64,000 nucleotides of DNA from Tetracentron sinense. Its lineage: Eukaryota; Streptophyta; Magnoliopsida; Trochodendrales; Trochodendraceae. Made by a program: the position numbers and the translations under genes. Location of the stretch: positions 13,212,607-13,276,606 of the forward strand of contig CM026568.1 in NCBI GenBank assembly GCA_015143295.1. Reading direction: 5' to 3'. The notes below the pieces were generated by a model, which was not told where the DNA came from, searched no databases, and saw nothing but the letters and a program-made list of their open reading frames with translations. This document shows positions 1 to 64,000 of this stretch, one piece after another (the first letter of the stretch is position 1; the number at the start of each line of letters is the position of its first letter).

Positions 1-70
1 TAGAGAGAGTTTAATGTTACAATCTATAATTTGAAAAAAGTTTTTTTAGTGGAGTTATAAAGACATGAAT

Positions 71-799
71 CTATCTGAAGCTAGGGAAGTCGTTTACGAT
101 GACCTCTGCACCAAGATCTGCATATTCTGGAATGACATCATTCATAGCATCATCTATGGAATCTATGTCATCAAGATCCTTCATATGCAAATTGTCATTG
201 ATGTCATCAAGAATGTTCACATGCAAATTGTCATTGATGTCTTCTACACCATCATGACTACCAACAAGATCCTTCATATGAAAATTGTCTTCTTTTATAT
301 TAGTCAGCTTATTCGTATTGCACTCAGAATCAAAATCTAATCATCCAACAACTTCAAAGGAGATATCCTTTTGTTTGAATAAATGTTCTCTAGAAACTTC
401 GATGAGAACATACTCTCAGTTGCACACATGTTCTTTGACAACTTCGATGCGAACAGACTCTTGGTTGCTCACATGTTCTCTACAAACTTCGGTGGGAACA
501 TACTCTTCATTTGAAATATGCTTCATTCTTTCCTCATTCGATATGTACAAGGGAATGTAAATATCATTTCGTTCCATAATCATATAAAGAAAGGTTGACA
601 AAGATTCATCGTTGGCAATTTCGATTGGTGGAATTGGGTTTGAGGAATGAAAAAATGACCTTAAAGTAATATCGCACTGTTTGGAATTGGTAAGTCGATA
701 AACTTTAGACAAAAGCTCCTTGTATGTAATACTGCTATCCACTAATAGACACTGAGCCGTTCCATCTCGATAACAGATATCTTGTGCTTCATTTTCCAA
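71..799 (-). pseudogene. Mutator-like transposase N-terminal fragment, degenerate
   Basis: The open frame at 416-799 (127 codons) begins MENEAQDICYRD and continues through a PB1-like stretch (TYKELLSKVYRL, then NDIYIPLYIS), which resembles the N-terminal region of plant MULE transposases. After about residue 85 it becomes a tandem repeat of roughly 20 residues (HISNEEYVPTEV, HVSNQESVRIEV, HVCN) and stops at 416. Similar repeat peptides continue in other frames down to about 361. At 71-277 a second acidic repeat follows, built on a 36-bp DNA repeat around ATGCAAATTGTCATTGATGT. No MULE catalytic domain or zinc finger is visible, so this is a 5' fragment. The family call rests on overall resemblance and could be wrong; the repeats and stops are seen directly. 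Confidence 0.45.
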
Positions 800-879
800 A
801 TTAGTGATACTTTTGGCACTATCGTCTATAAGAAATATATTATTGATTAGTTAGATAAGGGACAAATGAATGAGTTGTG

Positions 880-1560
880 AAAATAAGCAATGTGTCAATG
901 CAAATATGCAAAGGGTCGATGCAAATGGTCGACGCATGGAAGGGACAGGGTCGACACAGTATACATGACCAAAGGGTCGATACAAATTAGCAAAGGGTTG
1001 ATGCAAAAACCCTAATGCAATGTTTGGTTGCCGAGAAAATTGTAGAAAACATGGAAAAGAAAAGAAAATTTTAGATTTTTAATACAAATTTTAGTTGTGT
1101 TTTGTTTAATTTTCTTTTCTTTTCCATGTTTTTACTTATTTTCTCGACAACCAAACATAGGTTCAGGGTTGATGCATGGAAGGGATTGGGTCGACACAAT
1201 GTAGATAGTCAATGCAAAAACCTAAGAGTCGATGCAAATTAGCAAAGGGTTGATGCAAATACCCTAAGGGTCGATGCATGGAAGGGACTGGGTCAACACA
1301 GTATAGATGATCAATGAAAAAACCTAAGAGTCGATGCAAATTAGTAAAGGGTTGATGCAAATACTCTAAGGGTCGATGCATGGAAGAGACTGGATCGACA
1401 CAGTGTAGATGGTCAATGAAAAAACCTAAGGGTCGATGCAAATTAGCAAAGGGTACCCTAAGGGTCGATGCATGGAAATGACTGGGTCGACACAGTGTAG
1501 ATGGTCAATGCAAAATCCTAAGGGTCGATGCAAATACACTAAGGGTCGATACAAAATTGT
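880..1560. repeat. Short-motif satellite (GGGTCGATGCA family, ~100-bp unit)
   Basis: GGGTCGATGCA and GGGTTGATGCA alternate with CTGGGTCGACACAGT and TGATGCAAA. The subunit starting with the GATGCATGGAAG motif recurs near 929, 1171, 1270, 1373 and 1466, giving a period of about 93-103 bp. A MITE (1021-1157) lies inside the array. Further loose TCGAT/TCGAC motifs run on to about 1650. There is no believable gene; the 92-residue frames on both strands are by-products of the repeat. Confidence 0.8.
1021..1157. mobile_element. MITE with TGTTTGGTTG inverted ends (copy 1)
   Basis: The segment starts TGTTTGGTTGCCGAGAAAAT and ends with the near-complement (ATTTTCTCGACAACCAAACA). The subterminal parts (ACATGGAAAAGAAAAGAAAAT and its complement) also pair, so the 137 bp can fold almost completely. 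It interrupts the satellite at 880-1560. A second copy of the same length is at 51114-51250. No clear target duplication is visible, so the superfamily is open. Confidence 0.8.
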
Positions 1561-2564
1561 ATCAAGTGTTTCGACAACATCGCCATGGACCAAGATCCAT
1601 GCATCGACTACTCAAGCAAATTGTATCGACCAGGTCGATACATGTGTACAACATGTATCAACCCTGAACCGATTTCCACCGGCTTCGTCCCTTGCATTCC
1701 TAAAACTTATTTAACGACTAGATTTTTCGAAAAAACCTCAATGTAATGGCTCCTTAGATTACTCAAAGCCTCATATACCACTAGTAAGAAGTTAATCATA
1801 AGGTATAGAGATTAAGAAATCAAAACATACCTTTCTAGGTTTTGGTTATCACAAAGTTAATGATTATCCCACAAAACCAAAGAGTTTGGAGTTCCCCAGA
1901 AAAAAGATTCACAGAAAAACGAAGGAGTTTGCTGGAAAATTTTCTGAGATAATGCACGTAGAAGGTTTTCCATGCACATATGTAACATCGATCACCACCT
2001 TGTTTGGAAGTTAATGCAATTATGGTGAATTGTTTAATGCTTGAAGGTAGTGGAGGGGTATTTTAGACTTTACATATATCCAGAATAACCAAAAATCATT
2101 CATAAGGGCATTTAAAGAAAAATTAGTCTAGGGATACTCCCAAAGTGTACTCTCAAATATACTCCCAAATCTTATCCGTTTATTTCAATTTTAAACGGTT
2201 AGGTTTAGAGTTGATGTGACATTAGAAAAAACAAAATAAGTCAACTCAAATCTTGACCCTTAGTGATCGATTATAAACGGTTAGGATTAGGGAGTATATT
2301 CAGGAGTACCTATAGACTGACTCGAGAAGAGAAGGGTTTTTAAATCTTTGGTATTTAAGGAAGAACCTCATACTAAGGGGCAATCAGGGAAAAACCCCTT
2401 TTCAATAAGTTCCATTGCCGAAAAGTAATCCGTTTATAATGAGAGCGAAAATTTCTTGAGACGTGCTAGCCCTCGTCTCATTCTCAGCCAAAATTCAGTA
2501 AGAGTAGGCAATGTCTAGAATAGGACTAGCGTGGATCAAATTTCTTTGAATTTTGCATCAGGAA
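1561..2564. other. Intergenic, no gene seen
   Basis: AT-rich sequence without coding potential or a recognisable element. It holds the tail of the TCGAT-rich sequence up to about 1650. The six-base word AAACGG recurs near 2190, 2275 and elsewhere, without a regular period. Confidence 0.5.
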
Positions 2565-2577
2565 GGAAGGAGCATTA

Positions 2578-3203
2578 TGCATGGGAAACAATGCTTGCCT
2601 GGTTGTGTGGTTATTTCACCACACGTTTAATCCAGGATTAGGGTGTGATAGTTGACAATTCTAACCCCCCCCCCCCCCGAATTTTTTTGTAAATCCTACT
2701 TGCACTAGTATTTATAGTGGGCCCCTCAATTAAAAAAAATATATTTAGTATATTTGGCGCCCTCAATTTTTTTTGCCCTACATAATATAGTGAACCCCCC
2801 AATTTTTTTTGTCATATATATAGTGGGCCCCTCAATGGAGTCCCCTTATGTCCTTAAGGTCGCCACATGTCCCTATGGACAGCCCTTAACTATGGTCAAA
2901 ATTCACCCAATCTGAGGTTCACCTACTTATCCTTGGTTTTTAGAAAAAAATATTTAAATAATTTTAACCTTAGGAGTTAGTGAATTTTAAACTAGGGTTC
3001 AAAAAAAAAACTTGATATATTTTTTTAAAACCAAGGATAGGTACGTGGTTGAATCTTAACCACAATTAAGGGGGTATTAATAGGGACACATGACGACCTC
3101 AAAGGCATTACCGTGAAAAAGAAATTCTCAAAATAAAAAAACTATCCCAATTTTTTCTCGGGGGCGGAACCCCCAAATTCCATACCCTCAAATTTATTTT
3201 TAT

Positions 3204-3244
<41 letters not shown>

Positions 3245-3268
3245 CACAATAACCTGGCTCCGCCCCTG
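2578..3268. mobile_element. Candidate insertion flanked by a 13-bp direct repeat
   Basis: GGAAGGAGCATTA occurs at 2565-2577 and again at 3269-3281, bracketing about 690 bp, as a target duplication would. Inside are a 14-base C run (2665-2678), a 38-base C run (3205-3242) and an imperfect inverted repeat with arms near 2860-2945 and 3035-3120 (GCCACATGTCCC...CCTTGG against CCAAGG...GGGACACATG). The arm sequence is related to the 155-bp repeat at 51763-52250. The right end, read on the minus strand, starts CAGGGGCGGAGCCAGG, which looks like a transposon end, but no matching left end was found. Confidence 0.4.
3205..3242. repeat. 38-base cytosine homopolymer
   Basis: Uninterrupted C run. The length may be affected by sequencing or assembly. 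Similar long C/G runs are at 2665-2678, 43361-43382 and 53141-53167. Confidence 0.9.
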
Positions 3269-3591
3269 GGAAGGAGCATTAGTTGATTAGTGGACTTGCA
3301 TGAATGTTTTTAGTATAGATCAATCTAACAAATCACAGGGTGGGAAGCAATGTTTTGAAATTCGGAATGGATTGGCCGACCAGTCAATCAGTCCCCAAAA
3401 CCATCAAAATCCGATCTTTTCAAAACCAGCTTAAAAATCGGAAATTGGGAGAACCAACCGGAGAAATGGTGGTAAAACCGGTAGAAATTGGAAGAAGTGG
3501 CCACAAAAGAAAAACAAATAAAAAAGGCATGGTCGAACAGGATCGGTTGAACCGGTTGAATTGAGAACCGGCCATCTAGACAGATCAATTC

Positions 3592-4330
3592 GGTTATGAA
3601 AATATTGGCGGGAAGCAATGCTCGATCCAATGGTACTGTATGTATGGCACTAATTTTATCCGAGAACAAGTCCCCAGAGGGTGTGATTGTTGAGTATCCA
3701 TCCGTCCATAACCTAGAACGGATACTAATTTTGCCAACCTGGTTTGAGGCCTACCTATATGAATTCAAGCCCAAAAAAAGAAGAGAAAAAACAAGGCTAC
3801 GCGTATTTTATGAATCGGGAACCAACACCCAGCCGGTCGGTCCAATTATGAAAACATTAGCGGAAAAATGCTTCCCCAATGGTAGTGTGTGTATTACACC
3901 ACTCGTTTGGTCCGGGATTAAGTCAAGAGGGTGTGATTGTTTAATATCTACCCGTCTTTAACAAAGAACAGATACTAACCATGCAAATCGGAGTTACGGC
4001 CTACCTAAAAAATCAAATAACAAGGTGACAAATATTTTACAGATTTTATGAACCGATCGATCGACCACCCAACTGATTCGATGGCCGGTCCGGTTATGAA
4101 AACATTGGCGTGAAGCAATGCTTTCTCCATTGCTAGAGTGTGGCACAACCTCGTTTGATACGGGATCAAGCCCCGAGAGGGTGTGCTTGTTGAATATCCA
4201 CCCATCTCTAACCTTGAGCAGATAATAACCTTCCTAATTGGGGTTGCGGCCTACCTTTGTGAATTCAACCTCAAAAGGAAATAACAATGCAACACGTATT
4301 TTATGCGCAATTATAATTTAAAAATAAACG
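3592..4330. repeat. Three-copy ~245-bp tandem repeat
   Basis: Three degenerate copies start at about 3592, 3845 and 4090. Each runs GGTTATGAAAACATTGGCG, AGCAATGCT, GAGGGTGTG.TTGTTGA.TATCC, GCGGCCTACCT, and ends in CGTATTTTATGAA. The preceding 3340-3590 contains GAACCGG/CCGGTT words that match the copy junctions. Open frames here (up to 121 codons) shift or stop between copies, so I treat the block as non-coding repeat. Confidence 0.7.
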
Positions 4331-4447
4331 ATAACTTTTTAAAAGTGTTTTTCTCTAAACACCGCACATGAGTTGTGCACGTTACCGATTAGCAGGGCGA
4401 GCCACGTAGGGAAATTATTGTCCTGCTCATGTTTGGCAAAAGGTTTA

Positions 4448-4630
4448 CTCTTGTGCTCACTAGAGTGTCCTGTCCTTCTGGTGAGCAACAGATCAGTGGA
4501 CCAAAAAACATAAGAAAAAAGGAAAAAAAAATTTGAATGGAAAGAAATAAAAAAATTGGCAGAAAACTTACGGTGAGATGGCCTTTTTTTTGTCCACTGA
4601 TCTGTTGCTCACCAGAGGGATACTCTGGTT
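4448..4630. mobile_element. Foldback/MITE-like inverted repeat
   Basis: Arms CTGGTGAGCAACAGATCAGT (from about 4478) and the reverse complement ACTGATCTGTTGCTCACCAG (to about 4616) are perfect over more than 20 bp and extend imperfectly outward (CTAGAGTGTCC against GGATACTCTGG). The AT-rich centre is about 75 bp. No target duplication is evident. Confidence 0.65.
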
Positions 4631-4639
4631 TTGCAGCTC

Positions 4640-5467
4640 ATGTTTATTGGCGAGGAACATGAGATGATACCACTATAATCATCCTTCTTTTTTTCTTTTT
4701 TTGGTAAATTCAATAACACCGCAAGGTGATTACAGAAGGCAAGACAAAGGAAACAAACACCACACATGTAGAACACATACACTGACATTTCTGATCATGG
4801 CTACACCTCTCATTACCAGGTCGAGAGTAGTATTTGATTGGTATCGAGATGTAGTATAGGCCCTTTTTTTTTTTTCTTAGGGTTACCTAATACATTTATT
4901 TATTCCTATATTTACCTAATACATTTATTTATTTATTTCTCACCGCAAGAAAGTTATGGAAAAAAAACTATATTTTGATGAATGAATATTATCACTCCTA
5001 TATAATACTCTTATAATTTAAGAAATCTCTTTCCACCATGATTATTAATTATAAGAGAGGTTATGTAGTTTGAAAGAACCAGAGATTACTATTCCCAAAC
5101 CTAGGGGGTCAATGGGCCAAGCTTGGGTTAAATTTTGTGAGTTTTGAATACTTTGCACCAAGCCCGGCCCATTTACAAAAGGCTTTTGTGGCTCAAATTA
5201 AGCCCCTACCTTAACCTGACCCCTACCAAGCACTAAAGTATAACAGTTAAGCACCTATAAAGATATGAACAGAAAATATGATTTTCCTTTTTACATTTTC
5301 TTCTATCCAACAAGCTGTATATACCTTATGGCACCTTAGCGGTTACCTTAGGTTACCTTAGGTCTGATTGCATGTGTGTGTTAGGAGTTATAATACCTCT
5401 TACCAAAAAACAAGCTGTATATAACTGTTCATATCAGCAGAACTATATGGTTGACATTGATTAGAGC
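4640..5467. other. Intergenic, 3' side of the erlin gene
   Basis: AT-rich sequence with no open frame of note. The part nearest 5468 probably contains the erlin 3' untranslated region on the minus strand; I cannot place the polyadenylation site. A doubled GGTTACCTTA occurs at 5340-5361. Confidence 0.5.
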
Positions 5468-8400
5468 CTACACTTCCAATTTTCCCTTCCTCGCCACATC
5501 ATGCAGGAAATTCCCAAGCAGCCTTTGATCAAAGACCATATTAGGTACCTGCACGACACTAACTGAGTTTCAATGCACATGATAGCACATGAAAGATCTA
5601 ATGAAAGTTAAGAGGCTCAAATAAATGAAATCATCACACCTCGTCTCCAAAGAAGATTTTAGAATTATTTGCTATGGCTTCGATGAATTTGAGTTCGAGA
5701 TACTCGGGTGTAAGCTTCAATTTGTTCGCTTCAGCTTCTTTCATCACTCTAAAAATGGAGACAACAATATAACCTTCATTTCTGTAGATGGAAAGAAGTA
5801 TTTGGGGAGCAATTTTTACCTGTAGAAGTTAGCATCTGTCAAGCTCTTCTCATGAGCCATGTACATTTGGTTCTCAATTTCTTGCTGCATTTTGGCACTG
5901 TCCTTCTCCCTCAACTTCTGTTCCATGAGGATCTTACTAACTTGGGCATTCTTCTCTGCTTCTGTTAAAGCAATCTTCTTCTGTGTCTCTGCCTCTTTCT
6001 CGGCTACCTTCTGTTTCTCCACGGCAATTAAGACCTACATAGAGACACCAACTACTAAATAAAAGATCCTGTATACAATAACTTCACCATGTAAAAATTC
6101 TGAATGAATCAAAATTTGATTATTAGTTTGGCATCAAGAAAAAGTGGGGGGATGAAATTGCATATTCACGGCATAAAGAACGAGATGAATCATGGGGTGG
6201 GTCCTTTTTACAGTAGTCATGCCAATGTGCTACAAAACTGAAGTTTCATAACGACCTAGCACAACAATAAATAGTGACTCATATTCAGAAAATTTGCAGT
6301 ATATCAAGTGACTCAAAACCGAACAGTGCATGTAATACAGTGAGTTATATCTGAAGGAGTTTAGATTTTCATTAACCTTGGACCAGGCCCATCTATGTGT
6401 ATCTGGAGTAATTACTTCGCGTGTACTTTTATTAACTCCTCTTTAAGAAACATTAATTTCCATGCAAGAAAAAAAAAATGCAAAACAACTGTAGCATATC
6501 AAAAGGCAATGAAACAAGTACCTACCTTAGTGCGTTCCTCTTCCATCTGCTCAAAATTGCGTTTTATGCTAGTTGGGATAGTAGGTTTTGTGATACGAAC
6601 ACTCATAATTTCGATACCTGGGGCATAACGTGTGCAATCACCCTGAAGAGCATCTTTCATCTTTTCATCAATCTGAAATGTTTTCATTCTGTAATTAGCA
6701 AAATCTATAGATTCAACTCAAAAAACTGGGAAAAAGAAATATTTATAAGGGATAACTCAACAGCTACTTTATTGATGCTGCCGAGATTCAGCCCAAGGTT
6801 CCCTTTTTTATCTCTTTTATTCTTACAAGTACCGACAAAGGTTTAGTAAAAAGGAGAGAAAACTAAATAAATAAATAAAACAAGGAAACATAAAAAGTTC
6901 CAACTCCTATAAGAGCTACTAAAACAATAATTTGGCATCTCAATCCTGAAATTACAAAGCAACCCCCTATTAACCCTTTCTTTGGCACAGTGTTACAACT
7001 CTCGTCCTCGGGTTTATTTCGGCCAAAGTTTTTCTCGGGAGATTTTCAAATTCTGAATTTTTTCAAGTATTTCTCACCTAAATCTTGGCAATGATTAAAA
7101 AAATATATTAAAATTACAGAAAATAATAATATATATCCCAAGTTATTTTGCATAAAACCAACAACATTGTGTATTTCTCACAATATTTTTATAATCTCGC
7201 GATATTTATGGGTAAAAAGAGAAAATTATATTACTTGTGAGATTTTTAAAATATTGCGATAAACTTGAGTTTTAAACTTTAGATTTTTTCACCGTTTTTT
7301 TTGGGAGAAATTGGGTATTTCTCGGGAGATTTGTACCAATGCTTTGGCAAGGGATGGAGTCCGCTAAACCATCTGCCAACCCCAGTGTGGGAGAGAGCGA
7401 GATGTTAAAATATCAAGCCAACATTCTCATTAGCTTAATAATCCCATGGCTCCCTCAATGCATATTGTTTGAGCTACATTGACATAAGCAACAAAGGGTA
7501 TTCTGCTTCCAACAGCACAGTTCGGGTGCTTGAGTGCCGGGATTAAAGGTGAAGGAGTCTCTAAATATATGACCTCAAAAGTATGATTAGTTAATCTTGC
7601 TTCTTGCCTGATCAAACATATCAATATAGACTTGTTGAAGAGTATGAGCACTACAAAACTGATTAATCTCGTGATGAATCTTATCATATATCCATGGGTT
7701 GTCGTATTGTACACCATAGTTAAGCAGCGTCTCATAAACAGAGTCCTTGTGAAGCCGGTTAACAACCTGGAGAAAACATTCCAATGAAAACATGCATGTA
7801 AAATGGAACATACAGTCCACAATGACCAAGACGGCAAAACTGTAATGTCAAATAAAGAGACAGTCTACCTCTATCTTCTCAAAGTTGATCATAACACCAC
7901 CTTTTGTACCACATGGGATATCCTTCACCTGTATTGTGTGATCAAACATGTAACTGGTAATTCTTGATTTTCTGTTTCAATATAAGTTACAAAATTCGAA
8001 AATTTGGGGCCCGGTCTCAAAACCCAGCTAATATTTCATAGAGCATCTCCATACAAGTCCAAGATACCGGAATAAAACCACTATATTAGAATGGCGATTG
8101 CCTTTGGAGGAAACCTGAGGTATTGGTCGCTGAGTCATGGTTGATGGTCTTGAGACTCTGGACTTCTACATAAATTTGGCTGCTTTCTTTTGTCTTAAAT
8201 CCTTTTCTTTTTCAGAAAAGATGATTTTACATAAAAGTGATGCTTATCCAACACCTTGGATGTTCGATCTGACATTCTGGAGTAAAAAAGATGACACAAA
8301 CCATCTTAATGACCAACAGCACAGGTCTCCTCTAGTCAATCTGGCTCTAAGCTTCATGGAGGGATGTGATTTGACTTTTGAAATGGCAGACCCAGCTCTC

Positions 8401-10727
8401 AAAGCTCAAAAACAACATCATTTACCTGATCTGTTTGAAGGGTGACTTGAATGGGCTGAAACTGGGTTATGAAAGGCATCTTCAAATGAAAACCTGAAAA
8501 CCCCAAATAAGTTCAAGCAAGCAATCTATAAGCCCTATGCTTGCATAAAATCGAATATACATCTCAATTGAAGATAGCACCGCAACTATACCTGGATTCG
8601 TAATTGTTTCTAGAAGGGCACCCCCTCTCCAATACGCCCCAACATGACCTTCTGGGACTTGATGTAAAATGGATAAGCTACTGTTTGTCATTGAAAATGA
8701 TGATGGAACCAGTATCTGTAAAATTTACAGTCACATAACTCACATCAAAGGTTACCGGGTTCAGCTGAAAGGATAGAAGACATGAAGTTATACCAATACG
8801 GGAGCATAGAATGTGCAAGTGAGAAAGACGATTAACCAAGCGAGAGAGCACCAACTCATTACTTTGCATAAATCTGACCCCATTATAATAAGGGATATAC
8901 ACAGTTTGAGCAATAGATGCCTTTGAATTTAATTCAGTACGCAAATTTAAAATATTAAAAAGTTCACATGGCAGTAAAGAAATATGTTTCTTCTCCTCTG
9001 CGTTTCCTTGGTCCTCATGATGTTTTTCCGCAGTCTTCTTATGGTTATAAGTCTACATGGTTAAATATGTTAGAAATATCATATTTCTGAACACAAATTC
9101 AGTCCAAGATTTAACACAAATAAGGCTTTTATAATAAACTTGTATATAGTAGGCCTGAGAATTAAGGATCTTTTGCAGAATTCTGTCCAAATTTTAGCCA
9201 ATGCAAGTTCGAGCAGATATCGTAATAAACTTCATCTTTTATCTGGCTAATAATCTTCATTTTAGATTTTATTTTTGTTTATGCATATGTTGGGATTCAT
9301 TTCTGGGAAGTAGCTTTTGGTGGGTTTTTTTAATCTCTCATTTATTTATTTATTTGAACAATTTTATGTCGGTTACATTGCATCTGTTAAGGCTAATTTG
9401 CTAATGCTAGTGCTTGATATACCAATAAAAAAAATGCTAGTGCTTGATATACTTCACTAAGAGAGGTACATACTTCATTCCACAAAAATAGCTGCTAAGG
9501 CTCTTGTAGTAATTAACTGTTCAGAACCTTTAACTTGTGGTGGTTATACATAAAGATGAGAGTATGGTGGTAGAGGAAAATTTGGAGATTTATTGTAGAA
9601 TCAATGGCTCTAACAACTCTTTGATGCTCCATCCTACACATAAACTGATATATAATGCCTTCCTATGGACACATGCCCAAATCTCACTGAAAATCTATGG
9701 CATTTGCCTTTTGTAGACCAATCATCTAGATACTCTCATCAATAGGTCCCATATTCACTCATCCACTATTCCATAACTCTTTATTGACGCCGTTTTTTTA
9801 AAATCAGTTGCACACCTGAGTTGCCTTTACGAGCCAATATTGGCGATAATTTTTTCATTTCCTGAATTCCTACATTTCCTAACGAATGGGTAGACTAGAA
9901 AGCAAAGACCTAATTGCATACGACTGAACGTTGTGTATAATCTGCCCGAATAAGGGCTAAATGGTTCTCTTCCAAAATGGAGGTGTTATTAAACCTATTA
10001 CCTACCACTCTGCCCATCGTTTGCACAAAACCTATTCCCCCTTTTACTCGTCAAGGAATCTAAAAATAGGAGACCTTTCTCTAGGGGTGTATTCCAACCG
10101 AGCCAAGCTTGGCCCTGCTCGGCTCCGCTCGATCTATGTTAGCTCGAAAAGCTTGACTCAAAGGTCGGCTCGAATTCGCCTGGCTCGAGCTCAAATTGAT
10201 TCAAGCTCGAGCCGAGCTCAGCTTTATTTATTAAAAACATATTTCAAAAATAATTATAATATTTATACTTCCAACACAGACCTTCTCAAATCCACCACCA
10301 ACATTACCTAAACCCTATTCGACTGATTCCAGATTACAAATCACAGTTCTTAATAATCATTTTGCTTAAAAGTTGAAACTAGAACTTAAATTGAAGGAAG
10401 AAGATCAAATGAGCAAAGAACCAACTACTCTACAATGCAAATTTCTCAAAGAACCAACTCATTACAGAAAAGAAAAAAAAAAAATTGAAGGAAGAAGATC
10501 AAATGAGCAAAGAAGCATTACAGAACTATAAATCAAACAAAAACAATGGTTGATTGAACAGATTATATGAAAGGTAAAGTTTAAAAAAAGAAAAAGGATT
10601 CATAGGGAGGGAGACTTGCAGTAGCGAAGGAAGAGAGAAGAGCGGTGAGGACAGTAGCGATGGCTGGGGAGAAAGCAATTCCTCCCCTTGAAGGTCTTGC
10701 AGCTCTCTGCTCCTCCTGTGGATCCAT
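5468..10727 (-). CDS. ERLIN: Erlin-type SPFH/band-7 membrane protein, 9 exons, 356 aa, intact
   Basis: Exons on the minus strand, from the start codon: 10620-10727, 8592-8715, 8426-8493, 7869-7928, 7608-7766, 6526-6672, 5820-6034, 5640-5748, 5468-5548. They sum to 1071 bp and every phase closes. Residues 17-45 are a hydrophobic anchor ([15 protein letters not shown]). The SPFH domain follows, with the erlin signatures [16 protein letters not shown] (about 55), [19 protein letters not shown] (103), [20 protein letters not shown] (149) and [10 protein letters not shown] (186). A Glu/Lys-rich coiled coil covers about 215-295, and the C-terminus carries [17 protein letters not shown] and [15 protein letters not shown]. 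In animals erlins form large ER-membrane rings that bind cholesterol and link activated IP3 receptors to ER-associated degradation; the plant role is less clear. Introns 1 (donor GCAAGT) and 5 (CAG then GCAAG) appear to be GC-AG. Intron 1 (1.9 kb) carries half of a GAGC-rich element. Exon 1 is the least certain. Confidence 0.93.
10083..10235. mobile_element. Half of a GAGC-rich TIR element in erlin intron 1
   Basis: Begins AGGGGTGTATTCCAACCGAG and is packed with GAGC/GCTC words (CAAGCTCGAGCCGAGCTC), then passes into AT-rich sequence (to about 10275) without the matching ATACACCC end. It is related to 62581-63068 and to the ends of the element at 10978-36639. The insertion lies deep in the 1.9-kb intron, well away from the splice sites. 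Confidence 0.6.
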
Positions 10728-11515
10728 GGCCCTAACTCCGTAAATCCTCTCCACTTCCCGCCCTTTGTAAGAGTTTTTGATGTGACAAACGCCAATGGCG
10801 CATGTTAGCCAAGGATATTGATTTTTCTTCGAGGAAAATAAAAAATCCTCTGGGCGTAAACGTACTCTCGAGTTTCTGCCTTTCTGGGGTATGGGCGAGA
10901 GCAAATGGTGTGAAGGACGCTTCAACATTTTCTGTCATTGGCCCACGTTAATCAATCAGAGACCAACGCTCTAATAGTTAGGGGTGTATCCAAAATTGTA
11001 CTTAGTATCAAGGAAGAGACACCTCAGGAATTAGGCCTGATTGATCCGAGCTATTTTTTTAGTTTGAAAATGTGTTCAAACCGAACTCGAGTCGAAGCCT
11101 GTTTGATTTGGCTCGGCTCGGCTCGGTTTGAATGTTAAATAAAAATTAGAAGAAAATAATATTATATATATATAATGAATATAACTATTACCATATCTAC
11201 TATTATAATAAGATAAACGGGGTTAAAAAGTTGGTTATTTTTTACTAATATTCCTAATGAGTCCTAATTTTATGGTATCTTATAATTAGTAAGAGTGAAT
11301 TTTTTATATTTTTCTATTTTCCCATAACTCTATATAAAAAAAAAAATTAAGATATTATGTTATCTTATTTTACATGACAAAAGTTAGTGGGGATATTGAA
11401 GTAATACTAACTACAACTAACAATAATCCATCAATATCTCCACGATTCTCTCAAATCCTTATCATTATCTTCTCTCATGCTCCCTCCTTGGTCTCAACGA
11501 AGAGGCACACCTTCT

Positions 11516-11556
11516 CTACGTAGTAACTACTTTTCAAGAGAAAAAGTAGAGATATG
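11516..11556 (+). other. Conserved internal foldback of the Helitron unit (first copy)
   Basis: AACTACTTTT, six to seven bases, then AAAAAGTAGAG can form a hairpin, with outer bases (TCTCTAC and GTAGAGA) extending it. The pair recurs in most of the 24 units; where one arm changes (for example near 17560, where the right arm is deleted) the structure is lost. A role is not known to me. Confidence 0.55.
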
Positions 11557-11690
11557 TGTTGCGAGGTAGTTTCAACCCACTACTTTATCTTTTTAAGTTA
11601 AAATTTCAAAATTATCTCACTAAAGTCCCTCTTCCCAGTCTCTCTCCCCTTACCCTCTCTCTCACATACATCACACTTGCCCCCCACTAG

Positions 11691-11719
11691 TATATATAAT
11701 AATATTAATCATTATTTAC
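11691..11719 (+). repeat. Example of the 29-bp inter-Helitron spacer
   Basis: The spacer (TATATATAATAATATTAATC, then ATTATTTAC) stands between every pair of units with few changes. The sequence just right of the last unit (36404-36431, TGTATATAATAATTTTAATC then ATTATTTA) is the same 28 nt and then runs on into the host element. The spacer is therefore host flank carried into each repeat unit. Confidence 0.85.
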
Positions 11720-14700
11720 TCTACTATTATAATGAGAGAAGCGGGATTAAAAAGTTGGTTGATTTTTTTTCTAATATTCTTAATGAGTCCTAATTTTATG
11801 GTATCTTATAGTTAGCAAGGGTGGATTTTTTTATATTTTTCTATTTTGCCCATAACTCTATATAAAAAAATATTAAGATATTACGTTATCTTATTTTACA
11901 TGACAAAAGTTATTGGGGATATTGAAGTAATACTAACTACAACTAACAATAATCCCTCAATATCTCCAATATTCTCTCAAATCCTTATCATTATCTTCTC
12001 TCCTGCTCCCTCCTTGGTCTCGACGAAGAGGCACACCCTCTCAACGTAGTAACTATTTTTCAAGAGAAAAAGTAGAGATATGTGTTGCGAGGTAGTTTCA
12101 ACCAACTACTCTATCTTTTTAAGTTAAAATTTTAAAATTATCTCACTAGAGTCCCTCTTCCTAGTCTCACTCCCCTTACCCTCTCTCTCACGTGCATCGC
12201 ACTTGCCGCACACTAGTACATATAATAATATTACTCATTATTTACTTTACTATTATAATAAGAGAAGCATGGTTAAAAAGTTGGTTGATTTTTTTCTAAT
12301 ACTCCTAATGAGTCCTAATTTTATGGTATCTTATAGTTAGCAAGGGTGAATTTTTTATATTTTTCAATTTTGCCCATTACTCTATATAAAAAAATATTAA
12401 GATATTATGTTATCTTATTTAACATGACAAAAGTTAGTAGGGATATTGAAGTAATACTAACCACAACTAACAATAATCCATCAATATCTCCACGATTCTC
12501 TCAAATCCTTATCATTATCTTCTCTCATGCTCCCTCCTTGGTCTCAACGAAGAGGCACACCCTCTCTACATAGTAACTACTTTTCAAGAGAAAAAGTAGA
12601 GACATGTGTTGCGAGGTAGTTTCAACCCACTACAATATCTTATTAAGTTAAAATTTCAAAATTATCTCACTAAAGTCTCTCTCCCCTTACCCTCTCTCTC
12701 ACGTGCATCGCACTTGCCGCCCACAAGTAGATATAATAATATTAATCATTATTTACTCTACTATTATAATGAGAGAAGCCGGGTTAAAAAGTTGGTTGAT
12801 TTTTTTTTCTAATATTCCTAATGAGTCCTAATTTTATGGTATCTTATAGTTAGCAAGGGTGAATTTTTTTTGCCCATAACTCTATATAAAAAAATATTAA
12901 GATATTATGTTCTCTTAGTTTACATGACAAAAGTTAGTGGGGATATTGAAGTAATACTAACTACAACTAACAATAATCCATCAATATCTCCACGATTCTC
13001 TCAAATCCTTCTCATTATGTTCTCTCATGCTCCATCCTTGGTCTCAACGAAGAGGCACACCCTCTCTACGTAGTAACTACTTTTCAAGAGAAAAAGCAAA
13101 GACGTGTTGTGAGGTAGTTTCAACCTACAACTCTATATTTTTAAGTTAAAATTTTAAAATTATCTCACTAGAGTCCCTCTTCCCAGTCTCTCTCCCCTTA
13201 CCCTCTCTCTCACGTGCATCGCACGTGCTGCCCACTAGTATATATAATAATATTAATCATTATTTACTGTTGATTTTATTTCTAATATTACAAATGAGTC
13301 CCAATTTTGTAATATCTTATAGTTAGCAAGGGTAATTTTTTTTATATTTTTCTATTTAGCCCATAATTCTATGTAAAAAAAAGTAAGATATTATGTTATC
13401 TTATTTTATATGACAAAAGTAAGTGGGGATATTGAAGTAATACTAACTACAACTAACAATAATCCTTCAATATCTCCACGATTCTCTCAAATCCTTATCA
13501 TTATCTCCTCTCATCCTGCCTCCTTGGTCTCAACGAAATGGCACACCCTCTCTACGTAGTAACTACTTTTCGAGAGAAAAGGTAGAGACATGTCTTGCAA
13601 GGTAGTTTCAACCCACTACTCTATCTCTTTAGGTTAAAATTTTAAAATTATTTCACTACAGTCCCTCTTCCCAGTCTCTCTTCCCTTACACTCTCTCTCA
13701 CGTGCATCGCATGTCCCGCCCACTAGTATATATCATAATATTATTCATTATTTACTCTACTATTATAATGAGAGAAGCGGGGTTAAAAAGTTGGTTTAAT
13801 TTTTTTCTAATATTCCTAATTAGTCCCAATTTTATGGTATCTTATAGTTACCAAGGGCGAATTTTTTTATATTTTTTGTCGCGACCCAAAATACCCCCTA
13901 GGAGTTAAGGGTAAGTTGACTCGTGACCGCCGTACCATACCTCCAGTATGATACATAAGGCACACGTGGAAACCTGTCAGAGTACCTGAATATACATAAC
14001 GGAAACGAAATACAATGCACAGCGGAAAATAAAATACTAAACATAGCGGAAGCAAAATGAATACTCCTATAGCTTGGCTCAAGTAAGAACCAACAAGTAT
14101 ACATGTGTGAGAAACCCAAAAGTGGAGTGGACAAACCCCACACTCACATAACAAAATGACACAAGTTCTAAGTCGGTCGATCAACAGAAATCGAAGTCAC
14201 GACTCCTATCTAGAGCACCATCGTCATGATAGTGATCCATGGAAGGCTCCGGGTCACGGTACTCTTCCTCGACCCAAGGTTCGTCGCCACACAAATCGAA
14301 TGGAACCCGAGCACCTGCCGATCATAACAATATCGACTGAGCATGGAATACTCAGTGTATACAAACTAATAACAGTAAAGCGGTTGGGCATGGAGCATAC
14401 GAGACATGGAGAATGAAATCCGTAAAATCCTTAAAGTATGGAAACCGTGAAAACATATGTGAGATAATATTCGAAACAAAAACTGTAACCGTGTAAGTCA
14501 ATCGATAATCATAGCCTTATGAGTTCTTGTGAGTTCATGGAGTTACTTAGAGTCATTGTGATCCGTAGAGACATAGAGCATAGAGCAATACCGTAGAGCA
14601 TTTCCATAGAGCATAACCTTAGAGATCTTAGAGCATTTCATTGTGATCCGTGGAGCTTGTGAGACGATCTTAGAGCATTATCATAGAGTTTTCTTGTGAG

Positions 14701-15270
14701 CATGGTATGATCCTTAGAGCTTGTGAAACGATCTTAGAGAAATCATAGAGTTACTTAGAATCATTCATTATTCGTCTTTTCGTGAAAAACCTTTATTTGT
14801 ACTTTGAGAAATCCATGGAAACCATCGGTTCATGCGAGACATGCGAGCATATGCACTTAATAAGAGAAATCATCGTATTTAAACATAGAATCCCTTAGAG
14901 GTATTTCATCAAACACTTAGAGTGCATCATAATAGTAAGCTTCACCCAAGTATATAATCACACCTTTTTCATACATAAAATCAATACACATAGATAGGGC
15001 ATAGATAAGAAGAATCATACTTAGTAACTAGTAGGATTGCAAGATTGTAGTAGAGTGTATCTACCTTAGAGAAATCAATGGGTTTGACTCCCAATGGCTG
15101 GAACAAGCAAGAACAGTGAGTTCTTGGTTGGAAATCACCAAGGGAAGTGGAAGAACCTTGATCTTCCACAAGCTTGATCAACAAGTAGTTCCCCTCCTTC
15201 TTCTCTCTCTCAAAATCTCCTAAGATAGGGCACAGAGGGTTTCTGAAACCCTAAGGCACGAACTCAGCCT

Positions 15271-15277
15271 ATTTATA
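15271..15277 (-). promoter_or_regulatory. TATA box of the solo LTR
   Basis: On the minus strand CCTATAAATAGGC lies 60-250 bp downstream of the GATCGATC palindrome cluster and upstream of a leader containing GAGAGAGAAG. The matching box in the sister LTR is at 44276-44283. Confidence 0.65.
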
Positions 15278-15335
15278 GGCAAGGGGGTGGTGTTTAAAGT
15301 CTTAAACACCCTTAATGAAGAAAAACTGCGTATGA

Positions 15336-15520
15336 CCGATCGATCGGTGCTATGGACCGAGCGATCGGAGGCTTACCGATCGATCGGTGTTATGACCGAG
15401 AGATCGGTCAAAAACACACTCTCTGGAATTTTTCCCCATACAAAAAAGTTAACCGTGCGATAGCCATCGAGCGATCGGTAGTGGACCGATCGATCGCAGG
15501 TAATGACCGAGCGATCGGTG
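15336..15520 (-). promoter_or_regulatory. Cluster of ACCGATCGATCGGT palindromes in LTR U3
   Basis: At least eight sites of the form ACCGA(T/G)CGATCGGT or half-degenerate versions (GACCGAGCGATCGG) lie within 185 bp immediately upstream of the TATA box. Each carries two or three CpG. The sister LTR has the same kind of cluster at 44050-44216. Confidence 0.75.
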
Positions 15521-17376
15521 CTCTGTTATGTCTGGACTGTTTTGACCATATCTTTTTATTCGCTCGTCGGATTTCGACGATTCAACTTGCGTTGGATCCG
15601 TCTTTCGAAAACGAACACTTCTGACGTTTTGGAATTTCCGATTTCTCCCTTATTTATTAATTAGACTACGAAAACTATGAAAACGGCCAATTAGCTATGA
15701 AGGTGCTGTTTATTAAGGATGAAAAAGTTCGGGGTGCTACATTTTTCCCCTAACTCTATATAAAAAAAAATTAAGATATTCTGTTATCTTATTTTATATG
15801 ACAAAAGTTAGTGGGGATATTGAAGTTATACTAACTAAAACTAACAATAACCCCTCAATATCTCCACGATTCTCTCAAATCCTCATCATTATCTTCTCTC
15901 ATGCGCCCTCCAATTGGTCTCAACAAAGAGGCACACCCTCTCCACGTAGTAACTACTTTTCAAAAGAAAAAGTAGGGACATGCGTTCGAGGAAGTTTCAA
16001 CCTACTACTCTATCTTTTTAAGTTATCTCCGTGGAGTCCCCCTTCCCAGTCTATCTCCCCTTACCCTCTCTCTCACGTGCATAGCACGTGCCGCCCACTA
16101 GTATATCAAATAATATTAATCATTATTTACTCTACGATTATAATGAGAGAAGCGGGGTTAAAAAGTTGGTTGCTTTTTTTTCTAATGTTCCAAATGAGTC
16201 CTAATTTTAGGGTATCTTATAGTTAGCAAGGGTAAATTTTTTATATTTTTCTATTTTGCCCATAACTCTGTATGAAAAAAAAGAGAAGATATTATGTTAT
16301 CTTATTTTACATGACAAAAGTTAGTGGGGATATTGGAATAATACTAACTAATACTAACAATAATCTCTCAATATCTCAACGATTCTCTCAAATCCTTATC
16401 ATTATCTTCTCTCATGCTCCATCCTTGGTGTCAACGAAGAGGCACACCCTCTCTATGTAGTAACTACTTTTCTAGAGAAAAAGTAGAGACATGTGTTGCG
16501 AGGTAGTTTCCACCCACTACTCTATCTTTTTAACTTAAAATTTTAAAATTATCTCACTAGAGTCCCTCTTCCCAGTCTCTCTCCCCTTACACTCTCTCTC
16601 ACGGGCATCACACGTGCCGCCCACTAGTATATATAATAATATCAATCATTATTTACTCTACTATTATAATGAGAGAAGTGGGGTTAAGAAGTTGGTTGAT
16701 TTTTTTTTCTAATATTCCTAGTGAGTCCCAATTTTATGGTATCTTATAGTTAGCAAGGGTGAATTTTTTATTTTTTCTATTTTGCCCACAACTCTATATA
16801 TATATAAAAAAAAGTTATTATGTTATGTTATTTTACATAAAAAAAAGTTAGTGGGGATATTTAAGTAATACAAACTAGAACTAACAATAATCTCTCAATA
16901 TCTCCACGATTCTCTCAAATCCGCATCATTAGCTTCTCTCATGCTCCCTCCTTGGTCTCAACGAATAGGCACACCCTCTCTGCGTAGTAACTACTTTTCA
17001 AAAGAAAAAGTAGAGACATGTGTTGCAAGGTAGTTTCAACCCACTACTCTTTCTTTTTACGTTAAAATTTTAAAATTATCTCACTAGTGTCCCTCTTCCC
17101 AGTCTCTCTCCTCATACCCTCTCTCTCACGTGCATCTCACTTGCCGCCCATTAGTATAAATAATAATAATATTCATTATTTACTCTACGATTATAATGAG
17201 AGAAGCGGGGTTAAAAAGTTGGCTGCTTTTTTTTCTAATGTTCCGAATGAGTCCCAATTTTAGGGTATCTTATAGTTAGCAAGGGTAAATTTTTTATAAT
17301 TTTCTATTTTGCCCGTAACTCTGTATGAAAAAAAAAAGAAAGATATTATGTTATTTTATTTTACATGACAAAAGTT

Positions 17377-17462
17377 AGTGGGGATATTGGAATAATACTA
17401 ACTAATAATAACAATAATCCGTGGGGATATTGGAATAATACTAACTAATAATAACAATAATC
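17377..17462. repeat. 42-bp tandem duplication inside Helitron unit 9
   Basis: The block from GTGGGGATATTGG to AACAATAATCC is present twice head to tail. It is absent from the other units, so it arose locally. Confidence 0.85.
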
Positions 17463-20400
17463 CCTCAATTTCTCCACGATTCTCTCAAATCCTTATCATT
17501 ATCTTCTCAAATGCTCCATCCTTGGTGTCAACGAAGAGGCACCCCCTCTCTACGTAGTAACTACTTTTCTAGATGCGAGGTAGTGTCAACCCACTACTCT
17601 ATCTTTTTATATTTAAAATTTTAAAATTATCTCACTAGAGTCCCTCTTCCCAGTCTCTCTCCCCTTACACTCTCTCTCACGGGCATCGCACGTGCCGCAC
17701 ACTAGTATATATAATAATATCAATCATTATTTACTCTACTATTATAATGAGAGAAGTTGGGTTAAGAAGTTGGTTGATTTTGTTTTTCTAATATTCCTAG
17801 TGAGTCCCAATTTTATGGTATCTTATAGTTAGCAAGGGTGAATTTTTTATTTTTTCTATTTTGCCCATAACTTTTTTTTTAACTCTATATATATATATAA
17901 AAAAGTTATTATGTTATCTTATTTTACATAAAAAAAGTTAGTGGGGATATTTAAGTAATACAAACTAGAACTAACAATAATCCCTCAATATCTCCACGAT
18001 TCTCTCAAATCCGTATCATTAGCTTCTCTCATGCTCCCTCCTTGATCTCAACGAATAGGCACACCCTATCTACGTAGCAACTACTTTTCAAGAGAAAAAG
18101 TAGAGACATGTGTTGCGAGGTAGTTTCAACCCACTACTCTATCTTTTTACGTTAAAATTTTAAAATTATCTCACTAGAGTCCCTCTTCCCAGTCTCTCTC
18201 CCCTTACCCTCTCTCTCACGGGCATCGCACGTGCCGCCCACTAGTATATATAATAACATTAATCATTATTTACTCTACTATTATAATGAGAGAAGTGGGG
18301 TTAAGAAGTTGGTTGATTTTTTTTTCTAATATTCCTAATGAGTCCCAATTTTATGGTATCATATCGTTAGCAAGGGTTAATTTTTTATTTTTTCTATGTT
18401 GCCCATAAATCTATATATATAAAAAAAAGATATTAAGTTATCTTATTTAAATAACAAAAGTTAGTGGGGATATTTAAGTAATACAAACTACAACTAACAA
18501 TAATCCCCCAATATCTCCATGATTCTCTCAAATCCTTAACATTAGCTTCTCTCATGCTCCCTCCTTGGTCTCAACTAAGAGGTACACCCCCTCTACGTAG
18601 TAACTACTTTTCAAGAGAAAAAGTAGAGACATGTGTTGCGAGGAAGTTTCAACCCACTACTCTCTCTTTTTAAGTTGAAATTTTAATATTATCTCACTAG
18701 AGTTCCTCTTCCCAGTCTCTCTCCCCTTACCCTCTCTCTCACGTGCGTCTCACTTGCCGCCCATTAGTATATATAATAATATTATTCATTATTTACTCTA
18801 CGATTATAATGAGAGAAGCGGGGTTAAAAAGTTGGTTGATTTTTTTTCTAATATTCCAAATGAGTCCTAATTTTTTGGTATCTTACATTTAGCAAGTGTG
18901 AATTTTTTATATTTTTCTATTTTGCTCATAACTCTATATTAAAAAAATAATGAAGATATTATGTTATCTTTTTTACATGACGAAAGGGGGATATTGAAGT
19001 AATACGAACTACAACTAAAAATAATCCCTCAATATCTACATAATTCTCTCAAATCCTTATCATTATCTTCTCTCATGCGTCCTCCTTGGTCTCAACGAAG
19101 AGGCACACCCTCTCTACGTAGTAACTACTTTTCAAGAGAAAAAGTAGAGACAAGTGTTGCGAGGTAGTTTCAAGACACTACTCTATCTGTTTAAGTTAAA
19201 ATTTTAAAATTATCTCACTAGATTCCCTCTTCCCAGTATATCTCCCCTTACCCTCTCTCTCACGTGCATCGCATGTGTCGCCCACTAGTATATATAATAA
19301 TATTAATCATTATTTACTCTACTGTTATAATGAGAGAAGTGGGGTTAAAAAGTTGGTTGATTTTTGTTCTAATATTTCTAATAAGTCCCAATTTTATGGT
19401 ATCTTATAGTTAGCAAGGGTGAATTTTTTATTTTTTTCTATTTTGCCCATTACTCTATATATATATATATATATATATAAAACCATATTATGTTATCTTA
19501 TTTTACATGACAAAAGTTAGTGGGGATATTTAAGTAATACTAACGACAACTAATAATAATCCCTCAATATCTCCACGATTCTATCAAATCTTTACCATTA
19601 TCTTCTCTCATGCTCCCTCCATGGTCTCAACGAAGAAGGGCACCCTCTCTACGTAGTAACTACCTTTCAAGAGAAAAAGTAGAGCCCTCTTCCCAGTCTC
19701 TCTCACCTGACCCTCTCTCCCACGTTTTTCGCACTTCCCGCCCATTAGTATATATAATAATATTAATCATTATTTACTCTACTATTATAATGAGAGAAGC
19801 CGGGTAAAAAAGTTGGTTCATTTTTTTTCTAATATTTCTAATGAGTCCTAATTTTATGGTATATTATAGTTAGCAAGTGTGAATTTTCAATATTTTTCTA
19901 TTTTGCCCCTAACTCTATCTAAAAAAAATAATTAAGATATTATGTTACTTTATTTTACATGACAAAAGTTAGTGGGGATATTGAACTAATACGAACTACA
20001 ACTAACAACAATCCTTCAATATCTACACAATTCTCACAAATCCTTATCATTATCTTCTCTCATGCGTCCTCCTTGGTCTCAACGAAGAGGCACATCCTCT
20101 CTACGTAGTAACTACTTTTCAAGAGAAAAAGTATAGACATGTGTTGCGAGGTAGTTTAAACACACAACTCTATCTTATTTTAGTTAAAATTTTAAAATTA
20201 TCTCTCAAGAGTCCCCCTACCTAGTCTCTCTCCCCTTACCCTCTCTCAAGTGCATCTCATGTGTCGCCCACTAGTATATATAATAATATTAATCATTATT
20301 TACAGTTGATTTTTTTTCTAATATTCCTAATGAGTCCTAATTTTGTAATATCTTATAGTTAGCAAGGGAAGTGTTTTTTTATATTTTTTAATTTGGCCCA

Positions 20401-21401
20401 TAATTCTAGAGAAAAACAAATTAAGATATTATGTTATCTTATTTTTCATGACAAAAGTTAGTGGGGATATTGAAGTCATACTAACTACAACTAACAATAA
20501 TCCCTCAATATCTCCACAATTCTCTCAAATCCTTATCATTATGTCCTCTCATGCTCCCTCCTTGGTCTCAACGAAGAGGCACACCCTCTCTACTTAGCAA
20601 CTACTTTTCAGGCGAAAAAGTAGGGACATGTGTTGCAAGGTAGTTTCAACTGACTACTCTATCGTTTTAAGTTAAAATTTTGGAATTATCTCACTACAGT
20701 CCCTCTTCCAAGTCTCTCTCCCCTTACACTCTCTCTCACGTGCATCGCACGTGCCTCCCACCAGTACATATAATAATATTATTCATTATTTACTCTACTA
20801 GTATAATGAGAGATGCGGGGTTAAAAGTTGGTTGATTTTTTTTCTAATATTCCTAATTAGTCCTAATTTTATGGTATCTTATAGTTAGCAAGGGTTATAT
20901 TTTTCTATTTTGCCCCAAACTCTATATAAAAAAAAAATTAAGATATTATGTTATCTTATTTCACATGACAAAAGTTAGTGCGGATATTGAAGTAATACTA
21001 ACTAAAACTAACAATAACCCCTCAATATCTCCACTATTCTCTCTAATCCTTATCATTATCTTCTCTCATGCTCGCTCTAATTGGTCTCAATGAAGAGGCA
21101 CACCCTCTCTACGTATTAACAACTTTTCTAGAGAAAAAGTACAGACATGTGTTCCGAGGAAGTTTCAACCTACAACTCTATCTTTTTAAGTTAAAATTTT
21201 AAAATTATCTCACTAGAGTCCTTCTTCCCAGTCTCTCTCCCGTTACCCTCTCTCCCACGTGCATCGCACGTGCCGCCCACTAGTATATATAATAATATTA
21301 ATCATTATTTACTCTATAATTATAATGTGAGAAGCGAGGTTAAAAAGTTGGTTCATTTTTTTTTCTAATATTCCAAATTAGTCCCAATTTTAATGTATCT
21401 T

Positions 21402-23077
21402 TGTTACAACTTAATTTAATCCAAATTAATGGACATAAAATCAACAATAAAAATAATATACTTGCAAGTGCACAAGTGACACAGTTGATGTATCTGGTGA
21501 GCACAGGGTCGAATCCACAGGGATTGACTATTGTGCAACAAGAATTAAGGAAACGAAATCTAAAGAAAAGAGAGATTTAAAATCAGTTTTCCACTCAATG
21601 AGAATGGAGCAAAAATTACTGATAACTGTAAAGCAATGAAAAAGAGATCTAAGGTTTCAGGAAAATCCACCTATCCCTCCTTATGCTTAGATTTGGATGA
21701 AAACACATCTAGAATTAAATAAAGATTTAATCTAGATGGAAAATTATACGATAAAACCACTGACTATTAAATTCAATTGAATAATTAGAGAAATATAAAA
21801 ATCACTTTGTATCCAACTCACAGGGGATCCAAGCATTCCATATATCATTAGATCATACGAAATCAAAGAATATATAGAGAGGAACAATTAACCAAACTAA
21901 GAAAATTATTCAATTAAAATAAATAATCAAATCATCCACATCGTCCACATAAATTGGAAAAAGGTTTCAAATCCCTAACCTTAGAAGGGTGTTTAGCCAA
22001 CCATGTTTGGAGTTGTCATCATCCTTAATGGTTTTCCAAACACTACAATAAAATTACTCCAAAAAAAACTAAAAAAAGATGAGAGAAAAGAGAATGAGAA
22101 AAGATCAGAGAGCCCCAAAAGTCTCTCACTTTAGGTTTATATAGACTAAAGGGAAGAAGAGAAGGGAAGAAAACCAAAAGAGAAACTTCTAATTCCAAAA
22201 TTCCAACCAAAATTGCAATTTCCTCCACTTGACAATATGTTTTGACCCCTTAAACATCCGAATTAGGAGATCTTCGTGAAATATAATTTTGTTCCCCTTT
22301 AAGTCTTCTTTCCAAAACATCAAACCTTGCCTTAATTCGAATTTTGAGTCAAAAGTTATGTTTAAATTAGTAAGTACTGTCCAGATTAGGCGGGAATCCG
22401 GGAAATCCTCATTCTTTGTTTGAGATTTGTTGCTAAATAATAGCACTCCTCTAACCATCCACGAAATTTCTTGCTTTTCTTGTAGATTTAGTTGACCTCC
22501 ATTAAGCTCCTTGCTTGAATTCCAAAATCCACCCAAAATAAAGAGTTCTTGTGACCAAAATAGGATTTCTCCTTTTTTCTGAAATAGAAACATCAATATA
22601 GCACACTTCTTCTTTCTAATTCAAGAGAGTTCCAGCCTTTTTATGCCAAAATCATATTAATCCATATCTTCCTAAGATTCTCCAGCCATGTTGTAGAATC
22701 TTTCTATACTTGGTCTTGGGCTTTGCTCTTGGGCTTTGACTTGGACTTTGCTCTTGGGCTTTGACTCTTTTAGATCTTTGAGTTGAACATGAGCTATTTG
22801 AAACTTTGGACTTCTTGAATCTCGAGAGTAGTCTGGGGTTAGGATTCCTACAAAAAATAAATACACGTAATAAGTCTCTCTTAAAAATATTTTGCATGCG
22901 GCCTTCCAAGACATATATAAATACATGCAAATGTATCATGAAAATTAAGAGAAAGAGGACAACGCAATGGTGAGGAGAGAATACACCACTTTACGTGTAA
23001 AAATGAAGATATAAACCAAAGAAGTATGACAATGCTTATTTAAATGAGGATAATTAAGCAAAATTAAGCACTTATCA
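21402..23077 (-). repeat. 3' LTR of the Athila-like element
   Basis: 1676 bp, the plus-strand left copy. On the minus strand it starts TGATAAGTGC and ends AGTTGTAACA. It carries a direct repeat of TTGGGCTTTG (22726-22772) and a TATATAAA box (about 22136-22144 on the minus strand). The sequence just outside it (23078-23095, minus strand GGTTGGGGGTTGT) is the likely polypurine tract. Confidence 0.9.
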
Positions 23078-24574
23078 ACAACCCCCAACCAGCATTTTGC
23101 TAGTCCTCGAGCAAAAAAAAATGTGAAGAAGCAATATTAAAATATCATCATTTCAATTCTATGAGACAATCAGAAAACTTTCATTATGCATGATAACCAA
23201 GAAATTTTGAAAGAATCTCAGTTCATCTCTCAGTAGCATCACCCATCTGTGACAATGATTTCAACTCAGATTTAAGAGGCAGAATATAGTCAATCAATTA
23301 ATCAGGATAATAACTATAAAGCATGACTGACAATCCTCCTTTTCAAAACAAATTTATCTTTTCAAAACAATTGAAGAAGATAAAAAATTACTCTTAATAA
23401 ACTTCTTCATTTGCACATTCTAATCAAGACATCAAATTTAAGATTATTAGGGCACTGGTTTTCATTATATTTCAGCCATATATTCCAACATTCTAAATAA
23501 AGTCCAAATCACTAAGTCACCATTTAGAAAATTTTGAGTGCATGTGCAATCTAACAAATATCCAAATTATCGATTTCCTTAAGCAGAGCCAACTTTTTAA
23601 TCACCACAGAATGGTCGGGTTAGCCTAAAGATCTGATTCAAAACTAAGCTAGTCTGTCCAGGATCACGAAAGTTGTGGATATTCACCTTAATGCCTCATG
23701 GGCTTTATCTGTGATATTCCAGTTTATTCGCTTTTTTACAATGACGGCTTTCACCCAACTTGTTTTAACAAGGTCATAGCAAAACAAACTGATATTTCAA
23801 CATTGAGAGCACATTTTCAAATGTCCATATCCTTTTTCTTTCTTTCTTTCTCTTCCTTTTTTTTTTTTTTTTTTCAAAGACCTGACAAGAGGTAGCCCTT
23901 TTCAAAGTACCTGGTCAAATTCACTGGTTTCTTTCCATGACTTCATCATAACCCAGTTCCTGTTTTTCTTCTTACCAGCAAACCAAGTGAACAAGATAGT
24001 CATAGTTCATCAGACTTGGTTTCTCCCTACATTCCAAACAATTATCAAGTCAACAACTACCAAATTCAACCTAGCTCCAGATATTGAGTCAGATGTGTAG
24101 TGAAAGTTCAAAAATTCAGCAATTTATAATTTTCACTAACTGAGAATTAGTAACAAAGACTTTTCATTTTAAACAGCTGGAATTGAGCTTCTTAAAGATT
24201 TTCACCGTGTGCTTTTATAATCCAAAATCCAATAGCTCAATAGATAAAAGGCAATGAAGAAATAGACAGTAGCCAGGACAAAAACACAATTTTTTTTTTT
24301 TTTTTATATATATTTTTTTTGTAAATGAGGAATGTGATGGTCTACTATTAGCAGAGATTATCCCAACAATAAAGCACAGATCTATACCCCCCAACCTAAA
24401 TCGAACATTGTCCTCAATGTTTCAAATAGAGATTTATATGAAATATAACATTGAGAGATCAAAAAGAAATAGAGGGTATGAAACATCATAGGGATATGAA
24501 CTAATCAATCAAAGCAAGTAAAAAAAAAAAAATGCATAGTATACATAGAAGTTCTCCTCAAGTGAGAGAAATGA
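23078..24574 (-). other. Non-coding 3' internal region of the Athila-like element
   Basis: Between the integrase stop and the 3' LTR. No env-like open frame is present. There are T runs at 23853-23874 and 24291-24305. Related elements often carry an additional frame here; in this copy I see only short frames. Confidence 0.6.
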
Positions 24575-25962
24575 TCAATCGGGATAAACGGGATCTTCCA
24601 GAGTTGTGGACTCAACATCTGGGGTGAAATTCTCTAAAAATGGTTTCAAGCGTTGACCATTGACTTTAAAAACATTACCGTTCTCAGGATTCTCAATCTC
24701 GACAGTTCCATAAGGGTAAACAGTTTTCACAATGAAAGGACCTGTCCAACGAGATCGAAGCTTACCAGGAAATAGATGCAAACGAGAATTATACAAAAGA
24801 ACTTTGTGAGAAGGCTCAAAAGATTTTCGAAGAATATGCTTATCATGAAAAACCTTCATTCTTTCCTTGTAAATTTTGGCACTCTCGTAAGCATCATTTC
24901 GAATTTCGTCCAACTCATCCAGTTGGAGTTTGCGAAGCGAGCCTGCTTTCTCCAAATCAAAATTGAGTGTCTTTATCGCCCAGTAACCCTTGTGTTCCAA
25001 TTCAACAGGCAAGTGACAAGCTCTTCCAAAGACAATTCGATATGGAGACATTCCAATCGGGGTTTTGAAAGCTGTACGGTAAGCCCATAGCGCATCGGTT
25101 AGCCGTAATGACCAATCCTTACGGTCTGGATTTACAGTTTTTTGTAAAATATGTTTAATCTCCCGATTGGATATCTCCACTTGTCCACTTGTTTGTGGGT
25201 GATAAGGGGTAGAAACTTTATGAGTTATCCCATATTTTTTCATCAAGGCCGATTACAGAAGTGCGTACCCCCATCACTGATAATAGCTTGAGGTGTTCTA
25301 AACCTTGATAAAACATTTTCTTTTAAAAATCGCAAGACCGTTTTGTGGTCATTGGTTTTGCTTGGAACAGCCTTGATCCATTTTGACACATAATCAACGG
25401 CTACTAAGATATAAAGATACCCAAAAGAAGGAGGGAATGGTCCCATGAAATCGATGCCCCAACAGTCAAAGACTTCAATAATCAAAATTGGGTTGAGAGG
25501 TATCATATTCCGATGGGAGATTCCTCCTAATTGTTGGCAACGCTCGCATGCTTTGCAAAACTCATGAGTGTCCTTAAAAAGAGTGGGCCAATAAAAACCG
25601 CATTGCAGAATTTTTGCGGTAGTCTTTTTGACAGAAAAATGACCACCACATCCTTCAGAGTGACAAAAGGAGATGACATTCAGGTGTTCAGAATCAGGCA
25701 CACATCTCCTAATAATTTGATCAGAACAATATTTAAACAGATAAGGATCATCCCAGAAAAATCTACGTACCTCGGTCAAAAATTTCTTTTTATCTTGTTG
25801 TTTCCAATGAATAGGAAGGTTACCTGTAACAAGATAATTCGCAATATCCGCAAACCAAGGTAATTGGGAGACAACAAAAAGTTGCTCATCGGGAAACGTG
25901 TCTTTGATCGGCATTGTCTCCAAGGAATCAGAGAGCACAAGACGGGATAAATGATCAACCAC
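24575..25962 (-). pseudogene. Integrase region, split by a small deletion
   Basis: The upstream frame (25243-25962, 239 codons) contains the zinc-binding HHCC region (H at FCHSEG and GGHFS, CKACERC) and the first catalytic aspartates (CWGIDFMGPF, ISDGGTHF). It stops just after the second. The second frame (24575-25246, 223 codons) resumes at [20 protein letters not shown], has the catalytic Glu in [11 protein letters not shown], and ends with the C-terminal binding region ([12 protein letters not shown]). The join lacks a few bases near 25245, shifting the frame inside the core. The upstream frame is also cut off from RT by the stop at 25993. Confidence 0.9.
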
Positions 25963-25992
25963 TACATTTTCTACTCCTTTTTTATCTTTAAT

Positions 25993-27616
25993 TTATAAGT
26001 CAAATTCCTGGAGTAGAAGGATCCACCTAAGGAGTCTTGGTTTAGCATCCTTCTTAGAAAGAAGGTACTTTAAAACTGCATGGTCAGTGAATATAATAAT
26101 TCGAGATCCAATCAAGTAAGATCGGAACTTGTCAAGTGCAAAGACTACGGCTAGGAGTTCTTTTTCGGTAGTAGAATAGTTCATCTGAGCACTGTTCAAG
26201 GTCCTACTTGCATAGTAAATGACACAAGGCTTCTTATCCTTGCGTTGCCCTAGCACGGCCCCAACCGCATAATCACTAGCATCACACATGATTTCAAATG
26301 GTAAACTCCAATCAGGTGGTTGCATTATAGGAGCAGAAGTCAACATGCCTTTCAGCTTTGCAAAAGCTTCCTGGCATGCTTTCGTCCACTCGAAGGAGTT
26401 TTCCTTTGATAGAAGGTTACACAATGGTCTAGATATTCCACTAAAGTCTTTAATAAACCTTCTGTAAAATCCTGCATGACCTAGAAAAGATCTAATGTCC
26501 TTAATGGTCTTTGGGGTAGGCAAATTGGCTATCAGATCAATTTTGGCTCTATCCACTTCGATTCCTCGGGAGGAGACAATGTGGCCAAGCACGATCCCTT
26601 TAGAGACCATAAAATGACACTTCTCCCAATTCAAAATGAGGTTTTTCTCCTCACATCTAACCAAAACATTCTTTAAATGAAACAGACAATCATCAAAAGA
26701 ATCACCAAACACAGAAAAATCATCCATAAACACTTCAAGAAAACGCTCTACCATATCGCTAAATATACTCAACATGCATCTTTGGAATGTGGCAGGAGCA
26801 TTACACAACCCAAATGGCATCCTTCGATAAGCAAAAGTGCCGAATGGACATGTAAAAGTGGTCTTTTCTTGATCCTCAGGTGCAATTTCTATCTGATTAT
26901 AACCGGAGTACCCATCTAGGAAACAATAAAATTTATGACCAACTACTCTTTCTAAAATTTGGTCCATGAAGGGCAACGGGAAATGGTCTTTCCTAGTCAC
27001 TGAGTTCAACTTCCTATAGTCAATGCACACTCGCCAACCAGTTGTGACTCTAGTTGGGATTAATTCATCATTAGCATTCTTGACTACAGTTATACCGGAT
27101 TTCTTAGGTACCACTTGGGTAGGATTTACCCACTGACTATCAGAAATAGGGTATATGATCCCTACATAGGACCTCTGCTCTAACCACATCTTTCATGTTG
27201 GGATTCAGCCTGCGCTGCATCTCTCTAGAGGGTTTAGCATTATCCTCCAAATATATCCTATGGGTACAAATTAAGGGGCTGATTCCCTTAATATCAGCTG
27301 TGGTCCACCCTATTGCACCTTTGTGTTCTCTAAGAACATCAATTAATTTTTCTTCCTGAGTCTCATTCAATTGTGAGGAGATGACCACTGGGAATGTCTC
27401 TGCTTGTCCCAAAAATGCATATTTGAGATCAGCTGGCAAAGGTTTCAACTCAAGCTTTGGTGTTTGGATACTTGACGGGAGGGGTAGGGTATCGCGAGGT
27501 GGCAATTCCTCAAAACGTGATCCCCACTTATTAGTATCCAACACCGGAATAGATTCCAACAAAGAATTTACAGAATTAATTAAAATGTCTTCATTAAAAT
27601 CATTAAAATGTGCCAA
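25993..27616 (-). pseudogene. Reverse transcriptase / RNase H region, frameshifted and stopped
   Basis: The first frame (27140-27616) is the pre-RT linker (LPADLKYAFLG, GAIGWTTADIKGISP, the RREMQ-like SREMQRRLNPNM). A small deletion near 27170 shifts to the main frame (25993-27189, 398 codons). That frame holds RT boxes [40 protein letters not shown] and the RNase H motifs [35 protein letters not shown]. It ends in a TAA at 25993-25995 exactly where related proteins continue through IKDKKG (encoded just beyond the stop), so this is a nonsense change and not a natural end. Confidence 0.92.
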
Positions 27617-27655
27617 ACAAGCTTCTAGAGGATCAGAAAAAGAAGATTGAAGAAA

Positions 27656-30006
27656 TTAGTCTTTCACAAGAGTTTCAATCAAGTTTACTCCATGCACATC
27701 ATCATCATCCCCAGGTTGTTTGTAGATATTAAAAATATTTAATTCCAAAGTCATATTGCCAAACGAGAGTTTCATGACACCATTCCTGCAATTGATCAAA
27801 GCATTGGAGGTTGCAAGGAATGGGCGGCCTAAAATAACAGGAATTTGAGTGCATGCATTCAACACAGGTTGTGTGTCCAAGACAATAAAATCAACAGGAA
27901 AGTAAAATTTGTCTACTTGGACCAACACATCCTCAACTACCCCTCTCGGTATTTTCACTGAACGGTCAGCGAGTTGGAGTGTTACTTTAGTGGGCTTTAG
28001 CTCACCAAGACCCAACTGCTCATACACCGAGTAGGGTAAGAGGTTAACACTAGCCCCAAGGTCAAGCAAAGCTTGCTCTATCCTAAAGTTCCCAATAATA
28101 CAAGAAATTGTTGGGCATCCTGGATCTTTGTATTTGGGTGGGGTATTATATTGAATGATTGCACTCACTTGTTCTGTTAAGAAAGCTTTCGTTTGTACAT
28201 TAAGCCTACGCTTGACTGTATATAAATCTTTTAAAAACTTGGCATATGATGGAATTTGTTTGATAGCATCTAACAAGGGGATGTTGATCTTTACCCGTTT
28301 GAAGATTTCTAATATATCAGCATTATGGACTAGCTTTTGAGGAGGTTGTAACCTTTGGGGAAAAGGAGCAGGTATCGGACATTGCAAAGCCATATCAGAT
28401 TTGGACTTAACAAGTTCATCATCACTCTTTGATTTTAAAGATTCCTCAGGTTTGTGAACCTTCTTTGGAATATCTTTATCAATTATTTTTCCATTTCGTA
28501 GAGTGGTAATGGACTTGATATGTTCCTCTTGGGAATCTGAAGAATTTGAATTACTTACCTCAAATTGACCTCTAGGATTTGGTTGAGGTTGAGCAGAAAA
28601 TTTGCCCTTTTCTTGAAAGCTCAACGAAGAGGTCAACTCTTTGACAGAATTCTTCAGATCATTGATAGCTTGCATTGTCTGATTATTAATGTTTGTTTGA
28701 CCTTGCATGAATTGTTGCAACGTCTCCTCAAGGGTCTTCTTATGTGGAGGCACATAAGGAGTATGAGTGAAAGACCCCTGAGGAGGGTTGTTTGCAGTAG
28801 GACCATTTTTCCAACTAAAGTTGGGATGGTTCCTCCAACCAGGATCGTAAGTTTCCGAGTAGGGAGAAGAAAAAGGCCTTTTATAGGTGTTCATGACATT
28901 TGCTTGATCATGTAACACCTCTTGAAAAGCTGGGATTGTAGGACAATCCTGAGTTCGGTGTACATTAGTCTCGCATATGCCACAAACATCTTCCACTTTT
29001 TCAGTGGCCTTAATTGAGTTTACTTTCATAAGTTCCATGGCTTCTACTTTTCTGGTCAAACTGGCTATTTTGGCATTCACATCATTATTCTCTTCTTTCA
29101 GGAGGTACATACCTCCCTTAGTCATGGCATTAGGCTTGGTCTTATCTGACCTATCAGATCTATCAGTGTTATCCCAAGATTGGGCATTTTTAGCTAATTG
29201 GTCAAAATAATCCCAAGCCTCTTCGGGATCTTTATTTAGAAACTCACCATTGCACATCATCTCTACAAACTGACGCATTTGAGAGGTTAAACCTTCATAG
29301 AAGAAACTAACGGTGCGCCATGTCTCGTAGCCATGATGGGGGCAAGTCAACAATAATTCTTTGAAACGTTCCCAACATTGGAAAAAAGTTTCATTCTCCT
29401 TTTGGGAGAAATTCATGATGTTCCTCCTAAGAGTATTAGTCTTATGGGTAGGGAATAATTTTTTTAGAAACTCCCTGGTCAGTTCTTGCCATGTGCCAAT
29501 GGATCTTGGCTTTAGAGAATTTAGCCAATTTTTGGCCTTCTCTTTTAAAGAGAAAGGGAACAATTTTAACCTAACCACATCATCACTAACATTTTGATTG
29601 CGTAAGGTTGCACAAACCTCATCAAATTGTGTAGGTAAGGACTTTCTGAGTCTAAGCCATGGAACTTAGGAAGTAATTGAATCACTCCCGGTTTTAAGTC
29701 AAAAGTATTTGCATTAATGGGAAAAACCATACAAGACGGAGAACTCATCCTTGTTGGTTGCAAATATTCACGCAAGGTCAGCATTGGTGGATTATTATGA
29801 ACTCCATTATCTCCCTGATCACTTTCATTGTCAGTCATAGTGTCTGATGAATAAGAATGATCAGAATCTTCAAACAAGTTATTAGACAAGTCTTCAATTA
29901 CAAAGTCTGTTCTCCTCAAGCGGCTTGTGTGATCTCGATTCCACGTGATCATACAAATGAGAGGACTCAAAGGGAAAGTCAAGGATTCAAACAAGAATGC
30001 ATGCAC
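27656..30006 (-). pseudogene. gag-protease region, frameshifted
   Basis: The N-terminal frame (29566-30006) runs to FHGLDSESPYLH, after which an indel near 29630 puts the conserved continuation in the other frame. The second frame (27656-29578, 640 codons) has the gag core (LKEKAKNWLNSL, FFQCWERFKELLLTCPHHG), a degenerate knuckle (CGICETNVHRTQDC), a Gln/Asn-rich linker, and the protease with LLDLGASVNLLP (the DLGAS form usual in plant gypsy elements) and VILGRPFL. It ends at a TAA (27656) that is in phase with the following pol frame, so gag-pro and pol were one polyprotein. Confidence 0.9.
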
Positions 30007-30263
30007 CTCCTATAAGTCTTCTATACGAACAAGCTAGCTAAAGGGGCGACAGACGAGGCACGTATACAGAGTATACGCCGAGCTTCCCCACTAGGTTGTA
30101 AGTTGACAGTAGATGTAAGATAAGTAGGAGAATAACGAGAGTGAAGGAGTGAGTTTACCAGAAGTGAAGAAATTCCTGAACTTAGGCAAAGCAATGTCTG
30201 TTTCCAAGTAGGCAAGCAATAGATGTACCTGTTTTACACGAGCAATATCAATCCGCTTAATTA

Positions 30264-30610
30264 CCTACCATGGGAGGGTGCACGGAATTCCAACCTTCCA
30301 CCTATGTTATATATTCCCTTCAAGCTAGTTAATTGACTTCCTACCGTGGGAGGGTGCACGGAATTCCAACCTTCCACTAAAAATAAAAATAAAAATTCAG
30401 ACTTTTTTTTTTTTTTTTTTTCAATCAAGTTAAAAAACAAAAAAAATAGAAGTTAGAAGTTAAGAGTTAGAAGTTAGAAGCAAGAAAGTAAAAGTTAGCA
30501 GTTAGCAGTTAGAAGTTAGAAGCAAGAAAGTAAAAGTTAGCAGTTAGCAGTTAGAAGTTAGGAGCAAGAAAGTAAAAGTTAGATGTCAGGTGCAGAAAGT
30601 AAAAGTTAGG
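30264..30610. repeat. Leader repeats of the Athila-like element
   Basis: Between the 5' LTR and gag. A 38-bp block (CCTACC.TGGGAGGGTGCAC...CCTTCCAC) is present at 30264-30301 and 30340-30377. From 30448 to about 30610, AGTTAGAAGTTAG/AGTTAGCAGTTAG/GCAAGAAAGTAAA units are repeated in tandem. A run of 20 T lies at 30401-30420. Confidence 0.8.
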
Positions 30611-30680
30611 AGTTAGAATTAGAGGGAATGAGGAATAGGAGAATTTCGTAACCCGTGTTCTCTACACACGTTGCAATCCT

Positions 30681-30694
30681 CGGCAACGGCGCCA
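30681..30694 (-). other. Primer-binding site of the Athila-like element
   Basis: On the minus strand, six bases after the 5' LTR, TGGCGCCGTTGCCG is complementary to a tRNA 3' end ending CGGCAACGGCGCCA. That is the site normally used by Athila/Tat elements. Confidence 0.85.
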
Positions 30695-30700
30695 AAAACT

Positions 30701-32376
30701 TGTTACAACTTAATTTAATCCAAATTAATGGACATAAAATCAAGAGTAAAAATAATATACTTGCAAGTGCACAAGTGACACCGTTGATGTATCTGGTGAG
30801 CACAGGGTCGAATCCACAGAGATTGACTATTGTGCAACAAGAATTAAGGAAACGAAATCTAGAGAAAAGAGAGATTTAAAATCAGTTTTCCACTCAATGA
30901 GAATGGAGCAAAAATTACTAATAACTGTAAAGCAATGAAAAAGAGATCTAAGGTTTCAGGAAAATCCACCTATCTCTCCTTATGCTTAGATTTGGATGAA
31001 AACACATCTAGAATTAAATAAAGATCTAATCTAGATGAAAAATTATACGATAAAACCACTGACTATTAAATTCAATTGAATAATTAGAGAAATATAAAAA
31101 TCACTTTGTATCCAACTCACAGGGGATCCAAGCATTCCATATATCATTAGATCATACGAAATCAAAGAACATATAGAGAGGAACAATTAACCAAACTAAG
31201 AAAATTATTCAATTAAAATAAATAATCAAATCATCCACATCGTCCACATAAATTGGAAAAATGTTTCAAATCCCTAACCTTAGAAGGGTGTTTAGCCAAC
31301 CATGTTTGGAGTTGTCATCCTCCTTAATGGTTTTCCAAACACTACAATAAAATAACTCCAAAAAAAACTAAAAGAAGATGAGAGAAAAGAGAATGAGAAA
31401 AGATCAGAGAGCCCCAAAAGTCTCTCACTTTAGGTTTATATAGACTAAAGGGAAGAAGAGAAGGGAAAAAAATCAAAAGAGAAACTTCTAATTCCAAAAT
31501 TCCAACCAAAATTGCACTTCCCTCCACTTGACAACATGTTTTGACCCCTTAAACCTTTGAATTAGGAGATCTTCGTGAAATATAATTTTGTTCCCCTTTA
31601 AGTCTTCTTTCCAAAACATCAAACCTTGCCTTAATCCGAAATTTGAGTCAAACGTTATGTCTAAATTAGTAAGTACTGTCCAGATTAGGCGGGAATCCGA
31701 GAAATTCTCATTCTTTGTTTGAGATTTGTTGCTAAATAATAGCACTCCTCTAACCATCCACGAAATTTCTTGCTTTTCTTGTAGATTTAGTTGACCTCCA
31801 TTAAGCTCCTTGCTTGAATTCCAAAATTCACCCAAAATAAAGAGTTCTTGTGACCAAAATAGGATTTCTCCTTTTTTCTGAAATAGAAACATCAATATAG
31901 CACACTTCTTCTTTCTAATTCAAGAGAGTTCCACCATTTTTATGCCAAAATCATATTAATCCATATCTTCCTAAGATTCTCCAGCCATGTTGTAGAATCT
32001 TTCTATACTTGGTCTTGGGCTTTGCTCTTGGGCTTTGACTTGGACTTTGCTCTTGGGCTTTGACTCTTTTAGATCTTTGAGTTGAACATGAGCTATTTGA
32101 AACTTTGGACTTCTTGAATCTCGAGAGTAGTCTGGGGTTAGGATTCCTACAAAAAATAAATACACGTAATAAGTCTCTCTTAAAAATATTTTGCATGCGG
32201 CCTTCCAAGACATATATAAATACATGCAAATGTATCATGAAAATTAAGAGAAAGAGGACAACGCAATGGTGAGGAGAGAATACACCACTTTACGTGTAAA
32301 AATGAAGATATAAACCAAAGAAGTATGATAATGCTTATTTAAATGGGGATAATTAAGCAAAATTAAGCACTTATCA
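30701..32376 (-). repeat. 5' LTR of the Athila-like element
   Basis: 1676 bp, same length as the other LTR with only scattered substitutions (for example AACAATAAA against AAGAGTAAA near the plus-strand start). Being adjacent to the primer site, this is the transcription-side LTR on the minus strand. Confidence 0.9.
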
Positions 32377-35300
32377 ATCTTATAGTTAGCAAGGGTGAAT
32401 TTTTTATATTTTTCTACTTTGCCCCTAACTCTATATAAAAAAAATTAAGATATTATGTTATCTTATGTTACATGAAGAAAGTTAGTGGGGATATTGAAGT
32501 AATACTAACTTCAACTAACAATAACACCTCAATATCTCCCCGATTCTCTTAAATCCTTATCATTATCTTCTCTCATGCTCTTTCCAATTGGTCTCAACGA
32601 AGAGGCACACGCTTTGTACGTTGTAACTACTTTTCAAGAGAAAAAGTAGAGACATTTGCTCCGAGGATGTTTCAACCTATTGCTCTATCTTTTCAAGTTG
32701 AAAATTTTAAATTATCTCACTAGAGTCCCTTTTCCTAGTCTCTCTCCCCTTACCCTCTCTCTCACATGCATAGCACGTGCCGCTCACTAGTATATATAAT
32801 AATATTAATCATTATTTACTCTACTATTATAATGAGTGAAGCGGGGTTAGAAAGTTGGTTGATTTTTTTTCTAATATCCAAATGAGTCCTAATTTTATGA
32901 TATCTTATAGTTAGCAAGGCTAAATTTTTTATATTTTTCTATTCTTCCCATAACTCTGTATAAAAAAAATTAAGATATTATGTTATCCTATTTTAATAAC
33001 AAAAGTTAGCGGGGATATTGAAGAAATAATAACTACAACTAACAACAATCCCTCAATATCCCACGATTCTCTCAAATCCTTATCATTATCTTCTCTCATG
33101 CTTTATCCTTGGTCTCAATGAAGAGGCACACCCTCTCAACGTAGTAACAACTTTTCAAGAGAAAAAGTGGAGACATGTGTTGCGAGATAGTTGAAATCTA
33201 CTACTCTATCTTTTTAAGTTAAAATTTCTAAATTATCTCACTAGAGTCCCTCTTCCCAGTCTCTCTCCCCTTACCCTCTCTCTCACGTGCATCGCACGTG
33301 CCGCCCACTAGTATATATAATAATATTAATCATTATTTACTCTAATATTATAATGATAGAAGCGGAGTTAAAATGTTGGTTGCTTTTTCTTTTCGAATGT
33401 TCCAAATGAGTCCCAATTTTATGGTATCTTATTGTTAGCAAGGGTAAATTTTTTATGTTTTTCTATTTTGCCCATAACTCTGTATAAAAAAAAATTAAGA
33501 TATTATGTTATCTTATTTTACATGACAAAAGTTAGTTGTGATATTTAAGTAATACTAACTACAACTAACAATAATCCCTTAATATCTCTACGATTCTCTC
33601 AAATCCTTATCATTATCTTCTCTCATGCTCCCTCCTTGGTCTCAACGAAGAGGCACACCCCCTCTACTTAGTAACAACTTTTCAAGAGAAAAAGTAGAGA
33701 CTTGTGTTGCGAGGTAGTTTCAACCCACTACTCTATCTTTTTAAGTTAAAATTAAAAAATTATCTCACTAGAGTCACTTTTCCCAATCTCTCTCGCCTTA
33801 CCCTCTCTCTCACGTGCATCGCACGTGCCGCCCACTAGTATATATAATAATATTAATCATTATTTAATCTACTATTATAATGAGAGGAGCGGGGAGAAAA
33901 TTTTGGTTGATTTTTTTTCTAATATTTCTAATGAGTCGCAATATGATGGTATCTTCTAGTTAGCGAGGGTGAATTTTTTATATTTTGCCCATAACTCTGT
34001 ATTAAAAAATTAAGATATTATGTTATCTTATTTTACATGACAAAAGTTAGTGGGGATATTGAAGTAATAATAACTACAACTAACATTAATCCCTCAATAT
34101 CACCACGATTCTCTCAAATCTTTATCATTATCATCTCTCATGTTCCCTCCTTGGTCTCAACGAAGAGGCACACCCTCTCTACGTAGTAACTACTTTTCAA
34201 GAGAAAAAGTAGAGACATGTGTTGCGAGGTAATTTCAACTTACTGCTCTATCTTTTATGTTAAAAATTTCAAATTATCTCACTAGAGTCCCTTTTCCCAG
34301 TCTCTCACCCCTTACCCTCTCTCTCATTTGCATCGCACGTGCCGTCCACTAGTATATATAGTAATATTAATCATTATTTACTCTACTATTATAATGAGAG
34401 AAGAGGGGTTAAAAAGTTGGTTGATTTTTTTTCTAATGTTCTAAATGGATCCCAATTTTATGGTATCTTATAGTTAGCAAGGGTAAATTTTTTATATTTT
34501 TCTATTTTCCCATAACTCTGTATAAAAAAAAAATTTGGGATATTATGTTATCTTATTTTACATGACAAAGGAGTGGGGATATTGAAGTAATACTAACTAC
34601 AACTAAAAATAATCCCTCAGTATCTCCACGATTCTTTGAAATCCTTATCATTATCTTCTCTCATGCTCCCTCCTTGGTCTCAACGAAGAGGCACACCCTC
34701 TCTACGTAGTAACTACTTTCAAGATAAAAAGTAGAGACATGTGTTGCGAGGTAGTTTCAACCCACCACTTTATCTTTTTAAGTTTAAATTTTAGAACTAT
34801 GTCACTAGTGCCCCTCTTCCCTGTCTCTCCCCCTTACCGTCTCTCTCACATGCATCGCACGTGCCGCCCACTAGTATGTATAATAATATTAATCATTATT
34901 TACTCTACTTTTATAATGAGAGAAGCGGGGTTAAAAAGTTGGTTGATTTTTTCCTAATATGCCTAATGAGTCCCAATTTTATGGTATTGTATAGTTTGCA
35001 AGGGTAAATTTTTTATATTTTTCTATTTTGCCCATAACTCTATATAAAAAAATTAAGATATTATGTTATCTTTTTTTACATGACAAAAGTTAGTGGGGAT
35101 ATTGAAGTAATACGAACTACAACTAACAATAATCCCTCAATATCTACACAATTCTCTCAAATCCTTATCATTATCTTCTCTCATGCTCCCTCCTTGGTCT
35201 CAACAAAGAGGCACACCCTTTCTACGTAGTAACAACTTTTCAAGAGAAAAAGTAGAGACATGTGTTGCGAGGTAGTTTCAACCCACTGCTTTATCTTTTT

Positions 35301-36639
35301 AAGTTTAAATTTTAGAACTATCTCACTAGTGTCCCTTTTCGCAGTCTCTCTCCCCTTACCTTCTCTCTCACGTGCCGCCCACTAGTATGTATAATAATAG
35401 TAATTATTATTTACTCTACTATTATAATGAGAGAAGCGGGGTATGTGTCTCAATTTTATGGTATTGTATAGTTAGCAAGGGTAATTTTTTTATATTTTTC
35501 TATTTTGCCCATAACTCTATATAAAAAAATTAAGATATTATGTTATCTTATTTTATATGACAAAAGTTAGTGGGGATATTGAAGTAATACTAACTACAAC
35601 TAACAATAATCCCTCTATATCTCCACAATTCTCTCAAATCTTTATCATTATTTTCTCTCATGCTCCGATCCCTCCTTTGTCTCAACGAAGAGGCACACCC
35701 TCTCTACGTAGTAACTACTTTTCAAGAGAAAAAGTAAAGACATGTGTTGCGAGGTAGTTTCAACCCACTTCTCTATCTTTTTAAGTTAAAATCTTAAAAT
35801 TATCTTACTAGGGTCCCTCTTCCCAGTCTCTGCCCCCTTACCCTCTCTCTCACGTGCATCGCACGTGCCGCCCACTAATATATATAATAATATTAATAAT
35901 TGTTTACTCTACTATTATATTGAGAGAAGCGGGGTTAAAAGGTTGGTTGATGTTTTTTCTAATATTCCTAATGAGTCTCAATTTTATGGTATCTTATAGT
36001 TAGTAAGGATAAATTTTTTATATTTTTCTATTTTTCCCATAACTCTATATAAAAAGAAATTAAGATATTATGTTATCTTAATTTACATGACAAAAGTTAG
36101 TGGGGATATTGAAGTAATACTAGCTAGAACCTACAATAATGCCTCAATATCTCCACGATTCTCTAAAATCCTTATCATTATCTTCTCTCATTATCCCTCC
36201 TTGGTCTCAACGAAGAAGCACACCCTCTCTACGTAGTAACTACTTTTCAAAAGAAAAAGCAGAGACATGTGTTGCGAGGTAGTTTCAACCCACTACTTTA
36301 TCTTTCTAAGTTCAAATTTTAAAATTATCGTACTAGAGTCTTTCTTCCCAATCTCTGTCCCCTTACCCTCTCTCTCACGTGCGTTGCACGTGCCGCCCAC
36401 TAGTGTATATAATAATTTTAATCATTATTTAAAAATAAATTTTTAAGAAATCAAGCTGAGCTCGATCCCAGCCAAGCTCGACTTGATCTTTAATCAATTT
36501 GAGCTTGAGCCAAGTGAACCAGATTCGAGCAGAGCTTGTTGAGCAATAGATTAAGCCGAGCTCGATCCTAAATTTTTATATTTCAAGCTTGCTCAAGCAT
36601 GGTTGAGCTCAGCTCAGCTCGACTAGAATACACCCTTAA

Positions 36640-37171
36640 TAACAGGGAAATCATTGTGATTTCTAATTCAAATCGTTTCAGGCAAAAAGATTTAAATTGC
36701 AGGTGAATATTTTAATTGGGTAAATCTCATTCGATTTACGATTCAGATTGTGATATGCGATTCAAATCGTACGATTCATGTGATTCTAACAGAAAACATC
36801 TGTTACAAATCAATACTTAACAAAATATTTTAATGTTTTTTATTCTGTCAATTTTTTAAATGTGTTTTTTGTTTTTTAAGAAATGGGGAGAAACGTGAAA
36901 ATCTCTATTACAAACATATCAAAACCCCTATTTGGGTTTTCATGTTTGGGGAAGATTTCAACTTGGGCAAGACTTTTTGAATCAATAAAGACGAGATACT
37001 TTTTAATTCTAAAATGTTAGGTGAGATTAATTCTAAAAATTTACAAAATACTAGCCTCAGTCACAATCTTCCAATTATGCAAAGTAGTGGAAGATACAAG
37101 GGGCAGCAACATGTGCCAAATCATCTCTCTGTCATAAGGTAGCAACACCACGTTTTTCACCACCTTGCGTC
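36640..37171. other. Intergenic, no gene seen
   Basis: AT-rich spacer between the GAGC-rich element and the copia element. It contains CGATTCA/GATTCAAATCG words near 36730-36790 that form short inverted repeats. No coding potential. Confidence 0.5.
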
Positions 37172-38553
37172 TGTTGCCCAGGGATTGGACCCTAGAGAGG
37201 AGGTGGGAGGGGGTGGGAATAAGGTCTATGACAAATTAAAATTCTTTCTACTTCTTTAAGCATAATTTCAATTTAAATAAGTTAAAGAGAATAAAAATTT
37301 ATGTAATTTTATTTAATCAATTCAAACAAGAATATAAAGAAAAGAGTTAAAGAGAATGCAAACACGTTGACACACGATGTTGTTCATGAAGTTTGGCAAC
37401 CCGCCTACGTCCCCGCCTCAAGCTATACCCGCTAGAGGATTCACCACGATTTATACCCAATCGTACATTCTTCTTCCGGGTGAAGACCAGACCGTTACAA
37501 TCTCTTTCCGGGTAGAGATCACACCTTACAAAGTTGTCGGCTTCACGAACAAGACTCCCACGGACGTCTTGATTTCAATACACTCTGGATAGAAGAGGTT
37601 TACAATCTTGATTATGTTCCTTAGATGAGCTGATAAAGACTTTAACACTCTCTAAAAAATCTCCCAATGATTGGAGTTGAATGGTTCAAAAACTAGGATT
37701 TGGGGTTTCTAGGTTGAACTCGATAGATTTGGCAATTTAAGCTTTGAGTGAATGATTTGATTAATTGAAAGTATTGAAGTTCTTTTTTTCATTCATAAAT
37801 CAATCATATTTATAGCCCTTTCAATAATATAGCCGTTAGAGGCTTGATGATAACTCAAAGAGTGGTTAAAAACTAGCTATTGAAGTTGATTCCCGCAAGC
37901 AGTCGTTGACGAGTGAAACACTAAACTCAATCCTGAGCTACTGTTTCTTCCACTTGTCGACGAGTGCTGAGGCCACAGTCTCACTCGTCGACGAGTCATC
38001 TATCTTTTTTTACAGAAAACTCATCTTTACTTAACCAAAATTGATATGCATGATTTTTATGGTCTTATACTTTATCTTTATCAAGATTTTTATCATGTTT
38101 TAGGTCCTTAGAATGATATTTAATTGGGTCTTAAGGCACCTATGATCAATCTAAGTATTGAGCAATTCAACCAACTAAACTTTGAGGATTTTTTACATAA
38201 ATCCTAAGTACTCTCAAAGACTAAATAATAAACTATAAAACCTTCTTGAGAGTCTTCAATCTTCAATCTTAATCTTGAGTAGATTTGACTTTAGCTTCAA
38301 GATCCGACTTGCACTTTGGACATGATATTCAAAATGCTCAACTAGATCTAATTACTTTCTTATAACTTGATAGAAAATCTTTCTTGTTTGGTTGTTATTT
38401 TCATCTTTTTGCCTTGGATGATGTACTAATGCTCTTCATAAGTTGAATTACACTTAAACTCAATATAACATTAGTAGCACAAATGTCATTCTATTATTAT
38501 GTTATCATCAAAATCAAAGATGTTACCTTAGGTCAAAAACCTAAAGGCTAACA
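37172..38553 (-). repeat. 3' LTR of the copia element
   Basis: 1382 bp. The minus strand has ACTCGTCGACGAGT-type palindromes at plus 37896-38000, about 80-190 bp upstream of a TATA box (GGCTATAAATATG, plus about 37808-37820). The 71-codon plus-strand frame at 37377 also appears in the other LTR, but only because the LTRs are copies. Confidence 0.85.
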
Positions 38554-39460
38554 ATCTCCCCCTTTTTGATGATGACATAGTAATGAGATGAAATTGGTCA
38601 AGTTCTCCCTTAATATATGATTTAAATAGAATATTTGAGTTAAAGCTCCCCTTAAACATATGCATTAATTAAATTTAAGAATTTCATTTATTTGCATAAA
38701 GTTTAGATCATCTATTTATCATTAATTTTGTCAATTAGATTCAAGATATCACTTATGATTCCAATAGAAGATTAAGTAAGATTTTAATCATTTCATTACA
38801 TATTTCTCTCTCATGGCAACATCAAAAAGATAAAACAAATTAGCACTAAAGATTTTCAAGCATGAAACCAATTATTTCAATCAAGCTCATTCAAATTTAG
38901 AAGATATTCATTTCAAAGCATAAGTGCATACATTCAGTCTCTATTCATTCATCATATAATATATTCAATCATATATGAAATCGAATCATTATTACAAAGC
39001 ACACATTATCAAATAGTGAACAAGAATATTCTAATTTTTGAGCTTGTTAGATAGTTGCTTTCTAATAACCAGTGTGGATAACAAAAACTTACAATACCAC
39101 TCAGTTGAACATAGTGCAGTGATACATATCAATCATTCACCATTCAAAACATAACATAGTATTTCAAAATTTTAAAGCATCAATTTAAATCAAACATATC
39201 ATCATTCATTCAATCAAGACATACTTTTTCATAGTATAAGTTCATACCAATTATTCATACATCTCAAGCATATTATCAAAACATTCATGTATCCAAAACA
39301 TGTTTCAAACAATCATAACATCATAATCAAAGCATATCAAAACATACTATGCATTCATCAAGCATGATCAAGCAATCATAATATCATTCAAAACATATCA
39401 TGTTTAATCACATACAAGGAAATCATTTAAATTTATCATTAAGCACATTTCCTTTTTCAT

Positions 39461-41060
39461 TTGATGAAACCTACAAGTTTAGGTTACACCCTTTGGTACT
39501 CAAACCATTTTTGGTTTAACAAGGTTATCTTTTGGACGAATTGTTCCTTTTGGAATCCAAATTTGCTTAACCTTCTTATTATCAACGATTTTATATTTAG
39601 CACTAAATGTATTGAAAAATTTTTGATAATTATTTTGTTTCTTAAATTGATTATAGCCTAGTCCGACTTTATCAAAAACACATTTTTGGTTTCTAAGTAT
39701 TGTATCTAAGGTCTTTTTACCATTTGTGAATTTTGTTACAATGCTTTTTAAGTCATCAACCTTAGCATTTAAATTTTCACATTCCTTGCATTCATTGGTT
39801 GATACTTGAGGTATTGAAACTATTTGTTCATTTTCAAAATTTCATTGTCTTCTATTAATTTTTTTTTCTCCTTTTTTAAGAAGTCATTTAGATTTACAAA
39901 AGAAGAGTTTTCATTTTTGAGCTTTTTATTATTTCAAACTAATTTTTCAAATTCTTCATAATGTTCATCATAAGCTTCTTGTAATTCATCAAAAGAAAGA
40001 GATTCATCTTGGGAAGATTTTACGTCGTCCTCATGGACCATGAGGCCGAGAGTGACTTGCTCCCCATCACTTGAGCTTGCATCCGACTCACTTCTATCAG
40101 ATTCATCCCATGTAGCTTTCATTGTCATTTTCTTATAACTTTGACTCTTCTTGAATAAGGGACACTCCGGCTCGATGTGTCCGGGCTTATTGCACTCATA
40201 GCAAATAATCTCTTCTTCTTTGCTCAATTTTCCCTTGATGCGTTCCTTGGAAAATTCTTTCTTGAATACTCTCTTTTTAAAGTTCTTTTTATGCTTCAAA
40301 TATTTCTTGAATTTTTTAGTCATCTTCTCAATCTCATCTTCTTCACTTCCATTCATTTGTGAGGATTTCAAGGCATGTCCCTTCTTGGATGTTGGCTCAG
40401 CCTCTTGTTCCTTCATTATCACGTCGTGAGTCATGATGGATCCAAAAAGTTCGTCCATCGGCAACTTGGTGAAATCTTTCACTTTTTGAATTGCTATGAC
40501 TTTAGGTGCCCATTCCTTTGATAGTGAGTGAAGTATCTTCCTCACATTTTTTTGCATTTAGGTACACCTTACCAAGAGATTTTAAGTCATTAGTAATGTT
40601 TGTGAATCTAGTAAACATATTTGAAATAGATTCATCTGGTTCCATTTTAAACAATTCAAATTTATGGACTAACCTACTAATTTTCTCTTCTTTAACTTGG
40701 TTTGTCCCTTCATAGGTAACTTGGAGTTTATCCCAAATTTCATTTGCGGAGTCACAAACAGACATTCTATTAAACTCTTGGGGGCTTGAGACACAATATA
40801 AATTGCTTATAGTCTTAACATTAATTTGAATGAATTTAATATCGACTTGAGTCCATTCATCCTCATCCATTGGTATTTCACTACCAATGACAATTTTAAT
40901 GGGGATGTGTGGACCATTTACTATAACTTGTCAACATTTATAGTCAAAAGCTTGAATGAAATGTATCATTCTCACTTTCCAATAGTTATAGTTTTCACCA
41001 TTTAACAATTGTGGTGTAAGGGTAGATTGGCCTTCTCCTATGGTAAACACATTAATATAT
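39461..41060 (-). pseudogene. copia gag remnant with CCHC zinc knuckle
   Basis: Read on the minus strand. It starts near 41050 (LTPQLLNGENYNYWKVRM), continues through 40502-40870 (FNRMSVCDSANEIWDKLQ, the UBN2-type core) and 40557-39934 (zinc knuckle CYECNKPGHIEPEC, and the acidic LGLMVHEDD...QEAYDEHYEEFEKL typical of SIRE-type gag). The C-terminal part lies in shifted frames down to about 39470 (FDKVGLGYN, then KMVWVPKG). At least three frame breaks separate these pieces. Domains are in the normal order. Confidence 0.85.
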
Positions 41061-41136
41061 CTATTTTTGCAAATTAAAATCTTTTCTCTAAGATGATTAA
41101 ATCTTTTATAAAAACAGAGACCTAGTTGATACCAAT

Positions 41137-42472
41137 TGTTGCACAAGGATTAGGCCCTAGAGGGGGAGGGGGTGAATAGGGTCTATGGCAAATTAAAATT
41201 ATTTCTGCTTCCCTAAGCCTAATTTCAACTTAAACAAGTTAAAGGAAATATAAATTTATGCAATTATACTTGATCAATTCAAATAAGAATATAAAGAGAA
41301 TGCAAACAGGTTGATACACATGTTGTTCACGAGGTTCGGTAACCCGCCTACGTCTCCGCCTCAAGCTATACTCGTTAGAGGATTCACCACAATTTATACC
41401 CAATCGTATAGTCTTCTTCTAGGTGAAGACCAAACCATTACAATCTCTTTTCAGGTAGAGATTACACCTTACAAAGCTGTCGACTTCACTGACAAGACTC
41501 CCACAGACGTCTTGATTTCAATACACTCTTGATAGAAGATGTTTACAATCTCGATTATGCTCCTTAGATGAGCTGATAAATACTTTAACACTCTCTAGAA
41601 AATCTCCCAAAGATTGGAGTTGAATAGATCAAAAACTAGGATTTGGGGTTTCCAGGTTGAACTCGATAGATTTAGAAATGTAAGCTTTGAGTGAATGATT
41701 TGATTAATTGGAAGTATTGAAGTTCTTTTTTCCATTCATAAATCATTCCTATTTAGAGCCCTTTTCATAATATAGTCGTTGGAGGCTTGATGATAACTCA
41801 AAGAGCCGTTAACAACTAGTCGTTGAAGTTGGTTCCCCAAGCAGTAGTCGACGAGTGCACCAATGCATTGTCCAGTCATCGACAAGTGCTGAGACCACAG
41901 TCTCACTCGTCGACGAGTCCTCTGTATTTTTACAGAAAACTTATCTTGGCTTAACCAAATTGATAGGTATGATTTTCATGGTCTTATACTTTATCTTTAA
42001 CAAGATTTTTATCATGTTTTAGGTCATTAGAATGATATTCAATTAGGTCTTAAGACACCTATGGTCAATCTAAGTATTGAGCAATTCAACCGACCAAACT
42101 TTGAGGATTTCTTACATAAATCCTAAGTACTCTCAAAGACTAAATAATGAATTATAAAACCTTCTTGAGAGTCTTCAATTTGCAATCTTGATCTTGAGTA
42201 GATTTGGCTTTAGCTGCAAGATCTGACTTGGACTTTGGGCATGATCTTCAATATATTCAACTTGATTTAATTGCTTTCTTATAGCTTGATGAAGAATCTT
42301 TCTTGCTTAGTTGCTATTTTCATCTTTTTGTCTTGAATGATGTGTCAATGCTCTTCATAAGCTGTATTACACTTAAACTTAATAGAACATTAGTAACACA
42401 AATGTCATTCTATTATTGTGTTATCATCAAAATCAAAGATGTTATCTTAGGTCAAAAACCTAAGGGCTAACA
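41137..42472 (-). repeat. 5' LTR of the copia element
   Basis: 1336 bp. It shares with the other LTR the GTCGACGAGT palindrome cluster (plus 41848-41920). The TATA position has mutated (plus TCCTATTTAGAGCCC against CATATTTATAGCCC), so this copy may no longer initiate transcription. Confidence 0.85.
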
Positions 42473-42937
42473 TCATCTACTCCTCAAGAATTTATGTTAT
42501 TTAATGATGTTTTTTTTTTTACTTGGGGAAGATAACATAGGGGCCAATTGTATCGTTTTATTGGTTAATATAAAGCAACTTACAAAAAAAAAAGGTGACA
42601 GAGTCAGAGTCCATACAATTTGCTCTCGACTTGGACAAGCTGAAGAAATGAAATGTGTTGCATTTGTTATTAGTACTAATTGAGATTGTAGGTGCATAAT
42701 AAATTTATTAATAAATAGATGTAATAAAGAAAACTCTTATTAAATTAGCCTTTACTAGTTGAAGAAGAAACAGGGAGAGGAGAGGAGACGCGACGCAACC
42801 AAAGAAGTTCAATAGGGAGAGGAGAGGAGACACAACCGAAGAAGTTCAATTGGTTTAGGGTTTTAGGATTTATAATAGATTAGTTATGTTAGTTGAGAAA
42901 AAAAAAATTTATCATTTATTTTTTTGAGTCCTTCAAG
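42473..42937. other. Intergenic, no gene seen
   Basis: AT-rich. A local duplication of about 58 bp (GGGAGAGGAGAGGAGAC...GAAGTTCAAT) lies at 42774-42851. Confidence 0.6.
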
Positions 42938-42978
42938 TAAGAATGCCACTTTGCCTTGTGGTGGTGCTTTTTTTTTTG

Positions 42979-43540
42979 GTTAACAGGTAAAAATTTCATT
43001 CAAGTATGGAAACAGACAAGGTCCAAAGATAGGACATGATCCCTGTTTGGACTAGAGAAATCTCCTACAAAATACTCTAAGGAAGACATGCGAATACTCT
43101 CATTAAGTGCTTTTTGAGCAATAGAATGAGCCATTTGCCTCCCTATTAATATACTCGAAATGCACTTCGATACATTTTTGGGCTAACATCTTAATATCTT
43201 CAATAATAGAGCTGATTTCTACATGAAGAAGAGAAGAAAAACTGGAGATAAAATCCACAATCTCTTTTGAATCAGATTCAATGATGATTCTCCTCTAATT
43301 TTTGGCGATAGCCAATAATAGACCGAGACGAACAACCTTTGCCTCTGCTATGCGAGCAGACCCCCCCCCCCCCCCCCCCCCCGAGCATTTAACTAAGCTT
43401 CCAAGTTCTAGCCCTTCCGAATTTCTTGCAAATGCACCTGCTCCAGTCGCCAGACCACTAGGAAGAGCTGCCCCGTCAACATTTGTAAAGTCCATGTTTT
43501 TTATGTTGGCATATTCCGGTGTCAAAACAAGTGAATCTAG
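42979..43540 (-). pseudogene. LINE RNase H domain and 3' end
   Basis: On the minus strand, FTNVDGA, GAGAFARNSEGLELGS, ARIAEAKVVRLGLLLAIAK, then after a stop RRIIIESDSKEIVDFI and INREANRMAHSIAQKA: the RNase H fold of plant L1 elements in order, including DGA and the ESDS acidic motif. A 22-base C run (43361-43382) encodes a run of glycines that related domains lack. The 3' untranslated region ends TTTTTACCTGTTAACC and an A tail. Confidence 0.85.
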
Positions 43541-44049
43541 GTGTCTAGGTGGGTTGTAGAGACCCCGAATCTTTTTCATGTTTTTACTTCATTGTATTAG
43601 GGGTATTATAGTCCTTGTGATGTTTTGATGTTTATTGTATTATATATTTATTTGGTGTGGTGTAAACTAGGCTTAATCAAACTTGTAACGGAGGGATGTC
43701 ATATCACACCCTAAACTTTAGGAAGCTCTAGTTTTGGCACCGTTTACTGGAATTGAGTGATTCTTGAACCATTAGAAATTTGTTGGAAACCTCTTCGAAG
43801 TTCATGTTTAATGTTTTTCCTTATTTTGAGTTTAAGCCAAGTCAATGGTGGGTTTTATCTAATCGAATTGCAGATCAGTCAACTTTAGGGATAATTTAGT
43901 CTATTAATTAAGTGGAATTTAGAAATTCTAACATACCAGAAATGTTCGTTATCGAGAGACGAATCCAACCCAAGTTGAATCGTCAAAATTCGTCGAGCGA
44001 GTCAAAAGTTATGGCCAAAACAGTAGAGTAGGTCAAAAATCTGTAGGCA

Positions 44050-44216
44050 ACCGATCGCTCGGTCAGAAGTAGCGATCGATCGGTCCAAAACCGATCGATC
44101 GGTAGCTATCGACTGGTCCAAAATTTTGTATGGGAAAATTTTTCAGAGAGTGTGTTTTTGACCGATCGATCGGTAGGCGATCGCTCGGTCATAACCACCG
44201 ATCGCTCGGTCTTTCG
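44050..44216 (+). promoter_or_regulatory. ACCGATCGATCGGT palindrome cluster, second copy
   Basis: Seven or so sites (GACCGATCGATCGGT, CCGATCGCTCGGT, GCGATCGATCGGT) lie 60-225 bp upstream of the TATA box. This mirrors 15336-15520. Confidence 0.75.
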
Positions 44217-44275
44217 TGATTTTTACAGAATTTTAGTATGGGCATTTTGGTCTTTTTGTTCTCAGACCTTGGGGC

Positions 44276-44283
44276 TATAAATA
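44276..44283 (+). promoter_or_regulatory. TATA box of the second gypsy solo LTR
   Basis: TATAAATA between the palindrome cluster and a GA-rich leader (GAGGGAGAGGG). Position and context match the box at 15271-15277. Confidence 0.65.
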
Positions 44284-44623
44284 GGGGTTTCTACTCAAAA
44301 TATTAAAATACTCTACCTATTTCTAACCTAATTTGGCAAAAAAGGGGAGAAAACCTAGGGTTTGAGGGAGAGGGTTGCTTGGAGAAGAAGGAGGTTGCTA
44401 GAAGATTAAGGGGAAAGCTTCGAGATCGTCCTCAAAGCTTCTCCAAATCTTTGGATTGTATGGATGAAATTATGATTTGATGAATGCATGAAAAGGTAGA
44501 GAAACAATGGATTTATATTATGTGTACTCAAGGTGTTTGTGAAAATGCTTGAGAGGATAAATGCTATTATACTCTTATGAAATAGTGGTAAATAGATCAT
44601 GAATTGTGTTAAGAATTATGATA

Positions 44624-44694
<71 letters not shown>

Positions 44695-45825
44695 ATTGTT
44701 TGGTAAGTATATCTAATTACTTGCATGGAAATTGGTAGTTGGGAAGGTAAGAACTTAGAGGAACATCTCTCAAACCGGGAATTCTCTAACTATTTGGTAT
44801 GGGACATATAGTGGAGTTTCCATGGTGGGAGATCGGAATCTAAGCAATTACCGACTTGAATGTTAATTTCGACACTTAAGTACACAAGCACGTGTATGTT
44901 AAGATAAGAGTCTCACAAGTCACACATGTGGACCACAAGCATGAGCATGACATATGTATGACATTCTGATAAGCACAAGCATGGCATGGTCCGTATCCGC
45001 CAAGAACGGCATGCCAATTACATTTGATTCTTAGGCATGGTCCGTATCCGCCAAGAACGGCATGTCAACCATTTGATTCTTAGACATGGTCCGTATCCGC
45101 CAAGAACGGCATGTCACATCATTGTATGATCTGAATAAGTGCATAAGCATAAGCATCTCACAAGCACGAGGTCTTATAAGCATAAGCAACTCATAAGTGT
45201 ATTGTCTTCCAAGTCTAAGATTCTCACAAGTACACGAGTCAAGGTAATGATATGATGTATATGTGCACACGTTCTTCCACACTCTGATCATGTTATTATG
45301 TTATTGGATATGTTTCTAACTAAGTGCAGGTATCTTATTATTGTTGGTTGGATTTTATATACACTGAGTACCTTTGTGCTCAACCAGACTTCGTCTTGGC
45401 AGGTTTAGAGCAGGAGTACACGGCGGAGCCGTGGGTTGAGGAAACATACGTAGAGGAAGGAGGTGAAGGTGAGCCTTCTGAGGAGGGAGCCAAAGACTTG
45501 GGTGGCTACACCTCTTAGTTTTTATTTCATTTGATTGGGAGAGTGTATTAGACTTGAGTAGATGTTGCTTAGTAGACCTTTATAGTTGTGTATCAAACTC
45601 TTTGGTTTTAGTTGTATTTTTCAGACCTTTTGGTTTAGAGTGAGTTGTATATGTTTACCGTAGACTTTTGCTATTTGATTATAGTTTGTATACCAGAATT
45701 TTATTATCCTCATTTTTGGAGACTCGTGTTAGTGTGCCTTGCATGTCATGGATTTTAAGTAGGTTTAAGTAATGTGGCGATCCCAAAGTCCTATTTTAGC
45801 CTTGTAGGATTTTGGGGTCGTTACA

Positions 45826-47265
45826 TGAGTATCTTGTGTCATTGCCCTTCAAGCATTTGCAAACAAGAGAAGTTGAAGACCGTTGAAGACTCGGTTGATC
45901 ATTTCCTTCATAGGATGGTATGTGACCTAAATACCATGTGACCATAGGTGGGATTTGACCTAGAATAATCCTAACATGATGCCTTAGGTGGTAAGCATCC
46001 TAGTCTAATCATACGGACCCTAGGTGATGAGATAAGTAGTGCAAAACATGATAAAAATTCTGAAATTTTTCAAAAAACCAAGGTTGCTTGAAAGTGGCAT
46101 ATCTCCCAAACCGTAGCTCTTATTTCGCTCTATAATATGTCAAATCGATTACGTCGAAAAAAGCTACAACTTTTGTCAATGGATCAAGGGCTAAAAATGA
46201 AGTTCGAAATTCGGTATTTACCTCAGGGTCGACCCTGGGCGTTGAGGGTTGACCCTGAAGTGTTAAATATTACTATGGTGCAAATTTCCAGCAAGTGCAA
46301 ATATTGAGGGTCGACCCATGAGGATACTTGGGTCGACCCAAGTGCACATTTGGGTTGACCCAAGTATCCTTTGAGGGTCGACCCTGATATGGGAAATCAT
46401 TCCTATACGATTTTTTCCTTCCTCTTTGGTTTTTAAACCACTTTAGCAACTTCCAAAGCTTGGTTTTGATTCCCTATAAAGTTAGAACCCTTCTACTTCG
46501 TGGAGCACAACTGAGGGAGTGTGTGGAGGGTATTTTTAAGTTTCTCTAGAGTTCATAAAACCTATGGAATCTATTTTTCTCAACCCCTTTTGTTAGTGCA
46601 TTAAACCTAGAGTTTGCAAGCCCAAAGTTCCAATTTTGCTTGTTTGGACTTGTCCTTTGAAGGAGTCTATTTAGGTATTGATTTTTATAAAACCATCAAC
46701 CCGTTCTGGATAGAACAACTTGGCCGGAGTGTTCTGGAGCCTTTGCGAAGGAGATCGATCTGAGAAGGATCGTGGATGTGTGAATTGGTCGGTGGAATCC
46801 AAAGCCGTCATTGACGGAGATCGATCGGAAGATCGTGGACTATTTTTGAGACACAAAGAGAAGTACGAGCGGCTACAATTGATCACAGGACTTGTGAGTA
46901 CGTGATGAATTTTCAAGGCGTGGAGGACTAAGAACTGAAGGATCGTAGTGTCGAGTCCGAAGGAGTCAAGTTCGAGTCTTGTAAGTTTTTGTTTACTTTG
47001 TCTTAGTGATTTCTCTTAGCTGGACTAGATCCCGTGATTTTTCCCAGAAGGGTTTCCACGTAAAAAGCTTTGTGTTATGGTTTGCTTGGTTTTCTATTTC
47101 CGCACTTAAACTTTATCATCCTTTAAATTAATAACTTAATTGTTGAAATATTAAAAATGGTAGATAAACTTTTAGGGAGACCGAACCATCCCCTTGAACT
47201 TGTGAGATTCTCAACTCAAACCCTAGATTTGAGGTTCACCGAATTGTTTTTTCAACATTTACTTT
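45826..47265 (+). mobile_element. LTR-like insertion in the LINE, family unknown
   Basis: With the short piece 43541-43554 it forms one insertion that the gypsy solo LTR later split. AATCTAG flanks the whole (43534-43540 and 47266-47272), and the LINE reading continues across it (PPIGQLDSLVL once the insert is removed). LTR-like traits: GGGTCGACCC palindromes (46226-46392), a TATA box (CCTATAAAGTT, about 46475) and a U5-like stretch ending TTTTTTCAACA at 47257. The 7-bp flank and unclear termini keep me from calling it a normal solo LTR. No coding frame of note. Confidence 0.6.
46226..46392 (+). promoter_or_regulatory. Cluster of GGGTCGACCC palindromes
   Basis: CAGGGTCGACCCTG, GAGGGTCGACCC, TTGGGTCGACCCAA, TTGGGTTGACCCAA and GAGGGTCGACCCTG within 167 bp, ending about 85 bp upstream of the putative TATA box. 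Confidence 0.75.
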
Positions 47266-49352
47266 AATCTAGTTGGCCTATGGGGGGCTCTACTTAGGCT
47301 CCGACACTGAATTAACATATGTTGTATTTGGTTTACAGAACTCATTAGCAAGAGAATTTGCTCTCTGGATTGCTTGGTCTACGTCCGGAATAGCTCCATT
47401 GAAAACCACATCGTTACGAAGTAACCATATACACCAAATAGTAGTACTTAACCGAATAGCCAGCTCATGGTTATTCTTCTCAATCTCAGCGACCTCAGAC
47501 CACCTACCCACCATTTGAAAAAGACTGGGTAGCAACCTCAGGTAGACAGAGGGATAGATGTGATCCAAACCAAATACACCTTGACACTGGACACTCAAGA
47601 AATAGATGGGAACTAGTTTCCTCAGCTGCTTTGCATAAAGGACAGACCCCCTCGACCTCCACCTTTTTTTTTTTTTTCCGGAGGTTGTAAGCCACTGCAA
47701 TAGCCTCATGACAGACACACCACACAAAATTCTGGATTTTGGGAGGAACAAAGACTTTCCATAATTTTTTCCACACTTTTTTCATTTGTGTACCAAAATT
47801 TAAGCTACAAGAGGTCATCCGAGCAGTTTGGATTTCCTGGGCTAGATGAGAAGCTGTTTTAACTAAAAACTCACTAGATTTTGAGTAGTGCCCGATAAGT
47901 TTATCTGGATCACCATGGATACTCACTGGAATTTTCCTAATTTCCAACAAAGATGCTCTAGGAAAAATAGTTCTAATCCGGTCCCAATCCCAACTATCAC
48001 CCGATGGAACCATAAGCAATGCAACTTTATCCTCATTTGGTCTAAACAAAGGATGAGATAAGGGTTTAAATTGGGGCAGATTTGGAACCCAAAGGTCTTT
48101 CTAGATCCGAACCTCACAACCAAATGCCAACGCAGCCCCTTTCTCAAAATATCCCGGCTTGCCAACAAACTCCACCACCCCAGGATGGCCTACCTCCTAC
48201 TTTTGCATCCAAGAAAGATGATTTGGGAAAATACAAAGCCTTCATCAATTGTGCCCATACCAAATGTGGATTTTGAATCAGCCTCCACTTGAGCTTTGCA
48301 AGAAGACCCAAGTTAAAAGCTTGGATATTTCGAAATCCCATACCCCCCTTTCTCCTTTGGAAGGCATAATGTATTCCAACTAACCCAATGAATAGGATGA
48401 TCCTTTCCTTGACTCCACCAAAAACGGGATATAGTAGACGTAACCTCTTTTATCCATCCAATAGTGATTTTAAAGCAACTCATTGCAAAGGATGGAATTG
48501 CTTGAATTACTACCTTAATGAGAACACCACGACCAACTTGGGTTAGTAGAGAGCCTGCCCAACCCTGTAAACGATTATTAACCCGATTCTTCAAGCTCTC
48601 AAAAACTTGTTTTTTAGATCTCCTGAACTCAGATGGCAATCCCAAATATTTTTCAGAGTAAGAGAGATTTCGCAAATGAAGTATTTTCCCAATCATTCTT
48701 CGGAATCAATTGGGAGTATTGGAGCTGAAAGCAACACCTGTCTTGTGGAAATTTAATTTTTGACCTGAAGCTTTTCCAAAATGGTTGAGGGTATCCATAA
48801 GGTTAGCAGCTTCGTCAAGGTTAGCTTTTAACGAGATCAAGCAATCGTCCGCAAAGAATAGGTGTGAAATAGTTGGTGCACCCCTACCAATTTTCAAACC
48901 ACTAATCTTTCTTTCATGGCCTGCAGAGATAAGGAGACTAGAAAGGATTTCAGCACAAAATAGAAATAAATAAGGGGAGAGAGGGTCACCTTGCCTAATG
49001 CCTCCTTCTGGTTGGAAAAATCCCTTCGGTTCCCCATTTAGTAAAACTGAATAGGAAACGGTAGTAACACACTGCTGGAGAAGCTTTAACCAATTCTCAC
49101 AAAAACCCAGCTTTTTCATTGCCCCAAAAAGGAATGGCCACTCGACCCGATCGTTAGCTTTATTGAGATCTAACTTGACAGCCATACTTCGATTTGGCCC
49201 TCCCTTTTGCCTTTTCAAATAATGACTAACCTCATGTGCTATCAATATATTGTCGAAGATTTGCCGACTTCCACAGGATTAATGATATTTGGTAGAATAG
49301 GACGTAATCCATCGGCCATAACCTTTGCAATTACTTTATAAATGACATTTGT
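47266..49352 (-). pseudogene. LINE reverse transcriptase and zinc-RVT region
   Basis: Minus strand. From about 49350: NVIYKVIAKVMADGLRPIL, then (49245-48706) MAVKLDLNKANDRVEW, GGIRQGDPLSPYLFLFCAE and the catalytic FADD box in HLFFADDCLISL. Then 48696-48313 (YLGLPSEFRRSKKQVF, GWAGSLLTQVGRGVLIK) and 48049-47504, the C-terminal zinc-RVT region (KKLWKVFVPPKIQNFVW, CPLCKAAEETSSHLFLECP). It is broken into at least five frames with stops between them. The domain order is normal for plant L1 elements. Confidence 0.9.
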
Positions 49353-50685
49353 ACTTCAAGTGGTTTGACGGTGTTGTGGACAAAGTTTTTAGATGTCAAA
49401 ATTTTGTCAGGAAGCCACCATTTAATTAAAATTGGTATAACTGATTCAGTCCAGAACTATTGTTGGGAGGCTACTCTTATTTATGGACCCATTAATGACT
49501 ACCAGCGTCGAGATTTATGGAGAGCTATTGTTTATATAGGCAAAATAGAAGAGCTCCTTGGATTTGTTTAGGTGATTTTAACGATCTCCTAAATGCCGAC
49601 GAGAAAAAGGGTGGTAACAAGCCCAAAAATTTTCAGATGGAAGCTTTTAGAGAAATGTTGTCTTTGGCAAACCTAGTGGATTTGGGCTTTCATGGGCCTG
49701 TGGTATCGTGGTCCAATAGACGAGTGGATCAAAATTTTATTGCGGCTCGGTTAGACAGGGCTCTGGTAAATTCCGAATGGTGGGATCTATTTCCAAATTC
49801 AATCGTTGATGTGTTCCCAGCGATAGGATCAGTCCCATTCTATTGAGTTTGTGCAAAGAAGCAAATAGTCCACCGAAGAACTTTTAGATACGAAGTTATG
49901 TGGAATCAACATAGTGACTGCCCTGAGGTTATTAAGAAGGCTTGGCAAGGCAACAAATCCTGGGGGGTCGAAGATGCACGCCTTTTGCCAAAAGATTCGG
50001 ATTTGCAGAAAGAACCTTCAATATTGGAACAGAACTACATAGGGAAATCTCAAAGAGAGAATCACTAGCCTGAAGTCTTGCATTGCTAAAGCGCAAAAAG
50101 AGGCTCCTACTCTCCATGCTCGATCTTACCAACAGAAGCTCTCCCAAGAGCTTGATGAGGCATTTTTTCAAGAGGAAATTTTCTGGCGGCAAAAGTCAAG
50201 GATAACATGGCTAGCCCATGGGGATAAAAATACTAAGTTTTTTCATACTACAACTATAATCCACCGAAATAGGAGCCGAATTTTTGTGCTGAAAGATGAG
50301 ACGGGCAAGTGGATCTGTGACCCTGTGCTGATTGAAAACCATGTTTTAAAACACTTCAAGGAGCTGTTTACTTTCTCTCAACCTGAAAATATTCAAGATA
50401 TTCTCCATCATGTTCAACCCCGTGTTACTGCCCAAATGAATTCCGACTTGTGCCATCCAGTTACTGATGATGAGATAAAACATACGCTTTTCCAGATTGG
50501 CCCGTCCAAAGCTCCTGGCTAGATGGTATGCCTGGAAATTTTTATAAACATCATTGGCAGACCGTGGGAAAAGACTTGTGCGAAGCTGTCCATAGCTTCT
50601 TCCATAATAAACTGTACCCACATAACTCTCCTACCAAAAATCAGCCATCGGGATTGTATGAGCCATTATCGTCCAATCAGCCTTG
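49353..50685 (+). pseudogene. LINE endonuclease and pre-RT region, inverted
   Basis: Plus strand, 5'-truncated. SSGLTVLWTKFLDVKILSG, then in the next frame ICLGDFNDLLNADEKKGG, DLGFHGPVVSWSN and ARLDRAL: the C-terminal half of the apurinic-type endonuclease. After frame breaks come ITWLAHGDKNTKFFHTTT (about 50200), the pre-RT segment ending FQIGPSKAPG and stop (50522), DGMPGNFYKHHW, and ISHRDCMSHYRPISL. The first catalytic residues of the endonuclease are missing. Orientation is opposite to 47266-49352. Confidence 0.88.
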
Positions 50686-50737
50686 AGGTGTTGTTGAGTT
50701 AACCAAAAAAAAAAAAGGTTAAGAATGCCACTTCGGC

Positions 50738-50744
50738 ACCCATT

Positions 50745-50794
<50 letters not shown>
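50738..50794. repeat. (TC)n(TA)n microsatellite
   Basis: About 13 TC dinucleotides followed by about 12 TA dinucleotides, next to the LINE target duplication. CT-rich sequence continues to about 50905. Confidence 0.9.
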
Positions 50795-50795
<1 letters not shown>

Positions 50796-51113
50796 TCGTC
50801 TCCTGAGAAAACCCCTCTCTCCCTTGATTTGTCTCATGAAACTGCCTCCCTCTCTCTCTCCCACCCGATTCATCCACAAGAAACCCCCTCCCTCTCTCCA
50901 AGTTCTTCTCCCTAAGAAATCCTAGATGGATGCCTAAAAAAAATTCTCTAATATGAACGTTGTTAGTCATGTGTTGATAGATGAATAAATCATGCAATGT
51001 CTATCTCTTGAGAGTCTTTCTTTTTGAGGTTTAAGTTATGCTTATCAATTGAGGTTCTTTATGAGGTTGTTGATAAATCAGTTATCCGTTCTTTTCGTGG
51101 AACTTTTACCCTA

Positions 51114-51250
51114 TGTGTGGTTGCCAAGAAAATAAGTAAAAACATGGAAAAGAAAAGAAAATGAGACAAAACTCAACTAAAAATTATATTAGAAATTCAA
51201 AATTTTCTTTTCTTTTCCATATTTTCACCTATTTTCTCGACAACCAAACA
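51114..51250. mobile_element. MITE with TGT.TGGTTG inverted ends (copy 2)
   Basis: 137 bp, the same length as the copy at 1021-1157, with ends TGTGTGGTTGCCAAGAAAAT and ATTTTCTCGACAACCAAACA and the same ACATGGAAAAGAAAAG subterminal arms. The flanks (CTA / TAG) do not give a clear target duplication. Confidence 0.8.
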
Positions 51251-51762
51251 TAGCATTAAAGTCTAGAACTTTCATTGTTTCATGCCAAATTTAACTTAAT
51301 GTCTAAAATTATATTATTCCATAGAGTGGAAAAGTTTTACAACAGTAGAACTTTCAAATTCCAACAAAAATTTTGGATTTTTTAAGTTTCATACATGTAG
51401 AACTTCTAATTAGAATGAGCTAATAAATCTGAGATATCATTGTGTAAAAGAGTTAGAAATCCTCTCCCCTCTCCTCTCATACTCCTTGCCTCTTGTTTCA
51501 AAATATTAATGTTCCGGACTTTAAAAGTTCCACCAAAAGAACGGAGTCATCGAGTCATGGGTCGTTGGAAGTTTTTTTTTTTTGATACTGGTTAGGAGAA
51601 AATGAGTACGTCAAGAAATGGTCAATAGGACTGTTAGGAATTGGTATTATTTATTGTAAATTTCTTTTGGATTAGGGAATTGATACTTTCCGCACTTATG
51701 GTATGCCACATGCTCTTTTAATACCATTAACCGTAAGATTCACTAAATTCCATCAAACCACA

Positions 51763-52250
51763 AGGGTTCATCCATATAACCTTGGTTTTTAGAATAAAGA
51801 AATTAAAAAAAATATTAACCTTAGTTTAATTAAGTTTAATAATAGTTAAAGGGGTTCTACAAGCCGCCACATGTCCCTTTTAACACCCACTAACTATGGT
51901 TAAGATCCACTCACCCTTAGGGTTCATCCATCTAACATTAGTATATATTAAAAACAAAAATATCATCAACCTTAGGTTAGTTAAGTTTAATCATAGTTAA
52001 AGGAGGCTCTACAAGCTGTCACGTGTCCATTTTAACACCCACTAACTGTGGTTATGATTCACTCAACCCTAGGGTTCATCCATCTAACCTTGGTTTTTAG
52101 AATAAAAAAATAAAAAATTATTAACCTTAGATTATTTAAGTTTAACCAGTTGAAGAGACCCTACAAGCCACCACGTGTCCCATTTAACACCCACTAACTA
52201 TGGTTAAGATTCACTCACCCCTAAGATTCATCCATCTACCCTTGGTTTTA
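51763..52250. repeat. Three-copy ~155-bp tandem repeat
   Basis: Copies begin GGGTTCATCCAT near 51763, 51919 and 52072, with a partial fourth near 52222. Each includes TAACCTTGGTTTTTAG, GTTAAAG, CTACAAGCC.CCAC.TGTCC and TAACACCCACTAACT.TGG. A related unit, together with its inverse, is at 2830-3120. No coding potential. Confidence 0.8.
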
Positions 52251-52284
52251 ATAAAAAAAAGTTAATTAATCCTTAAATTAATAA

Positions 52285-53130
52285 GGGTGTTGTTAGGCGC
52301 ACCCCAAAATATTATGAGTACACCCCATTTTTTTTTTTTTTACCTTTTCATTTTTCCTTAAAACTTAATACCCACACCCCACTGTCTTTTTGGACTTGTT
52401 CTCCTTCCTCCTTGCAGAGGTTTGCCTTCTTTCTCTCTACTCATGTTCCTCTGCTGTCCATTCTTCCTCTGCTCCTGCTCCTTCTTCCATCCAACTTCAT
52501 TGAGGTAGAGAGTTGCAGGTGTACAAGAGCCTTTGGGTGCTTTTCAAGCCACAAGAGACCACCCTTTTGCAATCCAAAACAGAGAGTTGTAGGTATGATC
52601 TTGATCCTTTTTACACAGGCTTCAATAATGGAGAAGGAGTCTTATTTTATTCTTCAAATTAGTCAAACCCCCATTTCAGAGTTGGAATCGAAATTATTTA
52701 TTGCACCTTTGTAGTGCTGGTTCAATATCGTTCCCTCTTGAATACAGGCAACCCTACTACAGCTACTTCAACTATTTTCGAGTCTCAACCCCATTCTTTT
52801 TATCAGGACTTTGGTGTTGGATGACGCAAACTCACCCAAATACGTGAGGATGGGTGATATCAGTGTCTTTGGATTGACGTCTTTAGTTTGGGATGAAGCA
52901 AACTCACCCAAATTCTTTCTATCAAATAATTAAACAAGAAAAAAAATTTAACTAACAGAACTGTTGGTACATATGCTTATCAAAAAGTGAGGCTCAAGTA
53001 ACATCAGCATTAGGTGTCATTACTGTGTTTGGATTGCTTGGTTTTTTTAATGAAAGGAAAACACACATACCCAACTCAGTATACTAATTATAACTTGGTG
53101 TGTAGTTATAAATTTATAATTAATTTTTTT

Positions 53131-53161
<31 letters not shown>

Positions 53162-53213
53162 GGGGGGTAATAAGGAGCAGTCATCAAAAAGTGGGGTGCG
53201 TCTAACAGCACCC
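52285..53213. mobile_element. TIR element with 8-bp target duplication (hAT-like)
   Basis: Left end GGGTGTTGTTAGGCGCACCC; right end (complement) GGGTGCTGTTAGACGCACCC, 18 of 20 matching. ATTAATAA flanks it at 52277-52284 and 53214-53221. Eight-base duplications are usual for hAT elements, but the termini are not a classic hAT end. The 929-bp interior has no transposase; a doubled GCAAACTCACCCAAAT (52830 and 52890 regions) and a T17G27 tract (53124-53167) are present. The 100-codon frame at 52412 begins with a hydrophobic run and is unsupported. Confidence 0.8.
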
Positions 53214-53629
53214 ATTAATAAACCTTAAACAAGGCTAAAAAGGATTAAAGGGGACATGTGCCAAGAGGAGGGGCATCCGCATTCCACTGGATGGAACACG
53301 GATGCGTAAAGTATCAGTTCCCTTTGGATTAATGCATAATCTATAACTCAACAGTTATCTCAACGATAAACTAGGAGGATAAACTAGGAGGGAACAGATT
53401 CCCCTAAAAGAGAATTCAACACATGCAACTTATCATTAACCTCTTTCACCATTCCTTGTAAAAAAAAAACTCATTTCAGACCTATTCATCTCATCGTTAG
53501 TTATACACCTCAACAAAATGGTATAATAGAAAGAAGAAATAGAACTCTCCTAGATATAGTGAGATTCGTGTTAACTTATTCTTACTTGTACCCAATTTTG
53601 GGGGTGAATCATTGTCAACTGCGACATAT

Positions 53630-53935
53630 ATATATATATGGAAAAGCTAAAGCTCACGCAAGCACGTGAACCATGGATTGTTCAGGCAGGCATAAAATGA
53701 TGGTAGTTTGGTAATTAGGGAGAGTACTATGGACAGTTTTGAAAAACAATGAATCGTTGACCCATCATAAATGATGGTAGTTTGGTAATTATAAAGAGAA
53801 CTAAGGAAAGTTTTGAAAAACAATTTTATTTTTATAATTATAAAAATGTCATTGATCCTCATTACAATTATAAAACTGTCATTAGACTTTCAAAGCCGTG
53901 AACTGTAGCATGTCCTATATATATATAGAGCAATA
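53630..53935. other. Insertion or duplication patch within the copia integrase
   Basis: AT-dinucleotide stretches (CATATATATATATATGG and CCTATATATATATAG) bracket about 300 bp that has no counterpart in the integrase. Inside, ATGATGGTAGTTTGGTAATTA begins two tandem copies of about 72 bp (53697 and 53771). It may be a small MITE inserted in TA; no firm ends. Confidence 0.4.
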
Positions 53936-54681
53936 TCAAAACAAATTGACCAAGCATCATGTGACCTATGGACTAGTATAAAAACAAACTTGGATCACCT
54001 CAAAGTTTGGGTTTCTACTGCCCATGTATGGATCCTAAACAAAAATAAAGGAAAGCCTAGATGCTAAGACAATAAAATGCATATTTATAGTTATTCTAAA
54101 AATTTAAAAGGATACAAGTTTATTATACATCATTCAGATGGTTTAGTGACAATAATAGAAAGCAGAGTTACCAAATTCCTATAAGATAATTTAGATCCAA
54201 GAAGAGAAAATAAATGATTGATGTTTTTAAAATACCTAAAGAAAAGGAATTGACTAACATTAAAATGGAGAATATATCTCATGCTCCAAAGCATGATATA
54301 AATATAACTATTCAAAGACATAGACAACCTCTAAATTATATGAAGGACTATTACACATTCCTAAATGAAGAGCTTCAATCAATACGTAAGAACAAAGTAT
54401 ACCTATAAGTAAAAAAACCTATAGGGTAAAACTGGGTTCTAAAGATGAAACTGAAATCTGATGGAACTATGGATAAATATAAGGTAAGACCGGTTACAAA
54501 GAGTATTACCCAACAGGAAGAGGTAGACTATGATGAAACTTGTTTACCTGTACTTAAGTTTACATCAATTAGAATAATAATATCTATTATATTCTAGCTT
54601 GCCTGAACTTGAAATTACATTAATTGGATGTAAAAATAGATCACTTGAATGGAGAATTAAAAGAAGAAATATTTATGAAAC

Positions 54682-55428
54682 TGAAGTGGAAATTTCAAGG
54701 AAGGACACGCGTCAGCAGCTGCTACAAGTACTCTGGTTTACTGGTAGAAGGTAGGAGTTGAAGGGTGTGATACCCTGACCTATACTCCGATGCCAAAGTA
54801 AGTAGGTGTAGAAGATGATGAATAGTAATAAGCACAGAAGCTAATGAGAGAGAAAGAGTTGAGATTTCTTGGTCCTTATGCACTGAGCTTTTCGAGGAAT
54901 TTATAGGTTTAGCTTTGGATGTCCATAGATCCCCATGCCACATGCTCTACACTCATTACCAAATATGTCAGATAGATCTGCCATCTTACATGTCACACAT
55001 GGGAGCCTACTATTAGTTTAGTCGGTTTGTTTTGACAATACGCAGAAGTGACCAGCATTAAATGTCAAGACAGTTCTTTTCACCTACTTGTCAGAATAGA
55101 ACGATCTCCTCTTGATCACTTCCTCCTGCGAATTGGTCTCATTGTTGACTCAAGCTCGGATCCGTTATATATGTATTAAAACGAGGTTTGATGTGCTTAT
55201 CCTGAAGACAACGGGAACGTTGTCGTGATTACAACGGGAATGTTGTACATAAGACAACGGATACGTTGTTGAGTGTACAATGTGAACACTGTTAACAGGA
55301 CAACGGATACACCTCTATTTTAATCATGTGATCCACGTGTCACTTATTAGTGAACATAACAACGAAAACTAGCTCGTTCTCCAACACTTAATTAATTTTA
55401 CAAATTTTATCCTTTACAGAAACAACCA
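54682..55428 (-). mobile_element. Solo LTR, 747 bp, in the copia RT
   Basis: Bounded by TG...CA (plus TGAAGTGG to CTTTACA) and a perfect 5-bp duplication GAAAC (54677-54681 and 55429-55433). Removing it and one GAAAC rejoins the RT reading at the position where copia proteins read EEI.M.QP. On the minus strand it has a palindrome cluster (plus 55206-55310), a TATA box (CCTATAAATTCC, plus about 54897-54908), a leader with CTCTTTCTCTCTC and a U5 containing GGCATCGGAGT. No coding sequence. I cannot assign a superfamily. Confidence 0.88.
55206..55310 (-). promoter_or_regulatory. Cluster of ACAACGGGAACGTTGT palindromes
   Basis: Five degenerate copies (ACAACGGGAACGTTGT, CAACGGGAATGTTGT, ACAACGGATACGTTGT, ACAATGTGAACACTGT, ACAACGGATACA) about 22 bp apart in the U3 of the solo LTR, 300-410 bp upstream of its likely TATA box. 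Confidence 0.7.
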
Positions 55429-56625
55429 GGAAGGATACGAGCATTCTAATCAGAATAAGAAAGGTTACAAGTTAATGAAGTCTCTCTATGGATTGAAATA
55501 GTCTTCTAGACAATGGTATTACACTTTTAATAACGCGATAACCAAATATGAATTTTCTCCTAATAACTTCGACCATTGTGTTTACACTAAATAGTAAATA
55601 CAGTGAGAGTAAATTTATCATCCCTTCACTATACATGGATGATATTTTACTAGTTATAAATGCTATAAACTTATTACAAGAAACTTAAAATTAGCTAAAA
55701 CCATAATTTGAGATGAAAGACATGGGTGAAGCTTCTTTTCAATTAGAAATAAAAATAACTAAAGACATAAAATTAAAAAGGCTTAATCTTTCATGAGAAA
55801 GGACTAGGGTTGGGACACCTTCCGTTACCTTAAAAAAACCTCACAATTAAATTATATAAAATATCAAAAGCCATGGACACACCATTTGTCCAACTAGTGA
55901 TGATGGAAAACAAGAAATCATGAACAATCCTACGCTCTAGTAGCTGAAAGTCTAATGTCTGCTATGCTATGTACTAGACATGAGCTTTGTAGTAGGATTA
56001 ATGATAAGTAAATACTAGAGTAATCCTGGACTTCTTTTTCACTGGCTAGCTATTAAAAGAATTTTGAGAGATATTTAAAAGGAACAAAGAATTATCAATT
56101 GATTTATCAAAATGAAGAATTAGACATTACTGAAAATTGTGATGTGGATTTTGAAGGAGACCAAGATGATAGAAAATCTACTTTTGCTTATATTTTCTCT
56201 TTTGGAGGGGGATCAGTCTCCTGTGCTAGTAAGAAACAAGATTGGATAGACCGTTACACAATGAAGCCGAATTTGTGGCTTGCAGTGCTACAGCCATTAA
56301 AGTTGTCTAGATAAATAAGTTTATACATGACCTAAAATTGAAAGAAATAACCGAATGAACATAAAATATGATAATAAACAACTATTACTACCATTAAAAA
56401 TAGTGAGATTAGCTCTAAAGGAAAACATATTGAGCTACAATATCATTCATTATGTACTTGGACATGATACGAAAAAAAAAAGAAATAACAATGGAATAAG
56501 TCCCTTCAAATGAAATGATAGTCAATCGACTGATTAAACCAAGGCAATGAGATAATTGTAAAACACCTATTTGAAATGGATTTGAGAAAATAATAAAAAT
56601 ATCAGATTAATGGCGAAGTGGGAGA

Positions 56626-57190
56626 TGTTTGATCGTGTGGCCAAATAACCTTCAATCGTGATCTCGATTTATATGTGATGGGTAAATCTATAACCTCACA
56701 TTGTGTAGTAGGTGGCTTGCATACATACAATCATCGCATGCATGTTAATTTTCAATATATAAAAATTAAATTTATAAGTATTTGAAACCATGATCCATAA
56801 ACATGATTATCATGCAGGCATATCATGCATAACAATATTTGATATATAAAGAGATGAGTTGACACCCGCCTCTGGCACTAATAATGGGGTATGACCTTTC
56901 TCAATAACAAGTCTCAGATCCATCTCGAGGAGATGAGTAACAAGAACCCCAATCCCATGCTAACCACTAACCCTAGGTAACTGATATCCTCCAGAAAAAA
57001 AATAATAATAATAAATGAGTCACACCCCGTCAACCCAGTGGAGATTAACTAACATGACGCAGTAAGTGACCACGAGAGAGTTAAATTCTTATCCAATTAA
57101 ATTCCACTTAAGAGACGTATGTCTGGGTTAACTGTATGCTACTGTTGTAGAACAGTAATATTAAGTGGGAAGATAAAGACAAGGGATTTA
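56626..57190. other. Possible copia 3' LTR start, otherwise unassigned
   Basis: Begins TGTTTGATCGTGTGG directly after a polypurine-like tract. It has no recognisable end and no second LTR in the window. No gene. Confidence 0.3.
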
Positions 57191-59215
57191 CAAGAGTTTT
57201 AACTACAGGGACAAATATCCTATAGCATACCCCACTGGGGATAAGGGAAATATCAAGAAGAGTCCACATTGATTAAAAACGCCTATTGAATGGCTAAAGT
57301 CCAACACGCCTATGTTCTGAGTTTCTAGAGATATTATTCTCAGTCAAAATTCCTCTTTCTATATATTATCTTTATGAGATTAACTATGAAACCCAAAAAT
57401 GGCCTAGGGAAAGGGTAGTTTTGTAACTATGAACACAAAGAAGGGTATTTTTTTTAGGAAAATAGTGAATAGACCCAGGGTCCTTTTCCGAATGGACCAT
57501 CAAATTGCTAAAAAACATGTGGCAATAAAAAAATGTATTTTATTTTTTTGTTATTTTCTCTTTCCATATGTTTTCACCTTCTGTTTAAATTTGATTGGTC
57601 AGCTTGGAAGTTGTGGTCCTCTAATCAGAACTCAATTTTTTAACATCCCAAAGCTATATTTGGGTTGCTAGTCAAACGGAGCTCCTATTTATAGTTAATC
57701 TCTATCTTCGATATTTTACCCAAAAAAAAAAAAAAATCTCTATCTTTGATATTCGATCTCATCAAACATGTATGGCACCCAAATAATCTCAACAATGCAT
57801 AGCAATCCAAAAAGTACATTTCCTACATGTGCCTTTGATTAAACAAAAAAAAAAATTATGAATAGAAGTATAGAACCCACCTAAGGAACATCTCTTTCAA
57901 TCCTGCAACCTTTTTCACAGATATACCTTAAGATAATTTTAATCATCGTTAACTTGTCAACCCTTCATTTTCTCCGTAATAAGCCTAAATTATTATATAC
58001 AAATCTAAAAAGCATTCAAATATATCGAACTATCAAAAAATGCAAATCAATCAATCTCAACATATGTCTTTTGATAGAACTACACTGGTTTGATCTCGCC
58101 AAACGAGTATGTAGGGCTTATACGGATTCGACATCTCTCCTAGGATAGTCCTCTTCTCCCATTGATTTACCCTTAAATTAGCATAATTACACTGACTTAA
58201 ACAATTTCCTTCAATTTTCATGTTGTTTGGTTTAGACCTAGAGAGTAGGTAACCATCTTTGGATGGGGTCCTGGAGTGCCTAAAACCTTCATCAAGACTT
58301 AACCGAATCGCTTATCTAGATCCCCGACAAAGACTGTAAGCCATTATCTATTTTACTCGGGGATCCTAATTTACCCCATAATCAAATAAGTAGCGACTCC
58401 TCCAATTTAGGCATTTAATGTCATTCCTCTGTAGGGCTTGACCCAAAAAGAAAGGCGATAAATTCTCATACTCACAGGTAGCAGCAATAGGTTTCTCACC
58501 CACAATAAGACTTGAAAGTTTTCAAAATTTACAACCGGGGCTAGCACCCCTCTTGACTAAAAGGCCTATTGAAGTGCTAAAGCCCAACCTACAGTTATGA
58601 GTTTCTAGAGATGTTAATCCAGGAGTCAAAGTTCATCTCTCTTCATATTGTCTTTTAGTGTTAGCATACATACACAAGAGTGTTACATGGTGATTCTAAC
58701 TAGCTTGCAAATGGTTTGACTAACAACTCAACTCCAATCCTCTAAAGTTTCTCTCATGGATTAATACGTCTCTATACTCTCTCTATCCCACTTATCACAA
58801 TCCCTTACTTATCACAATCCCTTCCGATCTCTCTAATGGATTAATACGTCCTACAAACAATACCATTTTTAGAGGCACATGAATTCCAGATATTGAAGTT
58901 TAGAGCTCAAAAAGGAAAGTCTTATTTCTTTATATTATAGTATTGATTGATTGATAGGCCAGCTCGCTATGCCATGAAGTTCAGCTCTCGCAGCCAACCG
59001 CGCATCTCCGTCAGAGGTAGATCTCCTTCAAACATGCATTGCACCCAAATAAATTCAACCATACATAGCAATTCAAAATAAACATACGTAGCAGTCCAAA
59101 AGGCCTACTTCCTACATGTGCCTTTAATTAGACAAAAACATGTGAACAGAAGAATAGAACCCAGCAAAGCAACATCACTTTCAATCTTGTAACCTTTTTC
59201 ACAAGTGGGTATCTT
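57190..59215. repeat. Old ~1.3-kb direct duplication
   Basis: 57270-57350 (CGCCTATTGAATGGCTAAAG, GAGTTTCTAGAGAT) matches 58555-58640, and 57757-57925 (CATGTATGGCACCCAAATAA, CTACATGTGCCTTTGATTA, CAACCTTTTTCACA) matches 59025-59208, both at an offset of about 1.28 kb. The copies differ at many positions. No coding sequence on either strand; the longest frames (80 and 64 codons) are not shared between copies. Confidence 0.7.
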
Positions 59216-59648
59216 TGGAAACTATCAATAGTTACAAACACTAAAAGATGAGAGCTACTAAAATGAGGGAAACCCATTTACAATAATCAAACAGAGCCCT
59301 AAGTAGAAAGATGGGGTGCCAAATTCTCATTAAATTTATTAATTACAGCCTCTCTAGATATAGATATACATAAAAAAAAAAAAAAAAAAAGGAGAAAAAG
59401 AAGGTACAAAGATCCAAAAGAGAAAGAAATTAGGTTCCACCGCCAGCAGCAGCCATTTCACCAGTCACCACCTAAAAGGAATCAAATGCCCAACTCTTTT
59501 CACATAGGAGGAGAAAAAAAACAAAAAACTTGGTGGGGCCTATCTCTAGATCATACCCTCCCTACTGACCAACCATTGAATCACATGCTGTGGCAAAATC
59601 TAATCCACACATCAAACTCCACCACCACCCGTGCTTTCATTGTTTCGT

Positions 59649-61674
59649 TTAACCCCACAAAAGCACTGAGCCTGAAAATAAGGGGGTTAGAAGAACAGAG
59701 AATAAGTTCTTTTGATGGATAAATCTATCAGAACCACTGTCTGTGCTGATGACAGTTCCTGTAGGGCCTAAACCATTGCCAATTCCTCCTCCTAATACTC
59801 CAGTTGAAGGTGTTGTTGATGGAGTTGTGTTAGAGGGTGGAGTTGTGGTAGTGGGTGTTGTTGGTGGAGATATAGTTGGAGTTGTATTGTTTCCTGTAGA
59901 GCTGAACAAAGACAAAACAAAGCAACTCAACCTCAAAACACAAGTCACAATATTCGTCCCATTTTAGGTGTGCCAAATTATTTGTAAATTTCACGAATAA
60001 ATAATAAATAATTCGATAATTAAACTACTTATTTTGTATACTGCTTAACTAAATTGTTAGAGATATTTTTATAATTATTAATCCTTTTTTTTTTCTTGAA
60101 TTTTTCCGAGCTTGAGCTTGACCTCTACCGAATTATTCCAGAATCCCAACTAGTTCCAATGCTCAAAACCTTACACCAAAAAGCAACCACATTTCAACAA
60201 CAAATGCACCTAATAAACAGGAATAAAACCAAAATTTTGTCAAAGTCAAACTACCGACAATGGGGGGAGTGTGGATTAGCAACACCTGGAACTTGCAGGA
60301 TAAACACAAGAACCACCAGTGGTTGATAGATTAAGGGTAAGAAGTGTGAAATTGATGCTAGATCTACTCTCCTTAAGTACTGTTAAACAAAGCCAACCTC
60401 AAATCGAACTCTATAATTGCAACTGCTCATACAAAACCCACTTCAAATCTAACATCAAGAAACCAATAATTGCTGTATTTGTGAAGAAAGTGAAAGGTAG
60501 CAGCAAATTTGAGCACTGACTCAAGATCTCATCACTTTACAATCAATGGATGAGAGTAAAAACTTTTAAGGAAAAGGGGAGATGCTCATCCCAACAGAAA
60601 AATGGGGTAGAAAGATCTTTGAAAAAGGGAAAATGATTCCTAATTTTTTCATCAACAAAATCCTAATAACCCCAAAAAAATTTCAGCTTTAGACCAGATT
60701 CTCCTCCAAGGCCATGGAAAAATTTTACTAGAAATCAAAAGAAAAACAAATTTAATATAAAAAAAATCTCAGATAGGTAAATATTTCCATGTGACATGCA
60801 TTTTCTCTACCATTTCTAACACCCCAAATCAAAATAAAGGATATAAAAAAACAGACCTGGCACTTGTAGGATAAACACAAGTACCACCAGTGCCTGCAAA
60901 TCACCAAGGAAAACAAAAAAAAAATCAGTATTCTATATTTTTTTTAACAGTATCAAAGAGGGTAGGACGAAGAGGGGTTTAATTGGGGCTTACTTGGGTC
61001 AGTTGCAGTAGCGCTAGCAGTGCTTGCAAAGTCACAAGTCCCTGTAGCTTGGCCCTTCTTCTGGAAATAGCTGTTGACAGCATAAGAACAATGGGCTCTT
61101 ACAGTGTTAGGTTGGTAACAAGCCCCATTTTGACTAATAGGTGTGCAGTCAGCTCCAGCTCCACAAGCATAATCCAATGTCTTCTGAAGAGTTGTGTCAC
61201 TTACATCGCTCCTACAAACACACCAAGTTGCACCTACCAGAAAAAAAAAAATCAGCCGAAGGTGAAAAACAGGAAAATATTGAAACCCCATCTCTGGAAA
61301 AAAAAATATATAAAATTCTGAATCTTGTCTGAAGAAGATAGAAATCCGGGGACAAAAAAAGGAGGGAGACAAAAAATATATATATATATCTCAATACACA
61401 GACAGAATATTTTAGAGGCCAAAGATTTTTTTTTTTTTTTTTTTTTTTAAGGAATAAGGGAAAGAATGAAAAACATATTGAATCAACTCTATATTCCATA
61501 TTTCCATTAGAGAATAAGAGTTGGAAAGAAGAAAAAAAAGGAGAACCCATGTCTTGAAACATGTAATATGATGAATTAAAGCACAAAAAATAAGGGGGCG
61601 AAATGGAAATCCAAGAGCTTACTTGAATGATCAATCATGGCCAAGAAAAGCACAAGAAGAGCTATAACAGCCAT
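59649..61674 (-). CDS. PDCB: Plasmodesmata callose-binding-like protein (X8 domain, GPI-anchored), 193 aa
   Basis: Exons on the minus strand: 61623-61674, 60994-61233, 60857-60893, 59649-59901; 582 bp, all GT-AG, phases close. Residues 1-18 form a signal peptide (MAVIALLVLFLAMIDHSS). WCVC at 21-24 starts an X8/CBM43 domain that includes LQKTLDYACGAGADCTPI, GACYQPNTVRAHCSYAVNSY and FQKKGQATGTCDF, with the final cysteine (GGTCVYP) encoded by the 37-bp exon 3. A Thr/Pro-rich linker (TTPTTTTPPSNTTPS) follows, then Gly-rich sequence, TDSGSDR and a hydrophobic tail (LFSVLLTPLFSGSVLLW) typical of GPI attachment. Relatives bind beta-1,3-glucan at plasmodesmal necks, raise local callose and restrict cell-to-cell movement. 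The CT repeat upstream (61773-61805) lies in the probable leader. The exact family member cannot be told from general X8-GPI proteins. Confidence 0.93.
60286..60322 (-). pseudogene. Decayed duplicate of exon 3 in intron 3
   Basis: This 37-bp block matches exon 3 (60857-60893) at about 32 of 37 positions, keeps the donor (CCAG then GTGTTG), and would encode TTGGSCVYPASS in place of STGGTCVYPTSA. Where exon 3 is preceded by TTTGCAG, the duplicate is preceded by CTATCAA: the acceptor AG has become AA. It cannot be spliced in at that point. An AG further upstream (ATCTAG, about 45 bp away) is possible but has no polypyrimidine tract. Confidence 0.8.
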
Positions 61675-61771
61675 AATTGGAGCCTGAGCGGGGAGAGAAA
61701 AAGGAGAAATTAAAGGTGCTAGGAGAAGGTTGGTTGAGACTTGAAACTAAGGTAGGTGTGTCTGAGTGTGT

Positions 61772-61772
<1 letters not shown>

Positions 61773-61805
<33 letters not shown>
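61773..61805 (-). repeat. (GA)n microsatellite in the PDCB-like gene leader
   Basis: Sixteen or so GA repeats, CT on the gene's strand, 100-130 bp upstream of the start codon. CT-rich tracts in this position are common in plant leaders and core promoters. Confidence 0.7.
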
Positions 61806-61807
<2 letters not shown>

Positions 61808-62340
61808 TGGGTTTATGGGGAATAGAGATTATTAGAGAATATCATGTGAGGATGAGAGGGTGACGTGGACGGTGGTGGAGAGGTGGGTGTCGGTATATGA
61901 GAGAAAATAGACCTAACACTTTTTAAAAGATTTACTGGCCTGCTTGTGCTAAGCAGTCTGTATCACTACATTAGGATGATCATGTGTCCATTCCTACAAT
62001 TTCGTCAAGTTATCATTCTAGGCTTCTAACCGATCTTACTTGATTCATTCATAGGTTTGCTCGGTTTGAATTTAGGTTCTCATATCGTGAACTTGGTTCG
62101 CAGGGGTAGAGTTAGATAATTCATTTTTCGATTCGCTTAGGTTCTTTAATTTGATTTGATAGCTTACTTAAGCATGTAAAACACATGGTTTGCAAATTTA
62201 AAGTATAATTTTCTGGAACTTAAAGAAAAATCTCAATAAATTTAAATAAAAAATTTGGTGAACCAAATCCTTTAGATCAGTTAAATGGTTCAACTCAATT
62301 TCACGAATCACACTGAACCATGAATTGGTTTGGGTTGGCT
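61806..62340. other. Upstream flank of the PDCB-like gene
   Basis: Presumed promoter region; I see no convincing TATA box. TTGAATTTAGG/ATTTAGG words and AATTGGTTTGGGTTGG-type sequence occur, and no gene. Confidence 0.4.
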
Positions 62341-62357
62341 CTGATTTGCAATTCGCT

Positions 62358-62537
62358 ACAGACAATGAACTTAGTAACCTTGCTTCTAATCCTACAACCA
62401 ATGATCACATACTAACACCACGCCCCCCCCAAAAAAAAAACATTTTGGACAACGAACTTAGAAACCTTGCTTCTAATCCTACAACTAATGATCACATACT
62501 AACACCACGCCCCAAAAAAAAAAAACATTTTGGACAT
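62358..62537. repeat. ~96-bp tandem duplication
   Basis: ACAATGAACTTAGTAACC...ACCACGCCCC followed by an A run and ACATTTTGGAC, then the block again from ACAACGAACTTAGAAACC. Two copies; A-run length differs. Confidence 0.85.
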
Positions 62538-62580
62538 TACTCCTGTTTTTACAATTTTCAGTAGAAGGGTCTTGAATAAC

Positions 62581-63068
62581 GGGTGTATTCGAGCCGGGCT
62601 GAGCTGGGCTTTGCCAAGCTCGACTCGGCTTAAAAGGAGGGTAATCTAGGCTCAGCCTAAAGCTTGTCTTGAAATAGTGTTCAAACGGCTCGGCTCGAAT
62701 TCAAATAACTAGCTCGAGCTCGGCCTGACCTCGAATTGATTCAAGCTCGGGCCAAGCTCGGCTTGTTTTACTTAATAAAATATTTTTAAAATAAAATAAT
62801 AATATTTTATATTATTTATATATAATAATAGTATATATAAATAATATTTTTATATAATATTCAAGCCAAGCCAAGCTTTGAGTCGGGCCGAATCAAACAG
62901 GGGTTGGCCCAAACTCGGCTTGAAGTAAATTTCAAGCTTGGTTGTTCGGCCTGGCCCGACCGAGTCTAAATATGAAGCTTGAGCTCGGCTTGATCGGGCC
63001 GAGCCAAGCCAAGCCTAGCCGAGCCGAGCCGAGCTGAACAACCAAGCTAGCCCGCCTCGTGTACACCC
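62581..63068. mobile_element. Complete GAGC-rich TIR element, 488 bp
   Basis: Ends GGGTGTA and TACACCC. Both halves are packed with GAGC, GGCTCGG and CAAGCTCGG words, separated by an AT-rich core (about 62770-62860). It carries no coding frame. Halves of related elements are at 10083-10235 and at the ends of 10978-36639. Flanks give no clear target duplication (AATAAC against ATAGTC). Confidence 0.75.
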
Positions 63069-64000
63069 ATAGTCCTGAAACCTGAGTTCACTCACATGGA
63101 TATACTTATATACAATTCCTATTTAGGGAGGTGTATCTATACCTTTATACCTTATTATAAAATATGGAGATTTTACCCTCTTTAAAAAAAAATCCACATC
63201 TCCAGGAAAAAAAAAAATCACGTACTTTTAATAATAATTCTTTTAAGTTCATGAAATCATAAGAAGGTTCTGACTTCTTTTGTAATGACCCAAGATGTAT
63301 TGTCTTGAAACTTGTGCAAATTGAATAAAAATATTGATATTCGTGTCATGCATTTAAGGTTTTACTATTTGATGAGTTTAAGTTAAATTAAAAATGACTA
63401 AGTACATGAATTGTAGGAATTATAGAAACGGTGTGGTTTTAACAAAAACATAAATTATCAAATTTAGAAATGATTTCTCTCAGAAATAAATGTTTATTGG
63501 TTAAATAAACATATTTGATTTTATGAGATTTTATTGTTATATATAGAATGGTTTACTCGACTATCGAAAATTTTATGACGACAAGATTTTCAGTTTTTAG
63601 CCTAAAACTGGAAAATGAAAATTTTGATTTATTAGGAATTGGATTTTCTAATAATTTTTATTGAATCTATATGGGGGGTATTTCATTATTTTAATTTAAA
63701 ACTATAAACATTTACTTAAATGTTTTAAAAGAAAATAAATATGTTGTTGACTAGTGATGAAGAGAAACAGTACTTCTGTTGGTTATTTGTTGGACATGAT
63801 GCCCAGAAAAGTCATTTAGATTGTTAGAACCTTATTAATTTGATTAATAAATGTTTCTTCTTAATCTATTGTGTATTTATTACGGGTAATTGACTCTGAT
63901 CATGAGATGATCTATACGATATGAGATATTGATAAAGGTCCATAGGATATATCGTAGGAAAGTTACGTGATTAGATTATCACATGTAGATATAACTTTCC
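63069..64000. other. Unassigned; possible LTR start at 63281
   Basis: AT-rich with no coding potential. TGTAATGACCCAAG at 63281 resembles the start of gypsy LTRs (compare TGTAGAGACCC at 43555), but the window ends before a second boundary could be seen. Confidence 0.25.

Follow-up and report, generated by a model that had tools for sequence, protein, structure and literature searches.

Tandem copies of Helitrons have been described in several settings. Arrays in plant centromeres (Xiong, Dooner and Du 2016) are reported to comprise from several to several hundred units, with rolling-circle copying as the proposed mechanism; summaries of them describe truncated copies, in many cases combining multiple 5' ends with one 3' end (PMC12628747, PMC5876387, PMC5148889, PMC6591975). 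For tandem insertions in bats, Drosophila, rice, maize and a fungus, self-insertion or circle copying has been considered (PMC5148889). Helitron- and Helentron-associated satellites have tandem repeats, which are described as located centrally within the element (PMC12628747; also PMC8268682, PMC7492417). For Helraiser, bypass of the end is reported to capture 3' flanking sequence, and circles with joined ends can be copied (PMC4778049, PMC5876387); a precise CTAG-TC join is given for 94% of the newly synthesised circles, and about half of all recovered circles are described as aberrant (PMC5876387). Tandem Helitrons are therefore already known, and the array of Tetracentron sinense described here is a variant of these.

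The window—the whole stretch of 64,000 nucleotides analysed—contains 24 Helitron units arranged head to tail on the forward strand, as the original prediction had it for positions 11196-36403. The period of about 525 bp and the A before and T after the array (11195 and 36404) were recovered as predicted, and the units measure about 496 bp where untrimmed, against the earlier estimate of about 495 bp. The left end of the array lies 2 bp further out than predicted, and the right edge is at 36431. The repeat unit consists of a non-coding Helitron and 29 bp of its own 3' flank. The outermost Helitron, unit 1, occupies 11194-11690 and reads TATCTACT; its 5' end is placed at 11194 by dispersed copies of the family, and the start had previously been set at 11196. 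It is followed by the full-length units 2-4 (11720-13238; starts 11720, 12246 and 12757), unit 5 (13269-13726), which like unit 15 is missing the first ~38 bp, unit 6 (13756-16101), units 7-12 (16131-19288; starts 16131, 16657, 17184, 17735, 18274 and 18797), unit 13 (19318-19748), which bears an internal deletion, units 14-16 (19778-21283; starts 19778, 20305 and 20794), unit 17 (21313-32790) and units 18-24 (32820-36403; starts 32820, 33341, 33868, 34382, 34904, 35415 and 35908). Two younger LTR-type insertions interrupt the array, splitting units 6 and 17, and this foreign DNA makes up about half of the 25.2 kb. The insertion in unit 6 (13877-15741), delineated partly by eye, resembles a solo LTR with TG...CA ends and TTTTT on either side. 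The insertion in unit 17 (21402-32376, reverse strand) is an LTR retrotransposon, presumably of the Ty3 type, with a target duplication ATCTT (21397-21401 and 32377-32381) and LTRs of 98.03% identity (33 mismatches in 1678).

The array units are canonical, non-autonomous Helitrons; the family has 5'-TC and CTRR-3' termini, a 3' hairpin, insertion between A and T, and no TIRs. Their terminal 40 nt share only a purine-rich likeness of 13 columns, away from the extreme ends, and the longest stop-to-stop frame of a unit does not exceed 78 codons. The 3' end is retained in every unit. The claim that each unit carries TC, hairpin and CTAG was nevertheless too strong, as it describes most units but not all 24 uniformly. 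TC is present at the predicted start in 21 units, but unit 3 has TT, and units 5 and 15 lack the region; CTAG is exact in 18 units, but not in the remaining six, one of which ends in CTAA. The exact hairpin CACGTGCATCGCACGTG is found in six of the 24 units, with deviations in the others; nine units keep all seven stem pairs, one of which is a G-U pair in a single unit, and unit 22 has lost one arm. In the majority unit the hairpin has a 7-bp stem and a 3-nt loop, lies 11 nt from the end, within the 10-15 nt that the canonical definition as cited gives for the GC-rich hairpin (PMC6591975), and has a folding energy of -9.5 kcal/mol. At 36376-36403 on the forward strand, for example, a hairpin of these dimensions is followed by 7 nt and CTAG. 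Perfect GC-rich 7-bp hairpins followed by CTRR occur seven times on the forward strand of the array. In 100 Markov sequences, each 25 kb long, the mean is 0.13 (maximum 2), and the 3' ends are thus beyond chance. The dispersed copies place the true 5' end, TCTCTACT..., 2 bp further upstream than predicted. At this position unit 1 has TA and the inner units have AC (AA in one), where the family has TC, so that the join at the inner junctions was either imprecise or has mutated; the two altered bases are followed by TCTACTATTATAAT or a near variant in 22 of the 24 units.

The 5'-end pattern matches the genome 194 times, array units included. Among the 100 listed matches, all of them dispersed, TC stands at the true 5' position in 87, and A precedes this TC in 67. 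Twenty loci were fetched by their 5' end, two of them representing the same place: 13 have CTAG followed by T, two have CTA and another base, and in five the 3' end did not align. As judged by these flanking bases, the dispersed copies entered between A and T, with no duplication of the target. Single genomic copies with other boundaries had been named as grounds for rejecting the Helitron reading; the dispersed copies share the ends of the array units, which identifies the latter as Helitrons. One dispersed locus (L059), with three 90-bp 5' pieces ahead of one full copy, is a case in the same genome resembling the centromeric arrays. No relatives were found in viral contigs with three patterns or in prokaryote contigs with one.

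The same 29-bp spacer, the first copy of which (11691-11719, forward strand) reads TATATATAATAATATTAATCATTATTTAC, follows the 3' end of the preceding unit at all 23 inner junctions. Behind the last CTAG, the right flank at 36404-36431 (forward strand) matches the spacer at 26 of 28 bases and is therefore a further copy, which puts the right edge of the array at 36431 and not at 36403; we read it as the start of the flank that originally lay to the right. CTAG is joined directly to TC at none of the 23 inner junctions, so the repeat unit is not the bare rolling-circle element that had been predicted, and each junction holds the 29 bp of 3' flank. The repeated segment begins within 1 nt of the element's 5' terminus and runs on for 27-29 nt after the 3' terminus, an arrangement expected from read-through (end-bypass) rolling-circle copying. 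Allowing up to 3 mismatches, the junction of spacer and 5' end occurs 28 times in the 1.16-Gb genome, with 21 occurrences in the array, seven in the unplaced contig C1414 and none outside the two. C1414 copies the right part of the array, with seven units in the same order and 61 differences over 4832 aligned bases; no array was seen in its left 17.6 kb. The earlier description as a satellite is generous for one chromosomal locus of 24 units and one unplaced copy contig, with no arrays at multiple loci. The proposed search for the empty site gave no matches, even with 3 mismatches allowed. The joined flanks align weakly (68%) across the join with window positions 62755-62938, in an AT repeat, which we did not accept as an empty site. 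If the spacer is the original 3' flank, the empty site would read ...ACCA joined to TGTATATAATAATTTTAATCATTATTTA... as host DNA.

In a tree with 12 dispersed near-full copies, the 24 array units group together as a single clade (support 98/97). The dispersed copies in this tree exceed 450 bp and 80% identity; L060, which shares its location with L059, was left out, as was the second element in a dimer at L049 (79.8%). The constant spacer at 23 junctions, with its junction to the 5' end found only in the array and its copy contig, and the single clade indicate one insertion that multiplied in place, and support the original prediction of one insertion in place of 24. The tree is star-like: inner branches make up 12.6% of its length, where simulations of steady growth, a crude null, average 48% with a 0.1% quantile of 27%. 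Identity does not decay with distance along the array (Mantel r -0.13, a value reached in 4592 of 5000 permutations). Divergence between units is about 10%, with private deletions and insertions, and the distances of units 17 and 6 are perhaps slightly inflated, by ~4 LTR bases left where the halves of unit 17 were joined and by one insertion base and the target repeat left in unit 6. Units 7 and 9 and units 8 and 10 differ by only 4.3 and 4.6%, units 7-8 resembling units 9-10 as a block, and units 5 and 15 have a deletion and 11 variants in common, which shows that blocks were exchanged. The array is the outcome of one insertion, local amplification and later block duplications.

The route of amplification is less certain. 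A non-autonomous Helitron of ~498 bp would have entered AT-rich DNA a single time, between an A and a T. A 525-bp segment, starting within 1 nt of the element's 5' terminus and ending 27-29 nt downstream of its 3' end, would then have been amplified quickly into most of the present units. Transposase may have cleaved at the 5' TC end, and copying may have continued past the hairpin and CTAG into the flank, as a read-through of the 3' stop signal; the end of the flank would then have been joined to the 5' end and the joined product copied by rolling circle. Unequal exchange acted on the array at a later time. A single insertion followed by such read-through (end-bypass) rolling-circle amplification of element and flank is the likeliest route in our view, at just under an even chance; its rapid growth, transposase-made breakpoints and rolling-circle copying are inferred. 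The 5' terminus is fixed independently by the dispersed copies, and its coincidence with a single breakpoint is modest evidence for read-through, for which the end bypass and the copied joined-end circles of Helraiser also speak; against it, no junction is the precise CTAG-TC join of Helraiser circles.

Ordinary tandem duplication is almost as likely as read-through copying. Microhomology or slippage in the AT-rich flanks would have produced a dimer of Helitron and flank, which unequal crossing-over and gene conversion would have grown and evened without any Helitron machinery after the insertion. The block exchange among units 7-10 and between units 5 and 15 agrees with this, as do the AT-richness of the flanks and the rarity of real windows that match the spacer like the left flank does (10 of 5522 windows of 40 bp outside the array, and 9 of 130 when matched for A+T). 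Yet a direct repeat around the insertion, formed by left flank and spacer, does not stand out from dinucleotide shuffles (score reached by 572 and 1008 of 2000), so there is no sign of the repeated segment extending further left; a degree of likeness may still exist, given how few real windows score as high. The left breakpoint at the 5' terminus also speaks against tandem duplication, as do the star-like tree and the absence of distance decay, although homogenisation before divergence could produce both.

A dimer of the same family at L049 has an 8-bp spacer equal to the first 8 bp of its own right flank, which speaks for read-through, but TATATA flanks the element on both sides, so that plain recombination explains it and microhomology fits. 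Genome-wide, eight spaced junctions have 1-31 nt ahead of TCTCTACTATTATAA, L049 among them; three of the seven others were read, and in these no whole-unit duplication of the same family was found. L074 and L076 were rejected as same-family tandems, each pairing unlike elements, and the spaced junction L040 gave no alignment to the unit. In L075 the direct repeats are short and have diverged (75% over ~100 bp). Direct joins of CTAG to T[CTG] account for 22 of 33 matches in the junction search; of the 16 read, 15 represent one recurring composite in which a different subfamily lies downstream, and in L035 a copy of the array subfamily follows.

Alternatively, a read-through circle made at another locus could have formed a concatemer before it integrated here, the spacer then being derived from the donor's flank; unit structure and star tree would not differ. 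We consider it improbable: the last spacer continues into the right flank with no T at the spacer end, and the search for the spacer-to-5'-end junction found none elsewhere in the genome. Neighbouring Helitrons of different kinds do exist, as at L074 and L076, but 24 independent adjacent insertions of one family are refuted by the constant spacer and contradicted by the single clade. Tandem repeats are susceptible to assembly artefacts, but artefactual multiplication of a single copy is hardly credible for units that differ by ~10%, carry private deletions and insertions, and recur in order in C1414.

Returning to read-through copying, the array may be its chromosomal fossil, cut at TC by the transposase, with CTAG overrun by 27-29 nt and element and flank copied by rolling circle, and a single failure of the stop signal could found a satellite-like array; we give this somewhat less than an even chance. 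Units that are complete and carry a constant stretch of 3' flank would preserve both breakpoints of the founding event, which makes read-through copying testable in genomes: if it is true, arrays of other Helitrons should begin at TC, with short spacers of 3' flank that vary in length. Like the centromeric arrays, the Tetracentron array consists of plant Helitrons multiplied head to tail, but in contrast to those arrays as summarised, its units are mostly complete and separated by 29 bp of 3' flank, and all 24 keep a 3' end where many 5' ends and a single 3' end would be typical. The tandems of bats, Drosophila, rice, maize and a fungus are likewise Helitrons in tandem (PMC5148889). Helitron and Helentron satellites also link rolling-circle elements with tandem repeats, but the repeat in Tetracentron is the whole element. 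Helraiser, as described, offers the 5' TC, the hairpin terminator and CTAG, together with flank capture by read-through and circles with joined ends (PMC4778049, PMC5876387); its new circles are mostly precise joins, whereas the Tetracentron array is chromosomal and holds flank between the ends.

All 24 units of the array lie on the + strand between 11196 and 36403 of the window (G000:C18:13212607-13276606 in the 1.161-Gb genome assembly), as blastn with one unit as query confirmed. The majority unit of 525 bp comprises 496 bp from TCTACT to CTAG and a 29-bp spacer. The original prediction gave every unit a TC start, a hairpin and a CTAG end; starts and ends hold for most units (TC at the predicted start in 21/24, CTAG in 18/24), but uniformity does not, with the hairpin exact in only 6/24 and all seven stem pairs kept in 9/24. 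Elsewhere in the window, an X8-domain frame finds its best match in a T. sinense X8-domain protein, which maps to 59652-61674 in three pieces of 86, 92 and 100% identity.

Genome-wide, the exact hairpin is matched 3165 times, 1605 of them on the forward and 1560 on the reverse strand, and the same pattern read backwards has no match. We examined 28 hairpin loci (L001-L008, L011-L030) containing 29 hairpins, 25 of which are followed by a CTAG end at 11 nt, the exceptions being L004, L005 (CTGG), L020 and L029. Most of these loci resemble the array unit at the 3' end alone; the alignment spans the whole length in L008 and is piecewise in L015 and L028. At the other end, TCTACTATTATAATGAGAGAAGC, with the base eleven positions before it required not to be G, has 194 genome matches, array units included. 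Among the 100 of these matches listed, two further upstream bases are conserved: 87 have TC there and 67 an A just before these two bases, and conservation falls off beyond. Owing to this pattern in the dispersed copies, the Helitron 5' end is placed at A|TCTCTACT..., two bases outside the predicted start, which lay too far inside. The observation named as refuting the original prediction, single copies bounded elsewhere than at TC and CTAG, therefore does not refute it. Of 20 loci fetched by their 5' end (L059 and L060 being one place), the 3' end reads CTAG followed by T in 13 and CTA with another base in 2, and 5 have no aligned 3' end. The array unit belongs to this Helitron family.

The units differ from one another by 10.6% on average, and from their majority sequence by 3-8%. 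A single branch (support 98/97) separates them from 12 near-full dispersed copies, in agreement with the proposal of one insertion that was then multiplied. Among alignment columns with 18 or more filled rows, 308 derived variants are private to one unit and 142 are shared. Inner branches make up 12.6% of the tree, where simulations of steady growth, a crude null, give 48% on average, and identity shows no decay with distance along the array. Units 7 and 9 differ by 4.3% and units 8 and 10 by 4.6%; units 5 and 15 have a 5' deletion and 11 variants in common, and units 6 and 16 six variants. These likenesses are exceptions to the general pattern and show that exchange took place later. The array thus had one origin, growth that we infer to have been fast, and later shuffling.

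Two insertions are younger than the units they split: a 1865-bp TG...CA insertion at 13877-15741 in unit 6, with TTTTT on both sides, and an LTR retrotransposon at 21402-32376 in unit 17, with the target duplication ATCTT. The former, a solo-LTR-like piece, shows about 75% identity to 43897-44211 over 325 aligned columns. The LTRs of the latter are 98.03% identical (33 mismatches in 1678), and amplification (10.6% between units) is likely to have preceded its insertion (2.0% between LTRs). On the opposite strand inside its coding region, 29328-29434 barely passes the Rfam cut-off for snoR71 (41.2 bits against 40), probably by chance. The 43.9-kb unplaced contig C1414 matches the window at 22709 to 36846 and 44589 to 56704 with 97-98.5% identity and keeps the order of the units that it carries, part of 17 and then 18-24; it may represent the second haplotype or be a duplicate. 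It differs from the right part of the array at 61 of 4832 aligned bases (1.3%), and elsewhere by 1.8-2.6%; the retrotransposon insertion was likely near in time to this split. The first 17.6 kb of C1414 match only partially (an LTR piece at 93%, short pieces) and contain no array, and 7.7 kb of the window, 36847-44588, are absent from the contig.

The same spacer, with few changes, occupies 23/23 inner junctions, and 28 bp of it (26/28 equal) also stand after the last CTAG, before other DNA begins; the right edge of the array reads likewise in C1414. Divergence is lower in the spacer (3.7%) than in the unit (5.8%). Allowing up to three mismatches, the spacer-to-5'-end join occurs 28 times in the genome, 21 in this array and 7 in C1414; the array joins missing are those preceding units 5 and 15, both without a 5' end. 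The TC of the family is replaced by AC in the inner units. The left flank resembles the spacer no better than shuffles do (572 and 1008 of 2000 reach the score). From the constant spacer, the join counts and the left flank's lack of likeness beyond shuffles, the multiplied segment most likely ran from the 5' terminus (within one base) to 27-29 bases past the 3' terminus. The array itself lies inside an apparent element of ~450 bp (10978-11193 and 36404-36639) with GAGCTCG-rich arms and imperfect inverted ends TTAGGGGTGTATCC / TTAAGGGTGTATTC (12/14, by eye); we take it to resemble plant hAT-type MITEs.

Such breakpoints are the expected trace of transposase read-through past the 3' hairpin, by which 3' flank would be taken into the copied segment. 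In experiments on Helraiser (PMC4778049, PMC5876387), the hairpin acts as terminator, the transposase is able to overrun it, taking 3' flank along, and joined-end circles arise and can be copied. We tentatively prefer read-through, at slightly short of even chances. Tandem duplication followed by unequal exchange, which needs no transposase, is almost as likely: the later exchange between units speaks for it, as does the small number of real windows that score as high against the spacer as the left flank does (10/5522; 9/130 among those of like A+T content). A second dimer of the family, L049 on contig C22, has units 93.4% alike over 453 aligned bases, and its 8-bp spacer matches the first 8 bp of the right flank; with TATATA on both sides, plain recombination is possible there.

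At L033, L034, L036-L039, L041-L048 and L050, one Helitron 3' end directly abuts the 5' end of a different subfamily, GCCGATGTCATG or a similar sequence (15/16 direct-junction loci examined); this recurring composite may move as one unit. Tandem plant Helitrons have been published (Xiong et al. 2016); as described in citing papers, those arrays consist of truncated copies, and many combine a single 3' end with several 5' ends. Of this kind is L059 (G000:C1 near 29411000), the closest dispersed relative among those examined (92.5%), in which a full copy is preceded by three tandem ~108-bp 5'-end pieces, each holding the Helitron's first 90 bp. Arrays of complete units separated by a constant spacer of 3' flank were not found in the open-licence literature searched, and relative to that literature the array is a case of a known phenomenon, tandem Helitrons, with these two properties as its new feature.
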